The notes beneath the pieces were generated by a model. That model had not been told where the DNA came from, made no database searches, and worked only from the letters and a program-made list of their open reading frames with translations. Below are positions 1 to 64,000 of a stretch of 64,000 nucleotides of DNA, in pieces; the first letter of the stretch is position 1; every line of letters begins with the position of its first letter. Source of the DNA: Favolaschia claudopus (Eukaryota > Basidiomycota > Agaricomycetes > Agaricales > Mycenaceae); the NCBI GenBank assembly GCA_037176885.1, contig JAWWNJ010000024.1, forward strand, positions 1-64,000. Direction: 5' to 3'. The translations under genes were made by a program, and so were the position numbers.

Positions 1-1272
1 CTCTGGAGCCACCTCTCGCCAATCCGACGGGAGGTTTTTGCCGTCATGAGGACATGCCCAACATAACACTGCCAACTCTCCCTTCTCCGTACCGGCCACC
101 CCTCGCTCATCATGACCACGTCCCGCTCGCTTCAGACGTTTCAAGAACGCCCATTGTCGACTCATCAAGCGAAACCTTTGTAACGGTCCTGCGGATCAGA
201 AGACCGTCAGCTAGCAGTTCTTTCACCGGTGGTCCAAGCTCGTACCGGCACGGAGCCCACGCGCGTTGCGTCGCTCCGACGTTCCATCGTCTTGACGAAG
301 TCCTGGACATTGACGTTGCTTACGACGTTGAGCAAGCGGAAGGTCTCCAACGTCGCAAACGTTGCGCATGTCCCTGGATCGACAGTTGTAGCTGGGTACC
401 ACCTGTTCCTGAGTAGCTGTTGCAAGTTGTTTGCATCGTCGGATTTGTCGCAGGCGCAATATTTAAAGTTAATCGTGTGGAGGTGAGGGAAATCGAGTAC
501 CACCATCGAGCGTGCTCGTGCGGCAGGGTGAGGACACGAGAACCCTCCATGCCCTAGTTGAAACACGCATCCAAGGTCGCGCAGAGTAGTCTTGACCCAA
601 AAACGCCCATTCCACTCCTACACAACCTCGTTAGTCACCAATTTAGCTGCCTCTAATGTGCAGTAGAAACGTACCTCTGGACAATGCAAAGGAAACGTCT
701 CATGCCTCCCACTACGCACACCTCGCACTGCATAAAATCGCCGCATTGCCTGCAGCGAAACCGTCGGCACTGCGCGCCTACATCCACCCCACACGACCGA
801 CAGCGATCTGTGGCCCCGACGGCGTCCAAACCCTCGGTCCTCAGCAATTCATCCAAAAACATCCCCATCAGAGGTCGCCACTGCTTCATAGGCTCGTCCT
901 GAGAGCACGTCAGTCTCCAGCCATGCTGATTCTCGTGTCTACGCGCTGAACTTACCGCACTCTCGTATCTCTTCTTTTCTCTCCCGTTTCCTCGTCCCCC
1001 ATCCCTCAGGACCATCCACCCCCATACCCTCCTCCTCGCGCAGCGGAACCCAAGAGGCCAAAGGGTCTTGAAGCTCCGAAGGTTGCAGTCGGCGTCGCTT
1101 TGTGTGGGTCGTGGTGTTTATCTCGCACTGCACGTCGCCCGTCCAACGAGCTACTGAACAGCGTATCGCGGGAAGTATCGCCGCGTCGGAACTCGTATTC
1201 TATGAAAGACCCTCCATCTGCATTCCGCGATCCTCGAGGCGCGCGGGTCGGCGAAACATTCAGCGAATTCAT
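1..1272 (-). pseudogene. KDZ transposase, CxC2 type, N-terminal part (decayed)
   Basis: This is the amino-terminal part of a Kyakuja-Dileera-Zisupton transposase; the catalytic half lies beyond the window edge. It begins at ATG 1272 with MNSLNVSPTRAP, matching MAYLNVSPTRAP at the start of the right-hand copy (48825). The cysteine cluster of the CxC2 domain is visible at about 770-690 (CRSC, CRQC, CEVC), followed by QLGHGGFSCPHP (about 560) and YPATTVDPGTC (about 390). Compared with the right copy the frame changes at about 1120, again at about 1030, and at about 175, where KGF should run on into RQWAFLKRLKRAGR. Three frame changes in the first third of the gene argue for a dead copy. The next gene inward, W, is on the same strand. 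Confidence 0.75.
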
Positions 1273-1748
1273 CCTCAGAACAGACTGCCCAGAAACATCG
1301 ATCCGCCGAAGAGCACCACAGTCCAAAGCCCAAGAAGAGAGACGCTCAAACCAAGCTTGCAACGACGCGCACCCCCCAGACTTGAAAGCAGAAGTTAACC
1401 AGACGAGGTGCACAAGATAAATAATAAGGAGCAGGCGAGGAAGATAAATAATGTTGTCACAATCGTAACGCCCGTCACAAGCCCCATATTCATGTATTGA
1501 AATCATACCAAGTCGAAATCACCAGCAAAACAACCAATTGGAGACCAACTCAACACCTCGAGACCCTCGAGGATCGCAATTTCATCCACAAAAGCGTTTA
1601 ACATTCATCCTAAAACAAAAGACACGACAACTACTGAAACGACTACCAAACACAAAACTACCGAACAACTACGAAATTTCACAAAACATTTGGAGCACAA
1701 TTTGAAAGCAAAGTTTTTACGGGGACCGCCACGGCACTTGAGGGAGGC

Positions 1749-2918
1749 TTAGAGCGACAACAGCTGGGTCCTCATGGTCTTAACCACCACGGTGCCGTCG
1801 CTCGCCTCGAACGCGAAGCTCTGACGGCGCCGATGCTCGTCGTGCTTGCCGTTGGTGCATCCGCAATCCACGTCGCGGAACCCGTAAAGACTTATGATCT
1901 ACCCAAAACAAAACCAAAAAAACCGCGGTCAACACGAATGAAAAGCATACAAACAGGAAAGACGACGTACGCGCAAGTCGTGACGCGAGGGCGCCTCGCT
2001 GGACTCAGAGACGGGAGTCGGCGGGGGCTCGTTGTCGCCGGGGGCGGCGACGGGTGCACCGTCCTCAGCCGCAGCAGTGGCGGCGTCGGCTGGAGTCTCG
2101 GCCGTAGCGGCGGCGTCCCTGGCGGCTCTGTACTCCTCGCGAGTCGGAAAGACCGACCATTCATGCTCAATGTTCTCCGCATTGACCTGGGAGGCGGGCG
2201 CGAAGTTCATGAAGTGGCGGGGCGGGGCGCTAAGGTGGAGGTCAGCGGCAGAAGCAATACCAGAGGAAAAATACTTGCCTCGTCCAGGAAACCTCTTCCT
2301 CGTCTTCCCTGGCCGCCTGGTCGACACTGCTGAGGACGACCCCCGTTGACGCCCTCCGTGACCTGGGCATCCTCGTGTCCGGCCCTCACCTCGGACGGCA
2401 GCGACCCCCGGGGGGGTCGGCGTGGTGGCATTCCAAACCACAATGTCGGCCGGAGGGCCCTCGTGTTCCTCGTCGTCCCTACAGTCTATTAGCAGCGGTA
2501 CCACATACAGCAGCCTGAACTCACGAATCGAAGAGAGAACTGTCCTCGTACTGCTCCGCACGGCGGATGGCGGCATTGTGCTCGTTTTTGAAATAAGTGG
2601 AGGCCACGTCGTAAGAGCATTTTGCGCGGGCTTGAATCTCGAGCTTCTGCGAGAGACGGATGGGGGCCTCGGCGAAACCAGAGTCGTAGTACCGCTGGCG
2701 AATCTTCTGAAGAACGTCGTCCCTCTGATTCCTGGGGGATGGGTTCGTCAGACGAGGAAGGGCGGGAGTAGTGAATAAACTTACTTGGGCAGGCCATGCA
2801 TGACGGTCGTTGTCGCCATCTCATAGGTGATGGCTGAAGCGTCGGCTGTCATGCAGAGCGTTAGCGTCGACGAAGGGGTGTTCGAGAGAGGGTACGAACG
2901 AGTCATGGCGAAAGACAT
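1749..2918 (-). CDS. Uncharacterised cargo protein, family W (left copy)
   Basis: Unknown function. It starts with MSFAMTRSYPLSNTPS. A first block ends ITYEMATTTVMHGLP before an intron donor at about 2788. The second block has YYDSGFAEAPIRLSQKLE followed by YDVASTYFKNEHN. The last exon encodes GFRDVDCGCTNGKHDEH and then FEASDGTVVVK, ending at 1749. Each block has a counterpart in the right-hand gene at 47286-48526 (ITYE/LTFD, SYDVASTYF/SYEIACQYF, DCGCTNGKH/RCACKDGKH), so both are one family. The middle proline/alanine-rich part is poorly conserved and may contain a frame change near 2410 in a run of Gs. It is divergent to T (408 bp apart), as in the right copy. Confidence 0.6.
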
Positions 2919-3325
2919 GGCGTAGATGCAGAGTGGTGCGCAAAGAAAACTAGGAAGGGGAGCTGGGGAGGTCCACGGGCCTTTGAGAGAGAAAAGTCAG
3001 TCTTTTTATCGTCCAAAAGCCTCGCAAACCGAGCCAGCTCACCTCCACTGACCTGCACTGCCGAGAAAACGCGATCCCCAAGCCAGCCTCATCAGAACAC
3101 CGGGATCTCGCCTAAATTTCCGGGGTTAGTCAAAACCAGAGAATCCGACGCAATGGCGACAGCACCACGTGTGTTGTCACCCGCGGCACCGGCTGCAGCC
3201 AACCAAGCCCCCAAAGCAATTTGGACTTATAGTACGACAGACCGAAACGCAGACCAAACGCCCCCCCCCAAAAAAAAACTACTCACCTCTACTCACCTCC
3301 TCACCCACCTCTCTCGCTTTCTGTC

Positions 3326-4895
3326 ATGTCTCACCCCATCCTCTGGACCTCCGGCATCGATCGTCTTCCCTGTCGCGAGTTGGAGGGCTTGGAATTTGAG
3401 CTCGAGGCCACTCTTCAAGACCACCTCGCGTTACACGACCCTTCTTTGCCATGGGCAGGAGATCCTCTCCCCGAAGAGCCGTTATGGCGCCGCCCGCGCC
3501 CCGTCTTCACGCGCGTCAGTGGACGTGGTCGCGTCAGGGACCTAACCGGTCTCTCGCAGACGAGGCGCGACAAGGCCCGACTCGCTGCGCGCCGCGAACA
3601 CCGCCTCCGCCTGCTTCTCGCGACCACACTCGGTATCCGCCGGGAGGCACTCTCCGGTATCTCGTCTCGTTCGGTGGTCCATATCCGCCCCAACTGTTCT
3701 TCGACCCCGCTCTCATCGCCGACGGACAATTCGATTTCGCAGAACGTTGTCGGCCCCGGTTCCAGGTTCAACCTCCAGCATCTCAATTGGACGGGCAGGT
3801 AAGTTGTCAGTCAGATCAGTTGCACCAGAACTCATGTCGTCTCAGGAGGGTCAAGCTCATTGTTGCTGGTAGACGCGTCGTAACCTTTCTTGCTGGAGGA
3901 GCCACGACCCCGCTGTGGAAGACCAAGATCGTTGAGCCGGTGAACGCCCTCCTGGATCTCGAGGCTGCGTCCTTGCGCCAGCGCCACGCGAATGTGACTA
4001 GCCTGCCCGCAATCTCTGGAGGTGAGGGTGTCGGCTTCAATCAAGCGAGGTAAGCAGTCCCAAAGCAGTCCCAGATTGTGGTGTTGATTTAGCCCAGGTG
4101 ATTACGATGCCATTGGTGGGAGTCGCGCGCTCGACGCCCTAGCGCTCTTCGGGACGCTAGCGACGACGGCGGCCAAGCGCTTGGTGTCTTTTGGAACAGT
4201 GAGTCATCATCGGTCTCACGCTCACGCTCACGTGCTGATATTTCGTCAGGTCTCTTGCTCACATATTGCCGTTCTGCCTATCGCGCGCTCGAGGCGCAGA
4301 GAACCGCGTTCCTCGCTCACAAGCCCGACGCCCAATACCCTTGCTCCACCAGCATTTTCTCCGCCGCTACATTGCAGCTCGGTTATCCTCGCCGGAGCGA
4401 CGATATGGCTGAGCGCGTCGACCCCGGCACCTGGCAGATCCTCACCCCCCTCGGTCGCTACGACTGTCACAAAGGGGGGCAGCTCATCCTTTGGGAGTTT
4501 GGGGTGTGCGCTACTGTACCCACTGGTTGCCCTATCTTCATCCCGGCTGGTTTGGTCCATTATTCTTTTGCCGCGTCCGCCCCTCGGAATCACACTATTC
4601 CTTGCTGCAGTGGGCGGGGGCTGGGATTCGCCGTTTCATCGCGAATGGCATGCGCACCGACCGCGCTTTTGCTGCGCAATCCACTAGGTCGGAGCACCAC
4701 GCCCGCGAACATGTCCGCTCCCTCGCTCATGAAGCCGCTCTTGACAATTTCCCCTTGGCCGACACACTCGTTCGCGGATACCACGACTTTACTTACGACG
4801 ACAAGGCCCCCCCCAGCTCTACCACCGAGAAAAAAACCATCCTAGACCAAAAAAATCCGCCGCCGATCTTACTTTTGCCGATCTTACTTTTCTGA
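3326..4895 (+). pseudogene. TET/JBP-like double-stranded beta-helix protein, family T (left copy, frameshifted)
   Basis: Multi-exon gene starting MSHPILWTSGIDRLPCREL, preceded by a pyrimidine-rich promoter tract. The C-terminal half has the beta-helix pattern TLQLGYPRR...DPGTWQILTPLGRYDCHKGGQLILWEFG...PTGCPIFIPAGLVHYSF. In the active relatives recalled for this mushroom family, an HxD motif precedes the 'C/Q-I-T-LG' strand, a second His follows 'IPS', and an Arg follows. Here the HxD is missing and the final Arg is replaced (SHYSLLQ). A frame change near 4575 separates GLVHYSF from RPSESHYSLLQWAGAG. It is homologous to the gene at 45332-46952. The TET/JBP assignment rests on pattern recall and could be wrong; some other cupin-like fold is possible. 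Confidence 0.5.
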
Positions 4896-5068
4896 CTTGA
4901 CCTTTTTCTTAGTTCTCTTCTGTTCTTAATACGAATACTTTTCTGACTTGACCATTCTCTTAGTTCTCTTCTCTTAATAATACGATTTATTTATTACTTC
5001 GTCTAGCTTACTTCTGATACATTTACTTCTGCGTCTCGACTTTACTTTATCTTTCTTTAGAACTGCTA

Positions 5069-5817
5069 TTATATCTCTTCAGAGCTTTTATTAGGTTGGT
5101 TTTGAATGCATTTCTTTGCGCCTGCATGGAATACGAGCTTGCGATTGAGTGTAACTAGAGAGTCCCTCGAACGGCCGATAGTCGGGAGAACCGGCAAAAA
5201 AAAATCGGAGTCGTCGTCGCTCCCAGCGTCGTCCGAAGGAGCGTCCTCGTCCTCCCCGTAATAGGTTTCCTCTGTGGGCGGCGGGGTGGGCGTTGAGGGG
5301 GGTGAGCATGGAGAGGCCGTGACGGGCGATGACGAGCAAGAGTGCGCAGGTGTCGCGACGACACCGGGGTGACGGCGAACGTGCTGTTGTGGACGGAGCG
5401 GAGTCGCAATACGTGCGGAGGCGAGCGTCGATTCTCTTCTTCCCCGAGGCAGCGACGGCTTTGACGTTGGCGCGCCTACGTCGCTGAGATGAGATGGCGT
5501 CAGGACGTCTGCAATGGAAGACCCACCGCCGATATGCCTGCCTATATTGTCGTGCTTTGACGGCCTGCTGGTGCTGTACTTCCGGAGGGGCTTGTCGTAG
5601 GGCTGCTCTTTTAGCTTGCATCCGAACGCGAGCCCTCTCGTTGACAGTCTCTTTGTATCTGCGAGACCAACGAAAAGAAAAGAAAATTAGCTAACAATTA
5701 GCTAGAAGCGTGAAGGGCTTTCGCAGCCTACCGCTGTCTGTATCGCCACGCGGAGTCCGCACCCCGCGAGCGTGCTTCTGGGGGGTCGGGGGATGGCGTC
5801 GACGACTTCGGAGGCAT
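5069..5817 (-). CDS. Small basic/acidic cargo protein, family B (left copy)
   Basis: Function unknown. It starts MPPKSSTPSPDPPEARSRG. Exon 1 ends AWRYRQR; after an intron with a TTAGCTAA-rich interior it continues YKETVNERARVRMQAKRAALRQ and ARQYRQAYRR. This Arg/Ala-rich helix resembles the basic region found in many fungal 'ERMARRRA'-type proteins and may bind nucleic acid. The C-terminus is proline/serine-rich and then acidic (EDAPSDDAGSDDDSDFF). The same plan (AEAAWDYRQR, VNEKARMRM, RKYRRDY, then an acidic tail) is found at 44421-45080. It converges on T with 174 bp between stops, again matching the right copy. Exon joins at the C-terminal end are inferred. Confidence 0.5.
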
Positions 5818-6334
5818 GCTGAGCGAGGGAGAAACTAGAGGTGGCGGTGCCGCGAGGGTGAAGGGGAGTTCGTCAAAGTTGCGACAATTTGGGGTTGCGT
5901 TGCGGAGGCTAGAGAGACGGTGTGGCTTGCGCCGCAGTGATTTTAGAAGGGCCTTGTACGACGTACAGACCCAGAAAAGAAACGGAGGTGCTCGGCGTCC
6001 TGAACGAGTAGCTATCGAGTAGATGGTTGAGGTTCGTATGGGATACTACCTCATGAGACGGGAGTTCCGATGTGTCTGGCTGGGTGTCAGAGTCAAGGCC
6101 AATATCTCTCATTAGAACGTGAGGGAGGTTGTTCTGTAGGGATACTTGAGGTCGTACATTCAGAGAACCAAGTTGCAGTCGTGGGCGTCGTCGGAGGCGT
6201 TCTCAAGGCTGGTCACAGCGTGACATGTCACGCGAATCGTCGTTTTCAAAGGGAGAGCGAAAAGTGGCGAAAAATTTGAATTGCGCGGTGGTAAATACGG
6301 TACAGAGGAGTATGAACAACGACATATACACGAT

Positions 6335-7547
6335 CTACAAGGGGCGAGAGCGCTGGACAGTCTTGACGAGCCCGGCGTCCAAAGCAAGCTGAAACTCTCG
6401 CTCGGCCTCCGAGCGAGACCCAAAAGAGGCGTGCTTCGCCCGGGAACAAAAATGACATTCAGAAAACATTCAACCCAAGAACGAAACACCCCGACATTGA
6501 CGCCCTGGCACACGACGTACCAGAGGTCGGGGCCTGCCGCAGAAAGCGGATTGTCGTCAGTCGAGGGTTGCGGAGCGGCGAGAGCCCCCTTCGTCGTGTC
6601 AGAGGTCCAGCCTTTGGAGCGGGCGTGCTTAATGGCTGCTTCCGCCGTTTCAGCGGAGGGGTATCCGACCTGCAGCATGGGTTTAGCGCCCTTGACACTC
6701 GCCTGGAGGAGGGCGGCTTCGTGTTTCTGGAAAACACCGACTTTGTTACCAAAAAAAAACCGCGGTGGCGAGTGTGCGAGGTTTGGAGGGGAGGATTTGG
6801 GTGTCAAGCGATGTACTTGCCCCCCGGGGACGGAGCTGCCACCCGCAGGCAGCAACGAACCAACTGTCGGTTTCCCCGGACTCGGTGGCGTTGGAAAAAT
6901 GATATTTGCGAGTGGTGGCGGAAGTCGAAGGAAGTTGGCGGTCGGCAGTCGCGGCTCGAGAGGCTGAGGCGACGGGAGCTTCGCGTGCTTTGCCCTTGGA
7001 AGCGGCGGCAGATACGTGTATTGCCGATTGGGTCGAGATGGGCGTGGAGGAGAGGACAGGACTGTCTGGAGGAGTCTCGAAATCTGCGTTCAAGCGTGTA
7101 AGAGAAGAAGGCAGCGGGGCGGCGTGCATGAAGATGAGACTCACCCGACAACGGACAAAGGGAACTGCCGTCGTGGTCTGCGTCATTGTCCTCAAGGTCT
7201 AACTCGCAATAGATCAGCTTGCATACAAACTAAGAAAAGGAATACAACAAACCGGAGACGTGGAACACAGAGCTGCCGTGCAGATCTTCCTCGCGATCTT
7301 CTTCACTATCAGTATCATCTGCGGTTTGAGGGGCTGCGTCTGCCAAATCGTCGGTGAAGGAGGCGAGTAGAGTTGGGAAGTGTCGGTGAACGTGATCACG
7401 GCCTAGATGACGGAGGACCTCATCTTGCTCGCGGGGGTTGAGGATCGAGACGAGAGCCTCTAAGATTTCGACGGATACGGGCGAGGGGGTGCCGTCGGGG
7501 GGTTGTATGAGATTGGCGACGGCGGTGGGGGTGAGCTTGTGTGGCAT
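6335..7547 (-). pseudogene. Family Y protein with two RNase H1 hybrid-binding-like modules (left copy, frameshifted)
   Basis: The start is MPHKLTPTAVANLIQPPDGTP, parallel to MSPQSLTIEQIAALMRPPPG of the right copy (42135). After a proline/serine linker, two modules resemble the RNase H1 N-terminal/viroplasmin fold. The first reads NKVGVFQKHEAALLQASVKGA and then YPSAETAEAAIKHARSKGW. The second reads WYVVCQGVNVGVFRSW and then KHASFGSRSEAEREFQLALDAG. A frame change near 6430 separates the two halves of the second module, so this copy is probably broken. In general this fold binds RNA:DNA hybrids or double-stranded RNA; substrate and role here are unknown. Confidence 0.55.
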
Positions 7548-8805
7548 GGATATAGAGGGGGGACTTTCTGAGGGAGGGAATGTACACGCTGGTATATGTG
7601 ACGGTTGGATGAGTGCAGAGACGACGCCGATTGGTCTGAGATTGAACTGAGATTAGAGGGAATTCCCGGGTTCGTAGGGGTATTGCTCGGCGAGCCAGTG
7701 GTTTGCTCCCTAAAGGAGACGGAAGGTGGATAAATGGTGATTGATGAGATGTCGGATGCGCGTGCGCGACGTGAGAAGGAAATGTCGGATGCGCGTGAGC
7801 GCGACGAGAGAGTCATGGATGGATATGCATGTAAGACACGCAAAGGTGGAGGTGAGAGAGAACGCGAGAGGGGGGAGCTGGAGGACGGGACGAGGTTGGT
7901 GGTGGGGTGGAGCTCAAGATGCAGAGTCCGTCGGTGGAGGCGGGACTGGCTGTCTTGGCAGGGGTTCGGGGTGTCATAAGGTTAGACGAAACAGACGGCG
8001 ATTTCTGGCCGGGGTCGAGCTACGCCCGGGGTGGTAGTCAAGACCGGCGATGGGGTGGAGCCACAAACCCAAAACTCGGCGACAAAGGGTTCCGCGGAGA
8101 CTCTTGACGGGGATTAGCTGTTGCTGGCGAGTCGGTCGCACCTGCTGGTCTGGCTAGAACCTGAATCCACGGAAGCAAAGAAAAAAAGGTCGCGTGGACA
8201 CGGGTATTGAGACCGAGACCGTCGCGGAAGTTAGCGAACGAAGGTCGGAATTGGGGCGGAATGTGCTTTGTCCGAGAACGCGGATTGAGGTGCGAGCGAG
8301 GGCGGGGAGAGGGGTAGGTAGGGGTACGAGGGTGCGAGGGTCGAGGGATGGGGGCGAAGGAGGACGGTGGGGAGGGAGGGGAACTCAACGATGTCAGTGA
8401 TCGTGGCTTCGGGCTTATCGGAAGTTTCGGGTTTGTCGGCTTGAAACGAAAATCGGTCAAAGAATTTCAAATTTGGGCTTCTGAGATTCGCGCTGAGGGT
8501 CCAACGGGGTAGGCGGCTGCTACCACGAACCAAGGGAGTGGGAAGGCTTTCGCTTGGTTGCACTTTTGGAGCCCGGGAGCGTCGGAGGATCATTTTAATC
8601 AGCTGCACATGCGGCTCAAACCTTAAGGGAATAACGGTTTTTGTGAGATTTCGGAGGGTCGCAGTTGGGGGTCAGAGAGATGAAGTTGGGGCAAAAGAGG
8701 TTTGTTTCGAGAGGGGGGGAAAGAGAAGTTTATTGCATTTGGGTGAGGACAACAACGCGTAGGGAGTAGGGAGTAGAGAACAGAACAAAGAACAGTATTG
8801 TTATT
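7548..8805. other. Gap between Y and Z (left copy), no gene recognised
   Basis: About 1.26 kb between the start of Y and the end of Z; the matching gap on the right is about 1.0 kb. It contains proline/serine-rich open frames without recognisable homologs and a short direct repeat (two units of ATGTCGGATGCGCGTG near 7747 and 7780). It probably holds the upstream region of Y and the downstream region of Z. Confidence 0.4.
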
Positions 8806-9534
8806 CTACGACGCGGCGGAACGCGAGCACTTCAGACGATTTGGACGCCACCCCCAGGTGAGTGCCTTGTTGAATGCCGTGAGGGCTTGCTGCTGGTTGT
8901 CGTACGCCTTACGTGCGGCGTGGGCAACCCCGGTGCTGGCAAAGTCGCAGAGGGCGCTGAAGAGTCGGGGCGGTCAGCCAAGGGATCAAGGGAGGAAAGC
9001 GGAGGAAGGAATGCTCACTACTGATCGACGACGCCGACAAAGCGACCTTTCGTGATCGCATACCATTCCGGGGCGGGGGTATCTTCGGGGATGGCCTCTA
9101 GAGGCTGGGTCGGAACGCAAGAGAAGACTTCATTGGCGAGGTATGGCCCCTCGTTGCGCAGCAACTCGAGGAGGGGAGCGGGGAGAGTGGAGGCCGCAGG
9201 TCGAGCCTCTTTTGGGGCGGACTCCTTCTGTTCCTTCTCCTTCTTCGGCGCAGGGGGGGCAGGCGCGAGGACGGGGGAGTACGCAGGCGCAGGGTAGGGG
9301 AGGCAGTAGCCGTGGGGGTTGGGGGCGAGAGGGTAGGGGTAGGCCTGCTGGGGATGCGCCGAGAAGGGGTAGCCGTAGGGAACGGGAGGGGCGGAGGGCG
9401 CGGTGAGCGCGACGTAGACGAGAACTGGAGGTGAAGTGTGAGTAGGGGGCGGAGAAAAGATTTCTCAAAGACGTACCGGGGGTTGGGGCAGGAGCGGTGG
9501 GTTGTGCCACGAACATGGGGGGAAAAGAGGTCAT
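8806..9534 (-). CDS. Family Z protein, RNase H1 hybrid-binding-like (left copy)
   Basis: Exon 1 gives MTSFPPMFVAQPTAPAPTP and ends at a GTACGT donor near 9478. The next exon is a Pro/Tyr-rich region followed by LLRNEGPYLANEVFSCVPTQ and PEWYAITKGRFVGVVDQ. After another intron (donor near 9013) the last exon reads ALCDFASTGVAHAARKAYDN and QQALTAFNKAL. The right copy at 40543 has LRTEGPYLANEVFVVAP, PEWYCITRGRFVGVVD and QALSAFNKAL in the same order. The last two segments look like one RNase H1-N/viroplasmin module. The right copy ends soon after NKALALG; a slip in a G5 run here (near 8849) may have altered the final residues. It is divergent to X with 315 bp between starts. Confidence 0.55.
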
Positions 9535-9848
9535 ACGGTGAGGTCGAAAAAGGACGAAAAGTGTTTGATGTGACGTTTTGAGGTTGGAAAGATTTTATAG
9601 TGAGATCAGCGCCGCTTAATGCACCGGACTTTGAATCGTAATCGAGATGAGGAGGCGAATGGGACAACGGGTGGTGATCTGAGTGATGCGTGGTACGCTG
9701 TTTTTCTTGCCCAGGTTTACGCTCCCTTCTCGACCTCCCTTCAAGTATCAAAACTGCTTTCTGGGAACGTCAAGCCTTCGAGCAACTTCAGGTGCGGGAT
9801 TCCTCTTATTCTATAACTCCACAGGCGAGGGGCTGACGCTGCTAAGAG

Positions 9849-12718
9849 ATGGCCAAAAGTGCAAAGCGCGTCGCGGCGCGAAAACGGACGTGGGCGCGCA
9901 AGGAGAAAAAAGATCGTCGCAATCTGAAGATGTGGGCGGACGGGGCACGCGAGTCAGTTCTCCAGCCACATATTGCTGGCTATACCGATGCGCTGGAGCG
10001 TGGTTGGCGTGCGGAGAGGGACTACGTCCGAGAGGTGTGCCGCGAATTCCATGCGCGCATTTCGTGGCGGTTGGCGGACGACGAGGAACCGGACGAGCCA
10101 CTACCGGAGTGGGACCCTCAGGCTATTCCAGAGCCTGAGGAGTTGGACGACGAGGACACGAGAGCGAAGAGGGAGAGAGTAGAGACAATGAATGCGGTGG
10201 GTGACTTTGCCGTCATTGCCGTCGAGCGTGTGACTTACACGCTGTGCTTCTCTCCTTTTCATTTCTTGTTTATTAACGACATTGTTCGGACTTGTCTTGC
10301 TGGCTCTCTCTGTATCGACATCTACGACGACGACACTGTTTTGAATTTGCTCTGGATTTGCTCTGCTTGTACTGCGCTATCTGTCTCTACTCTGGTTTAT
10401 CTACTTGCAGCGTATCAATCGCTGGCTCAAATATCGTGCAAGAAAAATACAGAAACGCGCGATGGCTCGCGACCGCACCAAGGACCCGTGGGGTCTGTAC
10501 TTGTCCAAATTGGCTGGGTTGACGAGTCCTCCGAAAGCTAGGCAGGCATTTCAGCAATATATGCATGAGTCCTACGAAACGGACATTAAACCCGTCGTCG
10601 AGGCTAGGTGGCGAGGTAGCGCCTTGGAGGAAGACGGGGTGACGTTGCGGACGTCAAAGGGGCCGACGCACTTTTCCGCGCTCAGGTGGCGCGCGAACTG
10701 TTTAAGGAGTTGTCGGCCGAGGAGCAGAAGGCCCTCGGTGACCGCGCCAAGGGATTGGCGAAATCAGAACGCGACGAGTTCCCTGGCGAAGATGAAAGCC
10801 CCGGTGTCGAAGGATCCGGTGGATAGACAGCGGTAGGGTGTCGGCTTTTCGTACGATTATTTTCACGATGCTGACGTCGTTGTGTTCTAGGTGCATTGAC
10901 GGGCTGGGGGTGTTTGTGCAGGAGTTCTTGAAAGGCATCTACGAATACACGGGAATGTATTCCTTCTGCGTGTTCGGCGGCCCCGTGCCTTCCTTCGACG
11001 GCGATCTAAGAACGTTGACGTGAGTGCGCGCGTTGCGATGAATGGATGATGCTAAGAGATCGAAAATATTTAGCGTGGCTTGGGGACGGAATATCATCGA
11101 GAAGGCGACGTTTCCTCAGTGGGCGAAGGAGAGATTCGGGAAGGAGGTGCTGGAGTTTATGAGACAATGGCTGCTGACGGCGTTCTGTAAGTTTCTCACT
11201 GAATGCATACGATGGAGACTAGACTGAAATCTCGTGTTAGCGGATGCGGAATGCGCAGAGATGGTGTTGCCTAAGGACTCCGACGAGGATCCTTTGGCTC
11301 GCGCCAAATACCGGATGGATGACGATTGGAAAGGTGACGATGGAGGGTCGGATTCAGGGAGCGGCGATGAGAACGACTCTGACGCTGACTCGGACTCCGA
11401 CGGTAGCGACGGGTCAGAGCCAGAGGGATCGGCGTCGGAGTCAGAGTCGGGGAGCTCGGACAGTAGCGAGGAGGACCGTGGAGTTAAGAAGAAAGATGGA
11501 CGGCGCGCCACCGAGCGTAAGAAGGCGAGGGCAAAGGCGAACGAGAAAGCGAGGGCTGAGGCGAAGAGACGGAAGGGCAAAGGAAAGGAGAAGGAGAAAG
11601 AGAAAACGAAGGAGGAGAAACGGAAGGAGAGGAAGAAGGAGAGGGTGCGAGAAAAGGAGAAGGTGAAGGGGGGAAAGGAGCAAGAGAAGAAGAAAGATAA
11701 AGAGCGGGAGAAGGTGAAGGAGAAAGAGCGGGAGAAGGATAAAGATAAAGAGCGGGAGAGGGAGAAGGTGAAAGACAAAGAGAAGGGAAGGGGAAGGAGA
11801 AGGGGAAAGAGAAGGGGAAAGAGAAGGGGAACGAGAAGGAGAAGGAGAGCAAAGGTGGATCGAAGAGAAAGGCGGGCGAAGGAGGTGGTGAGGAGGACCG
11901 GGCGACGAAAAAAGCTCGCGGGGAGAATGGACGGCCGCAGCCGAAGCCAAAGCCCAAGGCGAAGACGACGGAGGGTAAGTGGTCTCAGACGAGTATGAGA
12001 AGCGAGCTAACGACCATGATAACAGGTGCCGCATCGGGTAGTGGTGGCGGTAGTGCGGGGGAGGGGGGAACGCAAATGGGTCAGCGGCACCCGCTCCTCC
12101 CCCTGCTTCGTCACCTCCACCGCGGCCTCCAGGTGCGTCTCAAGCTCCGCCGCCTCCGCCGCCTCCACCTCCTCCGCCTCCGCCTCCGCCTCCGCCGCCA
12201 GCCCAGCCCGCACCGCCTGCCTGTCCCGCAGATGCGGCTGACTGGTTCAAGGCGGTTTACGCGGAGTTTCGACGGTGCCGCTGGGGCAGTCGTTCAATAC
12301 CTTGCTGGAGGGGTGGACCAATCTGGAGCGCGCCTACGGCTGGGAATGTGGGCGGAGAGGCTTGCCCAACGACGGTCGCCCGTCTCAAGTGTCGTCATGG
12401 GTGTCTTTGGCTCGAGGGTCAAGAGGAGGCTCAATGGGAGAAGGGAGAGGTCCTACATTGGCCGATACGGTGAAGTTTGAAAAGGAGTGGTGGGGTTGGT
12501 GGGGAAAACTTCAGCCAGAATGGCGTGTGCGTGACGAGCAGAGGGAAGGTCGTTGGGCTCGCGACGAGCGGCCTGCGACAGGTCCTGACACCTGGACATC
12601 TCTTCGCTTCCCTGGACCGAACGGCATTCTGAGCCTCGTGGCGTGTTTGTTTTGGTGGGGTAAGAAATTGAAGAGTGACGAACGGGTCGGCGGGTGGAGT
12701 GAGGCCGTGAAGACTTGA
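9849..12718 (+). pseudogene. Large uncharacterised cargo protein, family X (left copy, several frameshifts)
   Basis: Function unknown; the right copy is at 37486-40101. Segments in order: a basic start (MAKSAKRVAARKRTWARK), a block ending PEELDDEDTRAKRERVETMNA, an intron of about 210 bp, RINRWLKYRA with ARQAFQQYMHESYETDIKP, then GVFVQEFLKGIYEYTGMYSF and PSFDGDLRTLT. These are followed by an acidic Ser/Asp stretch, a long Lys/Glu repeat (11520-11870), a proline-rich linker and a C-terminal domain with WWGWWGKLQPEWR and LRFPGPNGILSLVACLFWWG. Compared with the right copy the frame shifts out near 10663 and back near 10783, again in the purine repeat near 11790, and near 12270. Similar multi-copy genes are common in agaricomycetes. 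Confidence 0.6.
11520..11870 (+). repeat. Purine-rich repeat coding for Lys/Glu stretches
   Basis: Low-complexity GA-rich tract inside family X made of imperfect GAGAAG/GAAAGAG units. It encodes runs of Lys-Glu and Lys-Asp on the plus strand. The complementary strand gives long Ser/Phe/Leu frames that are artefacts of composition. The right X copy has a similar but shorter tract. Confidence 0.8.
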
Positions 12719-13729
12719 GCTGGATGGTTTGGGGGATGCTGGCGGCAGAGGAGGCGGGGAAGAAATAGATGGACTTTATTTCCGAGGTACCTTTGCTTAT
12801 CTGAGTCTTCTTTGAGCTTGCTTTGCGTCTGCGTGCATGTATTTTCATAGTAATAGATATATTATATTGGTTGTTTGCAGGTACATGGGATCTGAGTCTG
12901 AGCTAGAGTATACTAAGGCGGAGAGGAAATTGTCGGAGAGGAAATTGTCGGAATGGTGGACTTGTGCATTTGACCTGCAGTGTGACATAACGCGTAACGT
13001 CACGTTGAGCGAAAACCTTCAAGTCCGATTACCTCTTAGATGATGTAGGCTTGGTGTGGTCTCAAATGTGTGGATGAGCAAGTGATCTGTGTATGTGCTG
13101 GGAGAGATAGAGAGGAGGAGAGTGAAGATTGATTGGTTGAGAGAATGAGGAGGGACTCTGGGAGGTTCAGAGTGGAAATGGTGTGGGAGAGGATGCCAGT
13201 GGGATTCAAGTGACAAGTCGCATGGGAAATGTTGTTAGAGGGTGATTTTGAGGAGGAGCATAATAACAAGAGACCTAATCATTCATGGAAATATGTGAGA
13301 CAAGTCTGATATATTTTGGGGTGAAAGAAAAAAGGGAAAATATGACCAGTACTATGCGCCAAATAAACAACACAGCCACAATGATCTATGGGAGCATCAA
13401 CAATCTCAACCCAGAAGGAGAACAGAGAGGAAGCTTTATATGGAAGGAGCCCGAAAGGAGAACACAACAGATGCCATATAGGGAAGCCTCGGGTAGTTTA
13501 AGAGACCGGGAGAAGTGAGATAAAGTCATATAGTCATAGCTGCAGCTGGCGGGTGGCTAGCACCGGCCAGAAAGCATTCATACAAAGGGTTAAGACAATA
13601 TGTGTATGGTGCTGGTTCTAGCCAGCGTCCTTGTAGGTCCACTCCCAAAGGCAATGGTATCGCTGGCTAGGGCCTGTACATTTAGTCTTTATATTACCTC
13701 TAGGGCTCACCTCTGGGTATCTCCACCGA
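12719..13729. other. Intergenic region with hairpins; probable inner edge of left KDZ element
   Basis: No gene recognised. Two 15-bp units GAGAGGAAATTGTCG stand in tandem near 12924. At 13546-13570 there is a hairpin with a 10-bp stem (CTGGCGGGTG / CACCGGCCAG, one mismatch, loop GCTAG). At 13611-13626 there is a smaller one (GCTGG / CCAGC). GCTGGCTAG occurs again near 13663. The element edge may lie here but no terminal repeat was matched to the other end. Confidence 0.4.
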
Positions 13730-14151
13730 TGCGCGGAGGACCCGAGGACCTCTCATGGACGAGAGACACCGCAGCACATCGTATCCGTTTTCAAAGCAGT
13801 CGGCAGCGATGCTGATCCACACACAGCGACACATCACCGGACCCAACAAGTCGTCAATCATGCGGAGAGAGCCGGGAACGTGTCCTCATGCGAGACACTC
13901 GAGTCGAAAGTGTGAAACCGAAACGCGAGAGAAAGTGGCGCCGCCTTGGACTGGGAAAGCCGAGAACTAAGAGAGGAAGGAGATGTGCGATGTGTGACAG
14001 CTATGCTGGACGCGAAGGATGGGGCGCTCGTGACGATATGCCACCAGCGGGAACAAACACATCCCAACAGTAGAACAGACTTCCACCACGCTTCCGGGCA
14101 TTCGTCGAACCGATCGGGTGCTAGCAAGAGGATCACAGTCAACACCTCCAC
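13730..14151 (-). pseudogene. F-box protein remnant
   Basis: A short minus-strand open stretch contains the typical basidiomycete F-box turn (LLGCVCSRWWHIVTSAPSFA) followed by LSLAFRFHTFDSS. The frame stops at 13858. Continuation in another frame (ADCFENGYDVLRCLSSMRG, about 13810-13750) indicates a frameshift and loss of the rest of the gene. It is one of several F-box relics in the central region. Confidence 0.4.
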
Positions 14152-14824
14152 AGGTAAGGGACTTTATATGAACGGCTGCGAATGAGAGTTGTCAGGAGAT
14201 ACCATACGACGCACAAAAGAAAGAAAAGTACCGCTGGCGAACGGCCGAAGCGCGCGAAGCTTTTGAAAGTACGCCTCACCGACCAAGTATTGAAGAGAAG
14301 AACGAGAGACGGCGTGTTATGCAACAGCCTCAGGGTGTCCGTCGCAGACATAGATTGAGATGCCGGAGAACCAAAAGCACGCCATATATATAGCGACGAC
14401 CAGAGACGCGACGAAAAGGAAAGACATAGATCAGATTTTCCCAGCAGTTATTGGAGATACCAAGCCCCAAACAGAGTATACGGGGCAAACAGGGAGACGC
14501 AAGCGCACTGTAACAGCAAAGCCAAAAGGGCGATGACCAAACCTGGCCTTCCTTCCCTGAAGTGGCAGTGCTCCTTCTATTTCTGTTTCGCTTCTGACAT
14601 CAAGTTCTGATTCGGCGACCCTCCCAAACACCCTCTGAAATGCGGCGACGCCTTGTTTTTTTCCTGCATTCCGTCCTCGCTGGCCGCCTCCTACTGCAAC
14701 TTCATGTAACTTCCAATACACTGCAGAGACCTGCACGGCTGTTTCGTTTTTTTTTGCCCCTTGCGTTAGCCAGTTGACAGACAGAAATGGCCAACTTCCT
14801 GAGCAGTGAGTCGGCAGGACGGTA

Positions 14825-16317
14825 ATGCACGCAAGTGCCATTGACACCATGGAAGTCCCAGGAAAAACCATGCGCCAGATATTTACCATGGCCCTCGGCT
14901 CCGTGTCAACGAAGGAAAATGTATACGAAAACGACCTTCTGCGACACCGCCTGAAACATACTTGTTCAACATTCAATGAAGTCGTGGACCAGGTGCCTGC
15001 GCTCTGGTCCTTCATCTTTCTGGAGACCGCCAACGACAAGCGAGCCTTTCCCCTGGACACATGTAAAAGTTCCGTTGACACACACATCTCTAAATCTGGT
15101 GCACGACCTTTGCACATATTTTTCGACGTACCCGTTGGGCCGCTCAAGGAAGCCGCATCCCGCTACATCTGGACTGCTTTACTTGCAGTTTCTCCGCGAT
15201 GGAGGACGTTTTTCCTCACGGGACCTGCACGTTGCGGACTTGACAGTCTATGCGTCCACGCCTTGGTGGAGGGACTCAATCTGTCGAGCGCAGTGAACTT
15301 GAAGATCCTCGTCATAACAAAGAAAGCCAACCTTCCGTGCTCGAAAAAACACGAAACTGTTGTCCTGGCTTCCGACAGTCTGCAACTAGCTTGTTGCCCG
15401 ATCGCGGCGCGTATCGCCTTTACACCCTCTACTTCCCTTCAGTATCTCCACATTGCCACGCACAACGGCCGGCAGGACTTCGACTGGTCACCCTTCTTTT
15501 CTTCTTGCGCAAATCTCCGTCAACTCTTCTGGGACGCAAAAGACGTCCTTGCCTTCTCTAGAACAATACCGCTACCTTCCCTCCACCGCTTGACATTGTG
15601 GACCTTAGAGTTTCTTCCTTCCATATTCGCGCCGCGTCTGGCAGCGTTGGAAATACTGGACAGGTCTGTGCCCGCAGACATGCAACTGATATCCACTCTT
15701 GCCGGTTCGGCCGTCCACTTGAGATCCTTAGTGTTGCACGCCAACCCTGTCACGAGCGCGTCGCTCCTAGATATCCTCGAAAAATGCCCGCACCTACAAC
15801 GACTCATGCTGTCCGCCTCAGAACCTCGAGCACCGGTCTTGCACGCGTTGTCCAGGAAGCTCGGGAAGCCAATATGTTACGAACCAGAGATGCAGGTTGG
15901 CGGGCATCGTCATCCAAGGAGACCTAAAACAGCACGACACAGGCGACGAGACATCCGCGTGCCTGGAGCTAGAGCGCTTGTGTCATCAGCGAACGTACCC
16001 CCGTGCTGACTGCACTTTTTTCGTGCCATTCTCCAAAGGAACCTGCGTAATTGTGACCCACTTCCCTTACCCTCTGACGACAAAGGACGTGATCGACGCA
16101 TACTCACATGCGCATGTCCACTCGTCGAATCCCTTTTGCCGTTTGCGTGCTAAAAGTCTGGGCCACGGAAGGTGACCGCCTGGCCAACGTACCGCAGGGA
16201 CGCACGACTCTGATGATTTTGCTGGATCTGCAGTGGAAGGAAGCGAGCTTTCTGGCAGCGTTAGGCTTTGAATACCACGGTAAGCGATACAAGATGCTTT
16301 GCAACAAGTCCGTTTGA
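14825..16317 (+). pseudogene. F-box/LRR-like protein, central family copy a (two frameshifts)
   Basis: Starts MHASAIDTMEVPGKTMRQIF, an F-box-like helix followed by VYENDLLRHRLKHTCSTF. The middle is leucine-rich, with SLQYLHIATH, FFSSCANLRQLFW and PSIFAPRLAALEILD. After LHALSRKL the frame changes near 15870. The conserved C-terminal segment (GTCVIVTHFPYPLTTKDVIDA) sits in a second frame, and a further change near 16130 leads to CVLKVWATEGD and FEYHGKRYKMLCN, ending at 16317. The intact relative is at 35005-36519. F-box proteins are usually substrate receptors of SCF ubiquitin ligases; that role is not evident from this sequence alone. Confidence 0.6.
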
Positions 16318-16989
16318 GTTCCTCCGATTTAGTGCCACGGCACGTAGACACGAGTCCACTGTACCAACAGTCCCTGTCCAAGAATGCACGATTTTTTCCG
16401 ACATCCATGCGTCGCCTTGCACCTCCGTTCAAATTTGAGAACGAATTATATTCAATGCCGTTGCATGAACCACTCTGCAGTGGCGGATCCGCCCATAGCT
16501 GTTCAAAGAAAGGCCGTCACAGAATTGGATAAGACAGAAAAAAAGAGGCGCTTTCCGCCATGCACTTGATAGACGTTGGATTGTCGTTTTTTTATCCAAC
16601 TCAGACACCAGGCAGCGAATACGTGACGTTCTTGGTTCTACGACTTCTGGCACGTAAAAACTTCTCGCATTTCCAGGTGAATTTACGCATCGAAAAGGAC
16701 GTGCATGTTGGTCTCGTTTGCGTACAAAGCCTGATACTATGTCACATAGCACTGTCGACACTAGAGAAATGTCCCTTGCGGTGATCTGGACGTCAACTGG
16801 CGGAGCCGCCGCCCGATTACGGTGTCTAGACGAAGATGGCAAAAGTTGTCAGCTGCAGCTAAAGAAAAAACGACGGCCAATCCTCCTTACATGTAGTCAG
16901 GCAGATCATTGAAAGGCATCGGTCCGACCTCAGAAGCCAGGTATTCGTGCGCGGCCTTCATCCACTGATCGTCTGGTTCCCAGTTCACT
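16318..16989. other. Intergenic, nothing recognised
   Basis: No coding feature with recognisable homology on either strand and no clear repeat. Confidence 0.4.
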
Positions 16990-18278
16990 TCACCGACTGC
17001 GCGTAAAAGGCTTCAACTCACTTTCTTGAGAGAAAACGGGAAGTACTGGAACGTCGGATGCTCCCGACAATATCCCTACCGTGCAGCCCCTGCCGCTCAT
17101 CGACCAGCAAGTAGGCCTCGGCGGTCCTTCGTCGCGAGTAAACTTCCACTCGGGGAACGCGTAAAAGCGACAACCGTCGTCGTCTGACGAGCGAACGGTG
17201 GCTGGACAGTTTTTGTCTTGTCCGCATACGTGAGAGCGAGGAAACTCGCCCACACCGACCTCAAATCCGAGATCTGCATATTTGCGGAAAAACCGACCAG
17301 ACGTCCACACGACCAGACAACCCTTCGCGCATAGGAAAGGACGCGGGCGTTGCAACGACTATTCCGTTCCTGGTCATCTCAGGATAGGCCAACCAGATTC
17401 CATCTGCCTGCCATGCGCTGATAACGCACGAAAAATTAAACGCGACAACGACATCAAGCGGAATTATTTGTGAGAGACTCGATTATGTTGATTCGAAGCG
17501 AGCTGCCCAGCGCGAGCGTCCACCTCGGACCTGCACCTCGCACGTTCTCGTCCTGTTCCGGTCCTGCTATGACTGCGTACGACGCCGCCAAGATGAAGAA
17601 ATCTGCTATCGCGGGTCCTTGGCCACATGCAGTGACCACATCTAGATTTCCCGGTACGACGCTGAGATTGGGGTGAGCTACGTGCAGTACAGAAGAGCCG
17701 ACTATAGCGCATTGAGAGGCTGTCAGCAGCAGACGGACATCGTCAAAGCGCAATCTGAACCGAGCCAGTAATTTTGTCGCCGTAAGCTCCAACAGAGATC
17801 CATCAACATGGGAGTCATAGCGCGGATAGTGAGATGCAAGTGACTCGTCGCGGACCCCGCAGCCAAAGGCCGGGTCCTTCAGGTACTCCATTCACGTCTC
17901 CGTCGAACGAACTGGAGAAAGGCAGCCGACTGCATCAGCTAAGGGTGGCCTCTAAGCTTGCTGCGGGAAGAGGTGAACAAAGACAATTGAAAGAGACTTA
18001 CTGTCGATCGTTGCGGGAACAAAAAGTGTTTCACGCCACTCCGAACTACCGATAGATGGAACAAGACGCGCGCTGGGTTTCTCGCGTTGCCCAGAAGTCC
18101 GCAGCAGCTCCAGAAAGTGGCTGACACAGCGGAAGTGCTTTTGAGAGACGAGGCAGGTGAAGCATAGCCGCTGCGTGTTCATATTCGATAACACCTCTTG
18201 CTTCTGCTCGTCGTCGACTTCAGAGGACAGGACTTTCAACTGACGCGACCATGGAAGGTCTTCTGAATCGGCGGGCAC
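16990..18278 (-). pseudogene. Nucleotidyltransferase-fold-like multi-copy protein (decayed)
   Basis: Minus-strand gene with exon 1 MPADSEDLPWSRQLKVLSSE up to VPATIDS (GTAAGT donor near 18004). After an intron come LARFRLRFDDVRLLLTAS, IVGSSVLHVAHP and VVPGNLDVV. This resembles the hG[GS]...DhD pattern of the nucleotidyltransferase fold, but the first Asp is Asn here. Further on are LRINIIESLTN and, after a frame change near 17460, VVVAFNFSCVISAWQ. After another change near 17335 come TSGRFFRKYADLGFEVG, CPATVRSSDDDGCRF and SWSM-like SMSGRGC. The order matches a recalled agaricomycete multi-copy family. At least two frameshifts make it a pseudogene. Confidence 0.45.
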
Positions 18279-18770
18279 TTCACAGCCGTCTCAGCGCTCG
18301 AACCTGTTCATGCAACGCCACTTACAGAAACTAGTGAGCCTGACGGGAGCGGCGGTCATTGAGGAGATTGAGATGGACATGAGAGTTTCTCAGACTTTAA
18401 CGAGTGCTGTCCCCGATTGCCTCCGGCTTGTCGGGAACACGCTCTCGGTTAGTTGCCGACCGCGACATAACGAGAAAGCCAATTGCAGGCAGTGGTAGGT
18501 GCGGTTAAGTACATCTCTTGCGCATTTAGCAGTGACCCTCATTTGGAAGTCACTTACGGCACCTGTGCGACCCTTACGAGACGTTTACGAATCCGGTCTT
18601 TCCCGACATCTTTCCCAGATGATGTCATCGTGATCCATCGTTATCGATATAGCCACAGCAAAATCTACAACTTCGCTTGAACTTGACTAATTCACCCTCC
18701 ATTCGCTGTCTTCAACCTTTCGCTACCCTTAATATGCTGTTTCTGCTTGCTGAGAGTACTATCGAACTAT
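18279..18770. other. Intergenic, nothing recognised
   Basis: No recognisable gene; short random open frames only. Confidence 0.4.
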
Positions 18771-20285
18771 GATTGACACTGGTAAGTTTAAAAGGGAGTA
18801 AATGAGACGGGTTTAGTATATTCTGACGGGCGAAACTTCAAGTCCCCGTAGAGATTTTGACATTGATATTCCAAGGGGGATCCTCCCCTGCTAGTCTGCA
18901 AACAAGGCAAGAACTATACGACTACGACCTACGAAGACACCGCTTGTACCAAGTTTGCCAAAGTTTGAGATACAAGATCGCTGACAAACGCAGTATTTTG
19001 GACTGCCTTGTATCTCGACAGAGCTGACCCCTCTGGTCGACGCAAATCGAAAATTCCGGTCCACGAGGCCGTCGTCGCTGACCACGTGAAGTTCTGTGGA
19101 CAAGGCCGACCGCTCAATGTTTTCTTCGGCTTGAAATGCAACGGAACTCCGACCTCGCTAAACGAAAGGTTGTGGACAGAGCTGATCAGGAATAACAGCA
19201 TGTGGGGCAACGTTCTCGTCTCCGCTAACAGCGTATGCCGAGCAGACGAGCGGTGCCTGCATTCCATGATACAGGGCGGAATGTTACTTGATGCTTCGCG
19301 CCTGCAAAACTTCGCTGCAGTCAAGAATGAAGGGGAGTACGCTAACTGCCGTGGCCCTCACAATGTCGTTTCCCTTCCAGTAACAGCACAGCTGAGCACC
19401 ATCGCAATAGAAGTCCCGGCCAGGATCATTTCTTGGACCTCCATCAATCTCAGGTTATTGGACGTGCGCACAAAAGCAGATGATACAATGTGGTGCCATT
19501 TCTTTGACAGTTGCACCAGTCTGGAAGAGCTGGTGTGGCAAAGAGACGGCCCCGTTCGGGCGACAAGGACGGTGTCAGTCCCCTCGTTACGCGTCTTTCG
19601 GACGCAAAGCGTGAACTTTCCACCTCCCATTCTGGCGCTGCACTTGATCACCCTGAATGTCACGGACGAAGAGAATCCGTTCACTGCATACCAATTCAAA
19701 TGTCTCGTTGGGACCAATCCCGCGCACTTGGAACATCTCGACATGTTGTCAAACCCTACGCGAAAAATGGATATAGACGAGATCTTTCGCACTTGCGCAA
19801 ACTTGGTAACTCTGACCGTCTCTACGACCGAAACCCGCACGACTCTATACGGCGCAATCGCCACGCGCGCACAGAACCAATACCTCAAGTATGATCGTCG
19901 AAAATTCGAGTCGGTGCAGTTCGCGCACGGCCCACCGCTGAACTCCTGGGCGGTGACTGCCAGAAAGCGATACGAAGCGCTGTGTCGTGTGGCGTTCAAA
20001 GTGGAATTGAACACTGTGAAGTTCGAACCAAGAGCGGAGAGGTGAGAGTCCGAAAGTTTCCTGGGGACGTCAAGTTTGGGGAAGATGCACAAGCGGAGCT
20101 GATCTTGGCGAATGGGATGGACCCCCAGATGACGCGTTTGTATAATCAGGACTTCGATCCTTCCACCCGGACGCAAAACCCAGCGCTATCACTCTCGTCA
20201 TCCTCACACTCGACGCCGATGGTGCAAGATCGATGTTCTCCCGAGGATGGTATTATAAAGGGGTGTGCTATAGACCGTCCAGAGA
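18771..20285 (+). pseudogene. F-box/LRR-like protein, central family copy b (decayed)
   Basis: The N-terminal block appears as QELYDYDLRRHRLYQVCQ near 18905-18960, parallel to VYDNDLLRVRLQRTC of the intact copy. The frame changes near 19010. The body (19008-20045) has FFDSCTSLEELVW, SLRVFRTQSVNFPPPILALHL and EIFRTCANLVTLTVSTTETRT. The conserved C-terminal segment is broken across frames after 20045 (VRVRKFPGDVKFGED, then TLVILTLDADGA and GWYYKGVCYRPSR), ending near 20285. ATG 18771 with a GTAAGT donor just after it is a possible start. This is the most divergent of the four related copies. Confidence 0.5.
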
Positions 20286-20940
20286 CAGGCCACCGCGAGA
20301 TTGACTCCAAACTTTGCTGTCAACGTGCGAATACGAAATTCAAAGTTACGGCCGCGACTCCACTAAACATCTTCGAGCACTTAGTCTATTTCCATGTGTT
20401 GTCGGTTTGCTGCTACCTTGTCTCAAGCTAACGCGAATCTCGCGTACCCAGATACTCGATTGTGTATTGCACGTTCGTCGCCAAATTCTACACACAGGCG
20501 CAGCTCCTCTTTGTTACATCGTGAACTCGCGCTATCGGTTACGACTTGTTCCCGCCACACGCTATATGCCCACAATGCTAAGCAATGTCTGAACTGGAAC
20601 TGAGTCGTGGACGGGAATAATGCGTCAAACTGATATGGAGTGCGACTCTACTACCTGCGTATTTACGATTTGTCCGAGCCTGCGACGAGGCAACTATGTC
20701 AGTCCAAAGCACTTCGCACTACGTTTTGCATGCAAGTAGAACGTGTCTCTGAATGTCAATCATAATTCTCGATTATAATGCTAGTCTGAACGATTTACAA
20801 GGTATATCGACGATGGAAGCACAAGTTTTCAATACGGCACAACGGTCAACTACAGACAGGACGAACACCAGCGAAAGAAACAGTTCTTGGCGGCAACAAG
20901 CAAAGGCGACCTTGATAGAACGAAGCAAAAGTCAACAGCA
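20286..20940. other. Intergenic, nothing recognised
   Basis: No gene or repeat recognised between two F-box relics that point toward each other. Confidence 0.4.
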
Positions 20941-22531
20941 TCATCTAGACTCGTTGCACAGCACTCTGTATCGAGTACGACCATAGCAAAATCCAAACGA
21001 CGCCACGATGTCCGCTTTCTCCCACTCCAAATCCAGCAGAACTACCATAGTCAAATTGCCCTTCGGTGTCTTCCCGAACTGTATACGTTCTGGTACCCAG
21101 ACTTTCAAGACAGGAACTTTGAAACCAGTGTAGGAAGTAACCTCGTCTCGCGAGTAGACTGCAGCAACTTCCCGCTTCGTCAAAGGAAAAGGAAAGTCCG
21201 GGATAACAATGCTCGTGCCGAAAGCAAAAGGCTCGAAACAGAGGCAGTTGAAAGACGACACTTGCGAGGCGGACAAAGGTCCTCGAGTTCCCAGCGCATG
21301 TCCAACGAAATTTCGTTTTCTTCCATTGGGTGGGTTAAATGAACCGCAGCAGCAGTCAGCCTGCGCATGGTGTTCATCCTGTACTGGTAAATGATCTTTC
21401 TGGCCAAGAACTGGAAGACAGGCGCCCGAGGCTCCGTGTCGGACATTAGGATGTGCTCCAGATACGGAGTTTTCTTCAGGATGTCGAGGAGCACGAAAGT
21501 TTTTACAGGGTTGTTGCGCAGCTTCAGGGAAGTCAAACTGGCGGCGAAGCCCACCAAGTCGACGAACAAAGACACGGTGATAGGCATAGAATAGTCGAAC
21601 ACTTCCAATTCAGTAAGACGCGGGGCGAATATAGGAGGCAGGAACCGCAGGTCCCACAGCGTCAGACGAAGAAGGGACGGCAACGTAACGACCGGCGACG
21701 GCGCAAGGGCGCACCTCCTGTCCCACTTGAGATGCACGAGGTTCGTGCAAGCGGAGAAGAACGCCGACCAATTAACGCGTTGTTGGTCGCGATCGCTAGC
21801 TATGTGCATATACTGAAGGTTCGAAGAAGGAGGGAAGGCGACGTCGACAGGAACAGTGCACCTAACGACGTGCAAGTCGACTGAAGCCAACTTTAGCCGC
21901 TGGTGCCGCTTCCAACAGGAGACGTTTTTCGTCGTCGCGATGTCCACGATCCTCAAGTCGAGGGCGTCTTCCATGATGTACGGACCAAGGAGCTCCTGCA
22001 CACAGAGACCTGCCGAATTGCAGTAACCGTCGGCCCTGAAGAAGAGTGTCCTCCATCGCTTGACGGATGGAAGTAGCGCATCCCAGACGCGCCCGGCCTC
22101 GTCTCGTCGGCCAGGGAGGACATTCAAGTCAAACGCTATATGAAGGCGACACATGGCAGATTTCTGAAGGTGCTGGCTGACAAAGGCACAGAGATCGGAT
22201 GTGTCTAGAGGAGAAGGGCGGCTGGAGTTGGCAGTCTCGAGCATGATGAAGGACCACATGACGGGCAAACTGTCCACAACCCCCATGAAGAGGATGCAGG
22301 TGCGTCGAAGACGGTCTCGAAGAAGCTCGTTATCGTATACTTGCTCCTGTGTCCGCACGGGGCGAAGGGCCAGCAGAAAAATGCGGGCGACAGTGTCGAG
22401 TGGCACTTCGACAGCATTAATTATACTCAACTACATGACTAGCGACCTGTCGACTCACGGCTCGTAAATTTCGAAGGTTCGGCTGAGGCGGTCTCGTTCA
22501 CGCTGGTATCGCTGGTCGACGTTGCCGACAT
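20941..22531 (-). pseudogene. F-box/LRR-like protein, central family copy c (one frameshift)
   Basis: A first exon MSATSTSDTSVNETAS may start at 22531, with an intron ending near 22431. The main exon then reads LSIINAVEVPLDTVARIFLLAL and VYDNELLRDRLRRTC, with leucine-rich blocks NLQYMHIASD, FFSACTNLVHLKWD and PIFAPRLTELEVFD. After DMRWELEDLCP a frame change near 21240 is needed to reach the conserved C-terminal segment (SIVIPDFPFPLTKREVAAVY, VPVLKVWVPE, FGFCYGRTRYRVLCN), which ends at 20941. A single shift makes this either a young pseudogene or a sequence error. It is on the strand opposite to the other three related copies. Confidence 0.6.
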
Positions 22532-23089
22532 TTCGTAGAAATTAGCGAAGACCGGAAAAACGATAAAGACTGCGGGCTCAGAAGACGTTGCTGCAGACCC
22601 CAACAAATGTAGAAAGCCGCCATATATTTCTAGCGGGCGTTTGCGAGGACTTAAACAAATTGCAGGAAGCTGATGTAAGGAAAGAAGTCGAGGAAAAAGA
22701 CAAGAACGGTATTAGCACTGCCGCGCGGTTGGCCGGCCCGCCCGGCCAAACCTTAACCTCTCTTCCAAAACCAGCAAGTACGCAGCATCTGAATTTAAAG
22801 TTCATTGTCAATACGAAGACTGGAATCATTATGGACTGGCCACCATACATTCCATATGTTATCTTTAACCAGTCGTCTCCCACTTCGTGAGGAACCCTCC
22901 CAACAGCTATGTCTCAAACCGAAAACAGAGAAGTCGACACGCAGAATATACAGTCAGTGCACAATAAGCGTCCGAGTCAGCGTCGATCCATGTGGTTGAC
23001 GCAGTTGTCAGGAATTCCTCTTTGCCCGGCGACGAGAGTCGGACGCAAAACAGCTGGAACTTAGTTCGGTACATCGAACCTCGCGCGAG
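22532..23089. other. Intergenic region with a strong GC hairpin
   Basis: No gene recognised. At 22727-22752 GGTTGGCCGG faces CCGGCCAAACC across a short CCCGC loop, giving a stem of about 10 bp with one extra A. The hairpin lies about 360 bp upstream of the next F-box gene. Confidence 0.5.
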
Positions 23090-24955
23090 TTGAATCAAGT
23101 TTCACGGTTTCTAACGGCCAACAGGCTCGAAATGGGTTCTCCCCAATTCAACACCGAGGTCGCAGCACCTACAGTCCACACACAGGCGCTGCCATGGCAA
23201 ATCACTGGTCATCCCTCGCATCCAGCCACGCTCGTCGACAGACGCTCTCTCAGACCACGGTACCCGATCCCAAGTCCGTCGAAAGAGCAGACAGACGTCT
23301 ACAACTGGATCCCGACGGGAGAAGGGCTGGTGCGGGAATACGAAAATGAGGTCCAAGCGATAGAGAACGCGCTGGAACACGCAGAAGGGCTCGTACGAGA
23401 ATACGAAAACGAGGTCCAAACGATAAAGAATGCGCTGGAACACGCCAAAGTGAAGCTCCGGTACTCGAGGTATATTCTGGCAAAGACCGCGTTCTTTGTG
23501 CAACCCATACACCGCGTTCCTTTGGAGCTATGGATCGAAATATTTCACCTATGTTGCGATCGAGAAGGAGGATGGTCAGTGAAATCGCTCCAGTTGCTCA
23601 CCGAGGTTTGCCCCCACTGGAAGTGGATGCTGACGGAGACCAGTGCAGCCTCGCTCTGGAACCCTCTCGATATACGTGCTGCGACTGGACCAATCTCCGA
23701 GAAACGCATGACTCTAAAATACGTCACCAATTCCAACATACTGGACGTCATCTTGTCCACCGCACAGGACGAGATTGACCTCGGACTTCTGACAGACGTG
23801 TTTTTTGGACGCCGTATCAAGAACATTCGACGTCTGGCCATATACAATCTGTATTCAGCAACAGGATCACTCGTGCGACACACCTTCAGCCAATCTGCCC
23901 CTATTCCCTCCATCCGAGAGCTCTATATAGTCGGCGTCGCTTGGTCCATGGGGAAACATCCCTGCACTGGCACCTTCCCTGTTTGGGCAAAAAACATGCT
24001 CTCCGAGCACCTGGAACCCGAGATACACGTGGATCGAGGGCTACTGGCACTCACCTTGATACAGTGCATCGAGCCTGACCGCAGAATCCATGTCCCTTGG
24101 TCTTCGTTGAAGGTATATGCCGAGCTAAACACAGCTCGCGAGGGCGGTTTCATCCCTACCAGACATCTGCGCCAACTCAGTTCAATCACCAAGCTGTCGT
24201 TGGGAGGAGTGTTCTTGCCCGCGATTGCGGACGGCGGACTCGTAGAGCTGGTCAACTTGATCGACTTCGAATACATCGTCCCCTGGAAATGGAGACCAGG
24301 GACCACGACATTCGAAGCGATGAAATTCCCGAACCTTGAATGTCTGCGCCTACAGGGCAGTCTGCGACAGACAGAGTTCTTGTTGGAAGCTAGCGACCGG
24401 TTCCACCACGATCTATCGTTCTTCTTACAACGCTGCACCTCTCTAACCACACTCGAATTGACGCTCCAGGTTCCATATAGCACATCCGTGCTAATTACCC
24501 ATCTTCGATCATGTCCGTCGCTCGTTCGACTCGAAATAGGGGCATGTCCTATCGACGCGGTGAACAACTCCCTGTTTCGCGAGCTCTGCGATACAACAAT
24601 CCTCCCAAACCTCAAGTTCTTGAGGGTAGCCGAAGGGAGATACCCCAGGACTGAACCTAGCGTGCTCGACGAGGCTGACTCAGCCAGGGAGATAATTAGC
24701 ATGATGGATTCGCGGTTTAGAAGTCAACTGCACTTTATGGACTTCAAATGCAAGCATGAAGACAGGAACAAGTGGCAACGGAGTATACGAGAATGGGAAT
24801 CTCATTGGATATCGGCTTGGAACTCCCCCGTGCAAGTCCCGATTGACTCTGAATGGAACCTCGCTCACGACGCACGCTTGGCCGTCGAACAGTACAAGAC
24901 AAGCCACGAAACGGACGGCGTCGAGCGCGTAGGACTACATAGCATAATGTACTGA
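23090..24955 (+). CDS. F-box domain protein with leucine-rich C-terminal part (intact)
   Basis: Single uninterrupted frame of 621 codons; start at 23090 (MNQVSRFLTANRLEMG) or 23132. Residues about 78-119 form two 21-residue repeats (EGLVREYENEVQAIENALEHA) predicted to be coiled coil. The F-box follows at about 140-190 (VQPIHRVPLELWIEIFHLCC, then LLTEVCPHWKWMLTETSAASLW). The remainder is LRR-like, with LTLIQCIEPD, SSITKLSLGG, LECLRLQGSL, CTSLTTLELTLQ and CPSLVRLEIGACP. This is the classic agaricomycete coiled-coil plus F-box plus LRR layout, usually taken as a Skp1-binding adaptor. It is not closely related to copies a-d. Confidence 0.8.
   Translation: MNQVSRFLTANRLEMGSPQFNTEVAAPTVHTQALPWQITGHPSHPATLVDRRSLRPRYPIPSPSKEQTDVYNWIPTGEGLVREYENEVQAIENALEHAEGLVREYENEVQTIKNALEHAKVKLRYSRYILAKTAFFVQPIHRVPLELWIEIFHLCCDREGGWSVKSLQLLTEVCPHWKWMLTETSAASLWNPLDIRAATGPISEKRMTLKYVTNSNILDVILSTAQDEIDLGLLTDVFFGRRIKNIRRLAIYNLYSATGSLVRHTFSQSAPIPSIRELYIVGVAWSMGKHPCTGTFPVWAKNMLSEHLEPEIHVDRGLLALTLIQCIEPDRRIHVPWSSLKVYAELNTAREGGFIPTRHLRQLSSITKLSLGGVFLPAIADGGLVELVNLIDFEYIVPWKWRPGTTTFEAMKFPNLECLRLQGSLRQTEFLLEASDRFHHDLSFFLQRCTSLTTLELTLQVPYSTSVLITHLRSCPSLVRLEIGACPIDAVNNSLFRELCDTTILPNLKFLRVAEGRYPRTEPSVLDEADSAREIISMMDSRFRSQLHFMDFKCKHEDRNKWQRSIREWESHWISAWNSPVQVPIDSEWNLAHDARLAVEQYKTSHETDGVERVGLHSIMY
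23321..23446 (+). repeat. Two 63-bp in-frame tandem units in the F-box gene
   Basis: Units start at 23321 and 23384 and are nearly identical at the protein level (VREYENEVQAIENALEHA versus VREYENEVQTIKNALEHA). They lengthen the predicted coiled coil before the F-box by three helical heptads. Confidence 0.85.
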
Positions 24956-25737
24956 TGTGCACTTCAAAAGAGATGACGCTCGACGTCACGGAGCACGAAT
25001 AGACAGAAGCGAGCGCTGCCAACACGGACTTCAATTTACGGGAACGCCTGCATAGGCCATGAAAAACAACGAAGCTTCGTAAACTCTGCATTCATAACTC
25101 CGTCGTAACTGTTAACCCATATCCTGCACAAATAGCGGGACGCCGAAACCAACGCCGCATCACTCGGCCGACTGATGAGGTAGCAGCGGATCAAGCATTC
25201 CTCGGCATTACTCGTATTGCCACGCGCACCACTGACGGTTACCCGCAAATCTCTTTACCTGGATTTAGGCTGCACTACACAGTACCGTCCAATAACTGGC
25301 TGAGGGCCTGAAGTCAGGTCTTCGAGTTCGAGTTCGAATCAGTTGCTCCTAGCCCAAATTCACGACAAAGCGTGCTCTATGTAACTCGCTTGCAATCAAC
25401 TGGCTGTTGAACGACTAGCCTCACACGACACGACAATACTGGAAGAGAAAGGAAGAGCCATTCAGTAAAACCGACCCCGAACATTCTAGAAGGGCATGCG
25501 ATGTGCGTATTGTCCCTCGACGTTAGACTGCACTCTTCCTCGTCTTTGAACGCACTTTTCTCCGTGGGTTGTTCGTTGACTCCGCTTCCAAAGGCCGTCC
25601 CCAACTACCTGCCTTGTTATTGTTCTTCTCGTGGCAGCAAGCTTTTTTCGGGAAACTCGTCCCCCGTTCCATCGCCCATCTCTGTCAGGAGGCACCGCTA
25701 TGTGTGTTTCACATGACGGACAAGAGAGGCGGGTCCC
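24956..25737. other. Intergenic, nothing certain
   Basis: No gene recognised. A short tRNA T-arm-like string (GTTCGAATC) near 25330 is not part of a complete tRNA. Confidence 0.4.
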
Positions 25738-26080
25738 TTTCCGAGGCCTCATTGCTTCTCCCCGTTCTCAAAAGGGATTGCTCGGCAAATCAGTTATCCT
25801 ATATGGCGCGAAACACGCTGCCACGAGTCCTGCCTTGTTCGGTCTATGCCAACTGGAAAGCCCTTATATGGACGCTAGCGATGCGACCGGCACGATCTGA
25901 ACTTGCTTCCTTTCGAGAGCTCGTCGCTCCTCCTCGTTCCTGAAAGGAGATGCTCGACAACTCAGTTCTGCTGCATCGCCCGAAACACGCTGCACTGGGG
26001 CTTGCCTTTTCCAGTTCATCCTAACTGGAAAGTCCTTATATGGATATCGCTGAACTGATGGCCACAACCTGAACTCACTT
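25738..26080 (+). repeat. Imperfect tandem repeat, two units of about 172 bp, upstream of the Helitron gene
   Basis: Matching landmarks 172 bp apart: GAAACACGCTGC (25810 and 25982), AACTGGAAAG followed by CCTTATATGGA, and GATCTGAACT/AACCTGAACT. Each unit ends with a TATA-like CTTATATGGA, the second about 85 bp before the likely start codon. This may be a duplicated promoter. Confidence 0.7.
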
Positions 26081-26121
26081 AAATACGCCGTGCAATGCTT
26101 CCAGGCGCAACGCTTTCGTGC

Positions 26122-29100
26122 AATGGCAGAGCACTCGCTGGAGTCCGCCTTTCGATCATTCAAGCTGACGGAAGCAATACTGCTTGCTTCTGAGGTCATC
26201 ACGCTCGGTCGCAGCAGCAAACGCACCTGGAAAGGGTTTTTGGACCACCTGAGAAGACTCGACGACGACCAGCAGACTCGAGTCAAAGAGTTAGCTTTGG
26301 CGCGTCCAGGCTCCAAGCGCAAAGCAGGAGCCATTGAGGGTAACGCCAGCAAACGGCGCAGACTCGACGCGTCTGAAGAGAGCGAGAGCGGCGATGTTTC
26401 CGACCGACCTATATACGACCCTCCCTCAGATGAGCTGGAGCAAGATGCAATTGCCAGGCAGGTGACGCTGCTACAGTCATAGTCTTTCTCCCTGACGATG
26501 CTCGCACGCAGGTTCATAGACAGGACCGGAAACGAAGCGCTGAGGCAAGAGACTTGCATGGTCTGCGCGTCTACGAAGTTCTTCTGCGATCTGGTGCCTA
26601 TGAAGGTTCAAGACATTCCAAACAAACAGAACCTCGTGCCGCTCAACGCATATCCAGCACACGTCCTCGTAGACGGAATGCTACTGGACGAAACGGCTGC
26701 GTCCAAACAACAGACTTACATTTGCACTCAGTGCAAGGCCAAGCTCTTGAAGGACCGACTACCTCCTCTGGCCCTGGCAAACGGCATGTGGGTAGGGAAA
26801 ATCCCCTTTGAACTGGCCACCCTCACTTTGCCAGAGCGATTGCTCGTTGCGCTCTACTTCCCCGCAGTGTACATAGTCAAGCTGTACCCTAGGCTGCCGA
26901 ACGCGAAAGCCTGGCCAAAGGATCAAATAGCTAACGGGTTGAAAGGCAACGTGTCTACGTATCGCCTACATACCGGCGACGTCGCAGGCATGACATCCGG
27001 CAGAATGCCTCCTCCACCGAAGATTCTGGCAGCGACCATAGGAGTGACCTTCGTCGGAGGAAAGCGCAACATTCCGTTGCGAGTCCTGCCGGACATGTTC
27101 CGTGTTCGTCGGCAGCGCGTCTTTCAAGCTCTCCTGTGGTTGAAACAAAACAACCCCTTGTACGCTAACGTCGAAATATCCGAGGAGACTTTAAGGCTTC
27201 TACCAGAGAATGCCGTTCCGGACGAGATACTTTCCAATGTGAAGTATTCTGAAGACGTGCAGGCACTGGAGAGGGAGCAAGCGGGATATATTCCAGCCGA
27301 TGCAGCTGACGAGGAAGCGGCTGGCGAGGACGATGCAGAGTCAGGTATGCGCCGTGTCCCTCAATCCCGTACCTTCCTTGAACGCAATGTCAGACGACGG
27401 CTCCGCCATGGACGTAGATGTGCCGCCATTGGAGGACGAGTACGAGGACTACGGTACCGTGCATCGCTCGGCCAGCCACTGCCGCTGACCATCTACATTT
27501 TCAGAGGCAGCCGTTATTCCACTGCAGTCGCACGGTGTGCTAGACGTACACGCGGACTCCGTGCCTGACAGCGTGTTGACTGCTCATGCCTTCGCCAACA
27601 TCGCGACCAACGTGGTGGACAAAAATTTTGCGGTTAGGAAAAGCAGCGAATTCATAAACGAGTATGCGAGAAGGGACGAGCAGGGACGTCGATTCGATGG
27701 AGGGCCCGACAACGCGAACCACATGCTCGGTTCCTTCCCAGTGCTTTTCCCCTATGGTCAGGGAGGCATCGAGGTGGACCGCGAAGTCAACGTGTCCTAC
27801 GAAGCGCATGTTCGTTGGCTGCTCCAATACGTGGACAAGCGGTTTCGCAAAGACCCGTACTTTGTGTTTATGGTTTTCGGCGTCTTACAGAAGCGAATGG
27901 TGTGTCGATACGCGGGCCTGCAAATCAAAAGATCTTCCCTTATATCCAATTCCGTGTCTTTTCTCAAACTCACTCCTACCGACTTCCTCAAAGCCAGCGC
28001 AGAAGAAAATCGACGGGTACCGATCAGCAACCCCACGATTCGAGGACTCAAGAAACAGCTGACCTCTATCCGAGCCAAAGTCCAAGGCACGGACGAGTCT
28101 CGCGTCTCCATTCGAGCCCAGGTCTGGGGGATGAACCTGTGGTTCAATCCACCTAATGTCTGGGTCACTCTAAGCTTTCCCGACGAAAGCGATCCAATCG
28201 CACAGGTCCTGGCGGGTGCGGACATCGATCTCGACAGCTTCGTTGCAACTGCTGGCCCGAACCGGGAAAGACGGCTGGAAAACATAGTAGCCGATCCCTT
28301 CGCTTCAGCTCAGTTCTTTCACCTGGCAGTTAGAGCCATCTTAGAGGAGCTGTTTGGAATCGAAAAAAAAAACCCATGGCGCCCCTCGGCGACGACCAGG
28401 AATCGTCGGAGTAGTCAACGCATATATTGGAACCGTGGAAGCCCAAGCCAGGGGCTCTTTACACTTGCACATCCTGTTCTGGTTAAAGTGGGCCCCGTCG
28501 GCAGCGGAGATGAAGGCTGCCCTCCAAACCGAAAAGTTCCGGCAGAAGATCGTGGCCTTTCTGGAGAAAACCATTCGAGCGCACATTCCGGGAACCACAG
28601 GTGCTGATGTGTTGAAGTTGCCGAAAGTACCGGAGCTTGCCTATTCGCGCCCCGAAGACCCTCGCCGCGCCAACTACGAGCAGAGGCGGAATCGCGCCGA
28701 AGCAGCGATAGCGAGAGCTGTGCAAACACACAAGTGTAGACCTACTACATGCCAACGAGTGCGCAACGGAAGACTTGTATGTAAAAGACGAGTGCCGTGG
28801 CCAGTTGCACCAGAGCCGTGGATCGAGCCGACTGGAGAATGGGGTCCTCGACGCCTTTACGGCTTGTTAAACGCATGGAATCCTCCTCTTCTACAAGTCA
28901 CGCGGTCGAATCAGGATATCAAACTAATAACCAACGGCCAGTTCACTAAGGACATCACTTTTTATATCACATTGTACATCGCCAAAAAGCAGAACCACGC
29001 ATCGAACGCTTCCGCGTTGCTAGCTAAAAGTCCAGCTTTCCAACGGCGATACCAGAATGCCAGCGCAGACGTGCGAGATCTCAACAAGCGCATGGTTCAG

Positions 29101-32100
29101 CAATGCGCCAACACCCTCAGCCGCGAGCAGGAGCTGAGCGGGGCTGAAATAGTCAGCTACCTCATGGGCTGGGGAGACCGATTCATTTCCCATAATTTCG
29201 TGCCGATCTACTGGGACGCCGTCTCTGGAGCTCTAAGACACAAGTTTCCCTTCCTGCAGAGCAACAAGTAAGCATCTAGAACCTCCAACGGTGCAAGCGT
29301 GCTAACATTGACATGACAGCGCTCTGCAGAGAACCGCGCAGCAACTCGGCCACGTTCCTCCGAACGGTGCCTCTGAGCCACCTTATGTAGGCTAGGTCGC
29401 TTCAGTCGGAGAGTCGGATCCTGACATGCTTCGCGACAGGACCCACCGGTACGGCTTCGAGTCGAGAACAACGAGCTCACTTTCAAGGATCAACTGAAGG
29501 AGTACTCGGAACGTGGACTAGAACTTGAGGACATGAGCTTTCTGGAGTTCCATGTGGACACCTATGACGGCAAGGCCGTCCCTAAAGCCCGAAAGGAAGC
29601 GAACGGCGGCGGCGGCGAGCAACCAGCCGACGAAGCAGAGGACGAGGAGGAAAGAGTCGAAGACGAGACGATGCACAGCGTCAACGAAGAGGGCCTTGAC
29701 GAGTCGGGTCCTACGTGTCCGGCACCCCAAGATCCGCCTCCTCGACGCCGCGGAAGGCCTGCCAGTCGGCGCGTACCGTACCTCCCGGCTTCAGGACGTA
29801 AGACGTGTCGAATATTCAGATCCAAGGGTCTTGAAACTCTGCCGCACATCGTTGGGCGATGGTTCCCGCCGCAGAAGGACAAGGAGTACTACTGCGCTAG
29901 CATTCTGGCGTTACTCAAACCCTGGAGGAGTCTCGACGACCTGTGCACCTCACCCTCCGAGACCTTCGTTCCCGATTTCGATGCTTTCATGTCCGTGGCT
30001 TCACATAAACATCGAAAGATAGTGGAGAACATACAATACTTCCACGAATGCTCCGAAGCAGCCCAGCGTTCGAAGGACATACTCCCAGAGGTCGCCTCGG
30101 GCACTGCAGACCTGCAGGACTATGTTCGGCGAGAAATAGAGCAGCAACAGCAAGACGAGTGCGTCGCAGACTTGACTGAAGCAGACGTGGCGATTGCCAG
30201 ACAAGATCGGTATGCGTACAGAGAGTTCTTGTATGGCGCGGGAGCCATGGCCGTAGCTAGCAGTCTCGGACTATTCGACGAGGACCTCGTGTGTCCGAAT
30301 ACCGGCAAGTCGTGTGGAATGGCGACCTGGGACGAGACCATTCAGTACGCTCAATGGGGAGAGAAGCTGAAGCACCTGTCGAAAACCGACGCGCTCGTCA
30401 ACAGCAACCTGTTGAGCAGGCCAAATGCAGAAACCGACGCACTTGTGGATGACGGTCCTGTCGGTCAGGTCCAGGAAGAAGTCGTTGAGTTACCCATGAA
30501 TTCGGAGGCACGCGTGCGAACGCCCCAGCAGCAGGCAGTACTGGACATGCTTAACGAGGAGCAACGGCGTGCCCACGACATAATAGAACGACACCTGCTC
30601 GGAACGATGCGAGGCGAAGATCAGGACCAGCTTCTAATGATAGTACGAGGGGAAGGCGGAACGGGAAAGACTGTACTTCTCAATGCTCTGGCAGACACTT
30701 TCGAGTTTCACGGCGTGTCCAGCTGGCTTGCAAAGACCGCCACTACCGGCGTCGCAGCCAGTCTCGTTGGTGGCGTCACGATTCATTCGTGGGCCGGAAT
30801 ACCAATCAACGCCAAAGACACGCCCGACTGGTTCGGATCGGCGTCGCAGAAAACCAAAGACAAACGGAAAAAAAATATTTTGCCCGCACGTTACGTGAAC
30901 ATCGATGAATGCTCCATGCTCACGAAGAAACTGCTTGCTCAGCTATCGCAGATCATTGGCGAGACGCTTGCCTCGAATGAACGAGGCCAGCCGACTCTGC
31001 CTTTTGGGGGGATGAGCATAATCTTGTTCGGAGACTTCCACCAATTCCCGCCGATCGGAGGTCCCAGTAGTGCGCTGTACTGCCGCCTGAACTCGCTAAC
31101 ACAACACCAGATCGGAGCAGCACTCTACACGCAGTTTACTACGGTGGTAACCCTCACCGAGCAAATCCGGGTGGTGGACGAGAGATGGAGAGACTTGTTG
31201 CGAAGACTGCGCACGGGCTCGTGTACTGAAGACGACTTGACCGTCCTGAACACTCTCTTAGTATTCCATCCCAGCTGCGAGCTGCCCGACCCTTCCTCTC
31301 CGCAATGGGCAAACGCGGTCCTTGTGACGCCGAGGCATGGAGCGCGTGTCAGATGGAACACGGCTTCGCTCGTGAAGCATTGTATACGAACTGGAAATCG
31401 CCTGTATATCTCACAAGCAGAGGATACAGTTGGACGCAAAGAAGACCCGCTCAGTTTGTTGCAAAGAGTCACCGTGACGGGTATGCCAGTCAAACAGACT
31501 GCGAGGCTCGCAGAACGAGTAGAGTTGGCGGTCGGAATGCGAGCAATGGTCATGATGAACATAGCAACAGAAGCAGACTTAGCAAACGGGACGAGAGGCG
31601 AAGTTGTCGACATCAAGCTGGATCCGCGCGAGCAGCCCAGTCAGTGGGAACAGGACACTGAGACGGGCGGTATCCTACTTCAGTATCCGCCGGTCCTGGT
31701 GCTATTCAAGCCAGACGTTAGCAAGTACCCCTCTTTCGAAGGACTCGAGCCAGGCATATTGCCCGTGGTTCCCACGAAGCTGAGCTTCGCGATTGAACCG
31801 CGCGGCAGGAAAGCAACCATTCACCGGAGACAGCTAGCCATGACGGCGGCCTACGCCTTCACTGACTACAAATCACAAGGGCAGACTATACGTGACGTGT
31901 TCGTAGACCTGCAACGGCCACCGAGCGGCACCCTTACACCGTTCAGCGCATATGTCGCGCTGTCTCGCAGTAGAGGAAGAGATAACATCCGACTATTAAG
32001 AGGGTTCGACACTGAGCTATTCACCACCCATCCCAGCCTGGACCTTGAAATAGAAGACCGCAGGTTAGACGCCTTGACTGCCAAGACAAAGCGGCTATTT

Positions 32101-32139
32101 CCCGCAGGCACTTCAAGGTCTGCGCTGACCCAGGCTTAG
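26122..32139 (+). CDS. Helitron RepHel protein: N-terminal Zn-like region, Rep (HUH/Y2), PIF1-type helicase
   Basis: Exon 1 starts MAEHSLESAFRSFKLTEAIL. The next exon has two Cys pairs (CMVC, CTQC) in a region like the domain preceding Helitron Rep in basidiomycetes. Two introns lie near 27344-27540. The Rep part shows the HUH motif (GSLHLHILFW, HLH at 28462-28470) and the paired tyrosines in FYITLYIAKKQ (28963 and 28975). After introns near 29270-29320 and 29387-29440 comes the helicase: GEGGTGKT (about 30650), NIDECSM, GDFHQFPPI, TDYKSQGQTI and YVALSRSRG. It ends at 32139. A run of ten A's at 28363-28372 shifts the frame between LFGIE and RPGIVGVVNAYIGT; otherwise the gene reads through. 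Helitron Rep nicks and joins DNA strands and the helicase unwinds them. Confidence 0.8.
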
Positions 32140-32800
32140 GAGTTAGGTCAGGACTCCTTCCATCAGTTCGTGCTTTGGTCTCTGCGCTTCCCCGTGTCAA
32201 TTCACGTACACAGACGCCAATTCGTACGGCTCTTCAATCCAGTTGAGGGGCATTTTGTGGTCGGGAATACAACATGAAATCGCGAAAGAAAAAGTTTTCG
32301 CCGAATGATATCGCTTCAAGACAAGTGAACAAAGGACAGACAGTAAGTGATACGACTGTGCAAGCAATGCTACGACACTGAAAAGCCATCCAACTCAGTT
32401 AGCTTCACAACATGCGAGGCCTGAATGCCATAAGCCTGTAAACGCTTTAGCGCGAAGCTGGTGAAGAGGAGTTGCGATCTACCCTGGTGAAGGCCTGCGC
32501 GTCGCTCTGCGTGGGTGCTATTGACATGTCGAACCGAAACAGACTGACGGAGCAAGAAACTAGATCACCGATCGATGGAGGATGCGCGATATCCAAATTG
32601 TCGGCATCGACTTCACAGAACGACGTATCAGAGTCCTCGGATTCGACATCTGCATGTTCGCTGTCCTACTCGAACCGTGAGGACTTCAGATCTAACGAGT
32701 TGAAAAGAACGCCACCCGTACAAATGTAGTGGAGCGCGATACGCGCACAAACAAGCTGGCCGACGACGACTCGGGAGCGCCGTGAGCCCAATGCTGCGTG
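32140..32800. other. Intergenic, possible Helitron 3' flank
   Basis: No gene recognised. A perfect 5-bp hairpin GCGCG-ATA-CGCGC at 32736-32748 is followed nine bases later by CTGG, but the next base is C rather than T. Confidence 0.35.
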
Positions 32801-33261
32801 TTAAATATTACCTGTATAGTCGTTAGTAAAACAAGGAATCTTTGGCAACCGATAACCAACGCGATCAGCGTCTTCGGTGTCAGCAGCGGCAAGTCCTGCG
32901 AGAACTCTAAGCTGATCTGCATAAAATTCGTTGAGGACGTCTGAGTCTGTTGGACGACCTAGGACAAGCAGCTGCGAACTGGTTGAGAAGTTGGCTTCCA
33001 GTTCGTGTCCCTCACTTGAAACTGTTCTTCCACAGTGCAAACAGTCCTGATTTGACCGACGACAGCCAACTGCAGGGGAAGGTCGTTTTTGTCGACAAAT
33101 CTACGCATCCAGTGGCCTGAGACCCGCTCCGCGTCGCCCACTCGCATGCATGACGGACTGAGTGTCGCGAGAAGGTCACACATAAACACAGAATCGAGTT
33201 GGGGAGTGCTTCGAGCAGAACGAGTCCCGACTGATCCGCATGATCGCATCAATATATTCAC
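32801..33261 (-). pseudogene. Possible small OB-fold protein resembling RPA3 (uncertain, frame-disrupted)
   Basis: Two overlapping minus-strand frames read on from each other. The first has RVSGHWMRRFVDKNDLPLQL and AVVGQI; the second has SEGHELEANFSTSSQLLVLG, NEFYADQLRVLAGL and DTEDADRVGYRLP. The order (a start helix, a VGxI strand, an NxFY strand, a 'D-x-D' near the end) loosely recalls the small RPA subunit. No intron of normal length joins the frames, so a frameshift near 33030 is likely. It might equally be noise. Confidence 0.25.
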
Positions 33262-33305
33262 GTTGTCGCAGTCGCCTGGCTTCGACGTCGTTGGGCGTGT
33301 TGGCG

Positions 33306-34639
33306 ATGGCCGCTTACAAGAAAAAGCTTTACCGATCTGATCCCACTGGCTACGGTAAGTCCGTTACAGGTTTCTTCCGATATCTTTGTCTGCTGAAACG
33401 GATGTCAACATAGACTCGATTCCCAATGAGCTTGTTCATCGCATTCTATCTCTCGTTTCGGAGCCCTTCGACTTGGATCCCTCTTCCTGTATGACAGACA
33501 TCCATCGGCTCCGGAGTGTTTGTCGCCTCTGGAGAGAGATCGTTCACCACACTCCGCTGTTTTTCTCAAAAATACTGGTCGACTTCAAAAAACGTCCCGA
33601 GCATATACAAGATTGGGTTTCTAGATCTCGTCACACGCCTTTAACCATATTCTTTTCTTTGCATTGCGACGAACAAAGAGCAGCTCCAACGAACCGGCTC
33701 ATGCTCGATTTGATCACCGTCCTTACACCTTACATGCCTGGGTGTAAAAAAATTTCTCTCCACGCCAATGACGCCTTTGCCGCGAACCTTCTTTTCGACG
33801 TCCTCATGCAGCTTAACGCGGGCTCTGTACCTGCCATTCATGTCGTAGCAGACGACGACGATATCTTACACCTACCAAGAGTGCTCACCGCAACGACCGC
33901 CACTGTGCGACACATCGTCGCCGAAGGCTGCGCACTTGGGGTTCTACCGTCGTCGCTCACATTCCTGAAACTCGTTGACATAGCGCCGAGTGTGGAGCTT
34001 GCCGCGACGGAGATCAGAAACGCGCTGTCGGGTGCGCTTTCTCTGCAGGACCTTGTGCTGCAACGCGTGACCATACAGTACGATATCGGACCACGCGTCG
34101 TCCTCTCGTCATTGACGGCTCTCGACGTTTCTGCGTCTACCTGTGAAGAAGTGCTCATTCTCAAAGTAATCGACATGCCGGAGCTGCTGCAGCTCGTGCT
34201 TCGCCTAGATGAAAGCCTAATATTCGGCCTCGCCACTGAGTCTCTCAGCCACGGTCCAAAAGTCCAGATTCTCGCCCTCGAAATGGAGTCACCTAGTCTG
34301 GATCGAACGTGAACCTTTTTCAGGACGCTCCCCCGGCTTCGACAGCTGAGCGTTAGCAGATCTAGCGAACAGTTGGAGACTACTATTGGAATGGTGCTGT
34401 TGACTTCCGCGGACGTCTTTCCATTGATAGAACGCGTGGAGTTTGCGGACGAGTTGGACGACGAGCTTCTGGCGAGCATGTTCGGTGCTTTGGCCGCACG
34501 ATCTCCTCAAGTAAAGCTCATATCGCCCATCAGTGACTGGCAGGGTGATCAGCGTCAAATGCAACGCATGTTTTTGCGGGATGGCCAAGTGGTGAAGGAG
34601 CATCGATGTGCGGCTAATGGGGATTTTTGGGACAACTAA
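33306..34639 (+). CDS. F-box domain protein (intact)
   Basis: Exon 1 (33306) encodes MAAYKKKLYRSDPTGY and ends at a GTAAGT donor (33356). Exon 2 joins in frame as DSIPNELVHRILSLVSEPF, an F-box start, with RSVCRLWREIVHHTPLFFSK completing it. The middle reads LTIFFSLHC and then LRR-like strands (LTFLKLVD, SLQDLVLQRVTI, SLTALDVSAS). An intron near 34295-34325 removes a stop, and the last exon ends with LKLISPISD-like VKLISPISDWQGD and NGDFWDN at 34639. It looks like a full-length gene of a family separate from copies a-d. Confidence 0.7.
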
Positions 34640-35004
34640 CAGTGGGCGGCGGTGCAAGGCGATAGCGCCAAGTGCGTTCTTCTTATGCGATGTTCAATGA
34701 TTTGTTTCTTTTACCAGTTGTATGTGAACACTTGACAACCTGAAACCTCAGCATATATAGCTACCGATAACTTGTAATCCGTGCCCTGAATGTTTTGCAA
34801 CGTAATGGGATCGACGTTGGTAACATTCCCACTTCTTACCGTTTGACGAAGGGTCGCAATCGCGTTATTTACGAGCTCGAAAGTGTGAGAAACGATGTGG
34901 CTATGTCACGATGTTGATAGTTGTTTCCTGAATGTTGCTTTTCTGTTTTCTTCTCTTTCGACTGCATTCGTAACAGTGCCTGCAGCTCTGGCGTGGACCG
35001 TAAG
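34640..35004. other. Intergenic, nothing recognised
   Basis: About 365 bp between two F-box genes on the same strand. It holds a CATATATAG motif near 34752 and no coding feature. Confidence 0.4.
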
Positions 35005-36519
35005 ATGGACCGTCGTAAGTTGACTGGCTACTCGCCTTTGCACCTTGATGACCTTTCCTGATTTGTTCTGCGTGAAGTTCCAACTGAACTCGTGGTTGAA
35101 ATAATTAGCCTAGCCTTGACACCAGTTTCCTCCGCTCAAGACGTTTACGACAACGATCTGTTGAGAGTTCGCTTGCAGCGAACTTGCAAATTCATAAGAG
35201 ACGTCGTACTGAACACCCCCTTATTCTGGACTTTCATCGCCGTTGAAAAACCCAAGTCGTCGCGCAGTTTTCATTTATCGACTTCGCTTTCGATGATCAC
35301 CAAGCACCTTGCTCAATCAGGATTGCGACTGTTGCACGTCGCCTTCGAGCTTCCTCTCCTCCGAGTCTCCAACGGAGAAGACCTTTACGTTCGTTCGTGG
35401 AACGAGTTGCTTCGAAACAGCGGGAGGTGGCAGTCGTTGTTTCTGAGGGCGCCGAGTTTTTGCTCGGCAACCGAAAGATGCGCCGCGGCCATCGTTCGCA
35501 GAGACACCTTGAATGGAGCTGTCAACTTGCAGTGCCTTGATGTACAAAAAGCCGATGAAGACTTTTCCGAATGCTGGATGCATCATCAACCTATGCGCTT
35601 GGTATCGAACATGTTGCAAAAGGTGGAATGCGCTGTTCTGTCCGTTGTCGACTTTACGCCTTCGCACCTCCTGGCGTCTCTGGACGTCTCAACTGACTCT
35701 GATATCAATTGGTCTACTTTTTTTGCGACGTGCACAAATCTGCTGCACCTGAAATGGGGGTGTGCGACTAACCCTAACGCTCCAGCAATTGAGACACTCT
35801 TGTGTCTTCGAACGTTGACACTGAGAAGCGTGGGGTTTCCTCCTCCAATTCACGCCCCTAACTTGAACACGCTGGAGGTTCTCGACAGAGCCATACCTAT
35901 CAATATACAGGTCATCACTGCATTGGTTGGACTTCATCCGGCCAGCTTGAAAAATCTGTTGCTGTCCGCCAATCCTACGCCAAACATATCTCTCATACCG
36001 ATCGTCAACCATCTTGAATCTCTCGAGGTATTTACGGCGTCCGTGTTTCAGACACGGACAGCGGTGTATAAGGCCTTGGCGACCCGACTGCTATCGCAAT
36101 ATATCATGAACAGACTCCAGAGGCTCAAAGAGTTTGCTTTCGATGCAGCTCCCGCTTTGAACCTTCGCAGTCAACAAGCGCGGAACAGATACGCTATCCT
36201 CCGCGACTTGTGCGTATCCAGCGACAATAATCATTTCAAGGCACACATCGCGGGCATCACGCTCGTCGTCCAAAATTTCCCCCGCGCTTTAACGAAGGAA
36301 CAGGTCCAGGCGTATATGTGGACTCAGACAGGTTTCTTCGTACCCGTACTCAAAGTGTGGATTGAAGAAGAGATAGTATTTGGCCATACACCCGACAACG
36401 ACATGACGCTGGTGGTAATGACAGGGACGGATATCTCGCAAGCTGAGTATATCGCTACGCAAGGATTCGAGTACCAGGGCACGCTGTATGCCGTGCGATG
36501 CAACCAGCCAAGTCGATAA
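35005..36519 (+). CDS. F-box/LRR-like protein, central family copy d (intact)
   Basis: A tiny first exon (ATG GAC CGT C, 35005) and an intron of about 65 bp join to LPTELVVEIISLALTPVSS, giving a normal F-box start; VYDNDLLRVRLQRTCKFI follows. The body is leucine-rich, with FFATCTNLLHLKWG, CLRTLTLRSVGFPPPIHAP and LNTLEVLDR. The last 90 or so residues form the segment shared by copies a-c: GITLVVQNFPRALTKEQVQA, FVPVLKVWIEEEIVFG and GFEYQGTLYAVRCN. This is the only member of the four with an unbroken reading frame. That C-terminal segment is not a domain I recognise. Confidence 0.75.
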
Positions 36520-37485
36520 AAGCTTTCTACGATGTTTAGTCAAATAGTCCTGCCGTGAATTCTGCGTACAAGACTGTAGATATGTAGTCTGTAATCTGAC
36601 TCGCACTTACAATACAATGATCCAATCGTGGACTATGTACCCAGATGTGGAGAATTGATAGAGGTGGAACGTTGCGGAGTGTTGTGTGCCTGCTTTCTGC
36701 AGGCGTAATGAGTTTCGATGTCCCTTCAGGAGCCCTAGTTGTAATATATATCCTAAATGGACTGAACATAGCCAGGTGGTGCGGTTGTCTTTTTGGATGC
36801 TTGCACACACCCCCTGGCTACGTTCACTTTGCCCTTCCTCAGAATGTGCTCCCGTCGGCACGCCGGCAGATCATTGTTCGGCTAGCCGGCTCTCAGCTAC
36901 ACCCGTTATCTTTGACAGCCCAATCACTTGAGCTGCGTTTGGTTTCCCTAATCCGTCACCCTTTTTCCCCTTCTGTTCCTGTTTCTTTTGGTTCTTAATA
37001 TTATGGACTATATCTTGTAGTTCTTAACATTTCATCTTGTGGCTCTCAGCATTGCGTATACTTGCAATTTCGAGTGAGCGGGTGAGCAGCTTATGTAATC
37101 CATATTTGAGTTCATGATATATTCCTCCCCGGTCGTGTTTTCTGGGTTTTTTCCTTCTCTCATTCTAATCTACTAATGTCTTCTCTGTCTTACACCATCC
37201 TTGACAAATTTAATGTTGTTACGCACCGACACATTCACGCCAAAATATAATCATGATTTTTCGTTTCGTTACAGCCAACTCGGACTTGAATCTTTCCAAG
37301 ACAGAACGATAAATTCAAAGTCTTGTCGGCTTCTTGCAAGCCTTTGTCTGAGGTTGGAGAAGTTGGTTGAAGTCTATCTCACTAACAGTCACCTGAGCAC
37401 AATAAATATGATTCAGAGTCAGAACACCAAGTAAGTAAGTAAGAGCGAGTATGCGATTCACGACCTCTAAATACGGCTACCTGCC
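36520..37485. other. Intergenic; probable inner edge of right KDZ element
   Basis: No gene recognised in about 970 bp. An AAGT microsatellite (about four units) lies at 37429-37443. Comparison with the flank of the left X gene shows no obvious shared terminal sequence by eye. Confidence 0.4.
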
Positions 37486-40101
37486 CTACACATTTACTGC
37501 GCGGCGCTTTTCCGCCTGCAAAAGACCAGTCAATACCCATGTCACATCTCTAACCGCTTCAATCCAATTCTCCTCCCGCTCGCGCTGATTTTTCTCATTC
37601 ATCCTCTTCCCCCACCAATATAGGCTTGCGACGAGACTCAATGCACCGTTCTTCCCCGGAAAACGCAATGTGACCCAATCCTTCGCGTCCGAACCGGCCG
37701 GATATTCTTCGCGCTTGAACCGCCCTGTCTTGTTACCGTCGACGATCCGCCATGAAGGCTGCAAACCGCCCCACCACTCCCACCAACTCTCATCGTATCC
37801 GGTGATATTGGAAAGCGTGGGACCCGCACCGTGCCCCATGGGCCCGCGCGATCCGCGTCCCGCTGTAATCCAGCTGGCTACCTGTGAAGGGCGGTTCTTC
37901 GTACTCAACCCTCTTTGGGACCGTTCCCATTTGTACTCTTTCTCCAGGTCGCACCACAGTCGCAGCAACGCGTTGAAATCCGCCCCAAGCGCGTGCGCCG
38001 AAACCTCGACATATACTTCCTTGAAATCGTCTGGTGCGTCCGCTATACAGGCAGGCGGAGGGGGCAGTGGCGCAGCGGCAGGCGGTGGCGTCGCGGCGGG
38101 CGGAGGGGCCGGCGGAGAGGCAGGCGGAGGGGGGCGGCGGAGGGGGCGGCGGAGAGGCAGGCGCTGGGGAAGAAAGGTATCGTTAGTCTCGCTTAATCTC
38201 GATGTCAATCGCTACGCACCAGCCCCTCCTGCCCGTGCTGCGTCTTTCTTCTTCTTCTTCCGCTGCTCAGGCTCCTCATCCTCGCGCCTTCTCTTCTCCC
38301 CTCCCCTCGACGACCCCTCTCCGTTCTTTTTCTTTTCCTCCTCTTTCCTCTTTTTCTTTTTCTCCTCCTCCTTCTTTTGTTTCTCCGCCTCCTTCCTCTT
38401 CTTTTCCGCCTCCTTCCTCTTCTTCTCAGCCTCCTTCTCCTTCTCCTTTTTCCTCTCCTTCAGCTTTTCCTTCCCCTTCCCCTTATCGTTCGCCTTCGCC
38501 TTCCCCCTTTTGCGCACATCCTCCGCTCTCTCCTTCACCTTCTCGTTCCCTTTCGCACGGGATTTCTTCTTCTGGGCGTCTTTCTTGGTGCGCTTTTTCT
38601 TGGACGAACGCCAGTCCAGTTCTACGTCAGAATTGGCGGAGTCGGAGTCGGAGTCCGTGTCGCCGTCCGAATCGGAATCGGTAGTGGAGTTGGTGCCAGA
38701 CGAGCTCGAATCAGAATCAGAGTCCTCGTCATCGTCGCCTATGGTGTACTTGGCGTGGGCGAGGGGGTCGTCACCCTCGGCGTCGCCATCCTTGGGCAGC
38801 GCGGCCTCTGCGCAGTCGGTCGGCGCTGAGCCATGTTATCAGCTCCACTGCATATTGCGAAGACGAGTACAGGGGGAACTCACTATATGCGGTGGGGAGC
38901 CATTCTTTCATGAATCCCAATACATCCTTGGCGAAGCGTGGTTTGGCCCACTGAGGGAAGTGACAAGGGTTTGGTCCCAAGTTGCGACCGTATGCGACGC
39001 TGTAGGCGGGAGTAAGTTAGATGTTATTATGTAGTATTTGATAGAAATGTAGTAAACGATCTCAACTCACGTTAACGTTCGTAATTCCCCCTCAAAGCCT
39101 GGCATCGGTCCACCGAATACAGCGAATGAAGCGAGCCCCGTATGCTCATATACACCTTTCAACACCTCCGTCATGAAGGCTCCTAGATTGTCAATACATC
39201 TAGTATTTCGACCTCAGTAATTGAAGAAATGCGAACGATACAAGAAAGCCACTTACTTCTGTCTAGCCTCGGGGGCCTTTGACGGCGGATTCTTCATCTT
39301 TTCTACATACGCCGTCCGATCCGCCAGTGCCTCTGCTTTCGCACGCGCCTTAATTTCATCTCGCTGCTCCTCTGAAAGCTCCTGGAATAACTCCCGCGCC
39401 ACCTCAGCGCGGAACGGCGCCCCTGGTCCTTTGCTAGTCTTCAAAGTCACCCCGTCCTCCTCCACACACGATGCCTTCCACCTCGCTTCCACGACAGGTT
39501 TTATCTCGGTTTCATACGACTCACGCATATATTGTTGGTACCCTTGACGGGCTTTTGGGGGCGATGTGATTCCAGACAACTTCGCCAACAGCAGAGCCCA
39601 GGGATCGTCCATACGATCCAAAGCCTTGGGGCGGCGCATTTTCGTTGCACGATACTTGAGCCATCTGTTGATACGCTGAAGGTAGAGGAGAGGAGAGAGT
39701 TTAAATTAGTACAAGTCACGCGTCTTGACATCAGCGCTTACCGCGTTCATTGTCTCGATCCTCTCTCGCTTTGCGACGGTCTCAGCATCGTCAAGTTCTT
39801 CGGGCTCCGCGCTCACGAGCGGGTCGTACTCGGGTAAAGGCAAATCAGGCTCCTCGTCGTCCGCCAGCCTCCAGGAAATTTTGGCGTGGAATTCGTTACA
39901 CACTTCGCGAACATAGTCGCGTTCCGCTCTCCATCCCCGTTCCAGGGCATCGGTGTATGCAGGTAAGTGAGGCCGCAGAATACTTTCGCGCGCGCCCTCC
40001 GCCCAGAGTTTGAGGTTACGCCGGTCTTTCTTCTCCTTGCGGGTCCATGTACGTTTTCGAGCGCGCTTCTGTACGAGCGCATTCTTTTTACCCTTTGGCA
40101 T
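37486..40101 (-). CDS. Large uncharacterised cargo protein, family X (right copy)
   Basis: The start MPKGKKNALVQKRARKRTW is chosen by match to the left copy. Exon 1 ends ETMNA at a GTAAGC donor (39741). Exon 2 (from 39675) has RINRWLKYRATK, YQQYMRESYETEIKPVVE and FRAEVARELFQELSEEQRDE. Then come TEVLKGVYEHTGLASF, PMPGFEGELRTLT and FPQWAKPRFAKDVLGFMKEW, an Asp/Ser-rich acidic stretch, a Lys/Glu-rich stretch (about 38540-38210), a Pro/Ala linker and the C-terminal domain with WWEWWGGLQPSWR, LRFPGKNGALSLVASLYWWG and AVRDVTWVLTGLL. The join between exons 2 and 3 (39257/39185) is not clean in phase and may hide a small indel. It is divergent to Z. No known function; similar genes are numerous in agaricomycetes. 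Confidence 0.65.
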
Positions 40102-40542
40102 GGCGTCGAACAAGCACAGTACCTGGGACATATGGAGATTAATATTGGCTCTTTGATTCACGTCTTTAGCTCACAAATTTAAGAACTCGGTCACAGCAGT
40201 TATTGGCAGGTTTCAATCCTCAGCGCCGGATTCCTCAGAAACAGCACAAGGACAATATCTATATTCTCGCGAGGTCAGAATATCCTTCCGTCTCAGAGTC
40301 TCAAACTCACAGTTATGGGAACGTGGGTAGCAATTAGTGCAGAAGGTTTGGTGAGTCGGCGTCGAGCTCGAACAGTTGCCAGCGCTGACGATCAAAATAA
40401 AACACAGAGACAAGGACAGACGGATTCCCCGTCACGCAGATTCAATTGCTGCCTTCTCTCCGATCTCGCGGCATCCGATCAGCCCTCAAAACCAGAGTTA
40501 CAAACAAATACAAGCCGGATCGCTTTCTTGTCCTTTACCACC

Positions 40543-41135
40543 ATGAGCCTCACTCCAGTCGCCGGATTTGCCCCCAACGGTCAGTGTATTATTCTACTTA
40601 TCATCGCTCCCTTCTCTTCTCTAACTCATTCAGCAGTTGTCTGCATCGTCATCCCCATCTCGGGCTTCCTCGCCGCTCCTGCTCTCCCCCAACCTCCTCC
40701 TCCCCCTCCTCATTCCAAAAAAGACAAGGAGGTCGCCACCAAGGAAGTTCCCGTCCCCAAGGAAGTCCCCGCCCCCGTGCCTGGTGCCGGTTTGCCCTCG
40801 GCTCTCGTTCCCCATCTCCGCACCGAGGGCCCCTACCTCGCCAACGAGGTGTTCGTCGTCGCACCCGCCGAGGCCCTCGCCCCCGTCGACGAAGAAGTCC
40901 GTGCCCCCGAATGGTACTGCATCACTCGCGGCCGATTTGTCGGCGTCGTTGACCATCAGTGAGTCTACCATTTTTCTTTTTTATCTCTCTTTCATTCCTC
41001 TATTCCAGCGCGCTCTCGGATCTTGCCATCAGCGGTGTCGCCGGTGGTGCGCGCAAGGCCTTCGAATCCCAGGCCCAGGCTCTCTCCGCCTTCAACAAGG
41101 CGTTGGCTTTGGGAATTGTGCACGTCGTTGTTTAG
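40543..41135 (+). CDS. Family Z protein, RNase H1 hybrid-binding-like (right copy)
   Basis: Starts MSLTPVAGFAPNG, then an intron (donor near 40579), a proline-rich and Lys/Glu-rich stretch (PPPPPPHSKKDKE) and LRTEGPYLANEVFVVAPAEA. PEWYCITRGRFVGVVD is followed by an intron (near 40958-41010) and ALSDLAISGVAGGARKAF with QALSAFNKALALGIVHVVV, ending TAG 41135. The last two segments match the RNase H1-N/viroplasmin pattern (Y/W-Y-x-V-x-x-G-x-x-x-G-V, then F-x-x-x-x-x-A-x-x-A-F). The 3' flank has four TCGTAG units near 41230. It is paired with the left Z at 8806-9534. Confidence 0.6.
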
Positions 41136-42134
41136 GTATGTCTCACTCTTTACTTCTTGACTTTTTCTAACTCGTTATCTCAGAGACATGTTGTTCGGGA
41201 GTGGGGGAAGCGTAGGATACATCGTGTTGTCGTAGTCGTAGTCGTAGTCCCCATTTCTTGTCGTTTCGTCGTTTGTTCCTCGTGCCCCCCCCAAAAAAAT
41301 GTTTCGCTCTGGACTGTGCCTGCAAATTTGTTCCCATGGGACGTAAAGCATCCGTGGAACCGCAAATCAATTGACATCGATCCTTATCAAGTAAATTTGG
41401 ACGTCAGCCACGCGTGGCATCCTTCGCTTCGAACTCCCAACTTGTCTCGTTTCCGACAACAACCAACCACCTTGCTCCTTCAGTTAACTGAACCACTGGT
41501 TCGCTTTCCTAAACAAAACTATCAGCCGTTCTTTCGGACCATATCTTGGGCTTGGTAGCCGGCATCGCCGGCCCCCAACGATCCTCTGGGTCAAGACCCA
41601 TTTCTTTCGACACCAACACGTCGAATTCTCCACTCTATCATGCTTCTTCATGACAATCAAGCACCCCACTCTTCGCTACGAACTCTCGGGTCACCTTTCT
41701 TTGTTCCCCGACCACCATATCTCGCTTTTTTCGTGTATTTCTTCGCACAGATTCTTAGCGCCGAGGTCTGGACCATTCCGACACCTTGGCCCAGCGTATA
41801 CGCCTCGCCACGAACTAGCCCTATGACCATTTCCTCACCCATTCCGTATCTTTCCTTGTTCTCACCGGAGCTTTTGGTCGCCTTCTCCCGGTGTCACTAT
41901 GACACGTTGGAGTATCTCGTCGCAGTTCAGTGCACCTTCGCTACGAACTACCCAATCACCAGTCGTCTTCTAATCGTCGTGGATCCGATGTTTTCACACC
42001 ACGGCGTGCCCTCTCCGCTCGCCCAATTTCGCACTCAGCTCGTACTTATCCACTTTGCACTCGAAAGTTCCAGCGATTTTTCCCTCACTGTCAATCCTCG
42101 TTTCTGTTGTCCTCCAAGTCGCCTCGTCCCAACG
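41136..42134. other. Gap between Z and Y (right copy), no gene recognised
   Basis: About 1 kb. A frame from 41640 runs into Y but its first 165 codons have no counterpart upstream of the left Y. They are probably 5' untranslated or promoter sequence. A (TCGTAG)n tract and a C-run/A-run near 41286 are the only visible features. Confidence 0.4.
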
Positions 42135-43644
42135 ATGTCCCCGCAATCCCTCACTATTGAACAAATCGCCGCCCTTATGCGCCCTCCTCCCGGTTCTCCT
42201 AGACTGTCCCACCGCCAGCTTGAAGAATTGACGGCGGGTCTCTCTGAGGAGGAGACGCAGCGGCTAGCGACTTTACTGGGGTTCGGGGACCTCCTGCAAC
42301 AATTCCAGCCCCTCCTCGGCAAATTAATGCGCGTTGGGCAAATGTCTGTGGCCCGACAGCCGCCGGACGCGGACGACGACGTCCATCGCATCATTCGTAA
42401 CATTCCCGTTTTTGAGCTTGCTGGTACATTTTCCGCTTTTGAATGGTTTTTAATTTTCCTGAAGTCGCTCTGCTCTATAGAAGCGGAATTTGCTGCGCGT
42501 TCCACTGCTTCGGGTTCCACTGCCTCGCCTGCCGCCTCTGGTCGTCCACGCACTCCTCCTCCTCGCTCTTCATCTCCCCCTACTGAACAGCTCGGCAATT
42601 TCCATCTCTCTGGGACCACCGCCTCTTCGCCTTCTTTCCAGAGCAAGCCCGCCCATCCCACCACCGCCAAAGGCGAATCGTCGGCTTTCTCGAAGGGCAA
42701 GGACAAGGCTCCCGCTATTTCCATTCCAAGTGAGTCTTGTTTCGCTCTCGCCAACTCATCTCTCAATTTTCTTACTGGAATTCAGAAACCCCGTCTCGCT
42801 CCACATCGAGCTCTATCTCGACCGCGTCCGATTTGTCAGGTAATCCATATGTATATGTAAATCGTTCCTGGCTAACATTCTATTCAATTTAGATAGTCCA
42901 CCGTCGACCCCTCGCACACCAGCGAGTCCGCATACTCCCGGTCCTGCGATCTCCCGCCCAGCGTACAGCTATCATACGCCGACCAAAAGCGGTACGAGCG
43001 GGACGTGGTTTGAGACGGGGAACGCCACCATTCAGGTCCCGGGTACTCACACGGAGCGCCTTCGTCGGGAAACTCGGGCAACCCTTGCTTTCGCACCTCC
43101 TTCATCGCCTCGGGCTTCGCCCCAGCCCCGGGGCTCCGCGCCGCCGCCGCCGCCGCCGCCGCCGGCAGCAAACCCCGCCCCGACCCCTTCTCCTGGGCGC
43201 AACAGCAAAGGTTTCGCTGTTTTCTACGGGTTCGAGGTGGGAGCGTACACCTCGTATTCCCAAGTGCTTCCGCGCATCACTGGGTATAGCAACGCCGTCC
43301 ACTGCAAATTCCCAAGCCTTAGGGCAGCGCAGAACGCGATTGCGTACGCTCGTGGCCGCGGATGGACTTCCGATTCCGAGCCCCCTCCCGGTGAACCCGC
43401 CGATCCCCAGCCACCGCCCGACGTGTACACCGTGAACCCCCTCAGCGCCGGCGCTGACGGCGGGTATTATGTTGTCTGTCGGGGCATTTGCCCAGGAATT
43501 TATAGGTCGTATGTGGAAGCCGCCCTCAACACGTCCGGCGTGCAGGGCAATATGTGGAAGAAGTACGGGGAGCGGGACATGGCGGAGTTCGTCTACAACA
43601 TGGCGCTCGAGGAGGGGTGGGCGCGGTTGATACCCCGCCAGTAG
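42135..43644 (+). CDS. Family Y protein with two RNase H1 hybrid-binding-like modules (right copy)
   Basis: The start MSPQSLTIEQIAALMRPPPG matches the left copy. A helical N-terminal block follows (QLEELTAGLSEEETQRLATL). There are introns near 42400-42480, 42730-42785 and 42840-42893, and a Ser/Pro/Thr-rich linker between. Module 1 reads GFAVFYGFEVGAYTSYSQ with FPSLRAAQNAIAYARGRGW. Module 2 reads GGYYVVCRGICPGIYRSYVE with KYGERDMAEFVYNMALEEGW; the stop is at 43644. Two such modules in tandem on a long disordered linker suggest a nucleic-acid-binding protein. The hybrid-binding assignment comes from the conserved aromatic/glycine spacing, not from a search. Confidence 0.6.
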
Positions 43645-43683
43645 AATACGTTTGTCGCTGTTGGTGTTGTTGTATTACGCGTT

Positions 43684-44040
43684 TTATATACATGTCTTCA
43701 TCTTCTTGAAAAGTGTGATGCGCCTGATGTTTTTGAGCGTTAGCAGAGTTCGCGCAAGCTTGCCATTGTATATTTGAAGAGAATATCTCGTTGGGACTTG
43801 GTCAGAATTCAGAAATCCTGCGTCGGGCGAAGGAGAGTCACGGATGTCACACAGTGTGACTTCGTCCTCATTAACGCCCTCAACGACGACATCCTTACTG
43901 TTTGGTTCCCTGCCTTTCACTAACAGATTCAGCAATGTATGGACTTCGTTTGAGTGCAAGAATGGCGCTGTGATTTGGAGTCTGTAAGTTGTACCATATA
44001 TCTTTATCGAACTCCTTCTAATTGTCCTTTCGGCACACAC
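43684..44040 (-). CDS. Short open frame, possible F-box/LRR C-terminal fragment
   Basis: Minus-strand frame of 118 codons between Y and B, absent from the matching place on the left. It reads YRLQITAPFLHSNEVHTLLN and LLTLKNIRRITLF, loosely like the end of an F-box/LRR protein. No F-box is present. It may be a fragment inserted into the element, or chance. Confidence 0.2.
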   Translation of the reverse strand: MCAERTIRRSSIKIYGTTYRLQITAPFLHSNEVHTLLNLLVKGREPNSKDVVVEGVNEDEVTLCDIRDSPSPDAGFLNSDQVPTRYSLQIYNGKLARTLLTLKNIRRITLFKKMKTCI

Positions 44041-44420
44041 TGATACTCAGCCCAACATACCAAACCTCTTTATTCACGCAACTCCCTATTTTTTTTCGTC
44101 AAATCTTTTGCCATAAGCAATACCGCTACACTCACAATTGTATAGGTACAGTTTTCCACTCCATCTGCGGCTTCTTTCCGTTCCAATCTCGACGCAAAGG
44201 TTTGAATCAGCCACGAACTCCCTCGAAAACAGATTTCGTCGTATCCTGCTCTACACGTCCACCCTCAGCCTCGCGTTGAATTCCCTGCATCCCAACTCCT
44301 CAACCTTTCGCTTTCTTGAATTTCCAGCTCTTCTCCTCGCTCTCAGCCTTCTCGTCGGCGAAACGCTGCTCGTCGTTAAATTAGCACTGCCACAGAACTC
44401 CTTGACCACCGACCACCACC

Positions 44421-45080
44421 ATGCCCAGAGCAAAATCAAATCTTGCTCAGCCAGACATTCTTCTGAAGCGGGCAGAGGCGGCGTGGGACTACCGACAGCG
44501 GTGCGCTTTTCTTCCTCGTACATGATCAATCTAACAACTTAAACAGAAATAAAGTAGAAGTCAATGAGAAAGCTCGCATGCGCATGCGCCGGTGAGTGGT
44601 GACTTCCTAGTGAAACAAGCATCATGTAAGCGTGTTGCTCACCGACACAGGCGTCGCGCGGAACTCAAAAACGCTCCTTCCGCTGTGCAACTTGAATACT
44701 TGAATCGGGCGCGCAAGTATCGACGCGACTACAGAGAGTAAGTAGTCTACCTCCACTACACTGTCGCGCACGGGCGCTGAAGAACTTGAAGGCGCGTCAA
44801 ACGCGGCGGCAAAAAACACGGGGACAAGTCCAGGAGTCGCGTCAACACAACTTCTGTTCCGCTTCGCCACCGTTCGCAAACCTCGACCAACCCGCCCACC
44901 CCTCGCAGTCCCTCCTCGTGCCCTTCACCCGCTGCAGTCAGACAGTCTCCGCGATGCACACTCTTAAACAGCTACGACGAAAATGGCACCGACGATGATT
45001 TTTCTGAGGACGGACGGATGGAACTACTCCACCCTACGGCCGTGCTGTGGCGAAGGGGGTCGAGGTGTTATATGCTGTAA
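44421..45080 (+). CDS. Small basic/acidic cargo protein, family B (right copy)
   Basis: Exons inferred by comparison with the left copy. MPRAKSNLAQPDILLKRAEA with AWDYRQR is followed by an intron (44500-44548), then NKVEVNEKARMRMRR, an intron, and RRAELKNAPSAVQLEYLNRA with RKYRRDYR. After a further intron the tail is proline/serine-rich, then acidic (SYDENGTDDDFSEDG), stopping at 45080. The basic helix and acidic tail are the conserved features. Possibly DNA- or chromatin-binding, but no named domain is recognised. It converges on T with about 250 bp between stops. Confidence 0.5.
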
Positions 45081-45331
45081 TTGTGGTGTCGACTGTCTTG
45101 CTCTCCTACATGCTCTCCGCCTTGAAGTTGCTATCCTTGAATGTATTAAGCTTTCAATCCATATCTTTTTTGCTGCTTTTCTTGGTGTGAGAATTGAATT
45201 CACGCAAATGGGAGGAGACGGTAGTGTATTCAGCAAGCAAAAATTAGTGGATATTACATTCGTTGTAAGCTACGGGCGAAACAAAAGAAGGTAGAGGACA
45301 AAAGAAGGTAGAGGAATTGGTTATCAAGCTA

Positions 45332-46952
45332 CTACTGAAGACGAAAAGGCGCGGGGGGTGGGTTTTGACCACGGTAGGGGAAGAGACAATAACCAAGCGG
45401 AAGCTCATCCACGCGCTCAAACGACTCTGCCGCTGCGAGGTGAGCTTGTCGGCGTTTGACCTCGCGTTCAACATGCTCAGCGCGCGTGGCTTCCACAGCA
45501 AACTCTACGTCCCGCCTCTCGCCGTTCTCAAAGAAACGGCGGATCCCAGAGCCCGCCTGCTGGATAAGGAGATACCGGCTTTCATGAGGCTGCACCTCGA
45601 CGAAAGAGTATCGCACAAGGCCTGGCGGAAGTAGAATAGAGGCCCCGGGGGGGAAAACCAAGATCCACCCAATGTCCCACAAGATGATGTGCCCGCCACG
45701 TCGGCAGTCGTATATTCCCAAGGAAGTGATAATGCACCATGTCGAAGGATCGAAACGACCGCAGGGGCCGAATGGTGTCCGAAGATAATGAGGTCCCCCC
45801 AGCTCGAGGGTAGTCGCAGAGAAGACGCTGGTTTCACATGGATACTCAGCGTCGGGGTCGTACTGGAGCATTTGCGTTTTCTGGTCTTCAAGGGCGCTAA
45901 ATGCCGTGGGACAATATGCCTCAAGTAGGCCTGGGAAACAAGATTAGCGCCAACTCACTTTGTATCGTCAAAGCACTTACTATTGGTATAGGACACCAAC
46001 CGCTTCATCGGAATGCTGCTGAACAACGAGCGCGTCGCCAAAAGATCTAGAGTACGACTACCGGGATACCGCTTGGGCTACGACGCTGTGAGCGACACGC
46101 AAATCAAAGCAGCAAGACGGGAAACAAATACCTTTTCTTCGTTAAAGTAATGGCCTACACCGCTGAAGAGAATCGGGTCGCCGTCCGGATTACGATGACG
46201 AAGAGCTTGGGCTTCCGCTGCGCAAGCAGCATTCAGTGGATGAAGCACTTCTTCTTCCCAATCCCCTGTTATGCCAAATCCCGCAAGCACCAGCAGAGCT
46301 CGGGCATCGCTGGCGACCACTCGCACATTGCTGGACCAATCGTTAATCTTGAGGAAAGAAAGACAAGGGTGAGTGAGACCTACATTCCATCCCAATCCAC
46401 ATTGCGCAACTGAAAATGTTGCAGCTCTGCCAGACTGTAGTCCCGATCTTCAATGAAGGAGAGGTCGTCGAGCGTAGGGCCGCTAGGAATGTGGCGGAGC
46501 GCGCGATATGACGGAAGACGAATGTGGTGCTTGTGGTGGATTTGAATGGAAGCCTCTAGCATGGTTCGGAAGCGTCCTTCACGAACGGCGGCCGAACGCG
46601 CAGCTTCTCGTTCCCGAGCCCTCTTGCGCTGGGGGCTTCGAAGTGGCTGCACTACGTTTCCGGCGAGCGAGAGATATGGGAACGGGTAGTATTCGAGGGC
46701 CCGAATGGCGGAGGGGACATGTTCACCGGGCAAAGCGTCGCCGGGATAAGGTAACGATGGATCTTGCCTAGCCAGAGCTTGCTGAAGGCGTTTTTCCAGA
46801 GGAAAATAAATGTGCGGCTCTTCAGGATCGTCGAGAGCGTCTATGCCAGAACAAATGATACGAAATACGCGCGTCGGGATGCGTGGAGTGGATACGATGG
46901 AGGAGGGGGGCGGGACGGCATTGGGATTGCGCAGGCGACTGCGCTGCATCAC
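45332..46952 (-). CDS. TET/JBP-like double-stranded beta-helix protein lacking iron ligands, family T (right copy)
   Basis: The start MMQRSRLRNPNAVPPPSSIV is not fixed. Exon 1 carries YPGDALPGEHVP and KRAREREAARSAAVREGRF and ends ELQHFQLRNVDWDGM. Exon 2 has INDWSSNVRVVASDARALLV and HPLNAACAAEAQALR. A short exon follows with GSRTLDLLATRSLFSSIPMK and RLVSYTN (donor 45981). The last exon has TTLELGG, STWCIITSLGIYDCRRGGHI, ILWDIGW, PPGASILLPPGLVRYSFVEV and HESRYLLIQQAGSG. In active relatives as recalled, an HxD comes before the CxITxLG strand and a His stands at the RYSF position; here HxD is absent and the His is Tyr, while the distal Arg is kept. A binding rather than oxidising role is therefore likely if the family call is right. 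Confidence 0.55.
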
Positions 46953-47285
46953 AGTCGAGGCGGTAAAGAAAGAGGGAAGGAAGGGGGGAAGAAAGAATGA
47001 AGGGAGAAATTGAAGTGCGATTTGGCGTTCAAGTCCCTTTTGTGAGGTGAATATATTCTTTTTCTTTACACGCGCTAACTCCGAATTTGAATGACGCTAG
47101 AATAAACTGGATGCGTACGAACGCCCGATCGAAATCTCATGTTTTGTTTGGGGGTAGTTGCCTAAAATCACATCAGCTGGTTTCGATGGAACGCCGAACC
47201 AGGTAAAGACGAGCTGGTTCGTTTGAGTCGGCAACAAGCTATAAAAGCTCTGCCCTTTCTTGCTTTTCTTCATACCTACGCTAAC

Positions 47286-48526
47286 ATGTCTGAAGGTTCT
47301 CCCCTCCCTCGTTCCTCCCCCATCCCCACGTCTCCCGCTACTTCTTGTCCCAGCCCTCCTCCTGCGACCCAGCCTCGTCATGAGGCGCCGACAACCCCTC
47401 CCGTGTGGACTCCCTGGAAGGGTAGGCTCTATTTCTTCCGTTGCGAGCATATGCTCAATTGTTTTAGTGCCCAACAATCCGGCTTCTCGTCCAGTGCCTG
47501 ACAAGAAGGCTTTGACTTTCGATATATCGTCCACCACTGTTGTTTCGGGAGTTCCTTCGTAAGTACTCGACATCCTCTGTTCGCGGCCGTATCACTGACC
47601 ACGACTGTTGTAGCAAACATAAGGCTCACGTTTTGGTCCAGTACTACAGGCGCTACATGGCCGGCGGTCATCCCGACTCGCCGGTGCTCAGTGGCGACGA
47701 GGAGAAGAAGGCGCGTGTGATCGCTTCATACGAGATTGCCTGCCAGTACTTCCGCAACAAATATCAAGAGGCTGAGGAAGCGGCTGAGCACGCCAACTCT
47801 GACGACGGTCACCACACGTATGTTTTTTCTATCCCTTTTCAAGCTTTCTTTACCTTCTACCCAATTGCAGTGATTCTTCGGACGAAGAGGAGGAGTTTGA
47901 GCACCCGCCGCCTATCTTTTGGTTTGGCGGCCATCCGTACCAGCCGGGGCAAGACGAACTCAGCTACGCCGACGGCGCCTCCGGCATCGTGAATGAGATC
48001 GATCGCATGCTCGGCGATGACCAGGAGAAGGGGCGGGATCGTGCCACGAAGGCGTGGGCAAGGTGGGGCTTTCATTTATTATTGTTGTTTCAATGCTCAA
48101 GTACGCTATCGTTACAGTGCGGGACTCCCCCATGTCTTCAGCTTTGCGTCCGCTGCCGGCCCCGTCCATGGAGAGCCCATTGAGCGCGCTTGGGCCGAAT
48201 CTGCGCCGCCTGTTCCCTCCATGCCGTCTCCCCCTTCAACCTCTGCACCTGCCCCGTCCGTCGCCACTCCCGGGCCCGCCGGTACATCCAGCGCAAGTGC
48301 TTTGACGCACCCCCTTCGTGTGAGTTTCCAGCTCAGTCACTTTCGGCGCATCTTGACTAATCGTTTCTTGAAGCTGGTTTGTATTTTCGGCTGGCGCGAC
48401 GTTCGCTGTGCTTGCAAGGATGGCAAGCACGGCGATCTCAAGCGGAACCAGACCTGTGCATTCAACGCGCACGATGGAACGATGGTGGTGAAGTCGGTGT
48501 CAACTGAGGTTGTGCCGTTGAACTAG
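47286..48526 (+). CDS. Uncharacterised cargo protein, family W (right copy)
   Basis: Starts MSEGSPLPRSSPIPTSPATS. After an intron comes DKKALTFDISSTTVVSGVPS; after another, KAHVLVQYYRRYMAGGHPDS with SYEIACQYFRNKYQEAEEAA. An acidic patch and PPIFWFGGHPYQPG follow. After further introns come GLPHVFSFASAAGPVHGEPI, a proline linker and the C-terminal block FGWRDVRCACKDGKHGDLKR with FNAHDGTMVVKSV. The left copy at 1749-2918 has all these blocks. The C-terminal Cys/His pattern (C-A-C-x3-K-H) could bind a metal. No known family was recognised. It is divergent to T (334 bp apart) and lies 299 bp before the transposase on the same strand. Confidence 0.6.
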
Positions 48527-48824
48527 ACGTTGAATTACATGCTCGCTCGTCGATAGTATTTCTGCTGCCTTCATTGAGAAATAATGCAATTCTTGTTTTG
48601 CCGCCTTGAATTCTGAAATGTACTCAAAAAGGAAATTACGTCACTGTGCTCATATCTCCCTTTCTTTCAAATCCTACTTGTCCGCCACTCAACTCGCAAT
48701 CTCTGGCACCGGTGGCCATGGCCGGCGAGTCTATACCCTTTGGGCAGGTCCCAGATGTTGAGACTCCTCTCCCTCTCTGTCTCCTACCGCAACAAGCCCA
48801 ACAAACTAAGTACGGTGTATCTGG

Positions 48825-51800
48825 ATGGCTTACCTCAACGTGTCTCCTACGCGTGCACCGAACACTGCGAGGCACATAGACTCTTTTATTGAATACGAAA
48901 CGCGCTCTGGAGATACAACCCGCGACTCCAACTTCCACTCTTCTCAAGACGGTCGCCGGAAGAGACAAGACGCAATTAATATTCAGCCTAAGAAACGCAA
49001 AGTACTCCCTTCTGATCTCAACGACACATTCGGCGACTGGATTCCTCTTCAAGACGATAACACGGGAGCGGACGGCGAATATGGGGAGGACGAAGATGGC
49101 GCGAATCGCGACGCGGCAGGGGAAAAGCGGAAACGCTACGATAGCTCTGTGAGTACAGGTTATCGAGTAATCGCCGGCAACATACATTGACAATACTTAG
49201 GACGACCCAATGAAACTCTGGCGCCCGTTAGTTGGGCTTTTTCTTGACGAAATGATTAGACACGACGGTCTGCCAACAACCCCAAAATGTGCGTGTTGCG
49301 GAAAGGAATGGTTGTCCGCTGCACGCAAATTTCGCTGCAAGGCTTGCGGAATCTTCCTTCAATGCATCGATTGTGTTCTGCAGCGACACGAGCTGGCACC
49401 CTTACATAGTCTGGAGGTAAGATTTGCGTCTCACCGACGATTGAGTGTTTTTTTAGCTGACGCTTGGTTGTAGGAATGGAATGGGAGGTTTTGGGATTCA
49501 ACGTCGCTTACCAAGTTGGATTTCGTCTATCAGCTGGGCCACGGAGGCCATTCCTGCCCACATCCAGCCCCCGCCGTCCGCCAAATGGTAGTTATGGATT
49601 TTCCGCGCATCCATACCATCAAGTTTCGGTACTGCGCATGCGACCTTTCCGATTACGCCAATAACTTGCAACAACTGCTACGAAATGGATGGTATCCGGC
49701 CACAACGGTGGACCCCGGGACCTGCGTGACATTCAGCACTCTGGAGACATTTAGGCTACTCAACGTGGTGGGTAATTTAACGGTGCACGATGGCGTAAGG
49801 GTTATGGAGCGGGGTACGGACGCAGGGCGGATGAATTCAATTCCGGTAAGTTGAATCTGAATACCATGCTTTGCGGCCGTTGCTGAGGCTGTTTCAGGAT
49901 CGTTATAAGGGTTTTGGGCGGGTGACACGACAATTTGCGTTTCTCAAGCGTTTGAAGCGCGCTGGACGCGCGCACGACGTCAGTGGGGTCGCAGGTACGA
50001 AGAGTGGTGAATGTGCGATGTTGTGTTGGGCGTGCCCTCAAGAAGGAAGGAATCTACCACAGGGATGGCGGGAAGTCTCCCCTGAATTCCAGTTCGTGCT
50101 TCACTCTGATACTTCGACGTATGGTGTATTAATGCGCGAATTTCAGGTTTCTTTTCATGCTTATCTTGGCTGTAGACGCAAACTTTCATATGAGGAATCG
50201 ATTGCGCGCAAACCAACGGGACGATCCTCCTCTCGGGGACGGCTGGGCGTACATGGTAGAGGAGAGTGGGTACCATGAGCATCTGCGAAATTATGTTGGG
50301 GAAGAGGATGTGAGTGCAGCGTCGTCTTTGGCGTTTTCTGATATCTCGCTAACGATACGTGCCAAGGTGTCCACTTGTATTGCGTTTCAGGCGCTGTTAC
50401 AGAAAGATACTAGAGTGACGACAGGTTTACGGTGTTCGGGAGTGGGAGGTGTTGTTTGCGCCCGGCACGAGTTGATGCGTCCGCGGGGTGTAGGTGACTT
50501 GCAAAAAGGGGAGAGGTAGGCTGCGGTATGCGTGGCGGTTTCTGCATTGCTGATTCCGAATGCAGGTATTCAAACATGGACTATATAGTCCTGAGCTCTG
50601 TGCTGGGCATTCTCGCTCTTTTTTTGGCTATTTCCTACGATATTGCCTGCCAATGGCAGGTCAAGTTCCCGAATCGAATGAAAGATATGCCCGAGCACCT
50701 TCAACTTGATTTGACGAAAATCACCTTACTTTTCGCTCTACCGGTTTGGCATGCGGCAGCACATGAGCGGAGTTGTCAAGCACAAAATTCTCTAACTTAC
50801 ACGAAGGGGGTTGGACGAACCGACGGCGAGGGAATAGAACGCACATGGTCGCGACTCAACACATTGGGGTGGGCCACAAGGGAGATGGGCCGGGGTGCAC
50901 GCGCAGACGCGATTGACGATCGTCTCGACCATCACAATTGGGAAAAGAATATGAGTTTGGGTAAGCTCCTTACTTGCTATAATACAAAGCTGCGAGCTGA
51001 TCGTTAGTTCCAAAGCGACGTCCCTTCCGCACAAGCTCGTCGTAGCGATTGACGAGCGGGATAAGCAAATTGCTGGCTTTGAGCAAGTCGACTCAACCTT
51101 GGAGGACGGTCTGCGAGAAGAATGGCAAGGCTTGGTGGATGCGTGGCTGGCGGACTCGACAACAACCGAATCCTTACATTGGATCAAAGACTGAAAGTCA
51201 GTTCTTACTGGTATAGCGAGCGTCATCTTTTCTGATATTCTTCAAAAGATCTATCGGAGGCGACGATACGGCGTGAGTAGGCGAAGGAGGAGTTAGATGA
51301 GGCTGCATCGTTGACCGCTGGAAGGAAGTTGCATGGGACGAGTATGAGCGCTTTCTTGGTCATGGGTCTACAATTGGAGGGTCAGCAGTAAGTTTTTCTT
51401 ACGATAACCTCTAGAATCTCGAGCTGACGTTTTTGGCGCCGCAAGGGCTAAGATTCGACTGGGAGATCAAACACCGTCCGTTACTGCTTTCGGAGCAGAC
51501 GGAGCGCCTGTCGCAGATGCGCAGGGCATTCTTTGTGAAGGTCACGAAGTTTCGCCGGCTGCAGGCTGTGTACATGCCCGGAGCAGTAGAGGAGTTGATG
51601 GAGGAAGAAGATGCACGAGACTCCGAACTCCCAGCGCCGCAGGCTGAGGACGTTCGACTGTACATGCCATCCGGGCTTCCCGCGCCACGGAGGACAGCTT
51701 GTTCACAGAAGATACTGGATAGGGAAGCGGAGGCTAAGGGAGGGCCAGTTGAGTGATGGATAGCAAAATTACGACGGGCGCTGCTGTCGAGGACTCACCT

Positions 51801-52542
51801 CTGGGACTGGAAAGGATGATCGGGTTCGCGGGCAGAGAGCTGGGACCCGTTCAGCCGTCCTTTCCGAGCGTGTGGAACTCAATATTCAAGAGATCGCCAA
51901 GAAGTATGTGCGTCTCGCGACGCTCTGATCGCTCTCAGAGGGGAGGAAGACTGCACGGAGTGGAAGGTTTTGCGGGACGAGGATATACGTGGAGATAATG
52001 TGGAGGAGGTCGACATGGCGGCTCGACGTAAGTTGGGACGAGTTGGAGCAACAACGAGGGAGCGATACAGGTCGAAGGTGGCGGGTCGCAAGGATGGAAA
52101 GGGCGGTAAAGGGCAAGCGAGGCAAACAGCAAATGTCCTGGATCTGACCAGCGGCGGAGGTCCGGGAGAGGATGAGCAAGAGTTTGCGAGAAGGTAAGCG
52201 CATATGCTTAACTTTTGCCTGGCGATTGCTGATACTATTCATATGTTACAGCCGTGCGGATCGAGTGGTCTCGCGCAAAGGCGCGGCGAGATCGGTGGAC
52301 CGAGGAGGTGACGTTTGTTACGGGAGGAGATGAGACGTGTTCTAAGGTTTCTGGCTTCGCAAGCCGCCTGGTGGGAGGAACGTCTGGCTGTGGACCGCGA
52401 GGTTCGCGAAGACGTCGGCGCGCGGTTTACGAGCGTATGCTGCCCGGCAGGCGGCGAAAGCGCGGTGCGATTTGCGCGCCGCTTTAAAGCACTGTGGGAT
52501 ACTTCGGCTTCAGAGGTTGTGCGGGCTTGCGCTTGCGGATGA
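48825..52542 (+). CDS. KDZ transposase with CxC2 cysteine cluster (right copy, apparently complete)
   Basis: Multi-exon gene starting MAYLNVSPTRAP. The CxC2 cluster is KCACCGKEW, FRCKACGIFLQCIDC (about 49286-49376), followed by QLGHGGHSCPHP and YPATTVDPGTC. The transposase core shows the acidic residues expected for the family: LILAVDANFHMRN (about 50165), SYDIACQWQVKFPNRM (about 50635) and GVGRTDGEGIERTW (about 50810), with ARHELMRP and GDLQKGERYSNMDYI between. The C-terminal coiled-coil part (LREEMRRVLRFLASQAAWW) is typical. Introns are about 50 bp. The exact last exon is uncertain; a frame change near 52485 is possible. It should cut and move DNA as a DDE-type enzyme. Confidence 0.75.
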
Positions 52543-52639
52543 GGCTGGGATGGATCTCGCTGGGGATGAGGAAGGTGCAAGGGACAGTGGGGACGAGGTC
52601 GGTGTCGGAGGACTCGGAGATAATGGGTCCACAGGAGGA

Positions 52640-53105
52640 TGATAATGTATTTTTGTGAATTCTGTGTTTGTGGGTTCGAAATAAAGCTGGGAAAAACACC
52701 GTTATGGACCGTCTTGTTATAATGGATCATGCAGTCACATATGATTTGCTTTCATTGAGTTCTGGTAGAGGTACAACGTTGCGGAGGTACATGGGAATAC
52801 ATTTTTGAATTTTGTGCGTATCTGGTGTTCCAAAGGTCGAAATACAGCACGGTAAAGGCTCAATAACATGAGTTTGATGCTATAGTGTGTCATTTTGCTT
52901 GTGAATAGCTATGGATTGAAACATATATTGTGGTATTTGAGTACAGGGTGGGGGTAGATGGAAATATATTTTCGTCCGTATTTGGTGATACAAAGGTCAG
53001 AATAAAAGACAGGAAGTGCTCTAATATATGTTTAAAAGGCTCCAGTATCCAATGGTGCTTGTGAATGGCCATGGATACAAGGATATGATGTAGTATTTGA
53101 GTTTT
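52640..53105 (+). repeat. Degenerate tandem repeat, about three units of 150-165 bp, downstream of the KDZ gene
   Basis: Units near 52646, 52797 and 52962 share the order AAT(A)CATTTTTGAATTTTG-like, a GGTCGAAATA/GGTCAGAATAA block, a TTTGCTTGTGAAT/GTGCTTGTGAAT block and TAGTATTTGAG. Identity is modest. The position just beyond the transposase suggests a subterminal repeat of the element. Confidence 0.5.
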
Positions 53106-53732
53106 TGTGCGGCTGTTCTTTAGTTTGCGGATGTTGTGCAAGGGCGGGAGATAGCAGATTATCTCCCATCACAGGTGCCATACCAGTGCCGAGTGCCGGG
53201 TGCCGCAGATGTGCCGAAACTAGGGGAAAAAACAGGAAAAAGAGCTCAGTCAGAGGGGTGTGTGGAACCATCCAAAAAGACAATCTACATTTTGGCTAGT
53301 ACCAGCACGTAAGCCTTATGCTACTTCTACTGTGAGAGGATAGGCGCACCTTGCGAGTGAGAGCCGTCCCACAGCATTGTTGCCCTGGATGAAACAGAAA
53401 AAACGCGTCAATAAAGGGCTGGGTGGCAATGGACCCTTCTTTCTGACGCCGCTCAGCCACCTCTGCGGGGTCCAGGTATTGAGACTCGAAGGAGAGGGGA
53501 ACGGCGTCGAGGCGTCAGAAAGAAGGGGAGAGGCATCTGCTTACCGTAGATCGCGTCTTGTAACTTGTGGGCGTCGGTGGGCGTCTGGTCCGAAATGGTT
53601 TGTTGAGCGAGTGTGTCACGATCACATGTCAGAGTCACACTCTCTCAAACAACCCCATCGCCGCGTTCCGCGTTCCGCTCTCGGGTCTCCCTCTGTTCCA
53701 AGCCACTGGTGATCTGTGTCTACGCAGCTGGG
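53106..53732. other. Intergenic between two KDZ genes
   Basis: No gene recognised; short alternating open frames only. Confidence 0.35.
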
Positions 53733-56700
53733 ATGGCGCCGGATCGCCCTCACTACTCTCGTGCTGCTCGCGCTTTCAATCTAACTGCCGCCACCTCGTC
53801 GTCTATGGCAGTCCACACCACCGCTGCAGAGCGGCTACCGTCGGGACGGATTCGGAAGAAACGGTCAAACGCTAACGCCGTACCAACTGCGACTGCTGAA
53901 GGAGGAGGAGGCCAGGCTCGCGGTTGAGCGGCTTCAGCGTATGTTTTGAAAAAATGCATCATCTCAATTGTAAATTGAAATCATGCAGGCCTGTCTCGAG
54001 AGCAAAGGCGCCAGCTAGAGCGTCTGCGTGCTGCGAGCCCGGACAATTTTCAAGACGACGGCGCCGATGGTGGACCCGACGACTACGAGGAGAACGTTCT
54101 TCATGGCCGCGTCGCTGCGGAACTCAGGCCACGCAGGGGGAGCGTTGCCTGAAGATGTCGAGCTCTCGGATGCAGCTCTTTTGGAGGAGCTGCGAGATAG
54201 TCACGAGTAAGTTCTGCTTTTCTTCTTGTATAGTCTCTTGGTAACATGTTGCTTAGAAAACTATTCGCTCGCTACCGAGATCCGCGAACGCGTCGAGACC
54301 GTACTCAAAAACAAGTCAACGCGTTTGACATCCAATTGGAGTCGATGACTGCCTCGTATCTCGACTGGAGTCTTGCCAATCCCGACCTCAGCTCGTCATC
54401 AACCGCATTGGGCTCCCTGGACGTCGCGGAAGAGCGGAAGGTGATGGTGGTGGATGTTTTTGGTGAGTCCATTTTTTCCTTTGTTACTTATGCTTCAAGC
54501 TTAGATCCCCCACGCAGCGGCTTCATATAGGCAGCTTCCGCTGCTCCGGAGCGATGCATACGTCGCCTCCGCGTGCGTTCGAGAAGGTTGGATGCCTTCG
54601 GCGCCATATCTCCCCACCGTTGTCATCACCATCGCGCGCTCGAGGTCTATCGCGTTGCGCGTCTACGCTGCCCACGACTTGGCATTCAAGCGTTCTGTGC
54701 GGGCCCTCTGCGACATCCACGGAGTTGCACCGCGTCCTTGGCTTGGAACGCAATTCTCCGTCGCGTTCGACGTGTACCTCGCCATTCGCGCGCGAGTTGA
54801 TGGTCAAGTACAAGCTGCTTTGGGTCGCAACACCTTAACTGGCGAGTCAAGAACGCCTGCCCCGCATGCCTCTACGTTTTGGAGAAGACGAAGCCACGCT
54901 GGATCCGCCAATCCTCGCCACTATGGACGGCAACAATTCCCTGCCTCGATTCGAGCTACGCGAGAGAGAGAAGATTAACGAGGATGGCGACGACTACCCG
55001 AGGAGCGTCGAAGGAGCTGCTTGACGCCCGCGTTGTTCCCGGCGACTATTACCTGACAAGGGAGGAGGTGGATATGTGGGCAAAAGATGGTTTGGAGGAC
55101 CTCATGAAAGACTTTGATCACGACGGGGGAGGGAGTGGTGGATGACGATGAGCATGACAACGGGTGCAGCGAGCGGTGCAAAACATGAAGGAAGACGTTA
55201 CCTCCCGCGCGTATGGGATGTACGACGAGACAGGGTTCTTCCCCTGCCTCTGTCGCCACAACTTTGTGCTCGTTGTAGCCGACATGGTGAAGAGCGGCGA
55301 GTTGTAAGTTCTTGAGCTATGTTTATGGCTTTCCCTACTGATGTACGTCTAGGGCAAAGTACGGCTTTGCCGTGACTGCGCATTTACTCCGTGTCCTCAA
55401 GAAGCTCGGGATCGGCTATGACATCGGGTGCAAGTTCGGGAAGATGGTCAAAGCCCATCGGTGCTTGGCCCGCTCGCGTCCGCGAACGGTTTCCGATCCT
55501 TGGTTGGCGCGTTTCACGGGCACGGGCACAACCGCCGTTGCGCCCTTGAGAACCTTATGACATATGTGAAGGGCGTGGGCTTGGAGGCTCTCGAGGGATG
55601 CGAGACCTTCTTCTCAAAGTCTAACGCGTTGGCCTCCACCACCCGCCATGCTAGCCGCTTTCACCGACAGCAGGCCATCACTACTTACTTGAAGCATGCA
55701 GATACCTTCGAGACGTATCAAGGCCTCTGTAAGTTGACAAATGTATACATTCAATCCAACGCTAACGATGAAACGTTTAGCATTGCTTATCTGCAACAAA
55801 TACCGTCGTGCTTTAGAAATCAAGGCGACCTACGGTGCACTGCAGGCAGCCATGGCGGAGCTTGGGGTTGAATCACGCGCAGAGTTTGAGGTTTGGATAG
55901 CAAAGGAAAAGGCCTTTCTCTTGACCCTGTCGAAGGAGCCGCTTGAAGAGGACGCTCGAGATGGAATACTACCAAAAGTTGGTGCTACTGGAAGAGATCG
56001 AGTGCGTGCCTTTTATCTTTGTTCTCGCCCACTCACTGATAGACAAATCAAGTGAACGTGTACTAGCTATGCGCGGCATCGATGTCCGTTCGTCCCAGCG
56101 CAAACAGATGCAGGGTACGCTGAAGCAGCCAAGGCTACCCGGCGGTTGGAGACGCAGCGACGGCATGCATTAGAGCTTCAGCAGAAAGCTCTGGATGCCG
56201 TGCACGACCTGGAGGTACGCCTGAGCGTAACCAGTCGATGGGTGCCTGGGGATGAGAAGTGGGAAGCCACAGCTGTCATGGTATCGCGTCGACGTTTCCA
56301 ACGCGCATTGGATCAGCTACAAGGGCTCATTATTGCCCGCATGTTTGAGTTGGCGAAGTGCAACATGTCAGGAACTGGTAAGTTCTGTTCTCCTCACCGC
56401 TGTGTTACGCCTTCTAACATATCTGACTCCCCAGGGTATAAGCTGCGAAAGCACATCGCAAAAGCCTTGCAGGCGCGCTCGAAAGCAGTCAAGTCTGCGA
56501 TTGACAGGTACAACAGCGCCGCGCTCGCCATGACTCCCGCTATGCCGCAGCTTGAGTGGGACGATGTGGTGGAATACGCGTTCCTCTCCGACTTCGACTT
56601 GCTGCGAGAAGGGCGGGGAGGATATTCGAGGGGAGCCTTGGGCCCAGCCGGCGGGGGAGAGCGGCTATGGATCAGCACTTCAAGCTGCTGAGGGCGGATG

Positions 56701-57162
56701 AAGAGATTGTGCGCCTCAACGTGGAAATCCGCCGACTCGTCACCTACATGGCTGATGAGGAGGCTTTTCTCTGGCGTGAGGCAGAGGCATTACGAGCAGA
56801 AGGTAGGGGCGCACTGGCACATCAAGTGGATTTGGTGCGGATGGAGTGTGGTCGCTTTAACCACGCTTCATATGGATCGCTTGACGAAGCTGAGCAAGGA
56901 GGCTGGCTTCACGGGAAGCATCTCCCGCGGCGTCAGCATCTCGCGCGAACGGCATGTCGTCGTGGTGAGATGCCCTGACTCGGAGATGCCCGCCGCTACC
57001 CCCATTGCCACCGCCAGAAACCCGAGCAACCGGTACTGTGGAGGAGGAGCAGGAGGAAGACGAGCAAGACAACGACGACGAGGACGAAGACGGGCGTCTT
57101 GCAGACGCCTTTTTGAATATCGTACGTATATCTGCTGGGGTTCTGAGGGGGAGAATGTATGA
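53733..57162 (+). pseudogene. Second KDZ transposase, CxC1 type (heavily frameshifted)
   Basis: The N-terminal part starts MAPDRPHYSRAARAFNLTA. Then come TQKQVNAFDIQLESMTASYL, YLPTVVITIARSRSIALRVY and the CPACLY motif (near 54865), DGNNSLPRFEL and VPGDYYLTREEVDMWAKDGL. The core has MYDETGFFPCLCRHNFVLVV, GIGYDIGCKFGKMVK, FHGHGHNRRCALENL and EALEGCETFFSKSNALA. The coiled-coil C-terminal part reaches about 57160. The frame must change near 54880, 55010, 55178 (a short A run) and 55460 to read these in order, so it cannot encode a full protein. It is a different KDZ lineage from the CxC2 gene next to it. Confidence 0.65.
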
Positions 57163-58237
57163 TTTTTGTGTGTATATCTAGCCACGATGTTGTATCTATA
57201 GCAGGTATATCAATAGCTATGTTTACGAGGAATATACCCTCATTTTTTGGCGAATTTACGGTTATTTTTGAGTGACAAACGGCGGACTTACGCGCGAGCG
57301 GCGGGAGTTTTGATGGCGCTGATGGGAAACCTCGGGCGACGTCCCCGCCGCATCTTTGATGGCAGCGATGGCGTACTGATGTGACAGCGCACTCCCCGCC
57401 TCCCGCTGTCATTATTTAAAAGCTTTAAACATTTATTGCGCCCTAGTAAATAGCTATTTAACGCGTAATTATACCGCCCGCCCTAATTCACTTGAAGTGC
57501 CCTCTAGTTAGGAGGGGATACCCACTATATCTCCCCTCCTTATATGAGGGGTTTATTGGGCTATATAGGTGCTCACCAGGCCGAGGAAGAACAAGCCGAA
57601 GGCCAAGAGAAAGCGGAATGGAGGGAATGCCGACCTAGAAGAAGAAGAAGATATCCCTCCCACCAGAGGCAACGAGGATGGCGGAGGTCAGACAATGGTG
57701 TGGGAACACGACGAACCGTACGCAATGCGCGACCAAGCCGCCGGAATGCGCTTGATGATGACGACGCGGACAACATTCTTGGGGACAGCGACGTCAACGA
57801 GAGAAATAAATCCGGCGATGAAAGTGGCGACGAGGAAGATGATGGCGACCAAAGTGATTTCGAGCCCGAGGAGGAGGATGGAGAACCTCCGGAGCATCAA
57901 AGCGGAGGAGAATTTAGTGTATATACATGTAAAGTTGATAATTCGATCCTACAAACGAGATAATATACCTAACAGCGCTTCACCATTGCTTTGGGAAGAT
58001 GGGACATTGCAGACTGGAGCATCGCATTGAGGGCACTCCGTCGGCGAACGTGGAAAAGTGTTGTTGTCACAGCACAATGGCGGACATCCAATGCCACCGG
58101 TTCACGAGGTCCATTGTCCTCACGTCAACAGTCCCACGCCCCTGGTGCCCGAAACCGTCGATGGTGTAGCACTACAAACCATTTCATCCCTGTGTTGCCT
58201 TGTTCGCTAATCGGACTCCTTCTTGCACAGAAACAGC
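57163..58237. other. Intergenic with a hairpin and an acidic open frame of unknown meaning
   Basis: A hairpin stands at 57510-57540 (AGGAGGGGATA facing TATCTCCCCTCCT, two-base bulge). A plus-strand frame 57544-57963 is rich in Arg then Asp/Glu (ESGDEEDDGDQSDFEPEEED) and has no recognised relative. It may be a remnant exon or chance in a purine-rich stretch. This is the border between transposon-rich DNA and host genes. Confidence 0.35.
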
Positions 58238-59859
58238 CTATGCAGTGGTAAACAAAAGAAAATCGTTCAAACAACGGGTTGAGCTTGCCTCTTCAACCCA
58301 GGGCAGTCTGAAAAACTCGCTCCTTTTGAGCTCTTCCTGCCTCAAAGTCAAACCATCCGTGGGCCCACTTCCCAACACCGCTTCGAGGTCGTGTGACTGC
58401 GACTCTAGCCACGTATGGATGAACTGGGCAGGGTCGCGCGCGAAAGACTGGAGGAACGTGCGCTTTAAATGAGAGTTGTGCAAAGATTGAGCAAGGGTCG
58501 CGATCTGCAAGCGCAAATGTTTATAGCAGACAATATGATCAATACGTCTGCGACGCACCTCATCATCTAATTTTGCCACATTCTGGAGACTTTCCTTGTT
58601 AGCCTGCACCACCACTTGCATCCTGCCTTTCAGCGCAGCGTCATCCATCTTGACCTCCACATCCCAGGCCGTCGGCCTCTCAGGAGCGGGAATGGTGGGG
58701 TCGATGCTATAATGTACGACAATTGGTTCTGGCGGGTTTAGACAACGGTTCACCAATTCGGGAAGTTTTTGAAACAATATGCTGTCCCCGTTGAATATCT
58801 GCGACTCGTTATTGCCAGTACACTTGCAAAGTTAGACAAAGGACGTGCCGGTCGTAGCTTTTCATCAGCACGAACTAATCGACGATCGGCCTTGTCTTGA
58901 AGACCTTGTATTTTGATGTAGTTCCACAGCGCCTGTATGACGCCAATACGACTATCCTCCTTGATGCCCAAAAGGTTTCCTGCGATGCAGAAGATTGAGT
59001 TGGGGTCTCCTTCCGAAGTAATGTGTTAACACACCAAGCTCGGGCATGACCCTGAACTGTTCAGGGTAGTGCTCTAAGTACATGACTAGGCGGACCTTGG
59101 TCGGCGCGTCTCCCTTTCGGCGAATGGTGAATCCGTCGAGTGGCGGGTTGTGCATGCCTGTAGTAGCCCGAGGCCACTGGGGAAAAGATCAGAGGGCTCC
59201 GTAGCATCCATGAACGCAGCGCACTTCGACGATGTTGCCATCCGGATACAGAGTCGCATCCCGATCGAATTCTACGACCATGCGTTTGATGAGGGTGGAG
59301 AATTTTCGTGGAACAGCCTTGTCCTTTCGTTGACTGGGAGACTACACGGCGGTAGAGAACAAACGAACCACTGTCAGTAAGAGCGGCGATAACAGCCGAC
59401 CATGTGCGACGGACCTCTAGCAGCCGACCCTCAATCTTGAGTTGCCACGCGGGAATACCTTCTCCGGTCTCAAAATTGGGAGAGTCGTTCAGGTCCGGTG
59501 TGGTTTGCCAGGATTGACCAGAAACGGTATGGCTCATGAACAATCTGAGTGTTCGTGTCGTCTATGCCGCTCTCGCGTGAGACCGAGACTCAGGAAAGAT
59601 GATATAGCCAGTACCGTGGGCGTCCTACCAAGCGCGTCTTGTATCTCTGCTTTCTTGCGCATCATGGTCCAGTCGAGTTTTCGTTCCATACCGAGTAAAT
59701 CCTGGTACATTTGTGAATCCTGGGCAAAATCGGGGTTCTGGAGGATGGCATTTGGGAGAGACTTGTCCGTCAGTTTCCTCTTCCTGCCAGATATGAAAAC
59801 GACGACTAGGCATCGCAGAAAGAGTCGAAATACTTAGCGGTCTTGGGTCCGTCCATCAT
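58238..59859 (-). CDS. SWI/SNF-RSC complex subunit of the SMARCD (Swp73/Rsc6/Ssr3) family
   Basis: A structural subunit of nuclear chromatin-remodelling complexes. Six exons can be joined in frame: MMDGPKTAK | KRKLTDKSLPNAILQNPDFA ... MERKLDWTMMRKKAEIQDAL | TRTLRLFMSHTVSGQSWQTT with WQLKIEGRLLE | SPSQRKDKAVPRKFSTLIKR with MVVEFDRD | WPRATTGMHNPPLDGFTIRR ... LVMYLEHYPEQFRVMPEL | NLLGIKEDSRIGVIQALWNY (SWIB domain) ... ADEKLRP | IFNGDSILFQKLPELVNRCL, PPEPIVVHYSIDP, FARDPAQFIHTWLESQSHDL. All family landmarks are present. The N-terminus is shorter than in many relatives. One intron (58848-58799) uses a GC donor. The start lies only 82 bp after the upstream helicase stop. Confidence 0.85.
58799..58848 (-). 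other. GC-AG intron in the SMARCD gene
   Basis: Using donor GCACGT (58848) and acceptor CGCAG (58799) joins KLRP to IFNGDS exactly as the family alignment demands. A CTAAC branch-like motif lies inside. No GT donor in the right phase gives an intron of normal length. Confidence 0.6.
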
Positions 59860-59941
59860 GGGAAGAAAGTCGATTTAGCACAGCCACTGATCTGAGCTGT
59901 CTACAACAAATCTACACAGAAATAGCAAAAATCTATTCTAC

Positions 59942-62900
59942 TTACTGTGTTTGCGTTGCCCTTGGTTTCTTCTGTCTAGCACCGACGGCTTGCTGGAGGT
60001 TACCGTACAGGGCTTGGCCTAGCGAGTCCCCACTGAGCTGTATCACAAGGCCACGTTCCATCAGCCACTGGGCATATCGTTTCCAGCTATCCTGTCCTCT
60101 GTTCTTCGACGTACTTCCTTTCGCACTTGGCCTCCGCAATTGTTCCACCTTGCCTGCCTTTTCGTCAGGTGTCGCCGGCGCCTTGACTTCATCTGCCGCC
60201 TTGACCCTCGGTTCTGCCCTCATGCCTCTGCCCAGTGTGCTGATACTCCCCACGACAAACAGCCCACGCTTTGCGCGAGTCAGGCCCACATTGAGGCGTC
60301 GTCGATCGGCAAGAAAACCAATATATCCTCCCGCATTATTGCGCACCGTCGAAAAGATAATAACATCCTTTTCACGGCCCTCAAACCCGTCGACTGTCTT
60401 GATTTCGATGAGCGCTAGCTGTAACGCCCGATGCTCACCGAGCACCTGCTCAAAACGCGCCCGATATTTTGCATCTGTGGTGAACATACGAGTGAGGAGG
60501 GAAATTTGGGCAACATAGGGCGCAATGATGCCAATATCCTTCCCCATCATGGTCTGTATGTCAACGATAAGTAAGGAGCGTATCAGGGAACACAGGATTC
60601 CCTACGGGATTGTTGAGCAACAAATCTTCAACTATTCCTACCACAATCGCCGCCTCGTTGCGATTGATGCGACTCTTGTCCTTCAGTGACTCTCCGCCTG
60701 TATGGTCCAGAAATATCACGGCCGGGCGTTGACCAGAAGCATCTTGTCTCAAATGGGTCGAGGAAGGAGGCATGAGAAAAGGTGCAATATTTCCGCTCCC
60801 ATCAACGGTGCCGTCCTGTAAGGCAAAATTGTAGAACTCCTTTGAGGGAAAAAAAGATATTCCGGGATGCATCCGATATTGCGTGTCCAGCATAATGGAT
60901 GGAGCAGCTGCGGACCATGACTCAGCGATTGAAGAATGAATGTTGTCGTGCCTACCTCCTTCTTCGGTGAGACGCTCAAAGAGCGACTTTCCGAGCCCAA
61001 GAGCCTGTGCCTCGGGGCTCGTAATCACAGGCGGGAGTTGCTTGTGATCCCCAATCAGTGCGAGATGGCGGGACTGTAGGTTCCTTAGCGCAGAATGCCA
61101 ATCTCATAGTTTTCACCTACGCCTTTCATAATGGGGACAAGCGAAGCGGGCTCTGTTGACATTGAGGCTTCGTCTAAGAAGACCACCGGAAAATCGACGA
61201 CGTTGAGAGCGACAGACGCAGAAGAAATACATGTCGTGCAGATCTGCCGCAAATTAGGCAAGAATCATTGAGAGGAAACGCACGCACAACATCCGCCTTT
61301 GCGATGATATCTCGTAATATTTCCATCTGAAGAGCATACAAACGCGTTTTCAGCGAATGCTGTCTCCGCTGCTGCAGAACCAGGTCCGCCTGCATGTTGG
61401 CAAGTATCTGAAGCGCACGATCACGCATATTGGACGTCTGCGCAAGAGTAGGGCGGTCGCGCATGTCGTTGATCTTTTTTTCTATTTCAGTGACGCGGGT
61501 CATAACTCGGTCTGCATCCTTGATGAGTTTATCCAGCGTGGGCTTGAGGGGATGAAGTTCAATCTTGTGGTCCAACGTGTGTTCCACAATGGAAGCTTTG
61601 GCTTGACCGGCGGATCCAATGCGTAATGGTCGCACACCAGATGCAGCTAGCCCCTCCACGAGATTGTCGACAGCAACATTGGTGTAAGTGCAGACAAGGA
61701 GGGGGTGAGGGACTTCAAAGTGAACCTAGCATCTCGGTCAGTCTACCACAGCAGCGAATGGCAGGAAAGAATTCAAAACAAGCATCTACCTTGAGCAATT
61801 TAATCGTCTGTATAATGGTTTTAGTTTTTCCCGTTCCAGGAGGCTGAACGCGCATAGAATATTAACATGACTGTGAGCGTGAAAGTAACAAGAACACGAA
61901 CTCCTTGAACCAAACTAAGTCGATGACCAATCATCAACGCCATTGCCTGTATCTGGGTTGTATTGAGTCCTTCTAGAGGAGGATCACCCTCCATGACTAT
62001 CGGGTCTAGCTGCGAATACCGCCTCGCCCAACTTTGAATACGCTGATCGTCCTTGAACGCCCCATACGTTTCGACAGGTAAAGGATATGTCGCCCCTTCA
62101 ACAGCAGCGGACGGCGACACATCACTATCATCATCCTGTATAACCGGTTGCGATGAGCGTAACAAGACATCCCGCAAATGCGTTCCCAGCAAGATCTGCT
62201 CGTGGTCAGAACTCATTGGGGACGCCTCGAGCTTGACGGGGTCGTGATTGAGATGTGCGATCGCATCGCGCATGCGTTGGTACGCAATATTAGAGCGGCC
62301 AACATCGAGACGCCATACTCCAGCGTCGAGCTCTTCGAAATGCTCGTGAAAAGCAATCCGTATTTGGGTCGAGGAGCGAGACACCACAGAGCCCTGGGCA
62401 AAAGATTCTTTCAGGGGATCAAGTCGAGAGAGTATGACCTGAGTAGCATTCCTGCATAATTGAGTGAGCCTCGGCGTCTGAGGAAAAGAATGAGATAACT
62501 CTTACTCAAACCGATGTTCAGGAAGACTGATCCCAGCTCCCAACAAAAACGACGCAACAGGCCGCCCAAATTGATTCCCCTCGAGCCAAAACGCAGACAA
62601 CTCCGTAAGACAATAACCCTCCTCTTGCAGCCGCGTCAAGGACCAAGTCGACAGCCGTTCCTTGAGCACGCTCTCGTCTTCTTGCTGTTCCGCATCCAAC
62701 ATTGCACTAAACCTAGCAAATCACACCGACATTACGCTTTGCCAACCAAAACAAGAAAGTGAAATGTACTGCTTGGTGTAAGTTTGTATCGCCTCGTAAT
62801 ATGGCTCATTCCAACCAACGTCCACGCGCGGCGGCTGAGCCCTCTTCACGTATCTAGCTTTCTTGCGACCCGTCTCTTTTACGGCGCGCGACGGTGAGCG

Positions 62901-63152
62901 CAAACGCCAATCGAACCGCGGGGGTGTTTCAACTGCGTCCGGAGGAAAAGCTTCGGGAGGGGAGTTGCTTTGCAACCATTCTTGTTCAGCCGTAGGAATT
63001 TTTCGGAGTGACGGAACGTGTTGAAGAGCATCTGCGAGGAATATATCTTCTTGCTCCTCCGCAGATGGAAACGAGGAGAAACAACGACGGCGACAAAGTT
63101 GGTGTAAATCAACAGACAGCACTTGATTCGGTGTAGGATGGCGGCGCCGCAC
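59942..63152 (-). CDS. SF1 helicase of the UPF1/DNA2-like group (IGHMBP2-related)
   Basis: ATP-dependent nucleic-acid helicase. It starts MRRRHPTPNQVLSVDLHQLC; this Arg-rich start could be a mitochondrial signal, which is untested. Later parts: KERLSTWSLTRLQEEGYCLT, LTELSAFWLEGNQFG, HEHFEELDAGVWRLDVG, Q-motif-like LNTTQIQAMALMIGHRLS. The P-loop is split by an intron: LVQG | PPGTGKTKTIIQT (acceptor near 61844). Further motifs: VFLDEASMSTEPAS (Walker B), LIGDHKQLPPVI, MLDTQYRMHPGISFFP, IKTVDGFEGREKDVIIFSTV and RRLNVGLTRAKRG. All introns inspected restore the frame (for example QTYTKQ|FSAMLDAE), so the gene looks functional. It ends TAA 59942, 82 bp before SMARCD. Confidence 0.85.
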
Positions 63153-63466
63153 GTGAGACGAGGCAGTCGCGTTACTCAGTCGTCGCAGGGTATTCGTAGG
63201 CCGAACGGAAGCCAGCGTAAGATTCAGCGTTTGGATTCAGGAGTAGGAAATTTTGAAGGGTAATTGATGGCAACACAACACATACAAAGCATGGATTAGT
63301 GTAAAGATTGGATTGGATTGGATTGAGTGAATAAGATATAAGTGAATAAGATATATGTAGCTAGTCCAAACCGAAGGCTAGTCGACTAAGTGAGGGTATA
63401 TCAGTCCATGAGCATTAGAAGTCGTTCCTGCTAACGAGCATGTCGCTGGGCGGACCCTGACCGCCA
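63153..63466. other. Intergenic between helicase and glycosyltransferase
   Basis: About 310 bp. Two short direct repeats are seen (GGATT three times near 63308, GTGAATAAGATATA twice near 63327-63355). No gene. Confidence 0.5.
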
Positions 63467-64000
63467 TCATGCTGCATACCCAACCTGCGGGGCTCCCTCA
63501 TAATTTCCCCTCCGACCACCTCCTTGCGACCTCGCGGCATATACAGGCGTCCCACCTTCTTCACTTGTGGGCGCGGATGGTGAATCTCGGTACGGACTTA
63601 TTGGACCACCACCGCCCGCATCATCTCTAAATGGCGACATTTCGTCCCGGAAGGGCGAGTCTTGCGCTTGCTGGTATTGATATGCTTGAGGCTGCGGTTG
63701 CTGGTAGGGGTTATTATTAGCGTATCCCCCGTTGTAGGGGCTATTAGCAGCAGCCGTTTTTTTCTGCCAAGCGATTCGAATCTTGCTCGGCCATGGCGGC
63801 GGTCGCTGCTGAAGCATCACCGATACCAGCCCGCGTCCCCCAACCAGTCTAAACAGGTTCCAATCAACGCAAAGTAATTTTGGAGAAAACCAAGTCGCAC
63901 CTCATGAAGCGTACATAAAGCGTAAAGTTTCATGATGGCGAAATAATATCCAAACAGGATAAAGGCGGGAACATGAATGATGTCTTGCGGGCGGTGCCAA
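63467..64000 (-). CDS. C-terminal part of a membrane glycosyltransferase, family 2 (Cps1/hyaluronan-synthase-like), cut by window end
   Basis: The visible exon reads WHRPQDIIHVPAFILFGYYF with AIMKLYALCTLHE, a membrane-associated segment. After an intron (GTGCGA...TTTAG, 63900-63848) it continues TGWGTRAGIGDASAATAAMA. This sequence is one I associate with basidiomycete type-2 glycosyltransferases; the catalytic part is outside the window. The tail is low-complexity, with QQPQPQAYQYQQAQ and repeated SPFRDEMSPFRDD, ending VGYAA at 63467. Reading into that tail needs a frame change at a run of seven A's (63763-63757 on the minus strand). Without it the protein stops soon after NRLAEKNGCC. Confidence 0.5.

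Follow-up and report, generated by a model that had tools for sequence, protein, structure and literature searches.

As a rule, a cut-and-paste DNA transposon contains one or two genes. In mushrooms, expansions of KDZ transposons and of TET/JBP genes linked to them were reportedly described by Iyer et al. in PNAS in 2014. Among the KDZ elements, Kyakuja generates a 7-bp target-site duplication (TSD), as compared to 8 bp for Zisupton and Dileera, and possesses 5'-CA..TG-3' termini without terminal inverted repeats (TIRs) (PMC12730594). In the text of the same paper, figures and supplement aside, TET is the only cargo named for Kyakuja. The KDZ1 element of Cryptococcus (PMC12810828) resembles the element described here in being mobile, large (about 11 kb) and a member of the KDZ superfamily, but differs in its 241-bp TIRs, its 8-bp TSDs and a CxC1 instead of a CxC2 domain. 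In Marasmius oreades, for which KDZ and Plavaka elements have been reported, KDZ is likewise a major DNA-transposon group of a mushroom; the passages covered give no seven-gene content (PMC8290104). Within the literature searched, including the text portions covered of PMC12730594, PMC10905254, PMC12810828 and PMC8290104, no description of such a seven-gene KDZ content was recognised, and the portions covered of PMC8889193 contain no mention of KDZ.

The window analysed here covers the first 64 kb of scaffold C24 (C24:1-64000) from Favolaschia claudopus, a wood-rot mushroom. According to the original prediction, seven protein families occur in it twice, in mirror order and with every strand inverted, and this was confirmed for the two blocks A and B listed in Table 1. 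Both blocks are best read as old copies of one autonomous, Kyakuja-like family of cut-and-paste DNA transposons from the KDZ superfamily (probability roughly 0.93), and that the element itself is a real seven-gene transposon can be regarded as nearly certain. It measures 16-17 kb with the gene order X- Z+ Y+ B+ T- W+ KDZ+, and its CxC2-KDZ transposase moves together with six other genes as a single unit. The KDZ transposase domain PF18758 and the CxC2 domain PF18803 are both present, CxC2 in A as well as in B, and the 120 homologues listed out of 1432 carry both domains, too. In block A, the KDZ gene is truncated by the scaffold end, T displays frame changes relative to T of block B, and splicing and end of gene B were judged by eye. 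The KDZ protein of block B is 98% identical to P0127; judging from the frame changes seen, its C-terminal part is probably damaged. About 200 bp following the X-side terminus of block B are conserved with copy C159.

Table 1 Features of blocks A and B in the window (positions of scaffold C24)
Block	Feature	Position	Strand	Basis
A	KDZ transposase, N-terminal part with CxC2 cysteine cluster	1..1272	-	PF18803 E=3.6e-33; ATG at 1272; matches block B KDZ
A	Gene W, 305-aa model	1749..2918	-	Gene model; 34% in alignment to block B W
A	Gene T, end approximate	3326..4842	+	T search matches C24:4240-4620 (+)
A	Gene B, small basic protein	5091..5817	-	Alignment to block B gene B; ATG and open frame
A	Gene Y, RNase H1 N-terminal-type (Cauli_VI) domain	6160..7547	-	PF01693 E=2.5e-5; gene model
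A	Gene Z, weak RNase H1 N-terminal-type match	8806..9534	-	PF01693 E=0.0011; gene model
A	Gene X: HMG-box-like domain, K/E-rich linker, C-terminal domain	9849..12718	+	Sequence match, model
A	X-side terminus GAGCCCTAGAGGTAATATA	13690..13708	-	Pattern match with 2 mismatches
B	X-side terminus GAGCCCTAGTTGTAATATA	36730..36748	+	Terminus pattern
B	Gene X (R3P38DRAFT_3187034)	37486..40101	-	100% over residues 10-400 searched
B	Gene Z	40543..41135	+	Gene model
B	Gene Y, two RNase H1 N-terminal-type domains	42135..43644	+	PF01693 E=1.5e-16, 2 stretches
B	Gene B, small basic protein	44421..45080	+	Alignment to block A gene B
B	Gene T (R3P38DRAFT_3187038), 486 aa	45332..46949	-	100% identity
B	Gene W	47286..48526	+	Model; first exons judged by eye
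B	KDZ transposase with CxC2, full KDZ domain	48825..52542	+	PF18758 E=3.6e-57, PF18803 E=1e-27; end coordinate as in the original prediction
B	KDZ-side terminus ACTTCTACTGTGA	53323..53335	+	By similarity; counterpart ACTTCTACTGTTG in C10 and C35

Beyond gene X lies a conserved, inward-facing terminus of 19 bases starting with GAGCCC, and the KDZ-side end resembles ...CTACTG(T/G)TG. Allowing two mismatches, the terminus pattern matches 122 times in 264.6 Mb, as compared to one match for the backwards control. Using the 100 of these 122 termini that were listed, an inward-pointing terminus was found within 4 kb of the 3' end of X for 40 of 54 listed X genes and in the opposite orientation for none; at the remaining 14 X loci no listed terminus lies within 4 kb. 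The GAGCCC-type terminus also occurs without X, since three of six terminus loci fetched have no X within 1.5 kb. Loci L037-L039 were examined as short deletion derivatives, and a second end was not found within 1.5 kb. The two ends of the element share a short, imperfect similarity as well as a TAGCCA-type subterminal motif. Perfect 7-bp TSDs bracket seven of the eight copies in which both ends were located (C10, TTATGAT; C66, TGCGCTC; C22, AGCGGGA; C42, TTTGCCT; C35, TACCACC; C90, GGCGTTG; C8, AGAGGAG), the exception being copy B of the window, the flanks of which contain no matching 7-bp duplication. At the KDZ end, copies C10 and C66 are identical over 1,401 bp and copies C22 and C42 over 690 bp, followed by abrupt divergence in each case; outside the ends, the flanks of different copies consist of unrelated sequence. 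The target of C22 is present in uninterrupted form at 234 places in the genome (up to three mismatches, those listed being exact; control 0). Precise termini, TSDs, differing flanks and a constant gene order thus bear out the earlier proposal of a large mobile element whose cargo is fixed.

Recurrence of the same gene order beside KDZ genes had been proposed as a check, and this order was found in all seven copies read in F. claudopus, with gene B detected in five of them; the five genome copies that were read completely had been selected among X-KDZ pairs already known, and the Z query also matched Y in C10 and C35, both being of a common domain type. For linkage across the genome, the X loci derive from 58 scored out of 4148 candidates and the 67 T loci from 85 scored out of 360. 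Of 55 X loci (the 54 listed plus X of block A, added by hand), 43 have T upstream in the same orientation, in 41 cases at a distance of 4.3-6.5 kb (chance 0.10; three other placements); 97 of 124 T rows were used here, the remainder representing low-scoring further exons. Among 149 listed KDZ rows out of at least 202 matches, there are 17 pairs with KDZ upstream of and divergent from X within 20 kb, 14 of them at 9.8-11.4 kb, next to three same-strand and two downstream placements (chance 0.3 each). The other three pairs are spaced by 14.9-17.9 kb, one of them involving the second KDZ gene of the window. At six X loci without a listed KDZ gene, the predicted place was checked and yielded a CxC2-KDZ gene in the predicted orientation in four; the two failures refer to 1.9-kb slices, which would miss a shifted gene. 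Sequence first retrieved on the X side of C49 and on the KDZ side of C24:1.067 Mb had no family match. In five Mycena species, X and KDZ share a contig and are separated by 6-8 gene numbers, as compared to no off-contig pair within 12 gene numbers among 592 same-species pairs; eight of the 14 same-contig numbered pairs have distant numbers, which belong to other number tracks and are uninformative. In the F. claudopus genome the families are neither mostly apart from each other and from KDZ genes nor part of a transposase-free syntenic host block; for other species, the comparison covered gene numbers.

The presence of both blocks, mirror-ordered, in one 64-kb window might be taken to mean that a host gene cluster, situated near KDZ genes by chance, underwent local segmental duplication in inverted orientation. 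However, the KDZ protein of A shares 87% identity (163 aa) with a copy on another scaffold versus 70.5% with that of B, and the exons of X in A share 74% with a copy elsewhere versus 63% with X of B. Blocks A and B are therefore two independent insertions and not each other's closest relatives, so that the mirror layout, while real in the window, is incidental and uninformative as to their origin. With copies elsewhere displaying TSDs and unrelated flanks in addition to these closer relatives, segmental duplication as well as host synteny is ruled out, its residual probability being negligible. A composite origin, in which a KDZ transposon was inserted into, or joined with, a second element owning X and the GAGCCC end, would account for the unlike ends and for termini without X, but one 7-bp duplication brackets both unlike ends together in seven of eight copies, which renders it very improbable. 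The six genes could also be passengers that were captured once and are functionless for the element, as T and W have no assignable known transposition function. Against this stand the gene order and strands kept in all seven copies, even in pairs with saturated synonymous sites; the X-KDZ pairing by gene number in the five Mycena species; and dN/dS values well below 1. For C22 versus C8, the sole pair compared with unsaturated divergence, the seven genes have dN/dS values of 0.15-0.42 with dS between 0.49 and 1.01, and all seven look to be under codon-level constraint in this pair, with values derived from tblastx matches, which favours conserved frames. We therefore consider mere passengers unlikely. 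Since the order outlasts synonymous saturation and X is paired with KDZ in Favolaschia as well as in Mycena, families that now figure in annotations as hypothetical host proteins are best regarded as genes of the transposon.

A more specific reading equates the unit with the TET+ Kyakuja of Kojima 2025 (PMC12730594), in which case T would be a TET/JBP dioxygenase, diverged and of the AG type, and would de-silence the element by removing 5mC. Both share a KDZ-superfamily transposase, occurrence in Agaricomycetes, 7-bp TSDs and extra gene(s) beside the transposase, and clear long TIRs appear to be lacking here as well. In contrast to Kyakuja (PMC12730594), the X-side end begins with GA instead of CA, with CA starting the KDZ-side end, and the seven-gene element thus lacks the 5'-CA..TG-3' termini; moreover, six further genes are present in fixed order, and T is without detectable TET similarity or a conserved HxD. 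The T core reads GGHIILW...PPG..LLPPGLV(H/R)YSF, with HxD absent in six of seven T proteins and HYD in P0122, and the distal position is occupied by R in three, by H in C22 and by another or a missing residue in three. This core presumably resembles a strand pair of the 2OG-oxygenase type, and T is under strong apparent constraint (dN/dS 0.15, C22 versus C8), which together with the HYD of P0122 would speak for the TET reading. On the other hand, three T proteins gave no Pfam match at E<=10, searches of PDB sequences (phmmer, profile) returned no useful match, and in PHROGs only an unnamed family was hit (E=0.013) by two of six T proteins; the AlphaFold model of T (pLDDT 36) was unusable. A TET/JBP identity of T is hence not upheld by these searches, and the TET reading as a whole appears doubtful.

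In case of X, for which one search returned 179 homologues, VIA-align pointed to an HMG box, Foldseek gave nothing significant, and profile matches in PDB sequences were discarded as those shown were low-complexity runs. The PF01693 match of Y exceeds the 21-bit cut-off in A (24.9 bits), B (60.8 bits) and C22 (67.6 bits), that of Z in block A (19.6 bits) being under it. Returning to a self-sufficient seven-gene transposon, the KDZ protein would bind the two unlike ends via their imperfect similarity and the TAGCCA-type motifs just inside, excise the element and insert it into a target staggered by 7 bp. The remaining six genes would serve the element rather than the host: X would be a DNA-bending or chromatin protein of the HMG-box type, Y and Z would bind RNA, double-stranded RNA or RNA-DNA hybrids, and B would be a small basic DNA-binding factor, roles that are suggested by domain hints only. 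That they assemble or protect the transposition complex and counter RNA- or chromatin-based silencing is the role we favour, at somewhat less than even odds. Conceivable, but less likely than not, is an undescribed class of self-equipped KDZ transposon, in which a conserved nucleic-acid and chromatin kit of six genes (HMG-box protein, two RNase-H1-N-type proteins, basic factor and the new families T and W) would act jointly to protect or license transposition, T being a new constrained family, possibly oxygenase-derived without a metal site, and amplification adding to the very large genomes of Mycenaceae.

Reading these families as transposon genes would correct gene counts in such large genomes, and the exact ends and duplications are now usable for annotation. 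If T or the X/Y/Z set did counter silencing, this would constitute a route beside the published TET one. Young, identical copies provide material for testing the contribution of additional genes to a DNA transposon. In copy C66, T is inverted, and this copy exceeds C10 in length by about 7.3 kb.

Copies of a seven-gene unit with precise ends were shown to occupy different sites in the Favolaschia claudopus genome, bordered by 7-bp duplications. Perfect duplications flank seven of the eight copies with both ends located, the exception being block B, the right-hand copy in the window, where comparison of the flanks found no matching 7-bp duplication; its transposase is probably damaged in the C-terminal part. 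Beyond gene X, block B and the copy on scaffold C159 are 80% identical over 203 bp, and this similarity stops abruptly at GAGCCCTAGTTGTAATATA, an edge which recurs at 13,708 in block A, the left-hand copy, and at C24:1,053,277. Allowing up to 2 mismatches, the terminus pattern gave 122 genome matches compared to 1 for a backwards control. Among the termini listed, one lies no more than 4 kb from the 3' end of X at 40 of 54 listed X loci (607-1,032 bp away in 34 cases), none of these 40 in the wrong direction, while 14 loci have no listed terminus. The KDZ-side end, beyond the transposase gene, was located using two pairs of copies, C10/C66 and C22/C42, which on this side show 100% identity for 1,401 and 690 bp, respectively, before diverging; read outward, it is CTACTG(T/G)TG in all four. 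The two ends resemble each other without forming long terminal inverted repeats. Three further termini of the family (L037, L038, L039) retain the conserved subterminal stretch with no X within 1.5 kb, being either derivatives formed by deletion or members of a subfamily whose contents differ.

Copies of the seven-gene element and other features of the window
Feature	Location	Strand	Length	7-bp duplication	Remark
Element copy	C10		16,291 bp	TTATGAT	
Element copy	C66		23,619 bp	TGCGCTC	
Element copy	C22		16,799 bp	AGCGGGA	
Element copy	C42		16,799 bp	TTTGCCT	
Element copy	C35		17,040 bp	TACCACC	
Element copy	C90		16,319 bp	GGCGTTG	
Element copy	C8		16,900 bp	AGAGGAG	
Weakly LRR-like family	window 14810-36516 (14.8k, 19.0k, 21.2-22.4k, 35.1k)	+, +, -, +			four diverged copies
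Helitron	window 26483-32136	+			DUF6570, Helitron_like_N, PIF1 helicase, neighbouring frames
F-box gene	window 33.4k				between the two transposons
Second KDZ gene	window 54067-58030	+			PF18758, E=3.4e-41; directly outside block B
Host-like genes, right edge	window 57688-62702	-			gene-finder model

Joining the C22 flanks with one copy of the duplication yielded 234 uninterrupted genome matches (control 0), representing uninterrupted target at other loci rather than an allelic empty site; hence, C22 sits exactly within another repeat. This high-copy repeat is probably an LTR-type element. Many of the 234 places are paired about 18.6 kb apart, the spacing expected for LTRs of one large retroelement. 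The C66 copy (G000:C66:26497-50115), like C42 read in sequence at its ends only, is identical there to C10, yet about 7.3 kb longer and with T inverted, reflecting either a nested insertion or an internal rearrangement.

The original prediction of a large mobile element with fixed cargo, recurring in the same order beside KDZ genes, was borne out by these ends and duplications together with a single gene order. Using tblastn, X-, Z+, Y+, T-, W+, KDZ+ was found in all seven annotated copies (window A, window B, C22, C8, C10, C35, C90), with gene B detected in five; the five outside the window were drawn from X-KDZ pairs. Tests subject to less selection point to the same fixed order. An independent search for T returned 67 genomic loci, and T lies no more than 15 kb upstream of X, on the same strand, at 43 of 55 X loci (41 at 4.3-6.5 kb; chance expectation 0.10), other placements numbering 3; 24 T loci have no X among the matches listed, the listed X loci being a lower bound. 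Likewise, 17 divergent KDZ-X pairs lie within 20 kb, 14 of them at 9.8-11.4 kb, compared to 3 same-strand and 2 downstream arrangements (chance 0.3 for each). At 4 of 6 X loci without a listed KDZ, inspection of the predicted place alone revealed KDZ there in the predicted orientation.

The claimed mirror-image blocks were recovered by six-frame self-comparison, which matches 1-12.7 kb with 37.5-50.1 kb in reversed order with strands inverted. The blocks are not each other's closest relatives, against a segmental duplication, which the original prediction also thought unlikely. The KDZ fragment of block A shares 87% identity over 163 aa with a protein from a 2.06-Mb contig versus 70.5% (183 aa) with block B, and its X exons are 74% identical to X on a contig likewise of 2.06 Mb versus 63% to block B. 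The blocks are separate insertions belonging to two subfamilies, with about 23 kb between them and in opposite orientation, which chance gives half the time. Truncation of block A is due to the scaffold end and not biological. The stretch separating the blocks holds a Helitron, one F-box gene and several members of a single weakly LRR-like gene family.

The window maps to C24:1-64000 of a 264.6-Mb assembly (460 contigs) and carries fungal-type, intron-rich genes. Spliced models came from a small gene finder in Python; as a partial test of their quality, the block B T model equals public R3P38DRAFT_3187038 over all 486 residues, and X equals R3P38DRAFT_3187034 across residues 10-400 (full model 94.7% identical), both entries residing on one F. 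claudopus contig of 2,219,356 bases. For strain CIRM-BRFM 2984, PMC10905254 gives a 265-Mb genome with 86.8% duplicated BUSCO genes; hence, both haplotypes may contribute to the count for some element copies.

Linkage in other species was assessed by gene name, which is silent on DNA and intervening genes, taking JGI numbers to run along scaffolds as inferred from 3187034 and 3187038 on one contig. Among the matches listed (120 of 179 X and 120 of 1432 KDZ homologues), an X and a KDZ on one contig have numbers differing by 6-8 in each of Mycena metata, vitilis, leptocephala, rosella and belliarum, and by 10 in one F. claudopus pair; 8 of 14 numbered same-contig pairs have distant numbers, and none of 592 same-species numbered pairs is off-contig within 12.

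In PMC12730594, Kojima described complete mushroom Kyakuja transposons that carry a TET gene, are flanked by 7-bp duplications and have CA..TG as termini. The present family belongs to the same transposase superfamily and makes duplications of equal length, but one of its ends and its T gene are different, and it has a further six genes in a fixed set. It is therefore filed as a KDZ transposon working like Kyakuja, apart from TET-bearing Kyakuja. No published description of the complete cargo was recognised in the literature searched, Iyer et al. 2014 lying outside its coverage.

By general knowledge of DDE transposases, KDZ would cut the element and join it at a staggered 7-bp target. X may bend or package DNA, Y and Z could bind RNA, double-stranded RNA or hybrids, and B possibly binds DNA; the set would either assemble the transposition complex or oppose silencing. 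T looks constrained and, thus, useful to the element.

The second KDZ gene belongs to a different family, with 28-40% identity in best matches to the CxC2-KDZ set; its DNA is 66-72% identical to loci L002-L004, and CxC2 was not found in the scanned model. Two further KDZ families (L012-L015, L017; L023-L027) are each represented by five copies with 99.4-100% identity over 3.7 kb, which indicates recent activity or segmental duplication. By their motifs, the right-edge genes presumably encode a superfamily-1 (UPF1-like) helicase and a SWP73/SMARCD-like SWIB protein.
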